Shown here piece after piece: positions 1 to 64,000 of a DNA stretch of 64,000 nucleotides. The stretch is from Cellulomonas endophytica. Lineage in GTDB: Bacteria > Actinomycetota > Actinomycetes > Actinomycetales > Cellulomonadaceae. How positions within the stretch are numbered: position 1 is the first letter of the stretch; every line of letters begins with the position of its first letter. The stretch is taken from assembly GCF_004123805.1 (NCBI RefSeq), contig NZ_RWJX01000002.1, positions 62,001 to 126,000 of the forward strand, read 5' to 3'. The notes beneath the pieces are model-generated. The model worked only from the letters and a program-made list of their open reading frames with translations, was not told the origin of the DNA and did no database searches. A program made the position numbers and the translations under genes.

Positions 1-3000
1 CGCACGCGTGGGGCTGGTCCAACCTCAGCTTCCTGGACCGCCAGGGCCGCACCCACGAGCTGGACGCGGTGGTGGTGACCCGTGCCGGAGTCTTCGTGGT
101 GGAGCTGAAGCACTTCGCCGGCCGGATCACCGGCACGCAGCAGAATTGGCGCGTGACGTCACCGCGCGGCACCACCCGCAGCGAGAAGAACCCGTTCTGG
201 TTGACGGAGCTCAAGGGCAAGCGCCTGAAGTCGCTGCTGCAGGAGAACTCGAAGGTCGACCGCCGCCTGGTGCCCTTCGTCGACGCCCTGGTGGTGCTGC
301 ACGGTGAGCCCAGCGTGGTCGCCCTGCCCGACGACGCGGCGCACCACGTGGTGGCCCTCGACGGCTTCGACGTGACGTGGAAGGACCACGGGCTGCGGGC
401 GTTCCTGCGGCGCACGGCCGACAACAAGCAGCAGCGCGACCAGCACCTGGACCCGCATCACATGCGCGCGGTGGCGGCCATGATCAAGGACGCCGGGTTC
501 GTCCCGACCCCCAAGACGCGGACCGTGGGCCAGTACGTCCTGGACAAGGTGGACCCGCTGGGCAGCGGCCCGACGTGGCAGGACCTGCTGGCGCAGCACC
601 CGATGGTCGCCGGCGAGAAGGTCCGGATTCGCCTGTTCGACGTCCCGCCGGGGGCCAGCGAGCAGCAGCGCCGGGAGATCAGCGACGCCGCGCGCCGCGA
701 GTACCACCTGACGAGCACCATGCTCCACCCGGGGATCGTGCGCCCGCGCGACATCGTCCAGACGGAGTCCGGCGCGGCGCTCCTGTTCCAGCACGACCCC
801 GCCGAGCTCCCGCTCGACGAGTGGCTGACCACCCACGCCGAGCAGCTCGACCTCGACGCCCGCCTCGCCGTCGTCCGTGAGGTCGGCGAGACGCTGGCGT
901 GGGCGCACCAGCAGCGACTCACCCACCGGGCGCTGACGCCGGCGCAGGTCACGGTGCGCGGCGAGCCGGGGCGCGGGGCTCAAGTCGGCATCCGCGACTG
1001 GATGACGGGCGCCCGCGAGGCCGGCACGACGACGACCACGCAGACCTACTTGTCCGCGGGCGTCGACGACGTCGTCGGGCTCGTGGACCAGGCGCGGTAC
1101 GTGTACCTGGCCCCCGAGCAGTGGCACCGCGGAGAGGAGGCCGACGTCCCGCCGATCCCGCTGGACGTGTACGGCTTCGGGGCCGTGGCGCACCTGGTGC
1201 TCACCGGGCGGCCGCCGGCGGCGACCATGGCCGAGGTCATGCGGCTTCGCGAGTCCGGCGCGATGGGCCTCGACCCGGCGGTCGCGGCGCCAACGCTCCC
1301 CGAGTCGTTCGCGTCCGCGGTGCTGCACGCCACCGCGTTCGACGAGGAGCTGCGCACCGCGACGGTCGCCGACGTCCTGGCCGAGCTCGAGAAGGCCTAC
1401 GAGGACGCCACGGCCCCCTCTCCGACGTCGCGGCCGTCGATCGACCCGGCGGACGCCACCAAGGGCGACGTCCTGCACGTCGACGGGCAGGAGCGGTTCG
1501 AGGTGGTCCGCCGCCGCGGGACCGGCGGGACGGGCGTGGCGCTGGAGGTCGTGGACTACGTGCGCGGCCAGGAGGGCCTGGTCCTGAAGGTCGCGCGCGA
1601 CGAGCGGGCCGAGGCCCGGCTGCGCGCCGAGGCCGAGCTCCTGGCCCGGGTGGGCAGCCGCCGGCGCCACGTGGTCGAGCTGCTCGACGGCCCGCTGGAG
1701 GTCAACGGCCGCATCGCCCTGCTCATGTCCGACGCGGGCGACCAGACGCTCGCCGCGTGGCTGGCAGCCGAGGGGCGCCTGTCTCTGGAGTACCTGGAGC
1801 GCTGGGGCACCCAGCTGCTGGACGCCGTGGCGCACCTGGACGGGCTCGGGGTGTTCCACCGCGACGTGAAGCCCGCAAACCTGGCGATCGCCCCCGACCC
1901 GGGGTCGCGCCGGCAGTCCCTCACGCTGTTCGACCTGTCGTTGGCCGCGGAGCCGCTGACCGATAAGGGGTCAGGCACCCGGGACTACATGGACCCGTTC
2001 CTGGCGGACCGGTCGCAGTTCGACGGCGCCGCCGAGCGCTGGTCGGTCGCGGTGACGCTGTTCCAGATGGCCACCAACGTGCTGCCGTGGTGGACCAAGG
2101 GCAACGACCACCCGCTGGACGCGAAGGACACCCTCGCCTTCGCGGAGGCCACGTTCGTCGACGAGCTCGTGGCCCCGCGTCTCGACGCCTTCTTCCGCCA
2201 CGCGCTCGCCTCGCGCCCCGCGGACCGGCCGGGCTCGACCGGCGCCCTCGCCGAGGCGTGGCGGGCCGTCTTCGCCGACCTGGACGTGCAGGAGGACGAG
2301 GACCAGCTGGCGACGCTGGCCGCGGAGGCGGCCGCGGCGTCCCTGGACACCCCACTGGACCGGGCCGGTCTGACCGCCCGTGCGCTGTCGGGCCTGCGCT
2401 CGCTGCGTGCCGGCACGGTGCGAGATCTGCTGGCGCGCCCGACCATGGAGATCAACCAGCTCAAGGGCCTGGGCGAGCGGTACCGCAAGGAGATCCAGGC
2501 CCGCGTCCGCGAGTGGCGCAGCCTGCTCACGGACCCCGAGACCACGCTCGACGGCGACGGCGGGGGCACGCAGTTCGGCACTGGGTCGGTCGAGCACCTG
2601 GTGGGTCGGTTCCTCAAGACCGCCAAGGGCGCTGGGGACACCCCGGTGGCGCGGCTCCTGCTGGGCGCCGACGACCACGACGACGTCCTGTGGCCGACGC
2701 TGCCCGAGGTCGCCGCGCTCACGGGCACGGAGCGGGCCGACGTCACCGCCGAGCTCGCGGTGCGCGTGCAGGGCTGGCGCCGCACCAAGGTCCAGCGCGA
2801 GCTGCGCGACCAGCTGCTGGCGTCGATCGACGCGCTGGAGGGCGTGGCGACGCTCGACGAGGTCGTCGACGCCGTGCTGCGCGAGCACGGGTCGACGCTG
2901 CGCGACGCGCCGCGTCGCCGCCGGGCCGCTGGCCTGGTGCGCGCGCTGGTGGAGCTCGAGTCGTTCGACGACGCCCCGCGCGTAGTGCACCGGCGCAGCC

Positions 3001-4079
3001 GCACGGACGGCTCCGGCTCCTCGGTCCTGCTCGCCGCGGCCGGCGAGGACGACCGCTCTGAGGAGCTGCTGACGCTCGCCGCCGGGCTCGGCACCAAGGC
3101 CGACGTGCTCGCTTCGCAGGGAGCCCCGCTCCCCGACGCCCGCGGCCGCACCGAGCTCGACGCCGTGGCCGGCAGCGATGCGCTGTCCCCGGCGCGACGC
3201 CTGTCCCTGGCTGCCGCGGCGTCGGCCACGGCCGCGCTGTCCGCCTACGCCGAGATCACCCCGCGCGACCTGGACTGGCGGCTGGCCGTCGCGGCGGTGC
3301 TGTCCGGGCAGGGGTTGCGCACCATCGAGGTCGCCGGGATCCGGCGGCGCGTGCGCGGCCGGTTCCCGTGGCTGCCCGAGGACGCGGTGCCCTCCGGAGC
3401 CGAGCTCAGCCAGGCCGTGCAGCAGGTGGCGCCGGCGCTCGTGCGCCACGGCGACACCTTCGAGCTGAGCGAGACGAGCCACCCCAGCACGGCCAGCAGC
3501 ACGCTGACCTCGATCACCGCGACGCGCACGTCCACGGTCCCGCAGGTCCTCGCGGTGCTGCAGCGCTCGGTGGAGACGCGGTCGGGCCTCCTGCTCGCCG
3601 TCACCCCGGAGCGGCACGAGCACGCCTCCCAGCAGCTGGCCGCGGCCGTGCCCGGCCTCGTGGTGCTCGACGTCGCCGATGCGCTGGTCCGCGAGGCGCG
3701 CCGCGTGGCCGACGAGGACGGGGCCGACTGGTCGTTCGTGCTGGGCGCCGACGCCGAGCCCGACGGCTCCCCGCTGCGCAGCCAGCTGCACGAGTTCCTC
3801 GAGGCGGCAGTCGACGCCGTCTGGGAGCAGGTGGTCAGCACCGACGCCCCGCTGCTCCTGGTCCACGCCGGCCCGCTGCTGCGGCACGGCTTCGAGGACC
3901 GCCTGGACCACCTGCTCGACCTGGCGACCGCTCGCCGCGCCGCCCGGTGGGTCTTGGCCCCCCGCCCGTCGTCGAGCGGCGTCCCGCTGCTGGACGGGCA
4001 CCCCGTGCCGGTCGGCGCCGGCCGCTGGACGGATCTGCCCGCCGACCCCCTCCCCACGCTGACTGGAGCACCCTCGTGA
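1..4079 (+). CDS. pglW: PglW, NERD plus double kinase-domain protein of type 2 BREX (5' partial)
   Basis: Serine/threonine kinase component of the Pgl/type 2 BREX phage-defence system. The frame is already open at base 3, so the true start lies outside the window; 1358 residues are visible. A NERD nuclease-like domain comes first, with an Asp at 63-65 and an E-L-K motif at 102-110. A first kinase-like domain follows and looks dead: its catalytic loop reads HRA (924-932) instead of HRD and no DFG is evident. The second kinase domain looks active: VLKVA lysine at 1587-1589, HRDVKPAN from 1857, and FDLS in place of DFG. The C-terminal half has no recognisable motif. The stop overlaps the start of pglX. 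Identity rests on this architecture plus the pglXYZ neighbours. Confidence 0.9.
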   Translation, partial: HAWGWSNLSFLDRQGRTHELDAVVVTRAGVFVVELKHFAGRITGTQQNWRVTSPRGTTRSEKNPFWLTELKGKRLKSLLQENSKVDRRLVPFVDALVVLHGEPSVVALPDDAAHHVVALDGFDVTWKDHGLRAFLRRTADNKQQRDQHLDPHHMRAVAAMIKDAGFVPTPKTRTVGQYVLDKVDPLGSGPTWQDLLAQHPMVAGEKVRIRLFDVPPGASEQQRREISDAARREYHLTSTMLHPGIVRPRDIVQTESGAALLFQHDPAELPLDEWLTTHAEQLDLDARLAVVREVGETLAWAHQQRLTHRALTPAQVTVRGEPGRGAQVGIRDWMTGAREAGTTTTTQTYLSAGVDDVVGLVDQARYVYLAPEQWHRGEEADVPPIPLDVYGFGAVAHLVLTGRPPAATMAEVMRLRESGAMGLDPAVAAPTLPESFASAVLHATAFDEELRTATVADVLAELEKAYEDATAPSPTSRPSIDPADATKGDVLHVDGQERFEVVRRRGTGGTGVALEVVDYVRGQEGLVLKVARDERAEARLRAEAELLARVGSRRRHVVELLDGPLEVNGRIALLMSDAGDQTLAAWLAAEGRLSLEYLERWGTQLLDAVAHLDGLGVFHRDVKPANLAIAPDPGSRRQSLTLFDLSLAAEPLTDKGSGTRDYMDPFLADRSQFDGAAERWSVAVTLFQMATNVLPWWTKGNDHPLDAKDTLAFAEATFVDELVAPRLDAFFRHALASRPADRPGSTGALAEAWRAVFADLDVQEDEDQLATLAAEAAAASLDTPLDRAGLTARALSGLRSLRAGTVRDLLARPTMEINQLKGLGERYRKEIQARVREWRSLLTDPETTLDGDGGGTQFGTGSVEHLVGRFLKTAKGAGDTPVARLLLGADDHDDVLWPTLPEVAALTGTERADVTAELAVRVQGWRRTKVQRELRDQLLASIDALEGVATLDEVVDAVLREHGSTLRDAPRRRRAAGLVRALVELESFDDAPRVVHRRSRTDGSGSSVLLAAAGEDDRSEELLTLAAGLGTKADVLASQGAPLPDARGRTELDAVAGSDALSPARRLSLAAAASATAALSAYAEITPRDLDWRLAVAAVLSGQGLRTIEVAGIRRRVRGRFPWLPEDAVPSGAELSQAVQQVAPALVRHGDTFELSETSHPSTASSTLTSITATRTSTVPQVLAVLQRSVETRSGLLLAVTPERHEHASQQLAAAVPGLVVLDVADALVREARRVADEDGADWSFVLGADAEPDGSPLRSQLHEFLEAAVDAVWEQVVSTDAPLLLVHAGPLLRHGFEDRLDHLLDLATARRAARWVLAPRPSSSGVPLLDGHPVPVGAGRWTDLPADPLPTLTGAPS

Positions 4080-7000
4080 TGGACACCGCCGCACTGCTGA
4101 AGGACCTGCGGGGGCTGCTCAAGACCGTCGTCGCAGACCTCACCGAGCGAGCTGAGGACCCCTCGGTGCCTTGGTCGCACACGCTCAAGGACGAGTTCGA
4201 GTCGGCGATCTCGGCTGACCGCACCGCGGCGCCGTGGATCAGTTGGCGCGACGACCGCCTCGACCAGAGCGCCGTGGCCTGGCTCCTTGCTTGCATCTTC
4301 TTGCGCTACTGCGAGGACAACGGGCTTCTTGCGGGAGCCCGGACGCCATCAGGCATCCCGGGACCCTGGATCGCGGGTGCGACCGAGGGGCCTGCTGGTG
4401 ACCTCGTCCGACGAGCTCAGGAGAACGAGGACGCGTACTTCGAGGACCACCGCGCCGACAACCACGGGGACTGGCTCCGCGACGCCTTCGGTGCGCTTCA
4501 GTCCACACCGGCTGGCGCTGCGCTCCTCGACCGACGCCACAACCCTGTCTGGTCGATCAGCCTCTCCGGGCACGTCGCCAAGGCGCTGATCGACTTCTTC
4601 CGAGAGCGTGAGGTCGACGGCACGCTGAAGCGGTCGTTCGCCACCGACCCCGGCGACACCCGATTCCTCGGTGACGTCTACCAAAACCTCTCCGAGCACG
4701 CAAGGGACACGTACGCCCTGCTCCAGACCCCCGACTTCGTCGAGGAGCTGATCCTCGACCGGACGCTCGACCCGGCACTCGACGAGTTCGGGATCGACGG
4801 CTTCCGGATGATCGACCCGACCTGCGGCTCCGGGCACTTCCTCCTCGGCGCCTTCGGTCGGATCGTCGGCCGCTGGGAGGCCGAGCGGCCCGACCTCGAC
4901 GCGCGTGAGCGTGTGGCCCGAGCGCTGCGCAGCGTCAACGGCGTGGACCTGAACCCCTTCGCCTCGGCGATCGCGAAATTCCGTCTTACGATCGCGGCAC
5001 TGCAGGCATGCGGCGAGCAGTCCCTCGTGGGCGCCCCTCGGTTCGAGATGCGAGTCGCGGTCGGCGACTCCCTCCTCGGTGCACAGGGCCGGCAGGGCGA
5101 GCTCAACCTCCTCAGCACGCACGACGCGTTCACGTACGAGACCGAGGACCTCGGCGACTACGCGAGCATCCTCGAGCAGGGGCAGTACCACGTCGTCGTG
5201 GGGAACCCTCCGTACATCACGGTGAAGGACAAGGCCCTCAACACGGCCTACCGCCTGGCCTACCCGACCTGTCACCGCCAGTACGCGCTCACGGTGCCCT
5301 TCATGGAGCTCTTCTTCCGCCTGGCGGTGCCCGCGGGACCGCTGAACGGGGCTGGTTACGTCGGTCAGATCACCTCGAACTCCTTCATGAAGCGCGAGTT
5401 CGGCGTCAAGGTGATCGAGGGCCTCCTCTCGGGGCGCGACCTGGGCACCCGGGTCGACCTCGTCGACGTCATCGACACCTCCGGCGCCTACATCCCGGGC
5501 CATGGGACACCGACGGTCATCCTGGTGGGCCGGCGCCGAACTCCGACGAACGAACCGGTCAACACGATCCTGGGAGTCCGCGGAGAACCCGGACAGCCTC
5601 AGGACCCCCGCCAAGGGCTGGTCTGGAGTGAGATCCGCGACCACCTCGACGATGGTTCTTTCAACGGCAGCTACGTGACGGTCCGCCCCACCGATCGTGC
5701 AACGCTGTCCAAGCATCCGTGGTCGCTGGCTGGTGGCATCTCTCAAGCGGTCGTCGAGCAAATCGAGGGCGCGGCTTTTCGAACCCTCGGTGATGCAATC
5801 GAGCGTAATATAGGTGGTGCGATCCGGGCGGGGGCGGACGAGGCCTACATGCGTCCGCGCCTCGTCGCGCGGGAGGCGCACGTCGCAGCGCGCTTTCGAC
5901 CATTCGTGATCGGCGAAGACGTCCGAGACTACAGCTGGAGCGCATCCGACCTGATCGCCTTTCCGTACGACGACGACCTCCGCGCTGACGGCGCGCTCGA
6001 CACGGTTCTCTGGCCGTGGCGAACGCCCCTGGCTCGACGTACGACCTTCAAAGGGTCGATGGCCGACGCCGGGCTGCGCTGGTCCGCGTACATGCAGTTC
6101 ACGAAATGGGCGATCACAGCCCCGATGTCCATCACGTTTGCGGAAGTGGCGACGCACAACCACTTCGTGCTGGATCGGGGCGGGAAGGTTTTCAAGCAGA
6201 CGGCACCGGTGATCAAGTTGCCAGAAGGGGCCAGCGAGGACGATCACCTCGCGCTCCTCGCGGTGCTAAATAGCAGCACCGCGTGCTTTTGGCTTAAGCA
6301 GGTCAGCCACAACAAGGGCAGCACCGTCGACACCAAGGGCGCGAGACAGACTCTCGCGCCGTGGGAGGACTTCTACCAATTCGGCGGTACGAAGCTTCAG
6401 AAATTTCCACTCCCGCAAACGTGCCAGTTGGAACGTGGTCGGACTCTCGACTCGCTCGCGCAGCGCCTCGCAGCGAATCACCCGTCCGCCGTCCTACGGG
6501 GGCACCTTCGTGACCTGCCCGCAACCCTCAGCGCCTCGAAAGCCTCGTCCGCCACGCTTCGTGCTGCGATGGCATTCCAACAAGAAGAACTTGACTGGGC
6601 CATCTACCGCGAGTTCGGGTTGGTCGACGAGCCGCTCACCTACGAGTCGTCAGACGTCGACGAGCTCGAGCTCGGACAGCGTGCCTTCGAGGTCGTGCTC
6701 GCGCGGTCCGGCGAGGACACCGCCTGGTTCGACCGTCATGGGTCGACGCCCACCACCGAGCTCCCCGCCTCGTGGCCCGCCGGCTACCGGGCGCTCGTCG
6801 AGCGGCGGCTGGAGGTCATCGCGTCGAATCCGCAGATCGCGCTGCTGGAGCGGCCCGAGTACAAGCGGCGGTGGGCCTCGGCGACGTGGGAGGAGCTCGA
6901 GCGCCGGGCCCTGACCGAGGCCCTCCTCGACAAGCTCGATGAGCCGTCCCTGTGGGGCTCAGGCCTGCAGCCGCAGGTCCGGACAGTCGCCGAGCTCGCC

Positions 7001-7675
7001 GACCTGCTGCGCGCCGACGCGTCGGTCGCCGCGATGGTGCGGCGACTCGTCGGGCGGGAGGACGCCGACGTCACGGCGACGCTGCAGCAGGTCGCGCTCG
7101 GCGAGGCCGTGCCGTACCTGGCGTCGCTGCGCTACAAGCCCACGGGTATCGAGAAGTACCGCGCCTGGCAGGAGGTCTGGGACCTGCAGCGCCTGGAGGA
7201 CCGGATCGACGCCGGCGCGCCCGGCACCCGCCCCGAGGTCCCCGCGCCGCCCAAGTACAAGCCCGCGGACTTCTTGCGCAACGAGCACTGGCGCGCCCGC
7301 GGCAAGTTAGACGTGCCCAAGGAGCGCTTCGTGCTCTACCCGGGCGTCTCGCGCCAGGGCGACCCCACCGCCGTCCTCGGCTGGGCCGGGTGGGACCACG
7401 CGCAGCAGGGGCTCGCGCTGGCCTCGTTGGTCAGCGAGGTCCGCGCCAGCAGCGTCGTCGGCGACGTCGTGCCGCTGCTGGCCGGCATCACCGAGCTCGA
7501 GCCGTGGGTCGAGCAGTGGCACGCCGAGCTGCTCCCTGAGTACGGGTTCAGCCCGGCCGAGTCGCTGCGGCAGTTCCTGGACCAGCAGTTCGACGAGGAG
7601 CAGACCACGCGGGCCGACGTCACGGCCTGGACCCCGCCGGCCCCCACGCGGGGACGCAAGCGCAAGGAGACCTGA
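4079..7675 (+). CDS. pglX: PglX, N6-adenine DNA methyltransferase of type 2 BREX
   Basis: Class I adenine methyltransferase of 1198 residues, of the size expected for BREX PglX; in known systems it marks host DNA at a non-palindromic site and is required for phage exclusion. The SAM-binding motif DPTCGSGHF is at residues 246-254 and the catalytic NPPY at 376-379. The target-recognition region, about residues 540-850, is visibly richer in A and T than the flanks. The ATG overlaps the pglW stop by one base; a GTG three bases upstream (4076) sits better after the GGAG at 4065-4068 and could be the real start. The longer reading frame reaching back to 3368 is antisense to nothing but lies inside pglW, so it is not coding. 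No long homopolymer tract is present. Confidence 0.93.
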   Translation: MDTAALLKDLRGLLKTVVADLTERAEDPSVPWSHTLKDEFESAISADRTAAPWISWRDDRLDQSAVAWLLACIFLRYCEDNGLLAGARTPSGIPGPWIAGATEGPAGDLVRRAQENEDAYFEDHRADNHGDWLRDAFGALQSTPAGAALLDRRHNPVWSISLSGHVAKALIDFFREREVDGTLKRSFATDPGDTRFLGDVYQNLSEHARDTYALLQTPDFVEELILDRTLDPALDEFGIDGFRMIDPTCGSGHFLLGAFGRIVGRWEAERPDLDARERVARALRSVNGVDLNPFASAIAKFRLTIAALQACGEQSLVGAPRFEMRVAVGDSLLGAQGRQGELNLLSTHDAFTYETEDLGDYASILEQGQYHVVVGNPPYITVKDKALNTAYRLAYPTCHRQYALTVPFMELFFRLAVPAGPLNGAGYVGQITSNSFMKREFGVKVIEGLLSGRDLGTRVDLVDVIDTSGAYIPGHGTPTVILVGRRRTPTNEPVNTILGVRGEPGQPQDPRQGLVWSEIRDHLDDGSFNGSYVTVRPTDRATLSKHPWSLAGGISQAVVEQIEGAAFRTLGDAIERNIGGAIRAGADEAYMRPRLVAREAHVAARFRPFVIGEDVRDYSWSASDLIAFPYDDDLRADGALDTVLWPWRTPLARRTTFKGSMADAGLRWSAYMQFTKWAITAPMSITFAEVATHNHFVLDRGGKVFKQTAPVIKLPEGASEDDHLALLAVLNSSTACFWLKQVSHNKGSTVDTKGARQTLAPWEDFYQFGGTKLQKFPLPQTCQLERGRTLDSLAQRLAANHPSAVLRGHLRDLPATLSASKASSATLRAAMAFQQEELDWAIYREFGLVDEPLTYESSDVDELELGQRAFEVVLARSGEDTAWFDRHGSTPTTELPASWPAGYRALVERRLEVIASNPQIALLERPEYKRRWASATWEELERRALTEALLDKLDEPSLWGSGLQPQVRTVAELADLLRADASVAAMVRRLVGREDADVTATLQQVALGEAVPYLASLRYKPTGIEKYRAWQEVWDLQRLEDRIDAGAPGTRPEVPAPPKYKPADFLRNEHWRARGKLDVPKERFVLYPGVSRQGDPTAVLGWAGWDHAQQGLALASLVSEVRASSVVGDVVPLLAGITELEPWVEQWHAELLPEYGFSPAESLRQFLDQQFDEEQTTRADVTAWTPPAPTRGRKRKET

Positions 7676-10600
7676 TGAGCTCGGCCCAGCTGCTGCGGGA
7701 CGTGATCGACGTCCCCGAGCGGATCAACTCCTCCGACTTCGTCATCCAGCTGCACTCGGGCGTCGAGCACGCCCAGAAGACGCTCGACGAGTACGTGGTC
7801 ACCGAGTCGATCGCCGACGCGTTCGACCAGGCGCTGGGCCTGATCGGCAGCGCGCTGCGCGGGCGGTCCGCCACCGGCGCGTTCATCCACGGGTCGTTCG
7901 GCTCCGGCAAGTCGCATTTCATGGCGACCATGCACCTGCTGCTCGCCGGCAACCCCCATGCCCGGGCGCTCACCGGCCTGCAGCACGTCGTCGCGCGGCA
8001 CGACGCCACGCTGGGCAAGAAGTTTCTGTCCGTCGACTACCACCTGCTCGAGAAGCAGTCGGTGGAGCACGCCCTCTTCTCCGGCTACCTCGACACCGTC
8101 ACGGCGCTGCACCCCGACGCCGCGCCGCCCGTGCTGCACCGCTCGGACTCCCTGCTGGTGGACGCCGCGAAGCTCCGCGCCCAGATGGGCGACGAGTCGT
8201 TCTTCGCCGGGCTCGGCCCCTGGGCCGGTGGCGTGCAGGCCTCCGGCGGCGGGTTCGGCTCCCGCGTGCAGCGCTCGCCGGCCCAGCGGTTCGACGAGGC
8301 CCTGGTGGCGCTGCCCGGCGACACCAACCGTGACGGCCTGGTCAAGGCGCTCATGGCAACGTACTTCACCGGCTACGCCCGTAGCGGCGACTGGCTCGAG
8401 ATCTCCACCGGTCTCGGCGCCATGACCGAGCACGCCCGCTCGCTCGGCTACGACGGCCTGGTCCTCTTCCTCGACGAGCTCGTGCTCTGGCTCAGCCAGC
8501 GCCTGAGCAACGCCGAGTTCGTCAACACCGAGGTCTCCAAGATCTCCAAGCTCGTGGAGACCGAGCAGGCCAACCTCGCGGTGCCGCTCATCTCCTTCAT
8601 CGCCCGGCAGCGCGAGCTCAAGGACTTCCTCGGCGACCGCTACACCGGCGCGGAGAAGTCGAGCATCGCGGACAGCTTCGCGTTCTTCGAGGGCCGCTTC
8701 AACAAGATCGACCTCGCGGCCGCCGACCTCCCGGTGATCGTCCACAAGCGGCTCCTGGAGCCCAAGGACGACGCCGCTGCGGCAGCCCTGAGCCGCGCCC
8801 TGGACGCCGTGAAGGCCAACCGCCCGGCGTGGAACGCGCTCCTGAGCGGCGAGTCCCGCGCGGACGAGGCGTCGTTCCGCCTGGTATACCCGTTCTCCCC
8901 CGCGCTGATCGACGCGCTCGTCGCGCTGTCGACGCTGCTCCAGCGCGACCGCACGGCCCTGAAGATCCTGTCCGAGCTCCTATCCCGTGGGCGCGAGGAG
9001 CTCACCGTCGACGACGTCGTACCCATCGGCGACCTGTTCGACCTCGTGCTGCTCGAGAGCGCCCTGTCTCCGCAGGTCGCCCGCCGGTTCACCAACGCCA
9101 AGACGTTCTGGGAGCAGAAGCTGCGCCCGCTGCTGCTGCAGCAGGCCGGCATCCGACTCGACGAGGTCGCGGCCCAGCCTCGGCAGAGCGCCTACCGCGT
9201 GCGCGAGCGCCTGGCCAAGACCCTCCTGGTCGCCGAGATCGCGCCCGACGCGACGTCGTTGAAGAACCTCACCGCCAGCCGCATCTCCGCACTGAACTTC
9301 GGGTCGGTGCGCGCGATGATCGCCGGCCAGGAGGCCCTGCAGGTCCTCGGCTGGGTCAAGCAGTGGGCCAGCCACCTCCCGGAGATCACGCTCGGGTCGG
9401 GCGCCGACCCCGTCATCGGCCTGACGCTGTCCGAGGTCGACGTCGAGTCGGTGGTCCAGCGGGTCGAGTCCGTCGACACCCCCGACGAGCGCCGCGCCCT
9501 GCTCAAGTCGATGCTGTCCGGCGCCGTCGGTCTGCCCCAACCCGACGGCGCCGCGCTGCCCAAGCCGCACGAGCACGTGTGGCGCGGCAGCCGCCGCCAG
9601 GTCGACGTCCTGTTCGGCAACATCCGCGACGACCGCTCGCTGCGCGACGACCAGCTCCGTACCGAGAACGGCCGCTGGCGCCTGGTGGTCGACTACCCGT
9701 TCGACGACGACTCCAGCCGGCGGCCCGCCGACGACTTCGCCCGGCTCGAGGGCCTGCGCGCCGCGGGGCTCGCGTCGGACACCATCGCGTGGATCCCCTA
9801 CTTCTTCACCGCCGAGCGCATGGACAGCGTCGGCCGCCTGGTCCAGCTCGAGCACCTGCTCACCGGGCAGCGGTTCGAGCAGAACGCCGAGCACCTGGCC
9901 CAGGCCGACCGCGCCACCGCGCGCCGCCAGCTCGAGGGGCAGCGCGAGACGCTGCGGGCCCAGGTCAACGACGCGCTGCGGCAGGCGTACGGGCTGACCA
10001 AGCCCGAGCCGTCCGACGTCGACCAGGACAGCGCCGGGCACACCATGTTCGCCTCGCTGCGGCCCGGGCTGGTCATCGACAAGCCGTCGGCCGCGACGCT
10101 CGCCGAGGGCTTGGCCAAGGTGCTGGACCAGGCGCTCACCCACCAGTACCCCGACCACCCGCGGTTCGAGCCGTCCGGCCTCGAGATCACCGCCGCCGAC
10201 GTGAGCAAGACCCTGGCCGCGGTGCACGAGACCCTGCGCACCCCGACCCAGCGGCTCGACACCGTCGACAAGACCCGCGCCGCGCTCCTGCGCCGCGTGG
10301 TGCCTGCGCTGCGGCTCGGGGAGGCCCGAGACAACGTCCTCGCGGTGGGTGCCGAGTCCTTCGGCTGGTGGCGCGAGATGTCCAGCTGGGCCCAGGAGTC
10401 CGCCGACGCGCAGGGCGCGGTGCAGGTGGGGGTGCTGCGCACCCACCTGCGCGACCTCGGGCTGGCACGCCACGTCGAGGACCTGCTGCTGCTGACCTGG
10501 GCGGCGCTCGCCGACCGGCAGTTCCGCCGCCACGGCGCCGTGATCCCCGACCCGGGCATCGGGCAGCTCGGCGACGACGTCGTGCTGCTCCTGCCCGACC

Positions 10601-11412
10601 TGCCGACGCCCGAGGAGTGGGAGAAGGCCAAGTCCAACGCCGCGCACCTGCTCGGGCTGACCGGGGAGCACCGCCTGTCATCGGCCGCCGTCAAGCGCCT
10701 GGCCGAGCAGGTCCGCAACGCCGTCGAGGCCCGACACGACCCTGCCTTGCGGCTCGTCGCCCAGCTGCGGGAGCACGCCGGGCTGCTGGGGCTCGAGGAG
10801 CAGCCGCCGAGCCCGCGCCTGGAGACCGCGCTGCTCGCGTCGCAGGTCGTCGCCGACCTGCGCGGCGCCCCCGGGGACACCGCCCTGCTGCGCGCCCTCG
10901 CGGGCTCGCCGCTGCCGGCCGAGCCGCAGGCCCTCGCGGCCGGGCTCGCGTCCGCCGGTGCCGTCGCCGACGCGATCGCCGGGGCGCGGTGGAGCGAGAT
11001 CCAGACCGTCGCCGGGACCGACCAGGGCGCGCCCCTGCTGCAGAGGCTCGGCGAGGCCGCACGCGCCGAGGAGCTGCACGCCAAGCTCGCGCCCGTGCTG
11101 TCCTCGGTGGGGAACGACGCGCACGCGCTCGTCCTGCGGTGGGCGCGGCAGCAGCCCACGCCTCCCGTGCCCGCGCCTGCTCCGGTGCCGGTGCCGGGGG
11201 CTGGTCCGACGGCACACCCCGTGCCGGTGCCCGAGCCCGCGACGCCGACGACACCGGCCGCGCCGACCGCACCGAGGCTGGACGTCGACGCCGTCGAGAT
11301 CGTCCTGCCCGACGCCGGCAGCGCCCACCTGGCCGACGTGACCGCGCAGCTCCAGGCGTTCGCGCGCAAGCACCCCGGGCGACGGATCCGCGTCACGTGG
11401 AGCGTGGCGTGA
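7675..11412 (+). CDS. pglY: PglY, large P-loop ATPase of type 2 BREX (BrxC/PglY family)
   Basis: ATPase of 1245 residues, the usual size for PglY/BrxC. Walker A is GSFGSGKSH with the lysine at residue 79, and Walker B is VLFLDEL with the Asp near 267. The middle is helical and Arg/Glu rich. About residues 1155-1200 form a Pro/Ala/Val-rich flexible linker, after which a short folded tail of roughly 45 residues remains. The ATG overlaps the pglX stop by one base (TGATG) and has a strong AAGGAGA site at 7664-7670, so translation is coupled. In the BREX family this subunit is thought to power the defence complex together with PglZ; that role is inferred here from homology and gene order. Confidence 0.92.
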   Translation: MSSAQLLRDVIDVPERINSSDFVIQLHSGVEHAQKTLDEYVVTESIADAFDQALGLIGSALRGRSATGAFIHGSFGSGKSHFMATMHLLLAGNPHARALTGLQHVVARHDATLGKKFLSVDYHLLEKQSVEHALFSGYLDTVTALHPDAAPPVLHRSDSLLVDAAKLRAQMGDESFFAGLGPWAGGVQASGGGFGSRVQRSPAQRFDEALVALPGDTNRDGLVKALMATYFTGYARSGDWLEISTGLGAMTEHARSLGYDGLVLFLDELVLWLSQRLSNAEFVNTEVSKISKLVETEQANLAVPLISFIARQRELKDFLGDRYTGAEKSSIADSFAFFEGRFNKIDLAAADLPVIVHKRLLEPKDDAAAAALSRALDAVKANRPAWNALLSGESRADEASFRLVYPFSPALIDALVALSTLLQRDRTALKILSELLSRGREELTVDDVVPIGDLFDLVLLESALSPQVARRFTNAKTFWEQKLRPLLLQQAGIRLDEVAAQPRQSAYRVRERLAKTLLVAEIAPDATSLKNLTASRISALNFGSVRAMIAGQEALQVLGWVKQWASHLPEITLGSGADPVIGLTLSEVDVESVVQRVESVDTPDERRALLKSMLSGAVGLPQPDGAALPKPHEHVWRGSRRQVDVLFGNIRDDRSLRDDQLRTENGRWRLVVDYPFDDDSSRRPADDFARLEGLRAAGLASDTIAWIPYFFTAERMDSVGRLVQLEHLLTGQRFEQNAEHLAQADRATARRQLEGQRETLRAQVNDALRQAYGLTKPEPSDVDQDSAGHTMFASLRPGLVIDKPSAATLAEGLAKVLDQALTHQYPDHPRFEPSGLEITAADVSKTLAAVHETLRTPTQRLDTVDKTRAALLRRVVPALRLGEARDNVLAVGAESFGWWREMSSWAQESADAQGAVQVGVLRTHLRDLGLARHVEDLLLLTWAALADRQFRRHGAVIPDPGIGQLGDDVVLLLPDLPTPEEWEKAKSNAAHLLGLTGEHRLSSAAVKRLAEQVRNAVEARHDPALRLVAQLREHAGLLGLEEQPPSPRLETALLASQVVADLRGAPGDTALLRALAGSPLPAEPQALAAGLASAGAVADAIAGARWSEIQTVAGTDQGAPLLQRLGEAARAEELHAKLAPVLSSVGNDAHALVLRWARQQPTPPVPAPAPVPVPGAGPTAHPVPVPEPATPTTPAAPTAPRLDVDAVEIVLPDAGSAHLADVTAQLQAFARKHPGRRIRVTWSVA

Positions 11413-14192
11413 CCACCACGGCCGACCCACGCGTGCCCGTCGTTGACCTCGGCTACCTCCGGCAGCGCGCAAGGCGCCTGGTCGACGCCGGGGTCGCGCG
11501 CGTCGAGGTGCTGCGCGCCCGGCCCGTCTGGGACGGCCCGCAGGATTGGGAGGAGCAGGGCCGGACCGTCCGCGTCCGCGCGTGCGTCTCCCCGCTGGCC
11601 GTGCTGGAAGCCTACGAGCGGCTCGGCGACGACGAGTACCTGCTGGTGCTGACCGACCGCAGCGACCAGGAGCTCGGCGACACCGTCCTGCTGCGCGCCG
11701 CCGGCCGGCGCACGCACGTCGTCGACCCGTGGTCGGCGGTGCCCGACCTCTTCGGCGCCCGGCAGGTGGACCGCGCCGTCTACCAGCTCGGTCCGTGGCT
11801 CGCCGAGGCCCTCTTCGCCTACGCGCCACCGTCGGGCTGGCCCCGGACCACCGGCCCCACGCTCACGCTGCCGCACGCGCTGACACACCTGCTTCAGGCG
11901 GTCCTTGCGCTGCGCCCCGGCAGCCCGCTCGACGAGGTCAGCCTCCTGGGGCTGCTGGACGTCCACGAGCACCGCACCGCCTGGCAGCAGGCACCGGCCG
12001 ACCTCAAGGCCAAGATCATCAGCGCGCTGCCGCAGGTCCCCGGCCTGGACCGCGCCGCGCCGCTGGCACTGCGGGCCGTCGCTCCGCCCACCGAGCGCCG
12101 GTTCGCGCTCGCGATCGGGCTGGCGCTCGACGCCCTGTGGCCCGATGACCCGCACGCCGGGTCGCAGGACCCCGAGCGCCCCGCCGCGCGCGTGCGCGCC
12201 CAGCACTTCCTGGGCGGGCGCGAGGCCGACGACGAGTCCGCCCGGGCGTACGCCGCCGTGGCACGCGTCGTCCACCGACGGCTGCCGGTCCACGGCCCGG
12301 AGTCCACGCGCGCGCTCGAGGTCGCCCAGCAGCTGCTCGAGGAGGAGTGCCTATGGCCCGCCGGCGCCGAGCGGTCCGACCTCCTGCGCGCCGGGCTGCG
12401 CCACCGCCTGCGGGCCCTGGGCGCCCAGGTCGACCTGGTGCTCGACGGCAGCGAGACCCGCGGCGGGGTGGAGGGCGCGCTGCAGCACCTCAAGGCCCAC
12501 CGCCTGGCCGCCGGCGACGCCGAGGTCGCGTGCGCCGAGATGGCCGTCCGGCTGCTGCGATGGCTCGAGACCGCCACCACGTCGCACGTCAAGACCCTGA
12601 GCACCGCGGTCCGGGAGCAGGTCGCCGACGGCGGCTGGGTGGACCGCGCCCTGACCGCGGTGTGGGTCGGGTCCACCGACCAGCAGGTCGGCGCCGTCTA
12701 CCAGCGCCTCATGGCCGAGGTCCGCGAGGGCCGGCGGGCCCGCGACCGCGCAGCGGCCGCCGTGCTGGCGAAGGCGACCGCCACCTCCCAGCCCCTGCAC
12801 GGCGCCTGGTACGTCGAGGACCTGCGGTCCGACGTCGTCGAGCGGCTCCACGCGGCCGGCGCCCGCCCGCTGCTCCTGGTGCTCGACGGCATGAGCGCCG
12901 CGGTCGCGAGCGAGGTCGCCGAGTCGGTCGCCGGGCTCGGGCTCGGCTGGACCGAGCTGTTCGCGCCGGCGCCGGGGGGACTCCCCGTGCAGCGCGGCGC
13001 GGCCGTCGCCGCCCTGCCGACCATGACGACGTTCAGCCGCACGTCACTGCTCTGCGGCCGCCCGGTGGCCGGCGTGCAGACGGACGAGGCCAGCGCGTGG
13101 CGTCGCGACCTGGGGGGCGCGATCTTCCACAAGGGCGACCTCGTCCGCGAGGGCGGCGACCAGCTCCCGGCAGCGTTCCGCGAGGCCCTCGAGCGCGACG
13201 CCCCCGTCGCCGTCGTGCTCAACGCCGTGGACGACGCCCTGTCCAAGGCGGACCCGGCTACCACCTCGTGGACCGTCGACGCGGTGCAGCACCTGCGCGC
13301 GATCGTCGAGGCCGCCGCCGACGCGCGCCGCACGCTGGTGCTCACCTCCGACCACGGCCACGTGCTCGAGCGGAACTCCGAGGGTCGCTCGGTCGCTGGC
13401 GCGGACGCACGCTGGCGTCCCGCGGACGCCGCCCCGCTCGTCGAGGGCGAGGTCCTGGTCGAGGGGCCGCGCGTGCTCACCGACGGCCGCGCGGTGCTCA
13501 GCTGGGACGAGCGGCTGCGCTACGGCAAGCGGACGTCGGGCTACCACGGCGGCGCGAGCCTCGCCGAGCTCACCATCCCGGTGCTGGTGATGGCCCGCGG
13601 CGCCTCGCCGGAGGTCGCCGGCTGGCGGCCCGGCCCGCCGCAGACGCCGACGTGGTGGCTCGACCCGCTGCCGTCGCGCGAGGTCCCGAGCCTCGAGCCC
13701 GTCCGCGAGCAATGGCAGATCGGTGGCGCCGTCGTCGACCTGGCGCGCGCGGAGAGGCCGCGGCGCCGGGGGAAGGCGCCTGACGTGTCCGCCGACCAGG
13801 GCGACCTCGGGTTCGAGATCACCGTGCCGGTACCCGTTCCTGCGGCGGCCTCCACCACGACCGAGGCCGCCGCGCCACGCACGATCGTCGACGCCGCGCT
13901 GGCGTCACCGGTGATGGCGGCGCAGCGCCAGCGGGCCGGGCGCCGGGCGCTCGGCGAGGCCGAGCTGCGCGACCTGCTCGACGCCCTGCTGACCCGCGGC
14001 GGACGGGCCCACCGTGACACGCTCGCTGCCGTGCTCGGGCTCACAACCGGCGAGCTGCCCGGCCGGCTGGTCGCGGCACGCCGCCTGCTCAACGTGGACG
14101 GCTACGAGGTGCTCGGCGAGGACCTCGACGGCGTCACCGTGGTGCTCGACGCCACGGCACTACGCGAGCAGCTGGAGATCGGAGGGGCATGA
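11409..14192 (+). CDS. pglZ: PglZ, alkaline-phosphatase-superfamily protein of type 2 BREX
   Basis: BREX hallmark protein of 927 residues. The GTG start shares four bases with the pglY stop (GTGA at 11409-11412). An alkaline-phosphatase-type metal-binding core is visible: LLLVLDGMSAA with the Asp at residue 493, and TSDHGH with D648, H649 and H651. A Pro/Ala-rich spacer lies near residue 810, followed by a basic C-terminal helical domain. The reading frame is open far upstream (from 8829), but that part is a shadow of pglY. PglZ is the universal marker of BREX, so this gene with pglW and pglX fixes the subtype. Its biochemical activity remains poorly defined in the family. Confidence 0.93.
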   Translation: MTTTADPRVPVVDLGYLRQRARRLVDAGVARVEVLRARPVWDGPQDWEEQGRTVRVRACVSPLAVLEAYERLGDDEYLLVLTDRSDQELGDTVLLRAAGRRTHVVDPWSAVPDLFGARQVDRAVYQLGPWLAEALFAYAPPSGWPRTTGPTLTLPHALTHLLQAVLALRPGSPLDEVSLLGLLDVHEHRTAWQQAPADLKAKIISALPQVPGLDRAAPLALRAVAPPTERRFALAIGLALDALWPDDPHAGSQDPERPAARVRAQHFLGGREADDESARAYAAVARVVHRRLPVHGPESTRALEVAQQLLEEECLWPAGAERSDLLRAGLRHRLRALGAQVDLVLDGSETRGGVEGALQHLKAHRLAAGDAEVACAEMAVRLLRWLETATTSHVKTLSTAVREQVADGGWVDRALTAVWVGSTDQQVGAVYQRLMAEVREGRRARDRAAAAVLAKATATSQPLHGAWYVEDLRSDVVERLHAAGARPLLLVLDGMSAAVASEVAESVAGLGLGWTELFAPAPGGLPVQRGAAVAALPTMTTFSRTSLLCGRPVAGVQTDEASAWRRDLGGAIFHKGDLVREGGDQLPAAFREALERDAPVAVVLNAVDDALSKADPATTSWTVDAVQHLRAIVEAAADARRTLVLTSDHGHVLERNSEGRSVAGADARWRPADAAPLVEGEVLVEGPRVLTDGRAVLSWDERLRYGKRTSGYHGGASLAELTIPVLVMARGASPEVAGWRPGPPQTPTWWLDPLPSREVPSLEPVREQWQIGGAVVDLARAERPRRRGKAPDVSADQGDLGFEITVPVPVPAAASTTTEAAAPRTIVDAALASPVMAAQRQRAGRRALGEAELRDLLDALLTRGGRAHRDTLAAVLGLTTGELPGRLVAARRLLNVDGYEVLGEDLDGVTVVLDATALREQLEIGGA

Positions 14193-15529
14193 GCACCATC
14201 AGCAACCGCCGCCGCCAGGATGTCGTGAACGCCCTGCGTCGCGGGACCGTGCCGCAGCAGGGCCTCGACGTGCTGGCCGTGGGGCTCGACCGCTTCCAGG
14301 AGGCGATCGACCTCGAGCTCGACACCGCCGCCAAGGGCGGCGCCGTCTTCAAGGCCGTCCGCGGCGAGTACGGCGCGGGCAAGACCTTCTTCACCCGCTG
14401 GGTCGTCGAACGTGCGAAGCGCCTCGGCTTCGCGGCGTCCGAGATCCAGGTCAGCGAGACCGAGACGCCGCTGCACAAGCTCGAGACCGTCTACCGGCGG
14501 CTCAGCGAGAACCTCAGCACCGGCGAGGTCGCGCAGGGCGCCATGCGCGACGTCGTCGACGGGTGGTTCCACGTCCTCACGGAGGACGCCGTCGCCGCCG
14601 GCACCACGCGCGACGACGCCGTCGGGCTCGAGGCGGCGACGGACCACCTCGTCGAGGCGCGGCTGCGCAAGGTCGCCGAGACCGCACCGACCTTCGCCAT
14701 CGCGATGCGCGGCTACCGGCAAGCCCAGGCGGCTGGCGACGTGCCCCAGGCCGAGGGCCTGCTCGCCTGGCTCGGGGGGCAGCCCAACGTGGCCGCGTCG
14801 GTGCGTCGGCGAGCCGGGCTGCGCTCCGAGCTCGACCACTTCGGCGCCCTCGGCTTCCTGCAGGGCCTGCTGACAGTGCTGCGGGACTCGGACTACAAGG
14901 GCTTGGTGCTGGTGCTCGACGAGGTCGAGACGCTGCAGCGCGTTCGCTCCGACGTGCGCGAGAAGTCGCTGAACGCGCTGCGCCAGCTCATCGACGAGGT
15001 CGACTCCGGGCGCTTCCCCGGCCTGTACCTGGTGGTGACCGGGACGCCGGCGTTCTTCGACGGGCAGCAGGGCGTCCAGCGGCTCCCGCCCCTGGCTCAA
15101 CGACTGGCCACCGACTTCACCACCGACGTCAGGTGGGACAACCCTCGGGCCGTGCAGATCCGGCTCCCCGGTTTCACCCAGGAGTCGCTGCGCGAGCTCG
15201 GCCTGCGGGTGCGCGACATCTACGCCGCCGGCTCCACAGCCCCCGAGCGGATCACGGCCGTGGTCGACGACGCCTACGTCGAGGAGCTGGCCGCTGCCGT
15301 CGCCGGCGAGCTCGGCGGCCGCGCCGGCGTCGCCCCGCGGGTCTACCTCAAGAAGCTCGTCGGCGACGTCCTGGACCGGGTCGACCAGTTCCCCGACTTC
15401 GACCCGCACCGGCACTACGCGCTGACCATCCGGGACGACGAGCTCACGGCGACCGAGGCGGAGGCGGCTCGGCGGGGCGAGCACCCACGTCGGGCTACGA
15501 GCGTGGACGACATCGAGCTCGACGTCTGA
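14189..15529 (+). CDS. brxD: BrxD, BREX ATP-binding protein
   Basis: ATPase of 446 residues of the BREX ATP-binding family (DUF2791). Walker A is GEYGAGKT with Lys 65, Walker B is VLVLDEVE with Asp 244, and a sensor-like VVTGTPAFF follows the second strand pair. The ATG overlaps the pglZ stop (ATGA at 14189-14192), and a GGAGGGG site at 14181-14187 precedes it. This is the last gene of the overlapping pglW-X-Y-Z-brxD run. In type 2 BREX it normally sits beside brxHI, but here two other genes separate them. It probably acts as an AAA-type loader for the helicase; that is inferred from the family pairing. Confidence 0.9.
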   Translation: MSTISNRRRQDVVNALRRGTVPQQGLDVLAVGLDRFQEAIDLELDTAAKGGAVFKAVRGEYGAGKTFFTRWVVERAKRLGFAASEIQVSETETPLHKLETVYRRLSENLSTGEVAQGAMRDVVDGWFHVLTEDAVAAGTTRDDAVGLEAATDHLVEARLRKVAETAPTFAIAMRGYRQAQAAGDVPQAEGLLAWLGGQPNVAASVRRRAGLRSELDHFGALGFLQGLLTVLRDSDYKGLVLVLDEVETLQRVRSDVREKSLNALRQLIDEVDSGRFPGLYLVVTGTPAFFDGQQGVQRLPPLAQRLATDFTTDVRWDNPRAVQIRLPGFTQESLRELGLRVRDIYAAGSTAPERITAVVDDAYVEELAAAVAGELGGRAGVAPRVYLKKLVGDVLDRVDQFPDFDPHRHYALTIRDDELTATEAEAARRGEHPRRATSVDDIELDV

Positions 15530-15569
15530 CCGGCCGGACAAGATCGCCCGAGTCGGCGGCGAGAGGTAC

Positions 15570-15575
15570 TAGCGT
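15570..15575 (+). promoter_or_regulatory. Likely -10 box for the HNH gene
   Basis: TAGCGT lies seven bases before an in-frame GTG (15583), the layout of an actinobacterial leaderless promoter. No convincing -35 was seen. It suggests that the HNH gene has its own transcript rather than depending only on read-through from brxD, which ends 40 bases earlier. Confidence 0.45.
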
Positions 15576-15636
15576 CTTCCAGGTGCAGCAACGTGCCCGT
15601 CGCGGCGAGGGGGATCGTGAGCGGGAGCGCCCGCTC

Positions 15637-16392
15637 ATGGCAGCCATATCAGACTCCTTAGACCTCGAGCACTTCGACTGCGCCGCTGGGTCGACGGTCG
15701 AGCGTCCCTTCCTCGAGGCAATCGCAACGGCACTCGGGCTCGACGGCAGCAGGCAGTCGTACAGCTCGAAGGAACTGCTGCTGGCGGCGCTGCTCCGGCG
15801 TGTGGGCACCGAGGATCCCGAGCCCTTCCTCTCCTCGGGCGGGACGGTGACCGACAAGGCACTGGCGCAGATCCTCGAGGGCATCGTGCGCAGCGGCCTC
15901 GCGACGACTGACCTCGTCCGCGGCGCAGCGGCGGCGCGGATCGCACTCGCCCGCTTCGACAACGGATCTGGCGAGGAGGTCTTCGACGCGCTCGAGCTGT
16001 CCGACGAGCGCCGACGGGCACTCCGGCTCGTCACGGTCCGCGACGGCGCATCCCGTTTCCGCTCGGCGATGATGAACGCCTACGGCGGGCGTTGTGCCGT
16101 GAGCGGATGCGACGTCCCCGAGGCACTCGAGGCCGCCCACATCCGCCCGTACTCCGGCCCCAGGAGCAACGCCGTGCCCAACGGGATCCTGCTGCGCGCC
16201 GACCTGCACAGGCTCTGGGACACCGGGCTCCTGGCGGTCGCGGAGTCGGGCTACCAGGTGCTCCTCGCCGAGCATCTGGTAAGCACCGACTACTCGCTGT
16301 TCGGGGGCCAGCGCATCACGCTGCCGGCGAAGCCGGAGCAGGTCCCGTCGTCTGCTGCGCTCGAGCAGCAGAGGCTGTGGGCCGGGCTGTAG
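15637..16392 (+). CDS. HNH endonuclease with an unrecognised N-terminal domain
   Basis: Predicted HNH nuclease of 251 residues from the ATG, which has GGGAG nine to ten bases upstream; an in-frame GTG at 15583 would add 18 basic residues and is supported by a leaderless -10. The C-terminal third is a clear HNH fold: CAVSGC, then AAHIRPY with H168, N182 in NGILLR, and H191 in DLHRLWD, the McrA/restriction-type pattern. Only two Cys (CAVSGC) are seen, so a full structural zinc site is uncertain. The first 150 residues match nothing I recognise. It lies between brxD and the convergent m5C methyltransferase and overlaps the latter by 77 bases. It may be the restriction partner of that methylase or a BREX accessory nuclease; this is inference. 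Confidence 0.85.
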   Translation: MAAISDSLDLEHFDCAAGSTVERPFLEAIATALGLDGSRQSYSSKELLLAALLRRVGTEDPEPFLSSGGTVTDKALAQILEGIVRSGLATTDLVRGAAAARIALARFDNGSGEEVFDALELSDERRRALRLVTVRDGASRFRSAMMNAYGGRCAVSGCDVPEALEAAHIRPYSGPRSNAVPNGILLRADLHRLWDTGLLAVAESGYQVLLAEHLVSTDYSLFGGQRITLPAKPEQVPSSAALEQQRLWAGL

Positions 16393-17974
16393 CCGTAGCC
16401 GACCTGTCGATCAGGTAGCTGCCCGCTGCCGCGGGCAGATGGAGCCGCGGCGCTTCGTTCCCGCCGCCACGCGGGGGCCTCCAACCCTGGCCGTCAGCGA
16501 GACGCACGGCATCGACAAGCCCAGGCAGCGTGCGTCGGACCTCCTCCGCGTGGTCGTCGACGAATCGGCACATCGAGTAGTGCACTGCACCCGCAGACAC
16601 CCCGTTGCCCATCTGCTTGTAGGCGGCTGCGTCCGTCTTACCAGCAAAGGTGAAGCTGTCGTCGAAACCTTGGAGCCGGGCGACCTCGCGTGGGGTCAGA
16701 CGGCGACGCCGCCGGCCGACGATGGAGGTCTGCGTGATCGCGACGAGGGCCGGGACGTAGGTGGGAAGCTTGGCTCTGATGCCCGACGGCCGCAGCTGCA
16801 ACAGGCAGTCCCAAAGGCTCTCTGCGTCCTGTGCCTGCCACTCCAGCTTGCGTCGCGACTCCGGGAATTCGTCGAACCGTGCCATGACGGGAAGTTCTTT
16901 CCACTGCTCGACCAGGCTCTCGTTGTCCTTGTAGAACAGCATGTTCTTCCGGACAAAGTTCTGCTTCCACGGGGGCATAGCCACTAACACCGCCAGGCGA
17001 TCGGGCGGCAGGTCGTCCTTGCGCACGAAGTACTCCGTCCAGATCGGGTGACCTGGCAGCGCGACACCCGCCCCTCGCATGATCTGCACGAAGGCGTCCC
17101 ACGCATCGATCCATTCGGTCTCTGGACCGGTGACCGCATATCGCTGGAGGTCGGAGACTTCTTCGTCCTGCTGCAGGATCGGCCGGCCACCGAGCCACGG
17201 GATCGGGGTCGTCGCAAGGTCCCAGACAGGCGCGTCCTTGGCCATCTCGGCACGACGCAACGTGGGTCGGATGTCCTTGGCGAGCGCCCTGCGGTCGACG
17301 CCCTTGTAGATGGCCATGATGAAGACACGATCACGCACTTGAGGCGTTCCGCCGTGGTGCGCTGGGATCAGGTGCGGGCTCACGACCATGGGCTCACGAG
17401 ACACCTCGTAGCCCAGCTCCTCGAGTGCGTCGATGATCGTCTGCCACGTCGTCAAGAGGTGCCGCGGCCCGGCGAGGTTGCGGACATTCTCCAGGAAGAC
17501 GATCTTCGGTCGCCGCTCCTGCAGGATGCGGATGATGTTGAAGAACAGCGTGCCGCGCGTCTTGTCGAGCACACCCTGCTGAGACCCCGACTTGGAGAAG
17601 GCCTGGCACGGGAATCCCGCCGCGAGCACGTCGTGCGGCGGGACCCTCATCGTTCCGTCGCCGGCGTAGGTCGGATCCTCACGCTGAGGAGCGTCGTCGT
17701 TGATGTCGCCTCGTATGGCCGGGTTCGTCTCGCCGACCATAGGCTGCGCCGACGCGTCGTACGGGTTGACGTGCTCGCCCCAGTTGGCCCGGTAGACGTC
17801 GCGCGCGTCCTGGTCGATCTCGGAGACGTAGACGCACTGCCCACCAAGGGCACTGAGCGCCGCGTGAAATCCACCGATGCCGGCGAAGAGGTCGACGAAT
17901 GTGAAAGCCGGCTGGGGAGCAGCCTCCGTCGCATCGACGCCGACGATCGTGCCGTCGGCCTCCCACCCGTCCAT
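16316..17974 (-). CDS. C5-cytosine DNA methyltransferase (Dcm family)
   Basis: m5C methyltransferase of 552 residues. All core motifs are visible: I, DLFAGIGG (28-35); IV, FPCQAF with catalytic Cys 123; VI, ENVRN (162-166); VIII, QVRDR (212-216); IX, RLTPREVARLQGF; and X, QMGNGVS. The target-recognition stretch lies between VIII and IX. The ATG at 17974 is chosen because GGGAGG sits six bases ahead; the frame stays open to 18109 but those extra residues lack a family match. The last 25 codons run into the 3' end of the HNH gene on the other strand. It faces away from brxHI, and a Vsr gene follows brxHI, so it probably protects DNA as part of an inserted restriction-modification set. Confidence 0.95.
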   Translation of the reverse strand: MDGWEADGTIVGVDATEAAPQPAFTFVDLFAGIGGFHAALSALGGQCVYVSEIDQDARDVYRANWGEHVNPYDASAQPMVGETNPAIRGDINDDAPQREDPTYAGDGTMRVPPHDVLAAGFPCQAFSKSGSQQGVLDKTRGTLFFNIIRILQERRPKIVFLENVRNLAGPRHLLTTWQTIIDALEELGYEVSREPMVVSPHLIPAHHGGTPQVRDRVFIMAIYKGVDRRALAKDIRPTLRRAEMAKDAPVWDLATTPIPWLGGRPILQQDEEVSDLQRYAVTGPETEWIDAWDAFVQIMRGAGVALPGHPIWTEYFVRKDDLPPDRLAVLVAMPPWKQNFVRKNMLFYKDNESLVEQWKELPVMARFDEFPESRRKLEWQAQDAESLWDCLLQLRPSGIRAKLPTYVPALVAITQTSIVGRRRRRLTPREVARLQGFDDSFTFAGKTDAAAYKQMGNGVSAGAVHYSMCRFVDDHAEEVRRTLPGLVDAVRLADGQGWRPPRGGGNEAPRLHLPAAAGSYLIDRSATATARPTASAARAQQTTGPAPASPAA

Positions 17975-18082
17975 CCAACGCCTCCCACCGTCGAGCCAGG
18001 TCGCGCTCGCGGACCCACGCGTCTCACCTCGAGCCGTGCAGCTTACCCGTGCGGGCGCGGCGGGTCGAGCAGCCAGGTGCGC

Positions 18083-18101
18083 CTTGCCGACGGTGGGCAA
18101 G
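18083..18101. promoter_or_regulatory. Inverted repeat in the methyltransferase/brxHI divergent spacer
   Basis: CTTGCC (18083-18088) and GGCAAG (18096-18101) form a perfect six-base dyad with a seven-base centre. The palindrome ACACGTGT follows at 18106-18113. They lie in the 218-base region between two divergent start codons, where operators or promoters are expected. No regulator gene is adjacent, so the binding partner is unknown. Confidence 0.4.
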
Positions 18102-18169
18102 TAGAACACGTGTACAGGTGGTCCGGGCGGACGCTATGCGCGCGTCGGGCCGACCTGAGCGGCTGCCAC

Positions 18170-18188
18170 CGATCGTGGTGCACGATCG
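18170..18188. promoter_or_regulatory. Perfect inverted repeat just before brxHI
   Basis: CGATCGTG (18170-18177), a GTG spacer, then CACGATCG (18181-18188): eight-base arms, no mismatch. It ends four bases before the GTG at 18193. It may be an operator or a hairpin that hides the ribosome site. Its position argues for the 18193 start, because the longer starts would place it inside the gene. Confidence 0.45.
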
Positions 18189-18192
18189 TCCC

Positions 18193-20304
18193 GTGAGCGG
18201 AACCGGGGCCGACCGTCAGCTCGCGCCCGCGATCGAGTACCACGTGGTCAACTCGCTGGGGTGGAACCAGCTCCGGCCCTTGCAGCACCGCGCCGTCGCA
18301 CCCCTCGCCGGGGGGATGGACAGCGTGCTCGTCGCGCCGACGGCGGGAGGCAAGACAGAAGCCGCGCTGTTCCCCCTCCTCACGCGCATGGCTGACGAGG
18401 GTTGGACCGGCACCTCCCTCCTCTACCTGACTCCGCTGAAGGCGCTGCTGAACAACCTCCTCCCCCGCCTGCAGGGCTACACCGCCTGGCTCGGGCGGAC
18501 CGCCGCGGTGTGGCACGGCGATGTCGCTGACAGCGCCCGCAGGCGGGTCCTCGTCGAACGGCCCGACGTGCTGCTGACGACGCCCGAGTCGCTCGAGTCG
18601 ATGCTCGTGTCCCGTCGCGTCGACCATCGCCGCGCCTTCGCCGACGTCCGCGCCGTCGTGGTGGACGAGCTCCATGCCTTCGCCGGAGCCGATCGCGGTT
18701 GGCACATGCTCGCGGTCCTCGAACGCGTGTCTCGGCTCGCAGGCCGCGCCGTCCAGCGGGTCGGGCTCTCGGCGACGGTGGGCAACCCCACCGAGATGCT
18801 CGCGTGGCTCCAGGGCTCTAACCGTGGAAGGCCGTCGCAGGTGGTCGAGGTGCTTCCGGACGAGGAGGCGGCGCAGCCGGACATCGTGCTCGACCACGTC
18901 GGGTCCGTCGAGAATGCAGCAACGGTCGTCGCGCAGCTGCACCGTGGGGAGAAGCGGCTCGCCTTCACGGAGTCGCGGCGCCAGGCCGAGGAGCTCGCCT
19001 TCGAGCTGCGCGAACGCGGCGTCACCACCTACGTCTCGCACTCGTCCTTGTCGGCAGATGAACGACGGACGAGCGAGCGGGCGTTCGCCGAGGGGACCGA
19101 CTGCGTGGTCGTCGCGACGTCGACGCTCGAGCTCGGCATCGACATCGGTGACCTCGACCGGGTCGTCCAGGTGGACGCGCCCCGTACGGTCGCTTCCCTC
19201 CTGCAACGGCTCGGGCGCACCGGCCGGCGCGCCGGCACTGTGCGGAACCTGCTGGTCCTCGCCACCGAGGACGACGCGTTCCTCCGAGCTGCCGGCCTGC
19301 TCCACCTGCGAGCACAGGGCTACGTCGAGCCCGTCGTCCCACCACCCTCGCCGCACCACCTCGCCGCGCAGCAGCTGCTGGCGCTGACGCTGCAGGAGGG
19401 TCGGATCAGCCCCACTCGCTGGCGCGACTGGTGGGGCGAGCTGGGCGTGATGCAGGCCGGGGACGACGTGCTGACCTTCCTCTGCGAGTCGGGCTTCCTT
19501 CAGCAGGACTCGGGCCTGCTGCACCTGGGTGAGCGTGCCGAGAAAGAGTTCGGCCGCCGGTACTTCATGGACCTGCTCGCGTCCTTCACGGCCGCCTTCG
19601 AGCTCGCCGTGACCGACGGACGCCGAGAGATCGGCAGCCTGTCGCCGCTGTCGGTCCGAGGGCTGCGGCCCGGGCAGCCGCTGGTCGTGCTGCTCGGCGG
19701 TCGCGGGTGGCGCGTCGAGCACGTCGACTGGGAGCGTCACACCGTGACCGTGCGCGAGGAGAGGGACAAGGGCAAGGTCCGCTGGCAGTCCACACCAACA
19801 CCCGAATCCTTCGCCCTCTGCCAGGCTCAGCGCGAGATCCTCCTCGGCACCGACCCGGACGTCACGCTGTCGCGCCGTGCTCGCGACCGCCTGGGCATCG
19901 TGCGGCAACGCCTGGCCACCACCGTCGACGGCGGCGGTCTGGTGCTGGAGGAGCGGCGCGACACGCAACGGCTGTGGACCTGGGCGGGGGCGCACGCCAA
20001 CGTGACGCTGCTGGCGGCCCTGGGGATCGACGACGGCGCTTCAACCCGGAACGCGTACGTCGACCTGCCGCACCACGTCGGACCTGCAGCCATCCGTGCA
20101 GCGGCAGAAGCATCGACGGCCCTGCCGCTCGTGACCCCTGAGATGGTCGACGGCCTCAAGTTCTCCGCCGCCTTGCCGGCGAGAACAGCACGCGACGTGG
20201 TGGCGCGGCGGCTCGTGGACATCCCCGGCATGGTCGCGACCGCGACCGCGCCCCTCGTCCGACGTCGCCTTCAGGGTGGAGCCGACGACTCCGTGACCGG
20301 CTGA
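18193..20304 (+). CDS. brxHI: BrxHI, Lhr-like superfamily 2 helicase of type 2 BREX
   Basis: ATP-dependent helicase, 703 residues from the GTG at 18193; an ATG at 18136 and a GTG at 18178 are alternatives without a better ribosome site. Motifs: I, PTAGGKTE (49-56); II, DELH (158-161); III, SAT (193-195); V, TSTLELGIDIGD; and VI, QRLGRTGR (338-345). This is the Lhr-type pattern that defines BrxHI in type 2 BREX. It is transcribed separately from pglW-brxD, from a spacer with two dyads. The Vsr gene starts 20 bases after its stop and is probably co-transcribed. Confidence 0.85.
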   Translation: MSGTGADRQLAPAIEYHVVNSLGWNQLRPLQHRAVAPLAGGMDSVLVAPTAGGKTEAALFPLLTRMADEGWTGTSLLYLTPLKALLNNLLPRLQGYTAWLGRTAAVWHGDVADSARRRVLVERPDVLLTTPESLESMLVSRRVDHRRAFADVRAVVVDELHAFAGADRGWHMLAVLERVSRLAGRAVQRVGLSATVGNPTEMLAWLQGSNRGRPSQVVEVLPDEEAAQPDIVLDHVGSVENAATVVAQLHRGEKRLAFTESRRQAEELAFELRERGVTTYVSHSSLSADERRTSERAFAEGTDCVVVATSTLELGIDIGDLDRVVQVDAPRTVASLLQRLGRTGRRAGTVRNLLVLATEDDAFLRAAGLLHLRAQGYVEPVVPPPSPHHLAAQQLLALTLQEGRISPTRWRDWWGELGVMQAGDDVLTFLCESGFLQQDSGLLHLGERAEKEFGRRYFMDLLASFTAAFELAVTDGRREIGSLSPLSVRGLRPGQPLVVLLGGRGWRVEHVDWERHTVTVREERDKGKVRWQSTPTPESFALCQAQREILLGTDPDVTLSRRARDRLGIVRQRLATTVDGGGLVLEERRDTQRLWTWAGAHANVTLLAALGIDDGASTRNAYVDLPHHVGPAAIRAAAEASTALPLVTPEMVDGLKFSAALPARTARDVVARRLVDIPGMVATATAPLVRRRLQGGADDSVTG

Positions 20305-20324
20305 CCGCGGGCGGAGCGCCGACC

Positions 20325-20822
20325 GTGCCGACGTTCCACGTCCCTGCGCACCCCGGTTCGAGCGACCCAGCCCTGTCTCGGCGGATGTCCACCCTCGCCC
20401 GCCGGGACAACCCTCGAGAGCTCGCCTTGCGGCGCGCGCTTCACGCACAAGGGTTCCGGTACCGGGTCACCGTACGAGTCCCGGGTCTGCCTCGCCGCAC
20501 CATCGACGTCGCGTTCCCACGGGCAAGGGTCGCCGTCTTCGTCGACGGGTGCTTCTGGCACGGCTGCTCGGAGCACAGCCATGCACCACGCTCGAACAGC
20601 TCCTGGTGGGCCCAGAAGCTGGCCGCCAACCGGGCTCGCGACGCCGACACCACGCGCCACCTCCAGGAGCTGGGTTGGACCGTCCTCCGCATCTGGGAGC
20701 ACGTGCCGTTGGACGACGCCGTTGCGACCGTCGTGGCTGCAGTCGCTGCAGCTCGAGAGAAGCAGGCTGGGACCGGTCGTCGTCGCGCTCGGGACACGAA
20801 AGTTCTAGATGGTTCTGGGTGA
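20325..20822 (+). CDS. Vsr-type very short patch repair endonuclease
   Basis: Nuclease of 165 residues that nicks at T:G mismatches arising from deamination of 5-methylcytosine. The family signature is clear: SRRMSTLARRDNP near the N-terminus, the catalytic-type Asp in TIDVAFPR, then VFVDGCFWHGC, a SN-x3-W segment and the closing GWTVLRIWEH. The GTG start gives about 20 residues before the conserved region; an ATG at 20385 would cut into it. It lies 20 bases after brxHI. A Vsr gene is the usual companion of an m5C methylase, which fits the methyltransferase at 16316-17974 on the other side of the helicase. Confidence 0.92.
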   Translation: MPTFHVPAHPGSSDPALSRRMSTLARRDNPRELALRRALHAQGFRYRVTVRVPGLPRRTIDVAFPRARVAVFVDGCFWHGCSEHSHAPRSNSSWWAQKLAANRARDADTTRHLQELGWTVLRIWEHVPLDDAVATVVAAVAAAREKQAGTGRRRARDTKVLDGSG

Positions 20823-20864
20823 CCGCCGCTTGCGTCGCTCGGGGCACCTATCGCCCGTACATGC

Positions 20865-20887
20865 ATCGGGTCGCCCGCTGACCCGAT
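20865..20887 (+). terminator. Hairpin after the Vsr gene
   Basis: ATCGGGTC (20865-20872) and GACCCGAT (20880-20887) form a perfect eight-base stem with a seven-base loop, 43 bases after the Vsr stop. Only a weak T-rich tail follows, so it may be a terminator or a regulatory dyad for the next gene. Confidence 0.5.
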
Positions 20888-20936
20888 CGAGTGGTTTCGG
20901 CGAAGGGCGCACCACACGGCTCTCGGACCGATCGAT

Positions 20937-20947
20937 GTTCCGGGAAC
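20937..20947. promoter_or_regulatory. Palindrome upstream of the coiled-coil gene
   Basis: GTTCCGGGAAC, five-base perfect arms around one G, 22 bases before the GTG of the next gene. It could be an operator. It does not match the actinobacterial SOS box. Confidence 0.3.
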
Positions 20948-20968
20948 ACGAACGTAGGGGAGGGCGGC

Positions 20969-22321
20969 GTGGCGGCTTCACGCAAGGCGACCGTGCTCGT
21001 GCACAGGGGCGCACTGCTCGTCGACGGGCCGTTGCGGGACCGACCTGTCCGTCGGATGCCCGACGGCACGGGCGGCGTCGTCTATGGAGGGCTCGTCTAC
21101 CCACTCCGACCGGGCGATGTCATCAACCTGGACGACCCAGTTACCGACAAGCACTCGTGCCCGACGTTCGTGCTCATGGACCAGGTGCTGACCTACCGTC
21201 AGCCCGACGTCGCGCGTGGCCACCTCGCAGTGGAGCGGTGGGCGATCGAGTCGAACAAGTACGGCAACTACGTCGTCTTCGACGCCGACGAGGAGACCGC
21301 CGAGGCAGTCATCGAGCGCCTCGACGCTGCAGGGCTCGGCGTACGCCGGTGGGACAGGAGCCACCGCCCTGCCGCCGACGGGTACTTCTACGACTGGTTC
21401 GCCCGGCTCGGCGCGCACACCGATGCAGACGCCGTTCCCGCTCTCGTCGGCGCAGCGCTGGCAGCGCCCAACCCAGCGCACCCAGGGGGCGCGCACGAAG
21501 TGACACCCGAGGTGCTGGCCACTTTCCGTGCAGAACTAGCCGAGGTCGCCAAGCAGGTTGCCGAGCTGGAACGAGCTGTTGCCGCGGCGGAGGCGGAAGC
21601 CTATGCCTTGACTCTCGAGAACGATGAACTTGCCAGCAAGCTGCGTCGCGCACGGAAGGAGCGGACGAGCTACAAGCGCGAATATCTCACGCTGCTGGAC
21701 GCGGTGACCGACCCGCAACACCCCACCGGCGCTGCGTCCCCCGATGACGGCGAGAACCGCACGCTCAAGGAGCTGTTGGCGGACGCGGAACAGGCCGAGG
21801 CCGCGAGCGCGGCAGAGAAGACGAGGCTGCGACGCGAGGTGGAGAGACTCCGACGAGAACTCGATGGTGCTACCGAGACGCTCGAGACCGCCCAATTGGA
21901 ACGCGAGGCTGCGATGGTTGCGGCCACGAGTCGTTCGAGCACCCAGGCCGCCTCGATCGACAACCTTCTCAGCCGCATGTTCCGTCGCGTCACGCTTCAT
22001 GACACCGCAGTGGACGTCCTCACCGACCCCCGCCGCTTCAACGACCTGTCAGCGGTGACGGCTGCCCTCGCACGCCTCGACAGACGCGAGAACATCGCCA
22101 AGAAGTGCCGCGGCTACTCCGACATCTGGGAGGTCGACGACCTGCCCACAGGGCTGAAGGGTTCGGCAGCACGTATGGGCCGCATCTACTACAAGCGCCA
22201 CACCGACACAGACCGACTCCTCGTCTTCCTGCACCGGAAAGAGGATGACAAGGAGCAGGAGCAGTTCCTCAAGTACATCGACAGCCAGCCGTCCGAGCTC
22301 GCTCACTTCCACGATCGTTGA
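20969..22321 (+). CDS. Unrecognised coiled-coil protein at the BREX island edge
   Basis: I do not recognise this 450-residue protein. The GTG at 20969 is chosen for the GGGGAGGG site just before it. Residues 1-170 look like a compact alpha/beta domain with many aromatic residues (GNYVVFDAD, DGYFYDWFARLG). About residues 190-330 are a long Glu/Ala/Arg-rich coiled coil. The last 100 residues hold GLKGS, RIYYKRH and DRLLVFLHRKED followed by an acidic helix, a layout loosely like RelE/ParE-type or similar small beta-alpha domains; that likeness is weak. It is not the size or make-up of any BREX core gene. GC is a little lower than in the chromosome beyond 22543. It may be a defence effector or regulator by position only. 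Confidence 0.7.
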   Translation: MAASRKATVLVHRGALLVDGPLRDRPVRRMPDGTGGVVYGGLVYPLRPGDVINLDDPVTDKHSCPTFVLMDQVLTYRQPDVARGHLAVERWAIESNKYGNYVVFDADEETAEAVIERLDAAGLGVRRWDRSHRPAADGYFYDWFARLGAHTDADAVPALVGAALAAPNPAHPGGAHEVTPEVLATFRAELAEVAKQVAELERAVAAAEAEAYALTLENDELASKLRRARKERTSYKREYLTLLDAVTDPQHPTGAASPDDGENRTLKELLADAEQAEAASAAEKTRLRREVERLRRELDGATETLETAQLEREAAMVAATSRSSTQAASIDNLLSRMFRRVTLHDTAVDVLTDPRRFNDLSAVTAALARLDRRENIAKKCRGYSDIWEVDDLPTGLKGSAARMGRIYYKRHTDTDRLLVFLHRKEDDKEQEQFLKYIDSQPSELAHFHDR

Positions 22322-22542
22322 GCACCGGGCTGACTGGGTGCCGGAGTAGGCGACTGGGCCTGCTCAGTGCGGGCTTGGCGTGAACGTAGAGGGCCTGCAG
22401 GACGGATGCTTCTCGCGAGCGCGTCTTGGAACGTGCGCCCACAATGCATCAACGTCAGTGCAAGCAAGGGCGCATCGCTCCACAGTTGCGCCACTACGCG
22501 TGCACTGCTGTACTGACGCGATCACCTCTGGGTTGATTCCAC
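22322..22542. other. Intergenic edge of the defence island
   Basis: A 221-base spacer between convergent genes, lower in GC than its right-hand side. It holds two GACTGGG direct repeats near its left end but no tRNA, attachment-site-like repeat or strong terminator that I can see. It marks the change from defence genes to the sugar locus. Confidence 0.4.
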
Positions 22543-23190
22543 TCAGCGCAGAGCCGCGGCGGCGGCGGCGAACTCGCCAACCGCAGCCTCAGTCAGCGAC
22601 TCGGCCAGAAGTCGGTGAGCGACGGCCGTCGAGATCGTGAAGGCGTCGACGCCCGAGGCAGCCAGGTTGACCACCTGGGACGAGTCCTTGATCGATGCCA
22701 CGAGCACGCGTGTCGAGGTGCCGCTCAGCAGACGTTGGATGCGAAGGATCTCCTCGTGGCCGTTGCGGCCGGCGGCGTGCATGCGGCCCAGGTACGGCGC
22801 GATCCACGCCGCGCCGGCGGCGTCGGCCAGGAGCGCCTGCGCCGCCGAGTAGACGGCCGTCGTCAGGACCGGGACGCCCTCGTCGGACAGGCGGCGGGTG
22901 GCGGTCAGGCCGGCCACCGTCGCGGGGATCTTCACCACCAGGCGGTCCGACAGCGCCCGCAGGGACCGGCCCTCCGCCACGAGGGCGTCGACCTCATCGG
23001 GGGCCGTCGTCTGGACGAACACCTCCCCTCGCGTGCGCTCCAGCAGCCACCCCACCAGGTCCGGCACCTCGGCCAGGCGGACGCCGGCGCGCTGGAGGAT
23101 CAGCGGATTCGTGGTGACGCCGCCGAAGAGGCCCGTGGCGAGCAGGGGCTCCAGCGCCGAGCGGTCGGCGGAGTCGAGGTACAGGCGCAT
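22543..23190 (-). CDS. Fructose-6-phosphate aldolase/transaldolase-like protein
   Basis: Class I aldolase of 215 residues, the length of the small FSA/TalC transaldolase family. It begins MRLYLDSAD with GGVTTNP at 23-29, and the Schiff-base lysine is K87 in LVVKIPAT. The closing half has APYLGRMHAAG and VLVASIKDS, as in FSA. Cleavage or formation of a sugar phosphate using dihydroxyacetone or a similar donor is expected; the exact substrate cannot be told. The ATG at 23190 has GGAGGG upstream. It is the last gene of the minus-strand sugar operon and lies 35 bases after the kinase. Confidence 0.85.
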   Translation of the reverse strand: MRLYLDSADRSALEPLLATGLFGGVTTNPLILQRAGVRLAEVPDLVGWLLERTRGEVFVQTTAPDEVDALVAEGRSLRALSDRLVVKIPATVAGLTATRRLSDEGVPVLTTAVYSAAQALLADAAGAAWIAPYLGRMHAAGRNGHEEILRIQRLLSGTSTRVLVASIKDSSQVVNLAASGVDAFTISTAVAHRLLAESLTEAAVGEFAAAAAALR

Positions 23191-23225
23191 GGGGACGAGC
23201 CCTCCGGAGTGGCGAACAGCAGGGG

Positions 23226-24695
23226 TCAGGCGGCGGGGCGGTCGAGGCCGTCCCAGTCCGCCAGGGTCAGGTAGCGCTCGAGCACGTCCGAGCGGTCGCG
23301 CTGGGGGTCGGTGGTGATGAGGGTCGCCGGGCGCCAGGCGTCGCGGACCTTCGTCACGTCCACGCCGTGCAGCACCGCCGCGGCCTGGATGCAGGCGCCG
23401 CGAGCCGTGGCCTCGGACGCGTCGCGCACGGTCACCGGTCGGCCGAGCAGGTCGGCCAGCACCTGGCGGTAGGCCTGCGAGCGGGCGCCGCCGCCGAGCA
23501 CCACCACGTCGCCCGCGGCCTCCGCGCCGTTGCGCTGGATCATGCGGTGGCCGCGCACCAGGCCGAGCAGCACGCCCTCGACGGCCGCGAGCGCCAGGTC
23601 GGCGCGGCTCGTCGCGCCCGTGAGGCCGCCGAGCAGGCCCATGGCGCCCGGACGGTCCGGGGTGCGCTCGCCGTCGAGGAAGGCGGCGAACACCGGCCGG
23701 TCCGGCCGCACCGGCGCGCTCAGGGCCAGCGATGCCAGCGTCGCGTGGTCGACGTCGAGCAGCCGCGCCACCCAGTCGGTCACCTTCGTGCTGTTCAGCG
23801 TGCACACCAGCGGCAGGTAGCCGCCGGCCGCGTCGGCGACGCCGTTCACGAAGCCGGCCTCGTCGTGCACCGGGTCGGCGGCCGTGGTGAGCACGACCCC
23901 GGAGGTGCCGAGCGAGTACGCCACCTCGCCCTCCGCCAGGCCGATGCCGAGCGCACCGGCGTGCTGGTCCCCCGCGCCGGCGCCGACGAGCGTCGACGGC
24001 GACAGCCCCAGTGCCGCCGCGTCGGCGGTCGCCGTCGGCCCCGCGGCCGACGACGGCCCCAGCACCTCCGGCAGCACCGCGTCCCAGTCCCGCGAATCGT
24101 CGACGAAGCGCTCCAGCAGGTCCGTCCGCCACCGGCCCTCGTGCGCCGCGTAGTAGCCGGTGCCCGACGCCTCGGAGCGGTCCGTCACCGCGCGCGCGGT
24201 CAGCCGGTACGTCAGGTGGTCGTGCGGCAGGAGCACGGTGCGCGTCGCCGCCAGCACCTCCGGCTCGTGCTCCGCCAGCCAGGCGAGCTTCGTGATGGTG
24301 AAGGCCGCGGTCGGTGCCGAGCCGACCGCCTGCGCCCACTCCCCCACCCCGAGCGCGGCGCGCATCCGCTCCGCCTGCGGCGCCGACGTCGTGTCGTTCC
24401 ACAGCTTCACCGGCCGCAGCACCGAGCCGTCGGCGCCCTGGAGCACCGCCCCGTGGCACTGCGCCGCGACGGACAGCGCCGCCACGTCGGACGCCCGCAC
24501 ACCGGCCTCGCCGCACGCCGCCGCGAGGGCGACCCCCAGCGCCGTCCACCAGTCCTCCGCGCGCTGCTCGCTCACGGGCGGGCTCGTCGGCGGGTGCGGC
24601 GCGCGCCCGGAGCCGAGCAGCGCGCCGGTGTCGGCGTCGCGCAGCTCGACGGTGCAGGACTGGGTGGAGGAGTCGACCCCGGCGACGACGCTCAC
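23226..24695 (-). CDS. FGGY-family carbohydrate kinase (xylulokinase-like)
   Basis: Sugar kinase of 489 residues. The N-terminal phosphate-binding strand reads GVDSSTQSCTVEL, the catalytic-base region is GAGDQHAGALG with Asp 243, and the adenosine segment is VVLGGGARS, all typical of FGGY kinases and nearest in layout to xylulokinase. It would phosphorylate a ketose brought in by the ABC transporter of this operon. The GTG start shares four bases with the end of the SIS-domain gene (GTGA, 24695-24692), so the two are translationally coupled. The true sugar is unknown. Confidence 0.87.
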   Translation of the reverse strand: MSVVAGVDSSTQSCTVELRDADTGALLGSGRAPHPPTSPPVSEQRAEDWWTALGVALAAACGEAGVRASDVAALSVAAQCHGAVLQGADGSVLRPVKLWNDTTSAPQAERMRAALGVGEWAQAVGSAPTAAFTITKLAWLAEHEPEVLAATRTVLLPHDHLTYRLTARAVTDRSEASGTGYYAAHEGRWRTDLLERFVDDSRDWDAVLPEVLGPSSAAGPTATADAAALGLSPSTLVGAGAGDQHAGALGIGLAEGEVAYSLGTSGVVLTTAADPVHDEAGFVNGVADAAGGYLPLVCTLNSTKVTDWVARLLDVDHATLASLALSAPVRPDRPVFAAFLDGERTPDRPGAMGLLGGLTGATSRADLALAAVEGVLLGLVRGHRMIQRNGAEAAGDVVVLGGGARSQAYRQVLADLLGRPVTVRDASEATARGACIQAAAVLHGVDVTKVRDAWRPATLITTDPQRDRSDVLERYLTLADWDGLDRPAA

Positions 24696-25411
24696 GCCGA
24701 CGCCTCGCCCCCGAAGCCGCCCAGCTCCTCCGGCAGGTCCGTCAGGTGCCCGACGGCCCCGGCCGGGTGCGTGTGCAGCACCCGGTCCCAGCCGTAGCCG
24801 CGCAGCCGCATGAGGACGTACGCCAGCGCGTCGCCCCAGACGCCGGCCACCAGCGTGGACCCCATCGCGATGACGTTGCCGGGGTCCACGTCGTTCGCCG
24901 ACGAGACGACGGCCACCACGTCGGCGATGCCCGCCATCGTCGAGGCCGGCGCCGCGGTGAGCGCGACGACGGACGCCCCGCGCTCCTTGACCCGCCGGCC
25001 GAGGTCGACCAGCTCGTCGGACTCGCCGCCGCGGGAGATGAGGACGAGGACGTCGCCGTCGGTCACGGCGCCCATCGTGCCGTGCAGCGCGTCCATCGCC
25101 GGCAGGAAAACCGACGGCGTCCCGCACACGGCCAGCAGGTGCGCCATGCGCCGCGCCACCGCCCCGGACGTGCCGGAGCCGGTGACGAACACCTTGCCCG
25201 TGCAGGCGTGCAGCAGGTCGACGACCTCGAGGAACGTCTCGTCGAGCTGGTCGGCCACCGCGCTCACGCCCGCGCCCTCGGCCCGCACCCGCTCGCGCGC
25301 GGCCTCCAGCAGGGCCGCCCGCCCGGCCGCGTCCGACCCGGTCGAGGTCGCGCCGGCGGCACCAGCCCCGGTCGCAGCCGTGCCGGCCGGGCCGGTGGTG
25401 TCCGTGCTCAT
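24692..25411 (-). CDS. SIS-domain sugar-phosphate isomerase
   Basis: A SIS-domain protein of 239 residues, similar to 6-phospho-3-hexuloisomerase or KpsF-type isomerases. GSGTSGAVARRMAHLL is the phospho-sugar loop and LISRGGESDELV the second conserved strand. An Ala/Gly/Thr-rich leader of about 30 residues precedes it. The ATG at 25411 is chosen for the AGAGGAA site nine bases ahead; an ATG at 25438 overlaps the previous stop (ATGA) but has no ribosome site. It probably interconverts sugar phosphates between the kinase and aldolase steps. Confidence 0.85.
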   Translation of the reverse strand: MSTDTTGPAGTAATGAGAAGATSTGSDAAGRAALLEAARERVRAEGAGVSAVADQLDETFLEVVDLLHACTGKVFVTGSGTSGAVARRMAHLLAVCGTPSVFLPAMDALHGTMGAVTDGDVLVLISRGGESDELVDLGRRVKERGASVVALTAAPASTMAGIADVVAVVSSANDVDPGNVIAMGSTLVAGVWGDALAYVLMRLRGYGWDRVLHTHPAGAVGHLTDLPEELGGFGGEASA

Positions 25412-25434
25412 GTCCGTCGTTCCTCTCGTCGTGC

Positions 25435-27081
25435 TCATGCCGCGGCCCAGGCCGCGCGCCGCAGGGCCGCGGGGGTGCGCTCCTCCGGCGGCAGCAGCCG
25501 GCCGTCGCTGGTCCCCTGGCTGAGGACGACCATGTCGTCCGCCACCTCGCAGACCTCGTCCTCCTCCGACGAGACGACGACCACCGTCATGCCGGCGTCG
25601 TGCGCCAGGGACCGGATGAGCCGGTGGATCTCCGCCTTCACGCCGAGGTCGACGCCCTTCGTCGGCTCATCGAGGAGCAGGACGCGCGGGTTCTGCGCCA
25701 GCGCCCGCGCGAGCAGCACCTTCTGCTGGTTGCCGCCGGACAGGTTCACCACGGCGCCGCGGCGGTCGCCCCGGACCCGCAGGCGCTCCATCAGCTCCTC
25801 GGACCGGGCCGCGAGCGCACGCCGGTCCAGCAGGCCGAGGCGGCGGTGCTGCCCCAGCACGGGCAGCACCACGTTCGTCCCGCAGTCCAGCCGCGGCACG
25901 ATGCCGTCGCTCTTGCGCTCCTCCGTGAGGTACACGAGCCCCTCGCGCTGGGCGTGCGCCGGGTTGCGGGGCGTGTAGGGGCGGCCGTCGAGCAGCACCT
26001 GCCCGCCGTGCATCCGGTCGAGCCCGACGAGCGTGCGCAGGACCTCGGTCCGTCCGGCCCCGACGAGGCCGTAGATCCCGAGCACCCGTCCGGGCTCGGC
26101 GACGAGGTCCACGCCCGCCACCACCGGCCCGCGCAGCCCGCGCACCTCGAGGCGACGCCCGGGCCGCGTGCCGCCGGCGACGACGGCCGGGTGCGCGGGC
26201 TCCTCGTCGGGAACCGCGTGCAGGGCCGCGACCGGCGCGGAACCGCCGGAACCACCGGGGGCGCCGGGACCGCCGGACGACCCCTCCACCGCGGCGCTGC
26301 CGAGGACCGGCAGCGCCTCCTCGCCCGCGATGGCGACGACGATCTCGTCGCGGCTCAGCTGGTCCAGCGGGGCGTCGATGCGCACCTGCCCGTCGACGAG
26401 CGCGACCATGCGGTTCGCCACCCGGTAGAGCTCGTCGAGCTTGTGGTCCACCAGCACCACGCCGAGGCTCTTGTCCGCCGCGAGCTCGCGGACGGTGTCG
26501 AGGAACTCGTCGACCTGCCGCCCCTCGAGGCTCGTCGTCGGCTCGTCGAGCAGGACGTACCGGGCGTCGCGGTGGACCGCCACGGCGATCTCGAGGAGCT
26601 GGCGGGTGGCCACGGGGTACTCGCCGAGCTGCCGGTCCGGGTCGACCTTCAGCCCGAACTCCTCGACGAGCGCCGCCGCCTGGTCGCGCATCGCGCCGCG
26701 GCGCAGCATGCCGGTGCGCGTCACCTCGTCGCCGAGGAAGACGTTCTGCGTCACCGTGAGGTTCGGCAGCAGCGACAGCTCCTGGTAGACGGTGGCGATG
26801 CCGGCGGCGAGGGCGTCCCGGGGGGAGCCGATCGCCGCGGGCCGCCCGTCGACGGTGAGCGACCCGCGGTCGGCGCGCGTGGCGCCGGCGATGATGCGCA
26901 GGAGCGTGGACTTGCCCGCCCCGTTGTGGCCGACGAGCCCGACGACGTCGCCGGGGGCCACGTCGAGGGAGACCCCGTGCAGCACCTCCACGCCGGAGTA
27001 GGACTTCACGACGTCCCGGACCGCCAGGCCCGACCCGCGCGCGCCCGTGCCGGTGGCCGCGCTGGGCTCGTCGGCCGACAC
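25435..27081 (-). CDS. Sugar ABC transporter ATPase, RbsA type (two domains)
   Basis: Two fused ABC domains in 548 residues, the RbsA/XylG arrangement. Domain 1: Walker A GHNGAGKS (51-58), Walker B YVLLDEPTTS, and a degenerate signature, as usual for the class. Domain 2: a weak Walker A GLVGAGRTE, signature LSGGNQQK and Walker B VLLLDEPTKGV. A Gly/Ser/Pro-rich linker of about 40 residues between the domains is longer than normal. The GTG begins two bases after the binding-protein stop. It drives import with the permease and lipoprotein encoded just upstream. Confidence 0.93.
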   Translation of the reverse strand: MSADEPSAATGTGARGSGLAVRDVVKSYSGVEVLHGVSLDVAPGDVVGLVGHNGAGKSTLLRIIAGATRADRGSLTVDGRPAAIGSPRDALAAGIATVYQELSLLPNLTVTQNVFLGDEVTRTGMLRRGAMRDQAAALVEEFGLKVDPDRQLGEYPVATRQLLEIAVAVHRDARYVLLDEPTTSLEGRQVDEFLDTVRELAADKSLGVVLVDHKLDELYRVANRMVALVDGQVRIDAPLDQLSRDEIVVAIAGEEALPVLGSAAVEGSSGGPGAPGGSGGSAPVAALHAVPDEEPAHPAVVAGGTRPGRRLEVRGLRGPVVAGVDLVAEPGRVLGIYGLVGAGRTEVLRTLVGLDRMHGGQVLLDGRPYTPRNPAHAQREGLVYLTEERKSDGIVPRLDCGTNVVLPVLGQHRRLGLLDRRALAARSEELMERLRVRGDRRGAVVNLSGGNQQKVLLARALAQNPRVLLLDEPTKGVDLGVKAEIHRLIRSLAHDAGMTVVVVSSEEDEVCEVADDMVVLSQGTSDGRLLPPEERTPAALRRAAWAAA

Positions 27082-27083
27082 GG

Positions 27084-28115
27084 TCAGCCCACCTCGCCCG
27101 GCGCGGGGGTATCGCCCGTGGTGAAGAGCTTGAGCTCCTCGAGGATCTCCGGCTCCGGGGTGTCGCCGTCGACCCAGCCGCGGATCTGCTCGACGACGGA
27201 GCGGCCGTAGGCCTCGGGCTCCTGCGCGACGCAGCCGGCGTAGGTCTCCGTCAGCGGCTCCTCCGACGCGCAGAACCCGTAGACCTTCACGGGGCTGCCC
27301 GCGGGCAGGGCCTGCAGGGCGCCGTAGGTGGCCGGGCCCGTCGAGGCGAAGATGACGTCGATGCCGGGGTTGCCCGACAGCATCTCGGACGTGGCGCGCA
27401 GGGAGTCGTCGGGCTTGACGTTGCCGTCCACCTTCGCGACGACCTCCGCGTTCGGGTTGGCGGCGATGGCCTCCTCGAAGCCCTCGTCGCGCAGGCGCGT
27501 GGGCACCTCGTCGGGCTCCGTGACGAAGCCGATCTGGAGCGCCGCGTCGGCGCCGAGGTCGGCCAGCACCGCCTCGGCCATCTGGCGGCCGCCGGCGGCG
27601 TTGTCCGCGCCGAGGTACTGCACGACGGTCCCGTTCTGCGCCTCCAGCGCGTCGGGGTCGACTGTGACGTTGACCGTGAAGACCGGGACGCCGGCCTCGT
27701 TCGCCGCGGAGACGATGGCCGCCGCCGGCTCGGACTTCACGGCGTTGAGGGCCAGCGCGCACGGCTGCTTCTGCAGCATGGACTGGACCTGCGAGAGCTG
27801 GTTCGCGTCGTCGTCGTCGGCGATCTGCACCTCGACGTCGAAGCCGTTCTCCTCGCCCGCCGCCTCGAAGCCGGCCTTCATGGCGACGTAGTACGGGTTG
27901 GTGAGGTTCGGCAGGGCGACGGCGACGTAGGGAGTCTCCTCGTCGCAGGCCGCGGGACGGTCGGAGCCGGCCTCGCCCGTCGCGCCGGCGGTCGCGTCGC
28001 CGCCACCGCCGCCCGTGCCGGTGTCGACGGCGCCGGAGCAGGCGCCGAGGGCGAGGGTGAGGGCGGCGAGGCCGCCGAGCGTGGCCAGGGAGCGGTGGGA
28101 GGGACGGGTGCGCAT
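27084..28115 (-). CDS. Sugar ABC transporter substrate-binding lipoprotein
   Basis: Periplasmic-binding-protein family 1/2 lipoprotein of 343 residues, the ribose-binding type. The signal peptide ends in the lipobox LGAC, followed by a Gly-rich tether. The binding fold begins YVAVALPNLTNPYY and includes NAVKSEPAAA and FASTGPATYGAL. The ATG has GGAGGT eight bases upstream. It lies five bases after the permease, so the transporter genes form one transcript in the order permease, binding protein, ATPase. The ligand is probably a monosaccharide or polyol. Confidence 0.92.
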   Translation of the reverse strand: MRTRPSHRSLATLGGLAALTLALGACSGAVDTGTGGGGGDATAGATGEAGSDRPAACDEETPYVAVALPNLTNPYYVAMKAGFEAAGEENGFDVEVQIADDDDANQLSQVQSMLQKQPCALALNAVKSEPAAAIVSAANEAGVPVFTVNVTVDPDALEAQNGTVVQYLGADNAAGGRQMAEAVLADLGADAALQIGFVTEPDEVPTRLRDEGFEEAIAANPNAEVVAKVDGNVKPDDSLRATSEMLSGNPGIDVIFASTGPATYGALQALPAGSPVKVYGFCASEEPLTETYAGCVAQEPEAYGRSVVEQIRGWVDGDTPEPEILEELKLFTTGDTPAPGEVG

Positions 28116-28120
28116 CGTTG

Positions 28121-29260
28121 CTACCTCCGGGTGGTGGTGGTGGGGGACGAGCCCGCCGCGGCGGGTCCGCCGGGCGTGGGGGTGGGAGTGGCGGTGGGGC
28201 TTGCCTGCCGGGAGACGCCCGACGAGGGGCCGGTCGCGGAGGGGGCGGAGCCCGTGGGCGGGCCACCGGCCGGCGGGGCGCCCGTCGCGGAGCGGGACCG
28301 GGCGCGGCGCAGCAGGTCGCCGAACGAGACGTTGCGCCGGTAGGTGTCGAGGATGACGCCGCCGAGGATGATCACGCCGATGACGAGGGGCTGCCAGTAG
28401 CTCTCGACGCCGAGCACGTTCATGCCGTTGGACACCGTCGCGATGAGGACGGCGCCGAGCAGCGCGCCGGTGATGGAGCCGATGCCGCCGAAGAGGCTGA
28501 CCCCGCCGACGACCGCGGCGGCGATGGAGTAGAAGAGCTCGTTGCCCGAGCCCGCGGAGGGGTAGCCGACCATGAGGCGGCTGGTGACGATGAGCCCGCC
28601 GAAGCCCGCGCAGACGCCGGACAGGGCGTAGACGAGGACGGTGACGCGGCCGATCGGGATGCCGGCCAGGCGCGCGGTCTCGCGGTTGCCGCCGACGGCG
28701 TAGATGTGGACGCCGGTGGGCGTGCGCCGCAGCAGCACCGCGAAGACCACGGCGGAGAGCGCGACGAGGACCACCGGCATCGGGATCCCGAAGAGGCCGC
28801 CGCGGCCGACGATCGCGAAGAGCGGGTCCGCCACGTTCACCGAGCTCGCGCCGGTGAGGATGAGCGGGATCGACGCCGCGACGCCGAAGGTCGCGAAGGT
28901 GACGATGAACGGCGGCAGCCCCAGGAAGTGGATGAGCGAGCCGTTCAGCGCGCCGACGAGGGCGCCGATGCCGAGCGCCGCCAGTGCCGCGAGCCACCAG
29001 GGGGCGCCGTCCCGCATGAGCAGGGCGGCGACCATGCCCGTGAGGGCGACGTTGGAGCCGGTCGAGAGGTCGATCCCGCCCGTCAGCAGGACGAACGCCT
29101 GCCCCAGGGCCAGGAAGGCGATGACCGTGCCGTTGAGCAGCAGCAGCTGGGCGTTGTCGACCGTGCGGAAGGTCGGGGACAGCAGGGACAGGACCGCGGC
29201 GACGAGCACCACGACCGCAGCGATCCCGAGCTCCTCGGGAAGACGTCGTCGTCGGGCCAT
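28121..29260 (-). CDS. Sugar ABC transporter permease, RbsC type
   Basis: Inner-membrane permease of 379 residues with about eight to ten hydrophobic segments. GGIDLSTGSNVAL and the ISGxxAG-like ALSGVCAGFGGL are typical of the RbsC/AraH family. The last 55 residues are a Pro/Thr/Gly-rich cytoplasmic tail, unusual for this family. The ATG at 29260 has GAGGAGG upstream. It is the first gene of the minus-strand operon that runs to 22543. Confidence 0.93.
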   Translation of the reverse strand: MARRRRLPEELGIAAVVVLVAAVLSLLSPTFRTVDNAQLLLLNGTVIAFLALGQAFVLLTGGIDLSTGSNVALTGMVAALLMRDGAPWWLAALAALGIGALVGALNGSLIHFLGLPPFIVTFATFGVAASIPLILTGASSVNVADPLFAIVGRGGLFGIPMPVVLVALSAVVFAVLLRRTPTGVHIYAVGGNRETARLAGIPIGRVTVLVYALSGVCAGFGGLIVTSRLMVGYPSAGSGNELFYSIAAAVVGGVSLFGGIGSITGALLGAVLIATVSNGMNVLGVESYWQPLVIGVIILGGVILDTYRRNVSFGDLLRRARSRSATGAPPAGGPPTGSAPSATGPSSGVSRQASPTATPTPTPGGPAAAGSSPTTTTRR

Positions 29261-29281
29261 GCAGCTGCCTCCTCGCAGTGT

Positions 29282-29293
29282 GCTCATCTGAGC
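29282..29293. promoter_or_regulatory. Operator copy 1 of the sugar locus
   Basis: GCTCA-TC-TGAGC, a perfect five-base dyad 22 bases upstream of the permease ATG. The wider GTGCTCANNTGAGCG is shared with a second copy at 29385-29396. It is probably bound by the adjacent SorC-type regulator. Confidence 0.6.
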
Positions 29294-29384
29294 GCTTCTG
29301 TGGCTGTTGGAGCAACATATGCGCGGTGCTGGTCCTCGCACAAGTCCTCGTGGTCTCGATTGAGCAACGCCAATCCGCTACGGT

Positions 29385-29396
29385 GCTCACATGAGC
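29385..29396. promoter_or_regulatory. Operator copy 2, over the regulator start
   Basis: GCTCA-CA-TGAGC overlaps the ATG at 29391. A -10 box TACGGT lies at 29379-29384, six bases before the ATG, so the transcript is probably leaderless. Binding here would block the regulator's own transcription start (autoregulation). Confidence 0.6.
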
Positions 29397-30377
29397 GACA
29401 ATGAGGCGGCGACGACGCCCGACGACGAGCGCCGCCAGATGGCGCTGGCCGCCCGTCGCTTCTTTCTCGAGGACCGGAGCAAGATCGAGATCGCGGCCGA
29501 GCTCGGCGTCTCGCGCTTCAAGGTGGCGCGGCTGCTGGAGCAGGCGCGCGAGACCGGCGTCGTCACGATCACGGTCCACGACAGCGGCGTGATGGCCCCC
29601 GCCCTCGCGGCCCGGGTCGCGGAGCACCTCGGGCTGAGCCGGGTCGTCGTCGTCGAGTCCGGGCCGGCGCCGGAGGAGGTGCGGCGCGTCGTCGGGGAGG
29701 CCGCCGCGCACCTGCTCGGCCGGACCCTGCACGACGGCGAGGTCCTCGGCATGGCCTGGGGGCGCACGCTCGCCGCGATGAGCGCCGCGCTCCCGGCGCT
29801 GCCCCGCACGACGGTCGTGCAGCTCACCGGCGTGACGGGCCACAACATCGCGGACTCGCCCGTGGAGATCCTGCGCCAGGTGGCCCTGCGCTCCGGCGGG
29901 GCGGCCTACCCGATCTTCGCGCCGCTCGTGGTCGGCGACCCCCGCACCGCCGAGGCCCTGCGCGCCGAGCCCGGCGTGGCCCGGGCCTTCGAGCTCTACG
30001 ACCGGCTCACCACGGCGGTGGTCTCCGTCGGGTCCTGGGACCCGCCGAACTCCCAGCTCTACGCCTCGCTCGACCCCGCCGAGCGGGACCGGCTCCGCGA
30101 CGAGGGCGTGCGCGCCGAGGTCACCGCCGCGCTGCTCGCCGCCGACGGCACCCAGCTGGCGCCGGACGTCGTCGCCCGGTCCATCACCATCCCCGCCGAG
30201 CTGCTGCGCCGGACGCCGCGGATCGTCGCGGCGGCGGGCGGGGCGGACAAGGCGCACGCGGTGCTCGCCGCCGTGCGCGCGGGGCTGACGACGGAGCTCG
30301 TCACCGACCGCTCGCTGGCGGAGGAGCTGCTGCGGCTGCCGGCGGTCGTGCCTACGGGCGACCCGGGGTCTCCGTGA
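29391..30377 (+). CDS. SorC/DeoR-type sugar-binding transcriptional regulator
   Basis: Regulator of 328 residues. The N-terminal helix-turn-helix is at about residues 30-52 (KIEIAAELGVSRFKVARLL). The rest is a SorC-type effector domain related to sugar-phosphate isomerases, with GEVLGMAWGRTL and VVQLTGVTG as landmarks and AAAGGADKAHAV near the end. It is divergent from the ABC transporter operon, and its gene overlaps the epimerase by four bases. The effector is probably a phosphorylated intermediate of the same pathway. Confidence 0.9.
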   Translation: MSDNEAATTPDDERRQMALAARRFFLEDRSKIEIAAELGVSRFKVARLLEQARETGVVTITVHDSGVMAPALAARVAEHLGLSRVVVVESGPAPEEVRRVVGEAAAHLLGRTLHDGEVLGMAWGRTLAAMSAALPALPRTTVVQLTGVTGHNIADSPVEILRQVALRSGGAAYPIFAPLVVGDPRTAEALRAEPGVARAFELYDRLTTAVVSVGSWDPPNSQLYASLDPAERDRLRDEGVRAEVTAALLAADGTQLAPDVVARSITIPAELLRRTPRIVAAAGGADKAHAVLAAVRAGLTTELVTDRSLAEELLRLPAVVPTGDPGSP

Positions 30378-31039
30378 CGTCGCCGGACGGCGGCGACGAG
30401 GGGCTGCGCGTCGCCGTCTCCCTGTGGTCGGTGCCGGAGGCCGAGCGGGCGGCGGAGCTCGCGCGGCTCGTCGCGGGCGGCGTGCGGCGGGTGCACTGGG
30501 ACGTGTCCGACGGCGACCTCGCGGCGCCCGGGGGCTTCGACCCCGAGGGCGTGGCGCAGCTCGTCGCGTCGCTGCCGCCCGACGCCGAGGTGGCGCACGA
30601 GGTGCACCTCATGGTCCGGCGGCCCGTCGAGCACGTGCCGGCGTGGACGGACCTCTGCGACACCGTCGTCGTCCACGTCGAGGCGGAGGGGTGGCGGGAG
30701 GCGGTGGACGCGGTCCGCGGCGCGGGGCGCCGGGCGGCCGTCGCCGTCTCCCCCGGCACGCCGCTCGACGAGGTGCGGGCCCTCGGGCCGGACGTCGGCG
30801 TCCTCGTCATGTCCGTCGTCCCGGGCCAGGCCGGCTCGGGCTTCCTGCCGACGACCTACGACCGCCTCGACGCCCTCGCCGGACGCCCGCTGCTGGGCGT
30901 CGACGGCAGCGTCGACCTCGAGCGGGGCGCCCGCTGCCACGCGCACGGCGCGACCTGGCTCGTCAGCGGCACGTCCCTGTGCGGCTGCCCGGACCCCGCG
31001 CGGTGGCTGGAGCAGCTCGCGCGACCCGGGATGCCCTGA
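30374..31039 (+). CDS. Ribulose-phosphate 3-epimerase-like protein
   Basis: TIM-barrel epimerase-like protein of 221 residues. Family landmarks are all present in diverged form: HWDVSDGDL for the HVDVMDG metal-binding strand, HEVHLMV, VMSVVPGQAGSGF for MSVNPGFGGQ, and LGVDGSVD for the closing VDGG loop. The changes at these sites suggest a relative acting on another sugar phosphate rather than the housekeeping enzyme. The GTG overlaps the SorC regulator stop (GTGA at 30374-30377). Confidence 0.82.
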   Translation: MTSPDGGDEGLRVAVSLWSVPEAERAAELARLVAGGVRRVHWDVSDGDLAAPGGFDPEGVAQLVASLPPDAEVAHEVHLMVRRPVEHVPAWTDLCDTVVVHVEAEGWREAVDAVRGAGRRAAVAVSPGTPLDEVRALGPDVGVLVMSVVPGQAGSGFLPTTYDRLDALAGRPLLGVDGSVDLERGARCHAHGATWLVSGTSLCGCPDPARWLEQLARPGMP

Positions 31040-31063
31040 GCTCCTTCGCGGGGACGCGCGCGC

Positions 31064-32008
31064 TCAGCGCGGCTGCCAGGTCGAGCGCCACCGCGCGACC
31101 GCGAAGAGCCGGTCGACCTGCTCCTCGGACAGGACCACCGGGAGCCGGCGGAGGGCCTCTGCCGCCGCGGCCGCGCGCACGACGAGGACGTCCCCCGGCT
31201 CCTCACGCAGGGTCAGGGAGCCCGAGCCGAGCCGGAAGACCAGGACGGCCGTCACGCCGACCGGCACGTGCGCGGCTGCGGAGAGCAGGCGGGCTGCCCG
31301 GGCGGCCTCGTGACGGGAGTTGCGCAGGTAGGGCACGGGGTGGCCGTTGACGCGCACCTGCTTCGGCACCACCCACACCGATGCGCCCGGGTGGTGCTTG
31401 GAGTTCACCGTGAAGACGCCGGCGGGCCCGATGAGGACGTGGTCGATGTCCGCGTCACGCTCCCCCACCGGCAGCGAGTGCAGCACCCGCCAGCCGTGAC
31501 CGGCGAGGCCGTCCAGCTCGGCACCGATCGACTCCTCGGCCGCGGCGCCGATGCGCCACGCACGTTCGTCCGTGCGCGCGTCGGTCACCCTGCCCCACCA
31601 GGTGCGGAGCCGGCCCACCTCGGCACGTCGGGCGGCCAGCTCCTCCACGGCCCGTGCCCGTGCCGCCTGTCCCGCCCGGTGCGCGGAGAGGTCCTCGTCG
31701 GTCCGTACCGCCGCCGGCATGACCTCGCGTGCGGTGTGAGACGGCTGGCCGCGGGGATCGGGCGGCGCGATCGACGGTGCTGTCGACACCGTCGCCGGCG
31801 CGGTGACGGCGGGCGCGATCACCGACGGTGCGCCGTTCTGCACCAGCTCCCACCAGCGACCCAGGATCCTCGCGGTGCTGGGGTCGGTGGGGACGAGCTC
31901 GCCGCTCACGTCGTCGCGGTACCCGATCTGCACCCCTGTGGCGACGTCGACGACGTAGGTCCGGGCCTTGCCGTACCGCCGCCACGACTGCGTCCTGAAC
32001 TCCTGCAC
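31064..32008 (-). CDS. NERD-domain protein
   Basis: A protein of 314 residues with a C-terminal NERD (nuclease-related) domain: ADIDHVLIGPAGVFTVNSKHH, then a strand carrying VPYLRNSRHEA. The usual E-x-K of the nuclease core reads N-S-K, so catalysis is doubtful. The first 110 residues carry a short conserved-looking head (WRRYGKARTYVVDVATG) and a Pro/Ala/Thr-rich linker. The GTG at 32008 is the only early in-frame start. Function is unknown; it is unrelated in position to the BREX operon. Confidence 0.75.
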   Translation of the reverse strand: MQEFRTQSWRRYGKARTYVVDVATGVQIGYRDDVSGELVPTDPSTARILGRWWELVQNGAPSVIAPAVTAPATVSTAPSIAPPDPRGQPSHTAREVMPAAVRTDEDLSAHRAGQAARARAVEELAARRAEVGRLRTWWGRVTDARTDERAWRIGAAAEESIGAELDGLAGHGWRVLHSLPVGERDADIDHVLIGPAGVFTVNSKHHPGASVWVVPKQVRVNGHPVPYLRNSRHEAARAARLLSAAAHVPVGVTAVLVFRLGSGSLTLREEPGDVLVVRAAAAAEALRRLPVVLSEEQVDRLFAVARWRSTWQPR

Positions 32009-32114
32009 GCCGAGCGCATCGGCCGTTCAGGCACGACGCATCGGCGCGCGCAGCAGGCATCACTCGCTCAGCCGCCCCTCGTCGCCCGGACCAGGAGTCG
32101 GAGCGGTGGCCCTT

Positions 32115-32148
32115 GCCGTCGGCGTCGCACTCCGCCGTCGGCGTCGCA
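32115..32148. repeat. Direct repeat of 15 bases in a gene-free spacer
   Basis: GCCGTCGGCGTCGCA occurs at 32115-32129 and 32134-32148, a 19-base period. GTGCGACGC at 32175-32183 is the exact inverted copy of the repeat end at 32122-32130. No gene was found in 32009-32275. Confidence 0.6.
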
Positions 32149-32275
32149 TCTGCAGGTGCGTCCCTGACGGCGAAGTGCGACGCACTCGCCGAGGGGCTCG
32201 GCCCGCCGCGGCCCGAGCGCGTCCGCCGTGGGCCGCTCGTCGTGGAGGAGGGGTGCATCCGCGCCCGAGGGACGG

Positions 32276-32854
32276 TCAGGGCATGAGGTCCGCGGCGACG
32301 CGCTGGGCGACCTCGGCGCGCTCCTCCGGCGTGCCGCCCAGGTCCGACCCGGTGTGGCGGGCGGTGAGCACCGCCATGAGCGCCAGCCGCACGCGCAGCC
32401 GCTCCTCGACGCCGGCGCCCTCGGGCAGCGCCGCCTCCCACAGCCGGTGCTTGATGCGGTGGACGAGGTTCTCCGTGCCGGGCAGCCCCTGCAGGGCGAC
32501 CTCGTTCTGCTGCACGCACCGCACGACGTCCGACATGCCGCCGGCGGTGGCCTCCCCGAGCCGGCGCAGCAGCTCCAGGCGGGTCTCCCGCGTGCGGGGC
32601 GCGGTGCGCACCCAGGAGATGAGGTCCTCGATCGTCGTGCCGACCTCGGCGACGAGGCTCTCGACGATCTCCTCCTTCGAGCGGAAGTGGTAGTAGACCG
32701 CCGCCTTCGTCACGCCCAGGTCCTCGGCGATCTCACGCAGCGACGTCTGGTCGTAGCCCTGCTCGGTGAAGCGGGCGAGGGCGCGGTCGCGGATGCGGTC
32801 ACGGGTGTCCCCCCGCCGCCGGGCCCCGCTCGCCGTCTCCTCCGCCACGCCCAT
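32276..32854 (-). CDS. TetR-family transcriptional regulator
   Basis: Repressor of 192 residues. The N-terminal TetR helix-turn-helix reads TSLREIAEDLGVTKAAVYYHF (residues about 37-57), followed by a helical effector domain with no recognised ligand. The ATG has GGAG eight bases ahead. It is divergent from the DHA2-type exporter at 33035, and two copies of a 16-base operator lie between them, so it very likely represses the exporter and perhaps itself until a toxic ligand binds. Confidence 0.92.
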   Translation of the reverse strand: MGVAEETASGARRRGDTRDRIRDRALARFTEQGYDQTSLREIAEDLGVTKAAVYYHFRSKEEIVESLVAEVGTTIEDLISWVRTAPRTRETRLELLRRLGEATAGGMSDVVRCVQQNEVALQGLPGTENLVHRIKHRLWEAALPEGAGVEERLRVRLALMAVLTARHTGSDLGGTPEERAEVAQRVAADLMP

Positions 32855-32873
32855 GGTCGATCTCCGAGTTCTA

Positions 32874-32889
32874 CTTGACGGCCGGTAAG
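32874..32889. promoter_or_regulatory. TetR operator copy 1, over the exporter -35
   Basis: CTTGACGGCCGGTAAG matches the ideal palindrome CTTACCGGCCGGTAAG with two changes. It covers the TTGACG -35 box at 32875-32880, whose -10 is TACGTT at 32899-32904 (18-base spacing). Binding would block polymerase. Confidence 0.7.
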
Positions 32890-32904
32890 TACCGGATCTA
32901 CGTT
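32875..32904 (+). promoter_or_regulatory. Promoter of the DHA2 exporter
   Basis: -35 TTGACG (32875-32880), 18-base spacer, -10 TACGTT (32899-32904), directed toward the MFS gene. It sits between two copies of the TetR operator. Confidence 0.6.
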
Positions 32905-32915
32905 GCCGACATCAA

Positions 32916-32931
32916 CTTACCGGCCGGCTAG
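32916..32931. promoter_or_regulatory. TetR operator copy 2
   Basis: CTTACCGGCCGGCTAG, two changes from the same ideal palindrome. Its centre is 42 bases from that of copy 1, four helical turns, so two repressors could bind on the same DNA face. It lies just downstream of the expected transcription start. Confidence 0.7.
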
Positions 32932-33034
32932 GAGATTCCGCACCAGCCAGGCCCCACCCACTTCCGCCCGGTCCCGCACCTCGCGCGGTGCTCGGCGGGC
33001 ACCTCCCCCCACCTCCTCGACGAGAGGCACGCCC

Positions 33035-34606
33035 GTGTCCCCCGAACTCCCCCTCGACGAGCACCGCCGTCCCGGCCCCCGCCGGCCGGCCACGCCGTCG
33101 CCCCTGCCCTCGTCCGCCGCGTCGCTCCCGACGACCGCCGCCGCACCCGACCCCCGCCGCTGGTGGGGCCTGGTGACCATCGGGCTCGCCCAGCTCATGG
33201 TCGTCCTCGACATGACCATCGTGAACATCGCCCTGCCGTCCGCGCAGGCCGACCTCGGGATCTCCGACGCCGACCGCCAGTGGGTCGTCACCGCCTACAC
33301 GCTGGCCTTCGGCGGGCTGCTGCTCCTCGGCGGCCGCCTCGGCGACGTCATCGGCCGCAAGCGCGCGCTGATCATCGGGCTCATCGGCTTCGCCGCCGCC
33401 TCCGCGCTCGGCGGCATCGCGGCGAACAGCGCCATGCTGCTGTCCGCCCGCGCCCTGCAGGGCGTCTTCGCGGCGCTGCTCGCGCCGGCCGCCCTGTCGC
33501 TGCTCACCGTGACGTTCACCGAGCCCCGCGAGCGCGCCCGCGCCTTCGGCATCTACGGCGCGATCGCCGGTGGCGGCAGCGCCGTCGGGCTCGTCCTCGG
33601 CGGCGTGCTCACCGAGTACCTCGATTGGCGCTGGTGCCTCCTGGTGAACGCGCCCATCGCCATCGCGGCGGTCGTCGGCGCGACGCTCTTCCTCCAGGAC
33701 CGCCGCGGCGCCGGCACCGTCCGCACCCGCCTCGACGTGCCCGGTGCCGTCCTGGCCAGTGGCGGCCTCCTCGCCGTCGTGTACGGGCTGAGCGAGGCCG
33801 AGCAGGCGGGCTGGACGTCCGGGCTCGTGCTCGGCTCGTTCGCGCTGGGCACCGCGCTGCTGGTGGCGTTCGTCCTCGTCGAGCGCCGCACGCCCCACGC
33901 GCTGCTGCCGCTGCGGATCCTGCGCGACCGCAACCGCGCCGGCGCCCTGCTCGCGATCGGCCTGTCGACGACGGGCATGTTCGGGGTCTTCCTCTTCCTC
34001 ACCTACTTCATGCAGGTCGTGCAGGGCTGGTCGCCGGTGCTCACGGGCCTGGCGTTCCTGCCCATGACGGCGGGCATGATGACCGGCTCCGTCGGCATCT
34101 CCGCCCGGCTGCTCCCCCGCGTCGGCCCGCGCCGGCTCATGGTCCCGGGCCTGCTGCTCGGCGCCGCGGCGCTCACGTGGTTCACGCAGCTCGAGGTCGG
34201 CGCCTCCTACGTCACGCACGTCCTCCCCTCGCTCCTCGTGCTCGGGCTCGGCATGGGCATGACCTTCATGGCGGCGATGAGCACCGGCACGTCCGGTGTG
34301 AGCGGTCCCGACGCCGGCGTGGCCTCGGCCACCGTGAACACCGCCCAGCAGGTCGGCGGCTCGATCGGCATCGCGCTGCTCAACACCGTCGCCACGTCCG
34401 CCACGGCCTCGTGGATCGCCGCGAACGGCGCCGGCGACCCCGCCGCCGCCACGGTGCACGGCTTCACCACGGCCATCTGGGTGTCCGTCGGCGCCCTCGC
34501 GCTGGCGGCCCTCGTCGCCGGGACGCTCATCACCCTGCGCCCGACCGACCGCCGGCCCTCACCCGCCGAGCGCGCGGAGGCGGAGGAGCTCGTCGCCGGC
34601 GTCTGA
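33035..34606 (+). CDS. MFS drug exporter, DHA2 family (14 membrane segments)
   Basis: Membrane transporter of 523 residues. After a Pro-rich cytoplasmic head, LDMTIVNIALP begins membrane segment 1; the MFS loop 2-3 motif reads GGRLGDVIGRKR, and about 14 hydrophobic segments follow, as in proton-driven DHA2 multidrug exporters (EmrB/QacA type). The GTG start at 33035 is preceded by GAGAGG; the frame is open from 32903 but earlier residues lack family likeness. The divergent TetR gene and twin operators imply substrate-induced expression. Its gene end overlaps a convergent membrane-protein gene by 48 bases. Confidence 0.92.
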   Translation: MSPELPLDEHRRPGPRRPATPSPLPSSAASLPTTAAAPDPRRWWGLVTIGLAQLMVVLDMTIVNIALPSAQADLGISDADRQWVVTAYTLAFGGLLLLGGRLGDVIGRKRALIIGLIGFAAASALGGIAANSAMLLSARALQGVFAALLAPAALSLLTVTFTEPRERARAFGIYGAIAGGGSAVGLVLGGVLTEYLDWRWCLLVNAPIAIAAVVGATLFLQDRRGAGTVRTRLDVPGAVLASGGLLAVVYGLSEAEQAGWTSGLVLGSFALGTALLVAFVLVERRTPHALLPLRILRDRNRAGALLAIGLSTTGMFGVFLFLTYFMQVVQGWSPVLTGLAFLPMTAGMMTGSVGISARLLPRVGPRRLMVPGLLLGAAALTWFTQLEVGASYVTHVLPSLLVLGLGMGMTFMAAMSTGTSGVSGPDAGVASATVNTAQQVGGSIGIALLNTVATSATASWIAANGAGDPAAATVHGFTTAIWVSVGALALAALVAGTLITLRPTDRRPSPAERAEAEELVAGV

Positions 34607-35335
34607 CCCGCACGAGCCCCTCGCCGCTACCCCCGCACCCGCCCCAGGGCGAGGTGTGGGGGTAGCGGCGGAAACGCACGACGACCGAGGTCCGGCTGAG
34701 GCCCGCGCGGTCGCCGCCCGCCGCAGCGCCTCGAGCTCGGCGGCCAGGAGGGCGACGTCGGCGGCCGAGGCCGGGAGGACCCCGCCCCTCCGGTCGCGCA
34801 TGGGCACGACCTCGGCGGTCCGGCCGTCGGACAGCACGAGCCGGACACCGGGGAGCGACTGCCCCTGCCCCAGCGACACGGTCGCCACGTCGACGCGGTC
34901 GACCGCGGACCACGCCGCGCCGAGCACGAGCGGGTCCCGCCGTCGGGCCAGGAGATCGACACCACCGAGGCCGAAGGCCAGCACGCCGCACGCGCTCGCG
35001 CGCACCTCCGGCGAGGCGGTGGGTCCCGCGACGGCACCGAGGAACACGCCCTCCGCATCCCACCCGGGGCGGTGACGGCGGACGAGGGACCGCAGGGACG
35101 CGACCCGTCGGCGCGCGCCGAGCCACCACCCGAGCACCAGGAGACCTATCAGGATCCCGACGACGAGGACCACCTGCAGACCGACCACGCCGTGCCGCAC
35201 TACTCGCGCGGCTGCCAACGGCACGACCACCACCCAGTACGGCCACCCGGGCACGAAGGACCGACGCCGGGGCCCTCCGACGAGGCCGACCTCGCCCGGC
35301 GTTCCCGTCCTCGTGCTGCTCGCACGCGTCGCCAT
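34559..35335 (-). CDS. Two-segment membrane protein of unknown function
   Basis: A 258-residue protein with two hydrophobic segments near residues 30-70 (YWVVVVPLAAARVV, then LQVVLVVGILIGLLVLGWWLG) and a soluble C-terminal beta-rich domain (LVLSDGRTAEVVPMRDRRGG). I recognise no family. The ATG at 35335 fits the beginning of the hydrophobic part. The last 35 codons are unusual: they run through a strong hairpin at 34622-34670 and into the end of the MFS gene, so a frame error or a late loss of the normal stop is possible. Confidence 0.65.
   Translation of the reverse strand: MATRASSTRTGTPGEVGLVGGPRRRSFVPGWPYWVVVVPLAAARVVRHGVVGLQVVLVVGILIGLLVLGWWLGARRRVASLRSLVRRHRPGWDAEGVFLGAVAGPTASPEVRASACGVLAFGLGGVDLLARRRDPLVLGAAWSAVDRVDVATVSLGQGQSLPGVRLVLSDGRTAEVVPMRDRRGGVLPASAADVALLAAELEALRRAATARASAGPRSSCVSAATPTPRPGAGAGVAARGSCGSDAGDELLRLRALGG
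34622..34670. terminator. Bidirectional terminator-like hairpin after the exporter
   Basis: CGCCGCTACCCCC (34622-34634) pairs with GGGGGTAGCGGCG (34658-34670), extended by CACC/GGTG inside to an 18-pair stem with one wobble and a 13-base loop. It lies 16 bases after the MFS stop but inside the reading frame of the opposite-strand gene. No U-tract follows on either side. Confidence 0.65.
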
Positions 35336-35581
35336 GCCGACCACCCGCCCCACCACCCGTCGCCTCCCTGACGACGCGCGGACCGTAGCCGCGCTCGCGC
35401 ACCGGCCGCCCTCGTCCGTCCACAGGGCCCGTGGCAGAGCGGTCGACCGCCCCGCCCTCGGCGCTGGGCGGGCTCGACTGCCCGACGAGAGCCGGTGAGG
35501 CACCGGTCCGCCGTTCCCGCCCTCCTGGGCAGGCCACGGCGCTACGGTCCTGGTCCTCATCGCACGCACCCGGAGGCACTG

Positions 35582-36028
35582 ATGCCCGAGCCCGTCACCT
35601 GGACGACCGAGCTGTTCGAGGCGCGCCCCGGGGTCACCGGCATCCCCGTGCCGCCCGAGGTCCTCGCCGCGATCGGCGCCGGGAAGCGGCCCGCCCTCGT
35701 CGTGACGGTCGGCGCGCTGACCTACCGCACGACCGTCGGGACCATGGGCGGGCAGCAGCTCCTCGCGCTCAACAAGGAGCGCCGGGCGGAGGCGGCCGTC
35801 GACGTCGGCGTGCCGCTGGAGATCACCGCCGTGCTCGACGAGGCCCCGCGCGAGGTCGAGGTGCCCGCGGACCTGGCCGCCGCGCTCGACGCCGCCGGAC
35901 GGCGCGCCGCCTTCGACGCGCTCGCCCCCAGCCGTCGCAAGGCCGCCGTCGACGGCGTCCTCGGTGCGAAGGCGGAGGCGACCCGCGCCCGGCGCGTCGC
36001 CGCGGTGGTCGACGGGCTGGCGGGCTGA
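35582..36028 (+). CDS. YdeI/DUF1905-like small protein
   Basis: A 148-residue protein. The first 95 residues follow the DUF1905 beta-barrel pattern (VTWTTELFEA, GIPVPPEVLAAIGAGKRPALVVTVG, YRTTVGTMGGQQLLALNKERR), and the end is the YdeI/OmpD-associated helical segment (FDALAPSRRKAAVDGVLGAK). Function in the family is not established. The ATG has GGAGG six bases ahead, and a -10 box TACGGT lies at 35543-35548. It stands alone between convergent and codirectional genes. Confidence 0.82.
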   Translation: MPEPVTWTTELFEARPGVTGIPVPPEVLAAIGAGKRPALVVTVGALTYRTTVGTMGGQQLLALNKERRAEAAVDVGVPLEITAVLDEAPREVEVPADLAAALDAAGRRAAFDALAPSRRKAAVDGVLGAKAEATRARRVAAVVDGLAG

Positions 36029-36132
36029 CCGAGCCGCCCCCAGCACCGGCCGCACGGGCAGCGCCCACCGCGCCGCACGGCAGCGAGCGGCTCCGCCGGT
36101 AGGGTCGGCCCCCGCGACGGGGGAGGTCGGCC

Positions 36133-37773
36133 ATGACGGCTGCGCAGGGACGACGAGCGGGTGCTGCTCTGGTGGTGGCGCTCCTGGCCGCGGGCTGCAC
36201 CGGCGGCGAGGTGACGCCCCCACCGTCCGACCCGCCGTCGGCCGCGGCCGGCGCCACCGCCTCCCCGGAGCCGACGAGCAGCGGCGCCGCCGACGCCGAG
36301 AACGCCCCCCGGGTCGTCGAGACGACGCTCCTCGGCGACCCGGTCAGCCTCGAGGTCGGCCCGCTCGTCGTGCAGGGGGACGTCGCCGTGCTGCGGCTCG
36401 CGACGGTGACGAGCAGCACGACCTTCCTCATGACGGCGATGGCGGAGTCCTTCGAGGGCGCGAGCCCGGGTCCTACCGGCGTGCGGCTGCTCGACCGCGG
36501 CGCGGGCACGGTCCTGGTGCCGGCGCGCACCGCCACCGGCGCCCCGGCCACGACGAGCAACACCAGCCCCGGCGGGCCGGCCACCGACGCCGCCGTCCGG
36601 GCCGTCGGAGAGGGCGCCTCCGTCGTCTACGGGATCTACGCGGTCCCGACCGGGGACACGGTCGACGTCGTGCTCACCGAGGGCGGCACGGTCGCCGGCA
36701 TCCCGGTCGTCGACGTGGCCGACGCGTCGGAGTGGACCGTGCCGCTGGAGGAGATCTCCGAGCCGGTCGCCGACGCCCGGGCCCTGCCGCTGGAACGGTG
36801 GGTGGAGCTTCTCGACGGCGAGGTGCGGACACGGGACACCCCCGAGCAGGTCGCGCTGGACCTGGCGTCGGACGTGCTCTTCGCGAGCGACTCCGACGCC
36901 CTCGGGCCTGACGCCGAGGGCGCCCTCGCCGCGCTCGCCGCGCAGGTGACGGCCGCCGGTGACGGCGCCGGTGGCGCGCTGACGGTCGTCGGGCACACCG
37001 ACGACGTCGCGGACGACCCCTACAACCTCGACCTGTCCCGGCGCCGTGCCGCCGCCGTCGCGTCGCGGCTGGGGCAGCTCGTGGACCTGTCGTCGTGGAC
37101 CGTGACCGTCGACGGCCGCGGTGAGGCGGAGCCCCTCGTCCCGGGGACCGACCCCGCGTCGCGCGCGCTCAACCGCCGCGTGCAGGTGCTGCTCGCGCGG
37201 CCCGCCGCCGCCGCGGAGGACACCGCCGCGACGGTGGACACGGCGGCGCCGATCGTCGACGACGGCACGCCCCTCCCCCCGCCGGCAGGCCCGACCGCCA
37301 CCGGCGACGAGGGGGTCGACATCGTCGACTCCGGCATCCCCGTGCAGGTGCGCCTGCCGGAGGTGCGGCGGCTCGGCGGGATGCTCGTCGGCGACCTGGA
37401 GGTCACGAACGAGGGCACGACGTACCTCACCGCGACCGCCTTCGGGCTGGGGGCCTCCGACGCCCGCGGCGCCAACGACACGACCCTGATCTGGGCGGCG
37501 ACCAACGTGACCCTCCCTGTCGGCAGCACGCGCGTCTACCCGCTGGACTACGTCGGCCGTCCGGAGCCCCTGCGCCGCGAGCCCATGGCGGACCGCACGA
37601 TCACCGGTGTCGGTCCGGGCGACACCCGGATCGTCAGCGTCGTGTGGCCCGACACGGGCCAGGACACGGTCGTCGTGGAGGTCGCGCCGCACCAGGTGGA
37701 CTCGTACCTCGGCCTCGTCCCGCCGCCCCCGGCCCCGTTCCGCCTCACGGACGTCCCGGTCGTCGAGGGCTGA
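36133..37773 (+). CDS. Secreted lipoprotein with an OmpA-like domain
   Basis: A 546-residue exported lipoprotein: signal peptide and lipobox LLAAGC at the N-terminus, then a Pro/Ser/Thr tether. An OmpA C-like (peptidoglycan-associating) domain lies at about residues 240-360: DVLFASDSD, LTVVGHTDDVADDPYNLDLSRRR split over two strands, and SRALNRRVQV. The C-terminal 170 residues form a beta-rich domain I do not recognise, after a Pro-rich spacer. It probably sits on the outer face of the membrane contacting the cell wall. GGGAGG precedes the ATG, and a -10 TAGGGT is at 36100-36105. Confidence 0.85.
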   Translation: MTAAQGRRAGAALVVALLAAGCTGGEVTPPPSDPPSAAAGATASPEPTSSGAADAENAPRVVETTLLGDPVSLEVGPLVVQGDVAVLRLATVTSSTTFLMTAMAESFEGASPGPTGVRLLDRGAGTVLVPARTATGAPATTSNTSPGGPATDAAVRAVGEGASVVYGIYAVPTGDTVDVVLTEGGTVAGIPVVDVADASEWTVPLEEISEPVADARALPLERWVELLDGEVRTRDTPEQVALDLASDVLFASDSDALGPDAEGALAALAAQVTAAGDGAGGALTVVGHTDDVADDPYNLDLSRRRAAAVASRLGQLVDLSSWTVTVDGRGEAEPLVPGTDPASRALNRRVQVLLARPAAAAEDTAATVDTAAPIVDDGTPLPPPAGPTATGDEGVDIVDSGIPVQVRLPEVRRLGGMLVGDLEVTNEGTTYLTATAFGLGASDARGANDTTLIWAATNVTLPVGSTRVYPLDYVGRPEPLRREPMADRTITGVGPGDTRIVSVVWPDTGQDTVVVEVAPHQVDSYLGLVPPPPAPFRLTDVPVVEG

Positions 37774-37852
37774 CCCGCTGCGACACGTCGGCGGCGCGGT
37801 CGCGTCCTCCCCCGGCCGGCAGGGCACGCGCTCGTCGTGCGGGGCATCCGGG

Positions 37853-38740
37853 TCAGGCGCTCGTCGTGACCGCCGTCCGCGCGCCGCCCGTCACGCGCAG
37901 GAGCTCCAGGGCCTGGGCGGCCGAGCTCCCGGCGGGCGCCGAGTGCACGACGATCTTCGCGTCCGAGCCGGGGGCGGTGAGCACGTCGCAGTCGAGCAGG
38001 ACCGGGCCGACGACCGGGTGGAGCACCGTCTTGAGCGCCGACTGGTGCTCGCCCGTCGCGCCGCTGTCCCACAGCCGCGCGAACCGCCGGCTGTCACGGT
38101 GCAGCTCGGCGACGAGGGCCCGCAGCCCGCGGTCGTCCGGGTAGCGGCCGGCCGCCACCCGCAGGTCCGCGACGAGCGCCGCCTCGAACGCCGCGATGTG
38201 CTCCCGGTCGGCCCCCGACCCCTGCTCGCCGACCGAGGAGGGCACCGCCGCGTGGCCCGTGCCGAGGAACCGGGTGCGGACGAGGTTGCGCTCCGTCCCC
38301 GGCAGGAGGCCGGGGTCGCCGAGCAGCGCCGACCACAGCGGGGTCCAGGTGATGAGGTCCCACGACGCGCTGAACACGGCGACCGGCAGCTCGGTCAGCC
38401 GGTGCACGAGGCGCACGATCCCGGGCGGGAGGTGGGTCGAGACCGTCGTCGGGCGCGGGGGCAGCAGGCCCGCCAGCACGTGCAGGTGGTCCCGCTCGTC
38501 GTCGGACAGCTGCAGCGCCCGCGCGAGCGCGCTCACCACCTGGGCGGACGGGTGCGTCGCCCGTCCCTGCTCGAGGCGCACCACGTAGTCGACGGACAGG
38601 CCCGCCAGGTGCGCGAGCTCCTCGCGGCGCAGCCCGCGGGCCCGCCGTCGGCCGGTCGCCACCCCGACGTCCGCGGGGTCGAGCCGGTCCCGCCACCGCC
38701 GCAGCGCCGTCCCGAGCGTCTCGGTCACCGTGTCCGTCAC
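37853..38740 (-). CDS. XRE-family regulator with MmyB-like ligand domain
   Basis: A 295-residue regulator. The helix-turn-helix is in GLRREELAHLAGLSVDYVVRL (residues about 36-56), the typical opening of this actinobacterial class, followed by EQGRATHPS and the MmyB-like PAS domain (AVFSASWDLITWTPLW). It is divergent from the short-chain dehydrogenase at 38855 and is a probable regulator of it; such pairs are very common. The GTG at 38740 is used. Confidence 0.9.
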   Translation of the reverse strand: MTDTVTETLGTALRRWRDRLDPADVGVATGRRRARGLRREELAHLAGLSVDYVVRLEQGRATHPSAQVVSALARALQLSDDERDHLHVLAGLLPPRPTTVSTHLPPGIVRLVHRLTELPVAVFSASWDLITWTPLWSALLGDPGLLPGTERNLVRTRFLGTGHAAVPSSVGEQGSGADREHIAAFEAALVADLRVAAGRYPDDRGLRALVAELHRDSRRFARLWDSGATGEHQSALKTVLHPVVGPVLLDCDVLTAPGSDAKIVVHSAPAGSSAAQALELLRVTGGARTAVTTSA

Positions 38741-38780
38741 GGGCCCATCCTCGCGCTCCCCGCCGGTGCGGCGGCAGGCT

Positions 38781-38809
38781 CGACGGTGGTACCGCCGGTC
38801 CTACCGTCG
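38781..38809. promoter_or_regulatory. Inverted repeat between XRE regulator and dehydrogenase
   Basis: CGACGGT (38781-38787) and ACCGTCG (38803-38809), perfect seven-base arms with centres 22 bases apart, with GGTACC between them. It is a likely operator for the XRE regulator. Confidence 0.5.
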
Positions 38810-38854
38810 CGAGGGGCACTGGCAGACCCTCGGCGTGGCCCGGAGGGTGGAGCC

Positions 38855-39550
38855 ATGACCACGACACTGATCACCGGGGCCAACAAGGGCCTCGGGTACG
38901 AGTCCGCCCGCCGCCTCCTCGCCCTCGGCCACACCGTGCTCGTCGGCGCCCGCGACCCCGAGCGCGGCCGGGCCGCCGCCGACGCGCTCGGTGCGCGCTT
39001 CGTCCCCCTCGACGTCACGGACGACGCGTCCGTCGCGGCCGCCGTCGCCGACGTCGAGGCCCACGAGGGCACCCTGGACGTGCTCGTCAACAACGCGGGC
39101 GTCGCGGGCTCCTCGTCGCCGGTCGAGACCTTGACCGCCGCGGACGCGGAAGCCGTCTTCGCGACGAACGTGCTCGGCGTCGTCCGCACGACGCAGGCGT
39201 TCCTGCCCCTGCTGCGCCGCTCGGGCGCCCCCGTCGTCGTCAACGTCACCAGCGGCCTCGGCTCCTTCGCCGCGGTGCACGACGAGGCCCGCATCGAGTC
39301 CAAGGTCGTCGCACCGTTCTACACCGCGTCGAAGTCGGCCGTCACGATGCTCACCGTGCAGTACGCCAGGGCCCTCCCCGAGCTGCGGGTCAACGCCGTC
39401 GACCCCGGGTACACCGCCACCGACCTGAACGGCAACAGCGGGCCGCAGACGGTCACGGAGGGCACCGACGCCATCGTCGCGATGGCGACCATCGGCGCCG
39501 ACGGACCGACCGGCACGCTGCAGGACCGCGAGGGCGTCCTGGCCTGGTGA
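38855..39550 (+). CDS. Short-chain dehydrogenase/reductase
   Basis: NAD(P)-dependent oxidoreductase of 231 residues with a Rossmann fold. The cofactor loop is TGANKGLG (residues 7-14), NNAG follows near residue 80, and the catalytic pair is YTASK. It is close to the carbonyl-reductase-like SDRs found beside XRE/MmyB regulators. The ATG at 38855 has GGAGG about eight bases upstream. The natural substrate is unknown. Confidence 0.92.
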   Translation: MTTTLITGANKGLGYESARRLLALGHTVLVGARDPERGRAAADALGARFVPLDVTDDASVAAAVADVEAHEGTLDVLVNNAGVAGSSSPVETLTAADAEAVFATNVLGVVRTTQAFLPLLRRSGAPVVVNVTSGLGSFAAVHDEARIESKVVAPFYTASKSAVTMLTVQYARALPELRVNAVDPGYTATDLNGNSGPQTVTEGTDAIVAMATIGADGPTGTLQDREGVLAW

Positions 39551-39592
39551 CGCGCGCACCGGGCGGCGAGGGGGTCGTCGCCCGGCCGTCCG

Positions 39593-40501
39593 TCACGGCG
39601 AGGAGGAGAGCTCCGCCGCGACGACCCGCACGAGGCGCTCCGCCGCGTCCCGCGTGAGGGACGGCATCTCGACGAGGACCGCCTCGACCGCGCGACGGTG
39701 CCGCACCTCGGTGCCGTCGAGGCCGACCGGTGCCGCGGCCCTCGCCGGACGCCGCGGGGCCGGCGGCGTGGGCAGGCCCGGCACGACGATGTAGCCGTCC
39801 TCGACCGTGCCGAGCACCACCATGCGGTCGCGCTCGGTGGCCCAGAGCCAGGCGAGGTGGGCGCAGACGATCGCGTCCACCTCGTCCTCGATGCGGTCGA
39901 GGTCGACGGGGCGGGTCGCCTGCACGGCCGCGTCCCGCAGGTGCTGCCAGCGGGCGTTCGACGCCAGCCCGAGCAGAGGCCCGGCGACGCGCTCGAGGTG
40001 GTCGAGCAGCACCCGCCAGGCGGCCGACCGCGACTCCAGGTCGCGTCCCGGCTTCGACTTGTACGGGATCACCCGCTCCAGCCCGAAGAGCACCACCATC
40101 GCCGGGTGCGGGTAGACCTCGATCGCCACCGAGGTGTGCGCGTCGGGACGCACGTCGGGGTCGACCGTCCATCCGTGCCGCTGGGCCAACCGCTCGCCCC
40201 GGGGCGGGTCGAAGTGCCGGTTGCTGCGGTTGGCGGGGTAGGCGCCGGCGGCGTAGCGCCCGAAGTGCTGCGTCACGAGCCGCTCCGCCGGGCGCATCCC
40301 CGTGAGGTTCGGCACGACGAGGGGCGCGTCGATCGCCGAGACGACGGGCGCGCCCGCCGTGTGCGTCCGCACGACGGCGTCGAGCTCCTCGTCGGTCACG
40401 ACGCTGCTCGAGTGCACGAGGCAGCCGGCCTCGTCGAGCACCGCCACCCCTGTCCTGGCGGTGGGCCCCCAGGCGAGGTCGATCCCGACGAAGCGCGTCA
40501 T
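39593..40501 (-). CDS. DUF429 protein
   Basis: A 302-residue protein of the DUF429 group, an RNase H-like fold. It starts FVGIDLAWGP, with the acidic residue typical of the first strand, then SAIDAPLVVPN, AYPANRSN, AIEVYPHPAMVVLFGL and EDEVDAIVCAHLAWLW, all conserved in this group. No function is established. A -10-like TAGACA (40508-40513 on the opposite reading) lies six bases from the ATG, suggesting leaderless expression. Confidence 0.85.
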   Translation of the reverse strand: MTRFVGIDLAWGPTARTGVAVLDEAGCLVHSSSVVTDEELDAVVRTHTAGAPVVSAIDAPLVVPNLTGMRPAERLVTQHFGRYAAGAYPANRSNRHFDPPRGERLAQRHGWTVDPDVRPDAHTSVAIEVYPHPAMVVLFGLERVIPYKSKPGRDLESRSAAWRVLLDHLERVAGPLLGLASNARWQHLRDAAVQATRPVDLDRIEDEVDAIVCAHLAWLWATERDRMVVLGTVEDGYIVVPGLPTPPAPRRPARAAAPVGLDGTEVRHRRAVEAVLVEMPSLTRDAAERLVRVVAAELSSSP

Positions 40502-40663
40502 CGGTCCTGTCTACCGGTCAGGTCCGACATCCGTCGGTCCCGCCGGGCCGGCGCGTCCACAGGAGGCAGGTCACCCGTCCCGGCGATGGTCCCGGCGACG
40601 GGGCGGCGTCCGCTCCGCGGCCGGCGCGTGGTCGTGTGCCGCACGCCGGCGGCGGACGACGCG

Positions 40664-41353
40664 TCAGGCCGAGAGGAAGCGGGCGTAGAACGCCCGGGGG
40701 TCCTCGGCCAGCGAGGCCTTCACCATCGCGCTCCAGTCGTCGTCGACGACCTCGAGGTCCCCGGCCTCGACGGCGTCGAGCACCCGGCGGACGACGACGG
40801 CCGGGTCGGTCTTCGGACCGTCGACCCCCCGGGCCATGTCCGTGTCGGCCAACCCCAGGTGGACCGAGGTGACCTGCGTGCCCTGCCCGGCGAGCTCCAG
40901 GCGCAGCGCGTTGCTCATGTTCCAGTTCGCGGCCTTGGAGACCGCGTACGACCCGGTGCCCGGGAAGGCGAACCAGGACAGCGCCGAGGCGACGTTGACG
41001 ACCGCCCCGCCGCCGTTCGCCGCGAGGACGGGTGCGAAGGCACGAACCATCGCCAGTGTCCCCCAGAAGTTCACGTCCATGTCCGCCCGCACGCCCTCGA
41101 GGTCACCGAGCAGCGGCGTGCCGGTCGAGATGCCGGCGTTGTTGATCAGGAGGTCGACGTCGCCGGCGAGCGCGGCAGCTGCGGCGACGGCGTCGGGGTC
41201 GGTGATGTCGAGGGCGACCGGCCGGGCGCCCGGCAGGTCGATCGTGCCCGGCTCGCGGGCGGCGGCGTAGACGGTCGTGCCCCGCGCGAGGAGCTCGAGG
41301 GCGAAGTGGCGGCCGAGGCCGCGGTTGGCGCCGGTGACGAGTGCAGTGGTCAT
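40664..41353 (-). CDS. Short-chain dehydrogenase/reductase next to a MerR regulator
   Basis: SDR of 229 residues: TGANRGLG at residues 7-14, NNAGIS, and the catalytic YAVSK. It lacks any membrane segment. The ATG at 41353 is seven bases from a -10 TAGCGT, so the message is probably leaderless. It is divergent from the MerR gene at 41420, and its promoter has a long 20-base spacer of the kind opened by MerR proteins. Confidence 0.92.
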   Translation of the reverse strand: MTTALVTGANRGLGRHFALELLARGTTVYAAAREPGTIDLPGARPVALDITDPDAVAAAAALAGDVDLLINNAGISTGTPLLGDLEGVRADMDVNFWGTLAMVRAFAPVLAANGGGAVVNVASALSWFAFPGTGSYAVSKAANWNMSNALRLELAGQGTQVTSVHLGLADTDMARGVDGPKTDPAVVVRRVLDAVEAGDLEVVDDDWSAMVKASLAEDPRAFYARFLSA

Positions 41354-41360
41354 GTGCGGC

Positions 41361-41392
41361 ACGCTAGGACCTACCGTTGACGTCAGGGTCAA
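41361..41392 (-). promoter_or_regulatory. MerR-type promoter of the dehydrogenase
   Basis: On the minus strand the -35 is TTGACC (41392-41387) and the -10 TAGCGT (41366-41361), 20 bases apart instead of 17. A TTGAC/GTCAA dyad (41377-41381 and 41388-41392) overlaps it. Overlong spacing with a dyad is the hallmark of MerR-activated promoters. Confidence 0.65.
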
Positions 41393-41419
41393 GTCCATCG
41401 CGATCGGTCGGGAGGTCGG

Positions 41420-41812
41420 GTGCGCATCGGTGAGGTCGCCGCACGGGCGGGCGTCAGCGTGCGGGCGCTGCGCTACTACGAGGAGCAGGGGCTGCTGGTC
41501 GCCGACCGCAGCGCGAGCGGGCAGCGCCACTACCCGCCGGAGGCCGTCGACCGGGTGCTCTTCATCCAGGCCCTCTACGCCGCCGGTCTCGGCAGCAGGG
41601 CCGTCCTGGGGATCCTGCCGTGCATGGAGCACGGCATCCTCACCGACGAGATGCACGAGCGGCTGCTGGCCGAGCGGGATCGCGTGCAGGCACAGCTCGA
41701 CGAGCTGACCGCGACGCGCGACAAGCTCGACGCCGTCATCCGCGCGGGGCAGGCGCACCGGCCCGGGCAGTCGGCCGGCACGGGCTCGGACGGACGCGCG
41801 GGAGCCGCCTGA
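41420..41812 (+). CDS. MerR-family transcriptional regulator
   Basis: A 130-residue MerR regulator. The winged helix-turn-helix is MRIGEVAARAGVSVRALRYY with EEQGLL following, then the long dimerisation helix (LAERDRVQAQLDELTATRDK). One Cys (ILPCMEHGI) is not enough for a metal site, so the inducer is probably organic or redox. It begins with GTG at 41420 and is divergent from the SDR it probably activates. Confidence 0.92.
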   Translation: MRIGEVAARAGVSVRALRYYEEQGLLVADRSASGQRHYPPEAVDRVLFIQALYAAGLGSRAVLGILPCMEHGILTDEMHERLLAERDRVQAQLDELTATRDKLDAVIRAGQAHRPGQSAGTGSDGRAGAA

Positions 41813-41875
41813 GCCGCAGGACCGCCCACTGGTGGACGACGAGCCGCTCGTGCTGGGCGACTCCGCTCCACCCAG

Positions 41876-41891
41876 CGCTCGCCGACGAGCG
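41876..41891 (+). terminator. Small hairpin after the MerR gene
   Basis: CGCTCG-CCGA-CGAGCG, a six-pair stem with a four-base loop 64 bases after the MerR stop and no U-tract. Termination is possible but unproven. The rest of 41813-42013 shows nothing recognisable. Confidence 0.3.
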
Positions 41892-42013
41892 GGCACCCCG
41901 AGCCCGCCCCGTTGGGCCGACCGGGTGACGATGCGGATCGCAGGTCACCCCAGCGGTCCACAGATCCGCCGGGACCGCACCACGACGATCGGACCGATGC
42001 CACCATTTCGCCC

Positions 42014-42604
42014 GTGACGACGAAGGCCCGCACCGCGGCACGCCTGGCGGCGGCGGGCGCCGTCGCCCTGCTCCTCGCCGCCTGCGGCGACGACCCCGCC
42101 CCCATCGCGCTCCCGACGGTCACGAGCAACCCGTCCATGGCAAGCCCTGTCGCGACCGCGACAACCGTCCCGGTCCCAACACCGGTTCCCTCCCCGGTCG
42201 CGAGGGTGACGGACCCCTCGCCAGACGGAGCCATTGCAGCCGCCGTCTATTTCAGCGAGCTCTACGGCTATGCCGTCTCTACGGGAGACCTTGCGGCGTG
42301 GCGGGACGTGAGCGATCCCGAGTGCTCGTACTGCAAAGTCGTAGCAGAAGACGTCGAGGCGGGGGGTGACTATCGCTTTGAGGGCGGACAAACCAGGGTG
42401 CTGGAGGCCTCGCTTGTGGGCGTCAACAGTGCCCAAGATCACCTTGTCCACTTGATCATCGAACAAGATGCCTGGACCTCCACCGGAGTAGACGGATCCT
42501 CGAAAAGCGGCGAGCGGACGTCGATCAATGCCGACGCCCTGCTGCACCACAACGGCTCCCAGTGGATTGTGCTCGAGTACGACGCTGTGAATTCTGCGGC
42601 ATGA
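42014..42604 (+). CDS. Small lipoprotein, DUF6318-like
   Basis: A 196-residue lipoprotein. The signal peptide ends in LLLAAC; a Pro/Thr/Val linker leads to a small domain with YFSELYGYAVSTGDLAAWRD, a close pair of cysteines (CSYC) and QDHLVHLIIEQ. This resembles the actinobacterial DUF6318 group, from memory. Base composition falls clearly below the window average from about 42230. The GTG is chosen at 42014; the stop overlaps the next start (ATGA at 42601-42604). Confidence 0.75.
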   Translation: MTTKARTAARLAAAGAVALLLAACGDDPAPIALPTVTSNPSMASPVATATTVPVPTPVPSPVARVTDPSPDGAIAAAVYFSELYGYAVSTGDLAAWRDVSDPECSYCKVVAEDVEAGGDYRFEGGQTRVLEASLVGVNSAQDHLVHLIIEQDAWTSTGVDGSSKSGERTSINADALLHHNGSQWIVLEYDAVNSAA

Positions 42605-43425
42605 TTGAGGTTGTCGCCTTTCTCGCTTTGGCGGTTCTACCTTTCACTCCCGAGGGAGCCATGGGCCGAAACGACGACAGGGCAACCGTTGACCTCTGGG
42701 ATGCGCGTGATGTGTCCGCCGGAAAGACCGCATCACCGGTAACCACCGGCCAAGGGACAACGGATCCAAACGAATATCTGAGAACTCACGCTTGCATCCG
42801 CACGTCCAATTTGACGCACAGCCCCGCTGAAATCCCCTGCTTTGACGGTGAAGGGGTGCGCGCGCTGCCCGAGTGCGGTGATGGCGAACGCCCGCTCCTC
42901 CCGCTGTTCTCGCGGCCTCGTGAGTCCGTGGGCCGGTGGACATTCGTCGAGGGCGCGACTTGCGCAGCAGCGCCGGAGGCGGCGGCCGTGCCGACCGTCA
43001 CCGAGGCGGAGTTCCGGCGGCTGCCGCTCCCCGCGCCCGGTGCGCGGGCGCAGCCGGCCGTCGGCGACCTGCTGGTGAACATGCCCGTCGTCCTGCTGGC
43101 CGAGCCGGCACCCACCACGCTGACCACAACCGTCCTCGGCACGCCCGTCGAGGTCGAGGCCACGCCGTCGAGCTGGACGTGGACCTTCTCCGACGGCTCG
43201 GCCCCGCTGACGACCACGAGCCCCGGCCGCCCCTGGCCGGCAGCCGACGTCACCCGCACGTTCACGTCCGCGGGCCCGGTCGAGATCGCGTGCACCGTGA
43301 CGTGGACGGGGCGCTACCGCGTCGCCGGCGCGGCGACGTGGAACCCGGTCGAGGGCACCGCCACGACGACCTCCACGCTGCCGGCCCGCACGGTCGTCGA
43401 GCGGCGGGCGCACCTCGTCGGCTGA
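42601..43425 (+). CDS. Secreted PKD-like domain protein
   Basis: A 274-residue exported protein with a short hydrophobic leader (MIEVVAFLALAVLPF). Cysteine-containing N-terminal half (THACIRTS, EIPCFDG) and a C-terminal PKD-like beta-sandwich: SWTWTFSDGS, then RTFTSAGPVEIACTVTW. The first 115 codons are lower in GC, and from about 42945 the gene returns to the local norm, as if two parts of different origin were joined. It overlaps the lipoprotein gene by four bases and is probably co-expressed; the pair may act at the cell surface. Confidence 0.75.
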   Translation: MIEVVAFLALAVLPFTPEGAMGRNDDRATVDLWDARDVSAGKTASPVTTGQGTTDPNEYLRTHACIRTSNLTHSPAEIPCFDGEGVRALPECGDGERPLLPLFSRPRESVGRWTFVEGATCAAAPEAAAVPTVTEAEFRRLPLPAPGARAQPAVGDLLVNMPVVLLAEPAPTTLTTTVLGTPVEVEATPSSWTWTFSDGSAPLTTTSPGRPWPAADVTRTFTSAGPVEIACTVTWTGRYRVAGAATWNPVEGTATTTSTLPARTVVERRAHLVG

Positions 43426-43522
43426 ACGAGGGCCCGACCCGGCCCTCCTCCAGCCCTTCCCTGCGGCACCGCCGACCGGCCGCCGGAGGGCGACGGGTGA
43501 CGACGTGGCGTAGACCGGGGGC

Positions 43523-44197
43523 ATGCCCGCTCCCTCCGCGCTGCTCCTCGACGCCGACGGCACGCTCGTCGACTCCACGTATCTCCACGCCCTGGCGTGG
43601 TCGCAGGCGCTGGCCGAGGCCGGCACGCCGGTCGAGACCTGGCGGCTGCACCGGCTCGTCGGGATGGGCGGCCCGATGCTGCTGCGCCGGGTGCTCGGCG
43701 ACCGGGCCGAGGACGTGGAGGAGCGCGTGACCGCGCGGCACTCCGAGCTCGCGCTCGCCCTCGCGGACGTGCACATGCGCGCGCTGCCCGGGGCGCGGGA
43801 CCTGCTCGCCGCCGTGCGCGAGCGCGGGGTGCGGACCGTCCTGGCCACCACCGCCCCGGCGGACGAGCTGGAGAAGATCCGCGCGGCGCTCGACGCGGAC
43901 GACCTCCTCGACGCGGTGACCTCGGGGGACGACGTCGAGGGCGCCAAGCCGCACCCGGACCTGGTGCAGGAGGCGCTCCGCCGGGTCGGCGTGGGCGCGG
44001 ACCGCGCCCTCTACGTCGGGGACGCGACCTGGGACGTCGAGTCCTCGGGCCGCGCCGGGGTGCCGTGCCTCGGCGTCCTCACCGGCGGCATCAGCGAGGC
44101 CGAGCTCCGCGACGCCGGCGCCGTCGCGGTGTACTCGTCGGTCGCGGACCTGCTCGCGGGGCTGGACACCTCGCCCGTGGCGCGGCTCTGGGGCTGA
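43523..44197 (+). CDS. HAD-superfamily hydrolase
   Basis: A 224-residue haloacid-dehalogenase-type phosphatase: LLLDADGTLVDS gives the nucleophile Asp 10 and acid Asp 12, TTAP the second motif, KPHPD the lysine, and YVGDATWDVES the metal-binding acidic pair. A four-helix cap lies between residues 17 and 85, as in phosphoglycolate- or beta-phosphoglucomutase-like members. The substrate is unknown. A -10-like TAGACC is six bases before the ATG. Confidence 0.9.
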   Translation: MPAPSALLLDADGTLVDSTYLHALAWSQALAEAGTPVETWRLHRLVGMGGPMLLRRVLGDRAEDVEERVTARHSELALALADVHMRALPGARDLLAAVRERGVRTVLATTAPADELEKIRAALDADDLLDAVTSGDDVEGAKPHPDLVQEALRRVGVGADRALYVGDATWDVESSGRAGVPCLGVLTGGISEAELRDAGAVAVYSSVADLLAGLDTSPVARLWG

Positions 44198-44239
44198 CCG
44201 GGTGGCCGCGCGAGGGCGCGGCAGGAGGGGCGGAGGGCG

Positions 44240-44279
44240 CCCTCCGGCGCCCTCCGGCGCTGTCCGGCGCGGTCCGGCG
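44240..44279. repeat. Four tandem 10-base repeats
   Basis: CCCTCCGGCG, CCCTCCGGCG, CTGTCCGGCG and CGGTCCGGCG run without gaps between convergent genes (HAD hydrolase and SNF2 helicase). They follow GGAGGGCGCC, so the first units can fold back into a GC-rich hairpin that may end transcription. Confidence 0.65.
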
Positions 44280-44371
44280 CGCGCGGGGCGGGTCCGCCGC
44301 GGACCGGTGGCGCGCGCGGGGTGCACCTCTCGAGCGGCGACCCGCGACGAGCCCGGCGGGCGGCCGCTCGC

Positions 44372-48076
<3,705 letters not shown>

Positions 48077-48130
48077 GCGGCCACCCTACGCAGCGGCGCC
48101 CGCACGACCGCCGTCGGCGCGGACAGCCAC

Positions 48131-49477
48131 TCAGACGCGCAGGGCCAGGTCGGCCACCGTCGCGGCTCCGCTCCCGTCGACCCGGCGCAGCGCGGCGTCG
48201 AGCCCGTCGGGGGCGTCGCGCAGGGCCGCGAGCGCGGTCCGCACCTCGGGGTCGGCGACGAGGGCCGCGGCGAGGACCCACGCCCCCGTGCCCTGGCCCG
48301 TGTCGGGGCCGGCGGCCGCCGCGAGCGCGTCCAGCGGGCGGGCGGCCAGGCCGACGGGGTCGACGAGGAGTGCCGCCGCCACCGGGACCGTGGGGCCGGC
48401 GTCGGGTGCCTCCGCCGCCGCGAGGAGCGCCTGCCGGGCGCGCTCGGCCTCCGGCTCGTCGCGCCCGCGCAGGTGCGCCGCGAGGTGCAGCACGAGGTCG
48501 GCCGCGGCCCCGCCGGACGCGGCGCCGGCCAGCGCGGTCGTCACGAGCTCGACGAGCACGCCCGCCGGCGGCCGCGCGCCAACCGCGACCAGGTGCGCCG
48601 GCCCGGGCGTGCCACCGGCCAGCGCCCGCAGCGCCAGGTCCCACCAGCCCTCGCTGCCGACGGGGTGCGCGTGGCAGGCCGCGGCGGCCTCGCCGGCCGT
48701 GAGCTCGTGCGCGTCGAGCCCGAGCGCCGCCGGCGGCAGCACGCCCAGGACCTGCGCCCGGCCGACCTGGGCGGCGAGCACCTCCGCGACGACCTGGGCC
48801 AGCGCGTCGCCGCCGGCGTTCGCGGCGCGGCGCACCTCGTCGACCACCGCGTGCGAGTGCACCGTGCCGGCAAGCTCCAGCGCCGCCCGCAGCTGACCCA
48901 GCGTCCACTCCGGCGTGCTCGTGCGGGCGGCGTGGACGGTGAGCGCGAGCTGGGCGCGCAGCCGCTCGCCCGGCGCCGCCGTGGGTTCGCGGACGAGCGC
49001 GGTCAGCCGGGCGACGACGAGCTCGACCAGGGGCTTCGGCACACCGCCCGGCCCCGGCCCGGCGGCGCGCACGGCGAGCACGTGGTGCGCGTCGGGGCGC
49101 ATCGCGACGTCCTCGGCGTTCTCGGGCACGGACAGCCAGCGCAGGACCGGGGCCGGCACGGGGTCGGCGTGCGTGAGGAGGTAGACCACGGCGCCGGGGT
49201 CGGCCCGGTCGAGCAGGGCGGACGCCAGGGACGAGCGGGACGAGCGCCGCAGCGCGGTGTGCAGCGGCAGCGCCCGGTCGTAGGGGACGCGCGTGACGTC
49301 GAGGCCGTCGACGTGCTCGTCGACCGTCTCGGCGTCCGCGGACGGGTGGGTCTGCCAGACGGCGGTCGCGACCGGCCCGGGCAGCAGCGGGCCGAGCGCC
49401 CTCCACGTCTCGGGGTCCGTCGCGTCGTCGGACAGCAGCAGCGCGACGAGCAGCGCGGAGGGCTCCATGGCGGACAT
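48131..49477 (-). CDS. Helical-repeat-like protein of unknown function
   Basis: I do not recognise this 448-residue protein. It is very rich in Ala and Leu with repeated amphipathic helices throughout, similar in texture to HEAT-like repeat proteins. No signal peptide, membrane segment or catalytic motif is visible. The ATG at 49477 (MSAMEP) is used; a second ATG is three codons later. Its stop lies 54 bases before the SNF2 helicase start on the same strand, so the two may be co-transcribed. Confidence 0.7.
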   Translation of the reverse strand: MSAMEPSALLVALLLSDDATDPETWRALGPLLPGPVATAVWQTHPSADAETVDEHVDGLDVTRVPYDRALPLHTALRRSSRSSLASALLDRADPGAVVYLLTHADPVPAPVLRWLSVPENAEDVAMRPDAHHVLAVRAAGPGPGGVPKPLVELVVARLTALVREPTAAPGERLRAQLALTVHAARTSTPEWTLGQLRAALELAGTVHSHAVVDEVRRAANAGGDALAQVVAEVLAAQVGRAQVLGVLPPAALGLDAHELTAGEAAAACHAHPVGSEGWWDLALRALAGGTPGPAHLVAVGARPPAGVLVELVTTALAGAASGGAAADLVLHLAAHLRGRDEPEAERARQALLAAAEAPDAGPTVPVAAALLVDPVGLAARPLDALAAAAGPDTGQGTGAWVLAAALVADPEVRTALAALRDAPDGLDAALRRVDGSGAATVADLALRV

Positions 49478-49545
49478 TGTGCGTCCCCGACCTGCGGCGG
49501 GCACGGGGGAGCGCTTGCCCGGCGCCGCCCGACCGACCGGGCTCG

Positions 49546-50772
49546 TCACCCCTGCGGCGTCACCCGCAGCAGCCGGTCCCGGCCGTCGCCGTCGTCCGTC
49601 GTGAGGTACAGCGCGCCGTCGACGCCGAGCTGCGGCGTGCGCACCCGCCCGAGGACGTCCTCCAGCTCGGGCACCCGGAACTGCTCGAGGAGCGCGCCCT
49701 CGGCGTCGAGCCGCAGCGCCAGCACGCCCGTGCCCTTCTGCACCCCGAGCAGCAGCAGCCCGTCGTAGGCGCCCCAGTGCCCGCCCTCGAGGAACGTGAT
49801 CCCGCTGACCGCGATGGTGGGGCCGCCCGAGTCCCACACCGCCTCGACCGCGCCGGGGATCGCGGGGTCCGTCATGGGGACGCTCTCGTCGTACACCCCG
49901 CTGCCGACCGGGTCCCACCCGTAGTTGCCGCCGTCGACCGCGAGGTTCACCTCGTCGTCCACGCTGGAGCCCTGCTCGGCGGTGAACACCTGGTCCGTGC
50001 TGGGGCGCACGGCGATGCCCTGGACGTTGCGGTGCCCGGTCTGCACGACGAGGGGCGAGGCCGCGGGGTCGTCGAGGGACGGGTTGGTGGGCCAGGCCCC
50101 GCCCGTGCGCGGGTCGACCCGCAGCAGCTTGCCGGCGGTGGTCGACGGGTCCTGCGGGTTCGTCCCCACGGCGTTGTCCCCGGTCCCGACGAGCAGCGCG
50201 CCGGCCGGGTCGAACCGTAGCCGGCACCCGCCGTGCCGCCCCGACGCCTCGTTCACGGGGATGTCGGCGACGAGCGGGTCCGCCACCCGCTCCGCCGCCG
50301 ACCAGTCCGCCGCGACCGTCCAGGCGACCACCTCGATGCCGGGCCCGTCGGCGGGACCGGCGTCCGCGACGCCCTGGCACGTGTAGAGGCGGCGGTTCTC
50401 GTCGAAGGCGGGGTCGAGGACGAGGCCCATGAGGCCGGTCTCGCCGCGCGCCCACAGGTCGTCGAGGTCGGCCGCGACCGGGACGACCGTGCCGTCGGGG
50501 CGCACCGCCGTGAAGCCGCCGGCCCGCTCGTCGACGAGGAGCGTGCCGTCCGGCGCCTGCGCCACGTCCCAGGGGTGGTCCAGCCCGTCGAGCACCGTCT
50601 CGACCCGCAGGGCCGGGACCGTCCCGGACGACGTGGTCGCCGACGGCGTCACCGTGCCGAGCGTGGCCCCGTCCGTCCGGACCGCGCCGTCCCCGCCCGG
50701 CGACGAGGTGCAGCCAGCGAGGAGCACGGCGGCCGCGACGAGCGGGACGGCGAGGGCGGGGCGGCGGCGCAC
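49546..50772 (-). CDS. PQQ-type sugar dehydrogenase lipoprotein
   Basis: A 408-residue secreted lipoprotein (lipobox LLAGC) with the six-bladed propeller of soluble aldose sugar dehydrogenases (YliI/Gdh-B family): DHPWDVAQAPDG, GETGLMGLVLDPAF, RHGGCRLRFDPAG, GTGDNA, TGHRNVQGIA, and DDEVNLAVDGGNYGWDP. The His, Arg and Asp residues typical of PQQ binding are present in these loops. It would oxidise sugars at the cell surface if PQQ is available; no PQQ synthesis genes are in view. Confidence 0.87.
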   Translation of the reverse strand: MRRRPALAVPLVAAAVLLAGCTSSPGGDGAVRTDGATLGTVTPSATTSSGTVPALRVETVLDGLDHPWDVAQAPDGTLLVDERAGGFTAVRPDGTVVPVAADLDDLWARGETGLMGLVLDPAFDENRRLYTCQGVADAGPADGPGIEVVAWTVAADWSAAERVADPLVADIPVNEASGRHGGCRLRFDPAGALLVGTGDNAVGTNPQDPSTTAGKLLRVDPRTGGAWPTNPSLDDPAASPLVVQTGHRNVQGIAVRPSTDQVFTAEQGSSVDDEVNLAVDGGNYGWDPVGSGVYDESVPMTDPAIPGAVEAVWDSGGPTIAVSGITFLEGGHWGAYDGLLLLGVQKGTGVLALRLDAEGALLEQFRVPELEDVLGRVRTPQLGVDGALYLTTDDGDGRDRLLRVTPQG

Positions 50773-50893
50773 ACCTCATGGTCCCCCGCGTCCCTGTCCC
50801 CCGGGCGTGGCCGCACCGGCTCCGCTCTCAGATGCGGTCGGCGACGCCCCGCGCGGTCGGCGGCGCCCGCCCCGGGACCCTCGACGCCCTCGT

Positions 50894-50899
50894 TAGGCT
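50894..50899 (+). promoter_or_regulatory. Leaderless -10 box of the XRE-cupin gene
   Basis: TAGGCT, seven bases before the GTG at 50907. No -35 was evident. It decides the start choice for the regulator. Confidence 0.55.
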
Positions 50900-50906
50900 C
50901 GCCCGC

Positions 50907-51488
50907 GTGCCCGGGCCCGACGAGACGCAGCTCGAGATCGCCGCCCTCGGGGCCGCGCTCAAGGTCGAGCGGCGGCGGCAGGGGCTCTCGGTCAAGGAGC
51001 TCAGCGCGCGCTCGGGCGTGAGCTTCGGCCTCATCAGCGAGCTCGAGCGCGGCAAGGGCAACCCGAGCTTCTCGTCGCTGCACCGGCTTGCGCGCGCGCT
51101 GGAGGTGGCCCTGCCCCAGCTGCTCTCGCGGCTCGGCGGCGACGGCATGGTCGTCCGGGCCGACGAGCGCCACCACCTCCCGGAGACGCCCGGCGCCGAC
51201 GCCCCACCCGTGCGCGAGCTGCTCAGCCCCCGCATGCAGTCGAACCTGCAGGTCATCCGCTCGACGCTGCCCGTCGGCTTCACGAACGAGGGCCGCCCCT
51301 TCCGCCACCTGGGCACGGAGTCGGTGCTCGTCGAGCGCGGCCGCCTGCGGGTCGTCCACGGCGAGCGCGAGGTCGAGCTCGGCCCCGGCGACGCCATGAC
51401 CTACGGCTGCTCCACCCCGCACTGGTGGGCCAACGCCCACGACGACGTCACGGTCGTCCTCGGGTCCGTGACACCGCTGGAGACCTGA
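50907..51488 (+). CDS. XRE-family regulator with a cupin sensor domain
   Basis: A 193-residue regulator. The helix-turn-helix (LSVKELSARSGVSFGLISEL) is at about residues 28-47, and a C-terminal cupin_2 barrel holds ESVLVERGRLRVVHG and LGPGDAMTYGCSTPHW. This is the PuuR-like design that senses small metabolites. The GTG at 50907 is preferred over an open frame from 50778 because of the leaderless -10. It lies between the lipoprotein dehydrogenase and a DUF1028/dipeptide transporter cluster and probably regulates the latter. Confidence 0.87.
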   Translation: MPGPDETQLEIAALGAALKVERRRQGLSVKELSARSGVSFGLISELERGKGNPSFSSLHRLARALEVALPQLLSRLGGDGMVVRADERHHLPETPGADAPPVRELLSPRMQSNLQVIRSTLPVGFTNEGRPFRHLGTESVLVERGRLRVVHGEREVELGPGDAMTYGCSTPHWWANAHDDVTVVLGSVTPLET

Positions 51489-51550
51489 GGGTCCGCCGTC
51501 GCCGGGCCCTCCGGGGGTCGCGCTCGTCGCGCCGCCCACCGCTCCGCTCG

Positions 51551-52300
51551 TCACGCCGGCGCGGCCACCGCACCCGGGAGCCGCAGGAGGCGGTCGAGCT
51601 CGTCGAGCGGGTCGAGGCCGTCGTCGACGCGCAGGTCGACGGCGAGCTGCGGCGGCCACGCGGCCGTCTCCTCCGTCCGCCCGACGAGGAGCCCCGCGCT
51701 CTGCCGCCCGCGCAGGTCGCCGCCGGCCCGCTCGCCGGCGCGGACGGCCGCGAGGAGGCGGTGGGCGAAGGCCTCCGCGGCCTCGCCGTCCGACGGGTCG
51801 CGCGTGGCCGCGCCGGGGTCGCCGGCGTGGTCCCGCCAGGTGGGGAAGCCCGCCCAGCCCGCGAGCATCGCGTCGAGGACGGGGGCGCCGGCGAGCAGGT
51901 TGCCCACGACCACCACGTCGGGCAGGACCAGGCCGCCGGCCCAGGAGCTGGTCCTCGCGCCGGTCCGGTGCGCGCCGCGGCCGTCGACGCCGAGCACGGC
52001 GACCTGGCGCAGCTCGGGCTCGTCGTCCCACTCCGGCACGCGCCCGACGGCGACGGCGGGCTCGTCGCCCGCCTCCAGCGCCGCCAGCAGCCGGCCGCGC
52101 AGCCGGCGGTTCGTCCACGCCTGGCTCGCGACGACGCCCACGGACGGCTGCACCGCGAGCACGGAGTTGCCGACGGCGAGCGAGAAGCTGGCCGTCGCCC
52201 CGCCGACGAGGCCGGCCCGCCGGTCGACGGCGAGGATCGTGTAGGTCAGGGCGCGCTCCCGCCGGTCGGCCGCGCCGCCACCGGCACGGGAACCCGGCAT
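51551..52300 (-). CDS. DUF1028 protein
   Basis: A 249-residue member of DUF1028, related to Ntn-hydrolases. TYTILAVDRRAGLVGGATASFSLAVG (in parts), then SVGVVASQAWTN and DDGLDPLDELDRLL at the end, are typical. An extra N-terminal stretch rich in Gly/Arg precedes the conserved Thr/Tyr start. It is divergent from the peptide transporter, and genes of this family often accompany peptide or amide uptake. The ATG at 52300 has AGGA nine bases upstream. Confidence 0.85.
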   Translation of the reverse strand: MPGSRAGGGAADRRERALTYTILAVDRRAGLVGGATASFSLAVGNSVLAVQPSVGVVASQAWTNRRLRGRLLAALEAGDEPAVAVGRVPEWDDEPELRQVAVLGVDGRGAHRTGARTSSWAGGLVLPDVVVVGNLLAGAPVLDAMLAGWAGFPTWRDHAGDPGAATRDPSDGEAAEAFAHRLLAAVRAGERAGGDLRGRQSAGLLVGRTEETAAWPPQLAVDLRVDDGLDPLDELDRLLRLPGAVAAPA

Positions 52301-52369
52301 GTTGCAGTCCTGTTTCGACTCGCCGGGGTGGGTTGTCCGATTCTGCGGTCCGGGGCCATGCTGATGCAA

Positions 52370-52387
52370 CGATCACTGTGCTGATCG
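52370..52387. promoter_or_regulatory. Inverted repeat in the DUF1028/peptide-transport spacer
   Basis: CGATCA (52370-52375) and TGATCG (52382-52387), perfect arms around six bases, 70 bases ahead of the binding-protein ATG. It may be an operator for the nearby XRE-cupin regulator. Confidence 0.45.
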
Positions 52388-52457
52388 AACGACCGAGACG
52401 GCGACGCTGCGACGAGGCGGCGCCGACGTCACCTCCGCCCGAACCACCGGAGACCCC

Positions 52458-54032
52458 ATGCGCCGCTCCCCCGCCCCCCGGGCGCTGACCGTCGGCCTCG
52501 CCGGCGCCACCGCCGGCCTCCTCGTCCTGACCGCCTGCTCCGGCGGCGGCGAGGCGGTCGACCTCGACGGGGGCGCGAGCGGCGCGGCCGGCGGCGGCGA
52601 GGCCACCGGGCCCGTCCTGCGTGCGGCCATCGCCGGCGAGCCGGACCAGCTCGACCCGCAGAGCACCTCGTCGTACTTCTCCTTCGAGGTCCTCGAGAAC
52701 GTGTTCGACACGCTCGTCGAGCCCGACGAGAACCTCGAGATGCAGCCCGCGCTGGCCGAGTCGTGGGAGACGAGCGAGGACGGCCTCACCTGGACGTTCA
52801 CCCTGCGCGAGGGCGTGACGTTCCACGACGGCAGCGAGTTCACCGCCGAGGACGTCGTCTACTCCTACGACCGCATCGTCGACGAGGAGCTCTCCAACGC
52901 CTGGAAGTTCGGCTCCGTCACGGACGTCGTCGCCACGGACGACTCCACGGTCACCATCACGGTCTCGGCGCCGACCCCGAACCTGCTGTCCAGCCTCGGC
53001 GGCTTCAAGGGCCTGGCGATCGTCGAGCAGGCCAACGTCGAGTCCGGCGACATCACCACGAAGCCCGTCGGCACCGGTCCGTTCGAGCTGACGGACTACA
53101 CCCCGGGCGACTCCATCGACCTCGTGGCGAACCCCGACTACTGGGGCGGCGCGCCGGAGATCGGCGGCATCCACTACACGTTCGTCTCCGAGGGCAGCAC
53201 CGCGATCGCCGCGCTGCAGAACGACGAGATCGACTGGACGGACTCCATCCCGGCCCAGCAGCTCGAGTCGCTCGAGGGGGCGGAGGGCGTCGAGGTCGGC
53301 GTGACGCCGTCCAACGACTACTGGTACCTCGCCCTGAACGAGGCGAAGGAGCCGTGGGGCACCGTCGAGGCGCGCCAGGCCATCGCCTACGCCATCGACC
53401 GCGAGTCGATCCTCCAGGCCGTCTCCTACGGCACCGCGCAGGAGAACCAGCTCGCGATCCCCGAGGACTCGGTCTGGTACACGGACTACTCGACCTACTC
53501 CTACGACGAGGCCAGGGCCCGTGACCTGCTCGCCCAGGCCGGTGTCACGGGTCCCGTGACGATGGACTTCCTCGCCACCTCGGACTACCCCGAGACCGTG
53601 ACGGCCGCGCAGATCATCGCGAGCAACCTCGAGCCGCTCGGCATCACCGTCAACATCCGCACGGTCGACTTCGCCACCTGGCTCGACGAGCAGAACAGCG
53701 GCAACTTCGACCTGCTCATGATGGGCTGGCTCGGGAACATCGACCCCGACGACTTCTACTACAGCCAGCACCACTCGCAGGGCGGGTCGAACGCCCAGGG
53801 CTACGCCAACCCGGAGGTCGACCGGCTGCTGGACGCGGCCCGCACCGAGACCGACGAGGCCGCCCGCAAGGACCTGTACGCGCAGGCCGCGACGACCATC
53901 GCCGACGAGGCCAGCTACATCTACCTGTACAACCCCTCGGTCATCCAGGCCTGGAGCACGGACCTCGAGGGCTACACGGCGCGCTCCGACCGCGCGATCC
54001 GGTTCCGGGACGTGACGTTGGCGCAGCGGTGA
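52458..54032 (+). CDS. Dipeptide/oligopeptide ABC transporter binding lipoprotein
   Basis: A 524-residue family 5 extracellular solute-binding lipoprotein with lipobox VLTAC. Landmarks are AGEPDQLDPQST, TFTLREGVTFHDG, TGPFELTDYTPGD and PDYWGGAP, all standard for DppA/OppA. It is the first gene of a four-gene plus-strand operon whose members overlap by four bases each. The ligand is a peptide or similar compound and cannot be specified. Confidence 0.93.
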   Translation: MRRSPAPRALTVGLAGATAGLLVLTACSGGGEAVDLDGGASGAAGGGEATGPVLRAAIAGEPDQLDPQSTSSYFSFEVLENVFDTLVEPDENLEMQPALAESWETSEDGLTWTFTLREGVTFHDGSEFTAEDVVYSYDRIVDEELSNAWKFGSVTDVVATDDSTVTITVSAPTPNLLSSLGGFKGLAIVEQANVESGDITTKPVGTGPFELTDYTPGDSIDLVANPDYWGGAPEIGGIHYTFVSEGSTAIAALQNDEIDWTDSIPAQQLESLEGAEGVEVGVTPSNDYWYLALNEAKEPWGTVEARQAIAYAIDRESILQAVSYGTAQENQLAIPEDSVWYTDYSTYSYDEARARDLLAQAGVTGPVTMDFLATSDYPETVTAAQIIASNLEPLGITVNIRTVDFATWLDEQNSGNFDLLMMGWLGNIDPDDFYYSQHHSQGGSNAQGYANPEVDRLLDAARTETDEAARKDLYAQAATTIADEASYIYLYNPSVIQAWSTDLEGYTARSDRAIRFRDVTLAQR

Positions 54033-54988
54033 CCCTCGCGCGGGTCGCCCGGTTCCTCGGGCGGCGGGTGCTGCACTCGCTCGTCGTGCTGCTCGGCGTG
54101 CTCGTGGTGGTCTTCGCGCTCGTGCACCTCGTGCCGGGCGACCCCGTCCGGATCGCGCTGGGCACCCGCTACACCGAGGAGGCGTACACCGCCCTGCGCG
54201 CCGCGAGCGGGCTGGACCGGCCGCTCGCCGCGCAGTTCTTCTCCTACCTCGGCGGCGCCGTGACCGGCGACCTCGGGGTGAGCTTCCGGACCGGTCAGCC
54301 CGTGGCCGTCACGCTGCTCGAGCGGCTGCCGGCGACGGTCTCGCTCGCGGTCGTCGGGCTCCTCGTGGCGCTCCTCGTCGCGCTGCCCGCCGGGATCTGG
54401 TCGGGGCTGCACGAGGGCCGCCTCTCCGACGCGATCGTGCGCGTGACGAGCCAGGCGGGCGTGTCCGTGCCGGACTTCTGGCTCGGGCAGCTCCTCATCC
54501 TCGGCGTCGCCGTGGGCCTGGGGCTCCTCCCGACGAGCGGGTACGCCGCCCTCACCGAGGACCCGGCGCATTGGGCGCGGCACGTGGTGCTGCCCGGGTT
54601 GACGGTCGGGCTCGTCGCGGCGGCGATCATGACGCGCTACATCCGCACCGCCGTGCTGGACGTGGCGCACGCCGGGTACGTGCGCACGGCGCGGTCGAAG
54701 GGCCTGCCGGCGGCGGTCGTCACGCGCCGGCACATCGTCCGCAACGCGCTCATCCCCATCCTCACCATCACGGGCATCCAGCTCGCGACGATCCTCGGCG
54801 GGGTCGTCGTCGTCGAGGTCGTCTTCGCCTGGCCCGGCCTGGGGCGGCTGACCTACGACGCGGTGGCCTCGCGCGACTACGCCCTGGTGCAGGGGGCCGT
54901 GCTCCTCGTCGCCGCGCTGTTCCTGCTGGTCAACCTCGTGGTCGACGTCCTCTACTCGCTCGCCGACCCCCGGATCCGGCTCTCATGA
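54029..54988 (+). CDS. Peptide ABC transporter permease, DppB type
   Basis: A 319-residue permease with six hydrophobic segments. It begins FLGRRVLHSLVVLLGVLVVV and carries the periplasmic LVPGDPV segment, GYVRTARSKGL (the EAA-type loop that meets the ATPase) and a closing LVNLVVDVLY. The GTG overlaps the binding-protein stop (54029-54032). Confidence 0.93.
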   Translation: MTLARVARFLGRRVLHSLVVLLGVLVVVFALVHLVPGDPVRIALGTRYTEEAYTALRAASGLDRPLAAQFFSYLGGAVTGDLGVSFRTGQPVAVTLLERLPATVSLAVVGLLVALLVALPAGIWSGLHEGRLSDAIVRVTSQAGVSVPDFWLGQLLILGVAVGLGLLPTSGYAALTEDPAHWARHVVLPGLTVGLVAAAIMTRYIRTAVLDVAHAGYVRTARSKGLPAAVVTRRHIVRNALIPILTITGIQLATILGGVVVVEVVFAWPGLGRLTYDAVASRDYALVQGAVLLVAALFLLVNLVVDVLYSLADPRIRLS

Positions 54989-55979
54989 CGCAGCTCACGC
55001 CCGGGTCGCCGCTGCCCGAGGACGCCGTGCCCGGTCAGCCGGGCGGGCCGTCGGGGGTGGCCACGGCCGCGCGGCCCGACGAGGGGCCCGCCGCGCGCCC
55101 GGCCGCCGGCTGGCGGCTGCTGCTCGACAGCCCCGTGAACGTCGTCAGCGCGGTCGTGCTGCTCGTCGTGCTCGTGGTCGCCCTGCTCGGGCCGGCGCTG
55201 GCGCCCTACGCCGTCAACGCCGTCGACGTGCCCGCCGCCCTGCAGCCGCCCTCGGGCGCGCACTGGTTCGGCACGGACGACCTCGGGCGCGACGTGCTCT
55301 CGCGCACCCTCGTCGCCACCCGCGTGTCCCTCCAGGTCGCCGTCGTGGCCGTGGCGTTCGCGCTCGTCGTCGGGGTCGGCGCCGGGATCGTCTCCGGCTA
55401 CGCCGGCGGGTGGCTGGACACCGTGCTCATGCGCCTCGTCGACGTCATGTTCGCCTTCCCCGTCATGCTGCTCGCGCTGGCGATCGTCGCGGTGCTCGGC
55501 CCGGGCCTGACGACGACGCAGCTGGCCATCGGCATCGTCTACACGCCGATCTTCGCGCGCGTGGCGCGGGCCTCGGCGCTGTCCGTGCGCGTGGAGCCGT
55601 TCGTGCAGGTCTCGCGCACGATGGGCACCGGGCACGCGCTCATCCTGCGGCGGCACATCCTCCCCGGCATCGCCGGGCCGGTCATCGTGCAGACCTCGCT
55701 GTCGGTGGCCTTCGCCATCCTGTCGGAGGCGGCGCTGTCGTTCCTCGGGCTCGGGGTGCAGCCGCCGCGGCCCTCCTGGGGGCGGATGCTCTTCGACGCG
55801 CAGGGCTTCCTGTCCCAGGCGTGGTGGATGGCCGTGTTCCCCGGGCTGGCCATCTTCGTCACCGTGCTCGCGTTCAACCTCCTCGGCGACGGGCTGCGGG
55901 ACGTGCTCGACCCGCGCCAGCGCTCCCTGCTGCGCACCCGCCGGCTGCTGCGGGCCCACCGCCGGGCGGGGGTGCGCCC

Positions 55980-55983
<4 letters not shown>
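54985..55983 (+). CDS. Peptide ABC transporter permease, DppC type
   Basis: A 332-residue permease, partner of the DppB-type protein. After a Pro/Gly-rich head the first membrane segment is VVSAVVLLVVLVVALLGP. HWFGTDDLGRDVLSR and the C-terminal FNLLGDGLRDVLDPRQR are diagnostic of DppC. The ATG overlaps the DppB stop (54985-54988). Confidence 0.93.
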
Positions 55984-57701
<1,718 letters not shown>

Positions 57702-57724
57702 GTGCGCCCGGCGGCCCCCGGTGC

Positions 57725-58216
57725 TCAGTCCTCGATGACGTCGCGGCCCTGGGCACGCAGTGCCGCGAGGCCGTCGAGCATCCCCCGGACGACCTCGGGC
57801 GGGTGCGCCGGCCAGCTCTCCACCTCGCCGACGACCCGCAGCGGGTGGCGGCTGCGGTAGGAGCGCGTGGGGTTGCCGGGGAACCGCTTGTCCGTCACGT
57901 TCGGGTCGTCCTCGAAGGGCCCGAGCGGCTCGACGAGGTACACGTGGCCGCGGCCCGCGTCACCCGCGTCGCCCGCGAGCGCGATGGCCAGCTCCGCTCC
58001 CCACACCGCCGTCTCGAGGACCGCGGCGAAGTACACGTGGCGCATCACCCGCCCGGCCTGGAAGTTCGACACCTTGCCGGGGACCAGCTCGTCCCCGGCC
58101 CGGAGGACCGCGCGGGTGCCGTGGAAGAACGGACCGGGCACGTCCCCGCAGGTCTCCGGGGTGACGGGGACGCGGTCCCCGGCGCGCTCGGTCACCGGGT
58201 CGGCGCGCTCGTCCAC
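57725..58216 (-). CDS. arr: Rifamycin ADP-ribosyltransferase (Arr)
   Basis: NAD-dependent enzyme that inactivates rifamycins by ADP-ribosylation, 163 residues from the GTG at 58216, slightly longer than the usual 140 because of an N-terminal leader. The family core is intact: FFHGTRA with H32, VYFAA with Y62, and NVTDKRFPGNPTRSYRS with D109, matching the His/Tyr/Asp set of Arr. An AGGA site lies about eight bases before the GTG; a GTG at 58252 would run into the preceding gene's end. This suggests intrinsic rifamycin resistance. Confidence 0.92.
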   Translation of the reverse strand: MDERADPVTERAGDRVPVTPETCGDVPGPFFHGTRAVLRAGDELVPGKVSNFQAGRVMRHVYFAAVLETAVWGAELAIALAGDAGDAGRGHVYLVEPLGPFEDDPNVTDKRFPGNPTRSYRSRHPLRVVGEVESWPAHPPEVVRGMLDGLAALRAQGRDVIED

Positions 58217-58248
58217 CGGGTCATCCTGGCCCCGCCGGAACGCTCCCG

Positions 58249-59001
58249 TCACCAGCCGCCCGCGACCGCCGGGCCCGCGGTGCCGTCGGCGGCGTAGGGC
58301 GTGAGCGTCGCCGCCTGCGCCTGTGTCGGCCACCACGCGGCGAACCACCCGTCCGTGACCGTCGCGGTCACGGGCCCGCCCACCTCGCGGTCGACCACGA
58401 CGCGCTCGACGCCCGCACCGGCCCATCCCCAGACCACGGACCAGTCCCCGTCCTCCTGCGACCACGTGCTCACCTGACCGACGAGGGCCAGGCCGCCCGG
58501 CGCCGGGGCCGGGGGCTCGACCTCCGTGGCACCCGCGATCGAGCCCTCGGCCTGGTCGTGCCGGCTCCAGACGCACCCGGTGCTCCACGGCCCGTCCCGG
58601 TCCTCGAGGACCGTGAGCACGACCACGCCCCGCTGCTCGGCGAGCACGGCCCGCGGGCGCGTGCCGGCCGGGGCCCCGGAACGGCAGGAGGTCTCCGCGA
58701 GGGCGGCCGCCCCCGCGTCCGGCGCCTGCGGGGTGGCGGTCCAGGTGGCGAACGCCGGCTGCGGTGGGCCGGCCGTGAGGAGCACGCCCGCGACGACCGC
58801 GGCGGCCGCGGCGAGCGGGGCGGTGGCCCACAGGCGCCGGCGCGAGCGGGGCCGGCGGCGGACGGCCTGCACGGCCTCGGCGTCCAGCACCGACGGCGGG
58901 ACGGCCTGCCCCCGCAGGACGCGCTCCCGCGCGCGGGCCAGCCCCTCGGGGTCGGCGGTGCCGACGGGGGCGAGCGCGCGGAGCCGGGTGTCCAGGTCCA
59001 T
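58249..59001 (-). CDS. Probable anti-sigma factor or membrane-anchored partner of the sigma factor
   Basis: A 250-residue protein: a 55-residue charged cytoplasmic head (MDLDTRLRALAPVG, then VQAVRRRPRSRRRLW), one membrane segment (AAAAAVVAGVLLTAG) and an extracytoplasmic domain with two cysteines and a Trp-rich end. The topology fits an anti-sigma factor, but no HCC zinc motif is present. The ATG at 59001 lies just after the sigma gene stop; a GTG at 59010 overlapping that stop is the alternative. Assignment rests mainly on position. Confidence 0.65.
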   Translation of the reverse strand: MDLDTRLRALAPVGTADPEGLARARERVLRGQAVPPSVLDAEAVQAVRRRPRSRRRLWATAPLAAAAAVVAGVLLTAGPPQPAFATWTATPQAPDAGAAALAETSCRSGAPAGTRPRAVLAEQRGVVVLTVLEDRDGPWSTGCVWSRHDQAEGSIAGATEVEPPAPAPGGLALVGQVSTWSQEDGDWSVVWGWAGAGVERVVVDREVGGPVTATVTDGWFAAWWPTQAQAATLTPYAADGTAGPAVAGGW

Positions 59002-59006
59002 GACGG

Positions 59007-59561
59007 TCACCGTCCTCTCGTGGTGCGCAGGGTGGTGCGGTCGGTGGCGCCTCCGGGCTCGGCCGCCTCCGCCGCCCGCAGCAGGCGGGTCAGCCGGCCG
59101 CGCGCCCGGTGGACGCGCACGGAGAAGGCGGTGGTGGAGCAGCCGGCCACCGCGGCGGCGGCGGCCGGCGCCAGCCCGTCCCAGGCGGTGAGGAGCAGCG
59201 CCTGCCGGTCGGCCGCGGGCAGCCGGGCGAGGGCGTCGAGCATGACCGCCCGCTCCGCCACGTCGCCCTCGAGGTCGTCCGGCGCGGCCGCCACCCGGCT
59301 CAGCGCCGCGACGCGCTCGTCGTGCCGCAGCTCGGAGCGCCGGGTGTTCGCGATCGTGTTCCGGGCGACGACGAGCAGCCAGGGCAGCGCGTCGGCCGGC
59401 ACGTCCTGGCGGCGGCGCCAGGCGACCGTGAACGTCTCGGCGAGCACGTCCTCCGCGTCCCGCGGGCCCACGTGGCGCAGGGCGTACGCCTGCACCCGCG
59501 GCGCGTGCGCGCGCCACAGCCCGTCGAACCACGCCTCGGCGCCTGCGTCGGGGGACCTCAC
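59007..59561 (-). CDS. ECF-like RNA polymerase sigma factor
   Basis: A 184-residue sigma-70-family protein. Region 2 is seen as RVQAYALRHVGPRDAEDVLAE plus TFTVAWRR, and region 4 as LARLPAADRQALLLTAWDGL followed by the helix-turn-helix VAGCSTTAFSVRVHRARGRL. It is of the actinobacterial ECF type and is followed at once by a membrane protein that may hold it inactive. The GTG at 59561 is used. Confidence 0.9.
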   Translation of the reverse strand: MRSPDAGAEAWFDGLWRAHAPRVQAYALRHVGPRDAEDVLAETFTVAWRRRQDVPADALPWLLVVARNTIANTRRSELRHDERVAALSRVAAAPDDLEGDVAERAVMLDALARLPAADRQALLLTAWDGLAPAAAAAVAGCSTTAFSVRVHRARGRLTRLLRAAEAAEPGGATDRTTLRTTRGR

Positions 59562-59648
59562 ACCGGGAAGTGTCCGCGACGGGCCGCGGATTACCGCGGA
59601 CCTGTGCGCTTCGAGGAGTGCCGCCGAGCACGCCCTCGGGTCTGCTCG

Positions 59649-61049
59649 TCAGAGGTCGCGGTGGAGGCCGCCCCGGCCGCCGTCCCGCGTCGCCGCCGCC
59701 TCCTCGGTGATCCACGCGTCGACCTCGTCGGGAATCCGTGCGGCCCGCGCCCGGCGCCAGTGCGCCACCGCCTGCTCCGCCAGGTCGGCCTGCGCGCGCG
59801 ACGCGGCCCACGCGCTGCGGGTCTCGGCGTCGAGCTGGGCCTCGGCACGGACGCCGGCCACCGCCCGGGCGTGGGCGAGGACGTCCTGCGCCTCGTCGCG
59901 CTCCAGCCGTCCGCGCAGCCGCGCCCGACCCGCCACGCGCTCGTCGGCGGTGGTGGACAGCCGCTCGAAGAGCGAGGGCCGGCCCAGCAGGAGCACGAGC
60001 TTGAGCAGCGCCGGCATCGCCTCGAGCGCGGTGAGGAACCCGAAGAGGGTCCAGTGGGCCGTGCGCAACGTGGGGTCGGCCCGCTCGAGCGCGGTGAGCG
60101 CGCCGAGCTGCGCGAGGAGGCCGTCGTCGTCGGCCACCGCCGCCCCGTTCGCCGCGAGCGCCGCGTCCCGCGCGGCCGTGTCGGCCGCGATCTCGTCGGA
60201 CAGCTCCGCGAGGCGCTGCCGCTGGTAGCCCACCGCCGTCGCGGCCTCGGCGTCGGCCTCCGTCGCGACCCGCCCGCGGGTGGCCTCGAGCTCGGCCGTG
60301 AGGGCGGCACGCTCCTGGGCGAGCCGCTCGCGGCGCGCCTCCTTGTCGGCGGCGGCGATCCCGGCGCCGGGCACCCCGGACCCGCAGGTGCCCTCCTTCT
60401 CGCACTGCACGGCGAGCTCGGCCTGGCGGTGCTCCTCGTCGAGGGCGGCCAGGCGCCCGGTCAGGGCGACGACCTCCGGGTCGGTGAGGACGGCGTCGGC
60501 GGGGACGCCCGTGGCGATCGCCGCCTCGAGGTCCCGGGCCTCCGCCCGGTCGGCGTCGAGGTCCGCGAAGCGCGGGTCGTCGGCGAGGCCCGCCTCGAAC
60601 GCGGCGAGCTGCTCCGCCTGCCGCACCTGCAGCTGGGCACCGATCTCGTCGCGGAAGACCAGCAGCGTCAGCGGGGTGGACACGACGACGCCGATGAGGA
60701 CCGCCAGCCCGAGGCGCGGCAGCGCGAACAGCACCGTGAGGGGCCAGTGGCGCTGCCGCAGCGTCGAGACGACGATCCACCGGTCGAGGTTGAGGATCGC
60801 CAGCCCCCACGCCAGCGCCGCGGGCACGGCGAGCCACCACGGCGCGTCCACCGCGGTGCGCAGCGCGACCGTCGCCGAGACCGCCGCGAGGACGGCCGTC
60901 GTGAGGATCGCGCCGCCGAGCCCGGCCTGCTTCACGGTCTCGCCGGGCGCCTCGGCCAGGACCGCGCGGTCCGCGCCGGACAGGTCGACGAGCACGTCCT
61001 GCACCGTGCGCCGCCCGGGCGCCGCCGGTGCCGGGGTCGTGCCGCTCAC
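59649..61049 (-). CDS. DUF4407 membrane protein
   Basis: A 466-residue protein of the DUF4407 group. Three to four hydrophobic segments lie at about residues 50-125 (AILTTAVLAAVSATVAL, WLAVPAALAWGLAILNLDRW, LGLAVLIGVVVSTPLTLLVF) and one near 325-350; between them is a long Glu/Ala/Arg-rich coiled coil with two cysteines (CEKEGTC). Family function is unknown. The GTG overlaps the stop of the gene before it (61049-61046), so both are made together. Confidence 0.82.
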   Translation of the reverse strand: MSGTTPAPAAPGRRTVQDVLVDLSGADRAVLAEAPGETVKQAGLGGAILTTAVLAAVSATVALRTAVDAPWWLAVPAALAWGLAILNLDRWIVVSTLRQRHWPLTVLFALPRLGLAVLIGVVVSTPLTLLVFRDEIGAQLQVRQAEQLAAFEAGLADDPRFADLDADRAEARDLEAAIATGVPADAVLTDPEVVALTGRLAALDEEHRQAELAVQCEKEGTCGSGVPGAGIAAADKEARRERLAQERAALTAELEATRGRVATEADAEAATAVGYQRQRLAELSDEIAADTAARDAALAANGAAVADDDGLLAQLGALTALERADPTLRTAHWTLFGFLTALEAMPALLKLVLLLGRPSLFERLSTTADERVAGRARLRGRLERDEAQDVLAHARAVAGVRAEAQLDAETRSAWAASRAQADLAEQAVAHWRRARAARIPDEVDAWITEEAAATRDGGRGGLHRDL

Positions 61050-61576
61050 GCCGTGAACCGCGGCGGCGGCGCCGGGCGGCCGGGCGTCGCGGGAGGCACG
61101 GGCAGCGGCGGCGGGAGGGGGAGCCCGGCCCGTGGGACGGGGAGCCCCGCCGGCACCGCAGGGAGCCCGGCCGGCGCGGCGGGAAGCCCGGCCGGCGCGG
61201 CGGGGAGCCGGATCGCCGCGACCCGCGGGGTGCGGAGGGCCGCCGGGACGGTGACGACCTCGGGCGCGGCGGCCCCGTCGAGGGTCCGCGCCGGGCCCGC
61301 GCCGTCGAGCCGGCGGTCGTCCGCCGCCTCCCGGCGCAGCTCCGTGGTCACGACGGGCAGCCCGTGCTCCGGGCGTCGGCTGCGCAGGGCCGCCGGCAGC
61401 ACGAGCGCGACGAGCCACACGACGAGCGCGACGCACCCCGCGGCCAGCACCTCGACGAGCCCCCGCGCCTCGGGCCGGTCCTCCAGCACGGGCCGCAGCA
61501 CGACCACGCCCGCCACCACCAGCACCACGATCCCCACCACGGCCTCCCACAGCCGTGCCCCCGAGAACCTGTCCAT
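61046..61576 (-). CDS. Membrane protein with heptapeptide repeats
   Basis: A 176-residue protein with two hydrophobic segments (VVGIVVLVVAGVVVLRPV and VLAAGCVALVVWLVALVLP) and a C-terminal Pro/Ala-rich tail holding LPAAPAG, LPAAPAG, LPAVPAG and LPVPRAG in a row. No family was recognised. It overlaps the DUF4407 gene by four bases and is likely its partner in the membrane. Confidence 0.75.
   Translation of the reverse strand: MDRFSGARLWEAVVGIVVLVVAGVVVLRPVLEDRPEARGLVEVLAAGCVALVVWLVALVLPAALRSRRPEHGLPVVTTELRREAADDRRLDGAGPARTLDGAAAPEVVTVPAALRTPRVAAIRLPAAPAGLPAAPAGLPAVPAGLPVPRAGLPLPPPLPVPPATPGRPAPPPRFTA
61124..61207. repeat. Four 21-base tandem repeats
   Basis: Units at 61124-61144, 61145-61165, 61166-61186 and 61187-61207 encode the seven-residue repeats of the membrane protein above. 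The last two differ only at one base, a sign of recent duplication. Confidence 0.75.
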
Positions 61577-61662
61577 GCGTCCGCCCCCTGCTCGCCGTCC
61601 TGCGTCGGCCCAGGGTCTCCCGCGGCCCGGCGCGGACGGATCCCCCCGTGGGAGGACAGCTC

Positions 61663-61722
61663 CCCCGACCAGGGTCGGGGTCCACCCGGGGACCGGCCCC
61701 GACCCCGGGGGCAGGGTCGGGG
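61663..61722. terminator. Double GC-rich hairpin
   Basis: CCCCGACC (61663-61670) pairs with GGTCGGGG (61673-61680), and the same arms recur as CCCCGACCC (61697-61705) with GGGTCGGGG (61714-61722). They lie just after the aldo/keto reductase gene (minus strand) and before the membrane protein start, and probably stop transcription of the former. Confidence 0.55.
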
Positions 61723-61753
61723 GGCGGGCGCGTCGGCGACCCGGTGCCGGAGG

Positions 61754-62638
61754 TCAGCTGCCCGACGCGCTGCAGCGGGCGATCTCCTCCTCGGACAGCA
61801 CGAGCTCCGCCGCGGCCGCCGAGTCGGCGATGGACGCCGCCCGCCGCGCTCCCGGGATGGGGATGACGCGCTCGGACAGCGCGAGCTCCCAGGCCAGCAC
61901 CACGCGCTGCGGGCTGACCCCGTGCTCCGCGCCGATCTCCGCGAAGACGGAGAACTGCTCCCCGACCGCGCGCGCCCCGCCGCCGGTCCCGCCCAGCGGG
62001 CTCCACGGCAGGAACGCGATGCCCTCGGCGTCGCAGCGGCGCAGCTCGTCCTCCGACGAGCGGTACCGCGGCGAGAACTCGTTCTGCACGCTCACCAGCC
62101 CGCCGGGGCCGAGGACGTCCTGCGCGACCGCGATCTCCTCGAGGTTCGCGTTCGAGATGCCGACGGCCCGGACCTTGCCCTCGTCGCGCAGGGCGGCGAA
62201 CGTGCCGACGACCTCGGCGTAGTCCCGCTCGCGGTCGGGGCGGTGCCACTGGTACAGGTCGATGACGTCGACGCCCAGCCGCCGCAGGGACGCCTCGACG
62301 GCGCCGCGCAGGTACTCCGGCGACCCGTCCCGTCCCCACGTCTCGCCCGGGCCGCGCGTGATGCCGCCCTTCGTCGCGACGACGAGCCCCTCCGGCAGCG
62401 AGCCGTACTGCCGCAGCGCCGTGGCGACGAGGCTCTCGTTGTGGCCGAAGGCGTCCCAGGAGGGGGCGTAGCAGTCGGCGGTGTCGAGCAGGGTCACCCC
62501 GGCGTCGAGGGCGGCGTGGATCGTCGCCACGGCGTCCGCCTCGTCGGGGTACTGCCTGTCGTTGTTCATCGACAGCGGCATGCAGCCGAGGCCGACGGGG
62601 TGGACCTGGAAGGGGCCGAGGGTGCGCGTCGTCGTCAC
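61754..62638 (-). CDS. Aldo/keto reductase
   Basis: A 294-residue NADPH-dependent reductase with the (beta/alpha)8 fold. The catalytic set is visible: DTADCYAP (Asp and Tyr), VVATKGG (Lys) and DLYQWHRPD (His). IPIPGARRAASI is the cofactor-binding loop. The GTG at 62638 lies seven bases from a -10 TACCGT, so it is probably leaderless. The substrate is unknown. Confidence 0.92.
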   Translation of the reverse strand: MTTTRTLGPFQVHPVGLGCMPLSMNNDRQYPDEADAVATIHAALDAGVTLLDTADCYAPSWDAFGHNESLVATALRQYGSLPEGLVVATKGGITRGPGETWGRDGSPEYLRGAVEASLRRLGVDVIDLYQWHRPDRERDYAEVVGTFAALRDEGKVRAVGISNANLEEIAVAQDVLGPGGLVSVQNEFSPRYRSSEDELRRCDAEGIAFLPWSPLGGTGGGARAVGEQFSVFAEIGAEHGVSPQRVVLAWELALSERVIPIPGARRAASIADSAAAAELVLSEEEIARCSASGS

Positions 62639-62697
62639 AGCGGCGACGGTAGCCGCGCCCCGTCGGTCCGGCACGGGCGGGTGGCGGGCGCCGGGCG

Positions 62698-63801
62698 TCA
62701 GCGGGCGTGGAGCGGCTCCAGGTCCAGCCAGCGCGCCAGGTCCTCGATCTCCTCCGTCACCGCGGCGGCGAGGGCGGCGTCGAAGGCCTCGTCCTCGTGC
62801 ACGGCGTCGACGCGGAGCACCCCGGCGCGGCGGTCGGCCGTCGCGTCCACCTTCCCGACGAGCCGGTCCCCGTGCAGCACGGGCAGCGCCCAGAGGCCCC
62901 ACCGCCGCCGCGCCGCCGGCTTGTACATCTCGAGCGCGTAGTCGAAGGCGAACAGCTCCGCCATCCGCCTGCGGTCGAGCACGAGCCGGTCGAGCGGCGA
63001 GAGCAGCGCCGTGCGCCCCCGGAACGGCCCCTCCAGCAGCTCGGGCTGCACCCGCCAGGTGCCCGGGAGGCCCTCGACCACGGCCGGCTCCCCCGCCTCG
63101 CCGACGTCGTCCGGCTCCAGCGGGGTCCGCGGCGCCCGGGACCGCGCGAGGCCGAGGGCGCGCAGCCGACGGGCGTCGCGCTCCCGGCGGGCCTCCGGCG
63201 CGGGCACGACCGGGTCGTCGGGGTAGACCCGTGCCGCGAGGTCCCACAGCGGGTCCCGGCCGCGCCGGCCGGCCATCGCGACCTCGCCGGCGGCGACCAT
63301 CGCGTCCAGCATGCGTCGCACGTTCCGGTCGTCGTTCCACCCCGACGAGCGCCAGGGCCGCACGCACGTGTCGGGCAGCGCGCGCGCCGGCAGCGGGCCG
63401 TCGCGCTCGAGGCGCTCCAGCAGGTCCTGCCGGCACGCGTCGTTGTCCAGCAGCCACTGCCGGGTGGCGCGCTGGTACGGCAGGAGGTCCTGCCCCTGCG
63501 CCCACGCCTCCATGTCGGCGCGGTGGAGGGCGAGGTCCTCGGCGGGCCGGACCATGCCGTCGAGCTCCACGAGGACCCGGTCGGCCAGCAGCGCGGCGAG
63601 CTCCTCGGGCGCGTACGCCGACCCGAGGCGGCTCCACAGCACGAGGTCGGCGCTCGGGGCGACCGCCGCCGTGCGGTCGTCCTGGAGCAGCGTGAGCGTC
63701 TCGACGACGTCCAGCACGTCCGTGGGGCGCGGCAGGTCCAGCAGCTGCGCGCGCACCGCGACGCGTCGCGCCCTCTCGGCCGTCAACCGGTGGGGCTGCA
63801 C
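62698..63801 (-). CDS. Winged-helix DNA-binding protein, YcaQ/AlkZ-like
   Basis: A 367-residue protein of the HTH_42/YcaQ family, to which DNA glycosylases for crosslinks and bulky lesions belong. Landmarks: LTLLQDDRTAAVAPSADLVLWSRLG (in the position of the family's QxD/QxQ loop), GWNDDRNVRRML, LLSPLDRLVLDRRRMAELF and a C-terminal VGKVDATADR strand. The catalytic QxQ of AlkZ is not evident (QDD here), so glycosylase activity is uncertain. The GTG at 63801 is used. Confidence 0.82.
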   Translation of the reverse strand: MQPHRLTAERARRVAVRAQLLDLPRPTDVLDVVETLTLLQDDRTAAVAPSADLVLWSRLGSAYAPEELAALLADRVLVELDGMVRPAEDLALHRADMEAWAQGQDLLPYQRATRQWLLDNDACRQDLLERLERDGPLPARALPDTCVRPWRSSGWNDDRNVRRMLDAMVAAGEVAMAGRRGRDPLWDLAARVYPDDPVVPAPEARRERDARRLRALGLARSRAPRTPLEPDDVGEAGEPAVVEGLPGTWRVQPELLEGPFRGRTALLSPLDRLVLDRRRMAELFAFDYALEMYKPAARRRWGLWALPVLHGDRLVGKVDATADRRAGVLRVDAVHEDEAFDAALAAAVTEEIEDLARWLDLEPLHAR

Positions 63802-63963
63802 GCGCCGATGGTGGCAGAGCCCACCCCCACGCGTCCCGGGGCGTGCCTCCCGGGGGCGGTGGGCATACGGCGCACCGGGCTGCGGTTGGCGCTGAGACCG
63901 CACCGCCTCTCGTCGGCGGGTTCGTGGCGCACCCCCGAGCAGGACCCGACCCCGGAGGACACC

Positions 63964-64000
63964 GTGAGCGACTGGAACCAGCAGATCGTCGACGAGTTCC
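63964..64000 (+). CDS. Start of a deazaflavin (F420)-dependent nitroreductase-like gene (3' partial)
   Basis: Only twelve codons are in the window, beginning GTG after GGAGGA (63954-63959): SDWNQQIVDEF, the usual opening of the DUF385/F420-dependent nitroreductase family. The match is short, so the call is tentative. Confidence 0.6.
   Translation, partial: MSDWNQQIVDEF

What the first reader, a model, noticed from the sequence alone, without database searches (positions are those of the whole stretch)
1..22321. Type 2 BREX island carrying an inserted cytosine-methylation set
pglW-X-Y-Z-brxD run in overlapping order and brxHI is present, but an HNH nuclease and a convergent m5C methyltransferase separate brxD from brxHI, and a Vsr gene plus an unknown coiled-coil gene follow. 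Established: pglW, pglX, pglY, pglZ, brxD and brxHI define type 2 BREX. Inference: adenine-based BREX exclusion and a cytosine-based restriction system act as layers of one island.
Basis: partly seen in the sequence, partly recalled or inferred. Interest (0 to 1): 0.75.

Follow-up and report, generated by a model that had tools for sequence, protein, structure and literature searches.

The report
Restriction-modification module interleaved with BREX
In this bacterium a type 2 BREX phage-defence operon is split by, and interleaved with, a second gene set that elsewhere stands alone, likely an independent restriction-modification system that would cut phage DNA lacking its own cytosine mark; the arrangement was seen in no other locus examined, so the two are probably neighbours rather than parts of one machine.

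Summary
In detail: a complete type 2 BREX operon (pglW-X-Y-Z-brxD, brxHI) with an HNH gene and a convergent m5C methylase between brxD and brxHI, and vsr plus a coiled-coil gene after brxHI. New: HNH, m5C methylase and Vsr recur as a stand-alone set. Of ten other genomes found with a full-length HNH relative, ten have the methylase nearby, nine Vsr, none BREX beside it. The only m5C methylase and only Vsr found in the window's genome flank brxHI. Conversely, of 55 other loci with a brxD-brxHI pair, 54 have the genes at most 80 bp apart, and none of 57 carries m5C or Vsr. BrxD and BrxHI fall in the same four-member clade, so brxHI is native and HNH-m5C probably a later insertion; brxHI now sits where, in three relatives, m5C meets vsr. 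Most likely: two independent DNA-marking defences side by side, brxHI predicted to be transcribed from the methylase side with vsr. The coiled-coil gene belongs to a different, often Hsp70-linked family. Functional layering is untested, and nothing in the comparison supports it.

The parts
1..4079 (+). pglW (NERD nuclease and kinase protein); frame starts TTG 88 bases before the window
   Evidence: NF033442 1048 bits over cut-off; Pfam NERD and kinase; start read; HRD motif present
4076..7675 (+). pglX, BREX-2 adenine methyltransferase
   Evidence: NF033451 1497 bits; NPPY motif present
7675..11412 (+). pglY (BrxC-like ATPase)
   Evidence: PADLOC BrxC/PglY 1290 bits; NF047891 933 bits, under its cut-off
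11409..14192 (+). pglZ, BREX-2 type, with C-terminal wHTH
   Evidence: NF033446 685 bits; C-terminal domain aligned
14189..15529 (+). brxD
   Evidence: NF033438 644 bits; overlaps pglZ by 4 bases
15637..16392 (+). HNH nuclease, likely the restriction enzyme of the module
   Evidence: HNH_2; full-length family with H191 invariant and H168, N182 nearly so in 34 sequences; m5C methylase nearby in 10 of 10 other loci
16316..17974 (-). m5C DNA methyltransferase, convergent with HNH
   Evidence: PF00145; motifs FAGIGG, PCQAFS, ENV, QVRDR, GNGV present; only PF00145 match in the genome
17975..18192 (.). divergent spacer between m5C methylase and brxHI, predicted to hold both promoters
   Evidence: position only; promoter not tested
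18193..20304 (+). brxHI helicase (start uncertain, 18049-18193)
   Evidence: PADLOC BrxHI 918 bits; same four-row clade as brxD in trees of 56 rows; helicase motifs present
20325..20822 (+). vsr endonuclease gene, 20 bp after brxHI
   Evidence: TIGR00632 over cut-off; PDB 1cw0 E 4e-15; only PF03852 match in the genome
20969..22321 (+). coiled-coil protein with conserved N- and C-terminal domains; separate cargo
   Evidence: 11 proteins including itself; 14 loci in named genomes, eight of them with an Hsp70-like gene directly upstream (Pfam HSP70 checked in L119 and L122)

Best explanation
A type 2 BREX operon is interleaved here with a three-gene set (HNH nuclease, m5C DNA methyltransferase, Vsr endonuclease) that elsewhere stands alone and is likely a mobile type II restriction-modification module working independently of BREX. 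Shown: gene content, order, intact frames, recurrence of the trio without BREX, and the shared descent of brxD and brxHI. Inferred: the methylase would put 5-methylcytosine on a sequence in the host; the HNH nuclease would cut the same sequence when unmethylated; Vsr would repair T:G mismatches that arise when 5-methylcytosine deaminates; BREX would separately mark and exclude through PglX adenine methylation. Inferred history: the HNH-m5C pair entered between brxD and brxHI, whose genes overlap or nearly touch in relatives; with vsr behind it, brxHI now fills the m5C/vsr junction. Inferred consequence: brxHI, cut off from the pglW-brxD transcript by two genes of which one is on the opposite strand, would be transcribed from the spacer it shares with the methylase, together with vsr.
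For: Full-length HNH relatives in ten other genomes (four from 396 genomes of the order at E up to 1e-20; six from 200 of the family at E up to 1e-45): m5C methylase nearby in 10 of 10 (nine within 0.7 kb, L176 at 6.3 kb), Vsr in 9 of 10 (not L159), BREX genes in 0 of 10 in the fetched 12-39 kb, apart from one kinase-domain match to PglW in L157 at E 4e-6. HNH and m5C are tail to tail in 7 of the 10, as here. HNH and m5C distances correlate across 11 loci (r 0.58, permutation p 0.002). The sole PF00145 and sole PF03852 match of the genome flank brxHI. In L156, L157 and L175 m5C and vsr are divergent neighbours 240-280 bp apart by alignment ends; here brxHI lies between them. brxD-brxHI gap at most 80 bp in 54 of 55 other loci. 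The window's BrxD and BrxHI both fall in a clade with L058, L061 and L105 (100/99 support in both trees), where the gap is at most 80 bp. In G001 both systems exist about 128 kb apart. GC of HNH, m5C, vsr and the coiled-coil gene is 0.66-0.70 against 0.76 for the rest of the window; pglX at 0.68 and brxHI at 0.71 are also low.
Against: Vsr distances do not follow those of m5C or HNH (r 0.13 and 0.17, p 0.16 and 0.12, 10 loci), so Vsr may have come separately. The HNH-m5C correlation may in part reflect the relatedness of the hosts. The closest solved folds to the HNH model are modification-dependent nucleases (VcaM4I E 1.3e-3, TagI E 4e-3), which would fit a type IV enzyme, though only weakly. 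Inserting the trio as one block would give brxD-HNH-m5C-vsr-brxHI, so the order seen needs at least two events. The arrangement was seen once, so nothing shows that it is kept by selection. No mobility gene was shown beside the module and the methylase had no match among plasmids at 1e-60, so 'mobile' rests on its scattered places. No recognition sequence, activity or transcript is known.
Confidence: 0.72

Rival explanations
1. The interleaving is functional: brxHI has been rewired into the methylase-vsr transcription unit, so BrxHI dose follows the m5C module and the helicase serves both defences as one composite system.
For: brxHI is the only gene between m5C and vsr, and vsr follows brxHI by 20 bp on the same strand.
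Against: Seen in one genome; 0 of 57 other loci carry m5C or Vsr; 10 of 10 stand-alone modules have no BrxHI match in the fetched surroundings.
Confidence: 0.12
2. The HNH protein is a modification-dependent (type IV) auxiliary nuclease recruited to back up BREX, and the methylase and Vsr are its unrelated neighbours.
For: [quoted passage not shown] weak fold likeness to VcaM4I and TagI.
Against: The full-length HNH family is found with the m5C methylase in 10 of 10 other loci and co-diverges with it; Pfam shows no SRA or other reader domain.
Confidence: 0.1
3. A defence island grown by chance: the cytosine genes are recent passengers without selected function here, or the order is an assembly error.
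For: Unique arrangement; draft assembly of 174 contigs.
Against: Catalytic motifs and frames are intact; the locus lies inside one 149 kb contig, not at an end.
Confidence: 0.06

Closest known systems
Type 2 BREX (Pgl of Streptomyces coelicolor and relatives)
   Same: All six type 2 genes, pglW to brxD in one run with overlapping ends
   Different: brxD and brxHI, described as a tightly linked dyad (PMC12839542, section 22 read), are 2.66 kb apart, with a methylase on the opposite strand between them
Type II m5C restriction-modification with a V (Vsr) gene
   Same: m5C methylase, HNH nuclease and Vsr together; the prefix V for Vsr endonucleases is part of type II nomenclature (PMC4081073, passages)
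   Different: Recognition sequence unknown; a BREX gene stands between methylase and vsr
BREX loci with auxiliary nucleases (HNH, GmrSD, PD-(D/E)XK)
   Same: Extra nuclease inside the core locus (PMC12839542, section 35 read)
   Different: Here a whole modification-restriction-repair set, not a lone nuclease; that paper's main text holds 'vsr' 0 times (its supplements were not seen)
Druantia and DISARM class 2 (m5C methylase subunits)
   Same: Best PADLOC match of the methylase is DruM2 (557 bits); DrmMII 146 bits
   Different: No DruE, DrmA, DrmB or DrmC gene of its own seen in the locus; DruE models match only the BrxHI protein, at up to 52 bits

Membership tests
Type 2 BREX | pglW, pglX, pglY/brxC, pglZ of type 2, brxD, brxHI in one locus | tested here: met
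   PglY under the NCBIfam cut-off but 1290 bits in PADLOC
Type 2 BREX | brxD and brxHI as adjacent dyad (usual, not strictly defining) | tested here: not met
   gap 2663 bp; at most 80 bp in 54 of 55 other loci, 1125 bp in L063
Type 2 BREX | adenine methylation of host sites and phage exclusion | not testable with these tools
   needs methylome and plaque assays
Type II m5C restriction-modification | intact m5C methylase with its motifs | tested here: met
   (motif names recalled)
Type II m5C restriction-modification | nuclease gene constantly linked to the methylase | tested here: met
   10 of 10 other full-length HNH loci; co-divergence p 0.002
Type II m5C restriction-modification | nuclease cuts the methylase's sequence when unmethylated | not testable with these tools
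   no recognition sequence known
Vsr endonuclease | family score over cut-off and conserved core | tested here: met
Type IV HNH restriction enzyme | modified-base reader domain (SRA, sulfur-binding) next to HNH | tested here: not met
   Pfam finds HNH_2 only; PT-DNA_restrict 43 bits against a cut-off of 180; fold likeness weak
DISARM class 2 | drmA, drmB, drmC with m5C methylase | tested here: not met
   no DrmA, DrmB or DrmC among the PADLOC matches listed for ten proteins (for PglW, PglX, the methylase and BrxHI only the best 25 are listed, so weaker matches are unseen)
Druantia | druE helicase beside druM | tested here: not met
   DruE models match only the BrxHI protein, at up to 52 bits against 918 for BrxHI

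The most novel reading that the evidence does not exclude
A composite defence in which the BREX helicase has changed hands: brxHI sits in the m5C-vsr junction of a restriction-modification module, is transcribed with vsr from the methylase's divergent promoter, and couples adenine-based exclusion to cytosine-based restriction, for instance by running BrxHI from HNH or Vsr nicks.
Probability: 0.1. Interest if true: 0.72.

Novelty: new variant of a known kind. Interest (0 to 1): 0.42.

Why it matters
It shows how two DNA-marking defences can become physically interleaved, with a core BREX gene moved into a foreign module's junction. It defines an HNH-m5C-Vsr module as a unit, which gives a likely restriction partner and repair partner for methylases that could be taken for orphans, and it separates that unit from BREX. 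It also offers a natural test of whether BrxHI must be transcribed with brxD. If the two prove independent, it is an ordinary case of defence-island stacking.

Tried and rejected
Considered and rejected: that the extra genes are a usual part of type 2 BREX (0 of 57 other loci with m5C or Vsr); that brxHI belongs to the cytosine module rather than to BREX (its clade matches that of BrxD); DISARM or Druantia membership; that the coiled-coil gene belongs to the cytosine module (no tblastn match in the ten stand-alone modules or the 57 BREX loci; its 14 loci in named genomes hold no m5C, Vsr or BREX match, apart from a PglX-like stretch in L130 and an HNH match in L127). Its fold model is uncertain between domains (pTM 0.32) and no structural match is significant (best: PfiAT toxin-antitoxin complex, E 0.035; RelE 0.29, HigB2 0.79); I draw no function from that.

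Led nowhere: palindrome avoidance in 116 kb of the own contig. GTAC, GGCC and CGCG are rarer than expected here and not clearly so in 78 kb of two same-genus genomes, but counts are on both strands, the sample is small and CTAG is lowest in any case, so no recognition site is proposed. m5C protein against plasmids: no match at 1e-60. One search searched with two of my queries (coiled-coil, upstream protein) in a wrong frame; redone. Literature: no paper held all of BREX, Vsr, HNH and cytosine methyltransferase, and none the terms; the listings (titles and abstract starts; up to 15 shown each) showed no report of this arrangement; the library lacks most subscription journals.

Rows dropped: of 59 other PglZ places over the cut-off (11, 48), four on short contigs (G401, G403, G625, G730) were not fetched whole. 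In one search I left out L109 and L113-L118 (repeats or extensions of counted loci) and L112 (no PglZ gene); one search had shown no m5C or Vsr there. L110 and L111, counted among the 57, carry brxD-brxHI without a full pglZ. L097 and L107 lack the brxD-brxHI pair. Only 42 of the 56 loci with the pair (window included) have 5 kb or more after brxHI, so absence of downstream cargo is less well covered than absence inside the gap. Of 23 genomes with an HNH match, I followed the five full-length ones (window included); the other 18 match only the later part and their surroundings were not examined.

Full report
What is there. The window lies inside one 149 kb contig of a 4.2 Mb, 99.6% complete draft genome, a high-GC actinobacterium, probably of the Cellulomonas group judging by the names of HNH homologues. 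A complete type 2 BREX operon fills 1-15529, with the pglW frame starting 88 bases before the window. pglW, X, Y, Z and brxD overlap by one to four bases with the starts used here. Then come an HNH gene (15637-16392, +), an m5C methyltransferase gene that runs against it (16316-17974, -), brxHI (about 18193-20304, +), vsr (20325-20822, +) and a coiled-coil gene (20969-22321, +). A transaldolase-like gene on the other strand (22543-24549) follows. Motifs of PglX, PglW, BrxD, BrxHI and the methylase are present; motif names are recalled.

Is the cytosine set a unit? I built a family alignment of the HNH protein (34 sequences) and searched 396 genomes of the order, 394 of the class and 200 of the family (E limits 1e-20, 1e-45 and 1e-45; the sets overlap). 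Full-length relatives turned up in ten other genomes. I fetched the surroundings of all ten and searched them with the window's proteins. The m5C methylase is near in 10 of 10 (nine within 0.7 kb; 6.3 kb in L176), Vsr in 9 of 10 (not found in L159), and no BREX gene in any apart from a kinase-domain match in L157. In seven of the ten HNH and m5C are convergent, as in the window. Distances of HNH and m5C correlate (r 0.58, p 0.002, 11 loci; host relatedness may add to this), those of Vsr with either do not (10 loci). So HNH and m5C are a pair, and Vsr a frequent but exchangeable third member. In the window's genome only one m5C methylase and only one Vsr were found, and both flank brxHI.

Is it a usual part of type 2 BREX? 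I collected BREX-2 loci by PglZ from the order (12 of 396 genomes over the cut-off, window included) and the class (48 of 394), fetched 55 of 59 other PglZ places plus two loci with only the PglZ C-terminal domain, and measured them. Fifty-five of the 57 have a brxD-brxHI pair; in 54 the genes overlap or lie at most 80 bp apart. The exceptions are L063 (1125 bp) and the window (2663 bp). No locus of the 57 holds m5C or Vsr by tblastn (E 1e-4) or by profiles built from the trio (E 1e-3); HNH-domain matches occur in L106 (later half only, 44%) and L054 (29%, weak). G001 has both BREX-2 and the trio, about 128 kb apart. BREX loci are known to take in extra nucleases (PMC12839542; sections 18, 22 and 35 read and passages seen), so the insertion belongs to a known kind; that paper's main text does not mention Vsr.

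Is brxHI native? In trees of 56 BrxD and 56 BrxHI proteins, the window's BrxD and BrxHI fall in the same clade with L058, L061 and L105 (100/99 in both). The BrxHI branch is long (0.83), and the order inside the clade is unresolved. In those three relatives brxD and brxHI are at most 80 bp apart. The simplest reading is that HNH and m5C entered a formerly closed brxD-brxHI junction.

The interleaving. In L156, L157 and L175 m5C and vsr are divergent neighbours 240-280 bp apart by alignment ends. In the window brxHI fills just that junction. Leaving brxHI out of account gives the L156/L175 order; leaving HNH-m5C out gives the usual BREX order. One block insertion does not give this; either brxHI moved, or HNH-m5C and vsr arrived apart. 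The second is a little favoured because Vsr does not co-diverge with the pair and because one locus shows the pair without Vsr (L159).

How it most likely works (inferred). Two marking defences side by side: PglX adenine marks with BREX exclusion, and m5C marks with HNH cutting, with Vsr limiting the mutational cost of m5C. Work in Caulobacter shows that a Vsr-like protein can make loss of a solitary m5C methylase costly (PMC12907096, abstract and passages), so vsr may also hold the module in place. Because a gene on the opposite strand now lies between brxD and brxHI, brxHI would need its own promoter, most simply in the 218 bp that it shares with the methylase, and would be read together with vsr. 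No promoter or transcript was tested.

The coiled-coil gene. Its family has conserved N-terminal and C-terminal domains around a variable coiled coil. Eleven proteins including itself were found in a database of 5.8 billion, where only the 7992 best candidates were scored, and 14 loci in named genomes. In 8 of 14 it is the last gene behind an Hsp70-like gene, with one unknown gene shared by the same eight and another by seven of them (HSP70 checked in L119 and L122). In others it sits beside a type IV-like helicase-nuclease (L128) or, by eye, type I restriction genes (L132). It is probably defence-associated cargo of its own.

Verdict. A real, unusual arrangement of known parts. The restriction-modification module is well supported, its independence from BREX is favoured, functional coupling is open and improbable.

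Noticed in passing
L053:10265-11065 (about 850 bp upstream of pglW, outside the window): A 266-aa protein whose last 110 or so residues match the C-terminal wHTH of type 2 PglZ, fused to another N-terminal domain. The same wHTH ends a 353-aa protein right after brxHI in L063 and a kinase-like protein right before brxD-brxHI in L110 and L111; two short fragments occur in G464 and G519. It may be a docking module for BrxD-BrxHI.
   Followed up: partly
L110:6239-10931 and L111:6323-11228: A three-gene unit of a kinase-like protein (by eye) with PglZ-type wHTH, brxD and brxHI, with no pglX, pglY or full pglZ match nearby; possibly a reduced BREX-related system.
   Followed up: partly
L119:5886-11335 and matching places in L121-L126 and L129: Cassette of up to two unknown genes, an Hsp70-like gene and the coiled-coil family in actinobacteria, possibly an undescribed defence cassette.
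   Followed up: partly
L066-L070, between pglZ and brxD: Inserts of 2.8-9.4 kb; by eye L066 and L070 encode GmrSD-like proteins and L070 a reverse transcriptase (names recalled; L068 and L069 not looked at).
   Followed up: no
L063:8019-9127: The only other insert between brxD and brxHI among the loci measured: two small genes, by eye an antitoxin-like and a PIN-like protein.
   Followed up: no
[not shown]
   Followed up: no
L170:15435-16577, L172:15994-17133, L175:8114-9370: A similar-looking 379-418 aa protein of unknown kind beside the HNH-m5C-Vsr module in three genomes, seen by eye.
   Followed up: no
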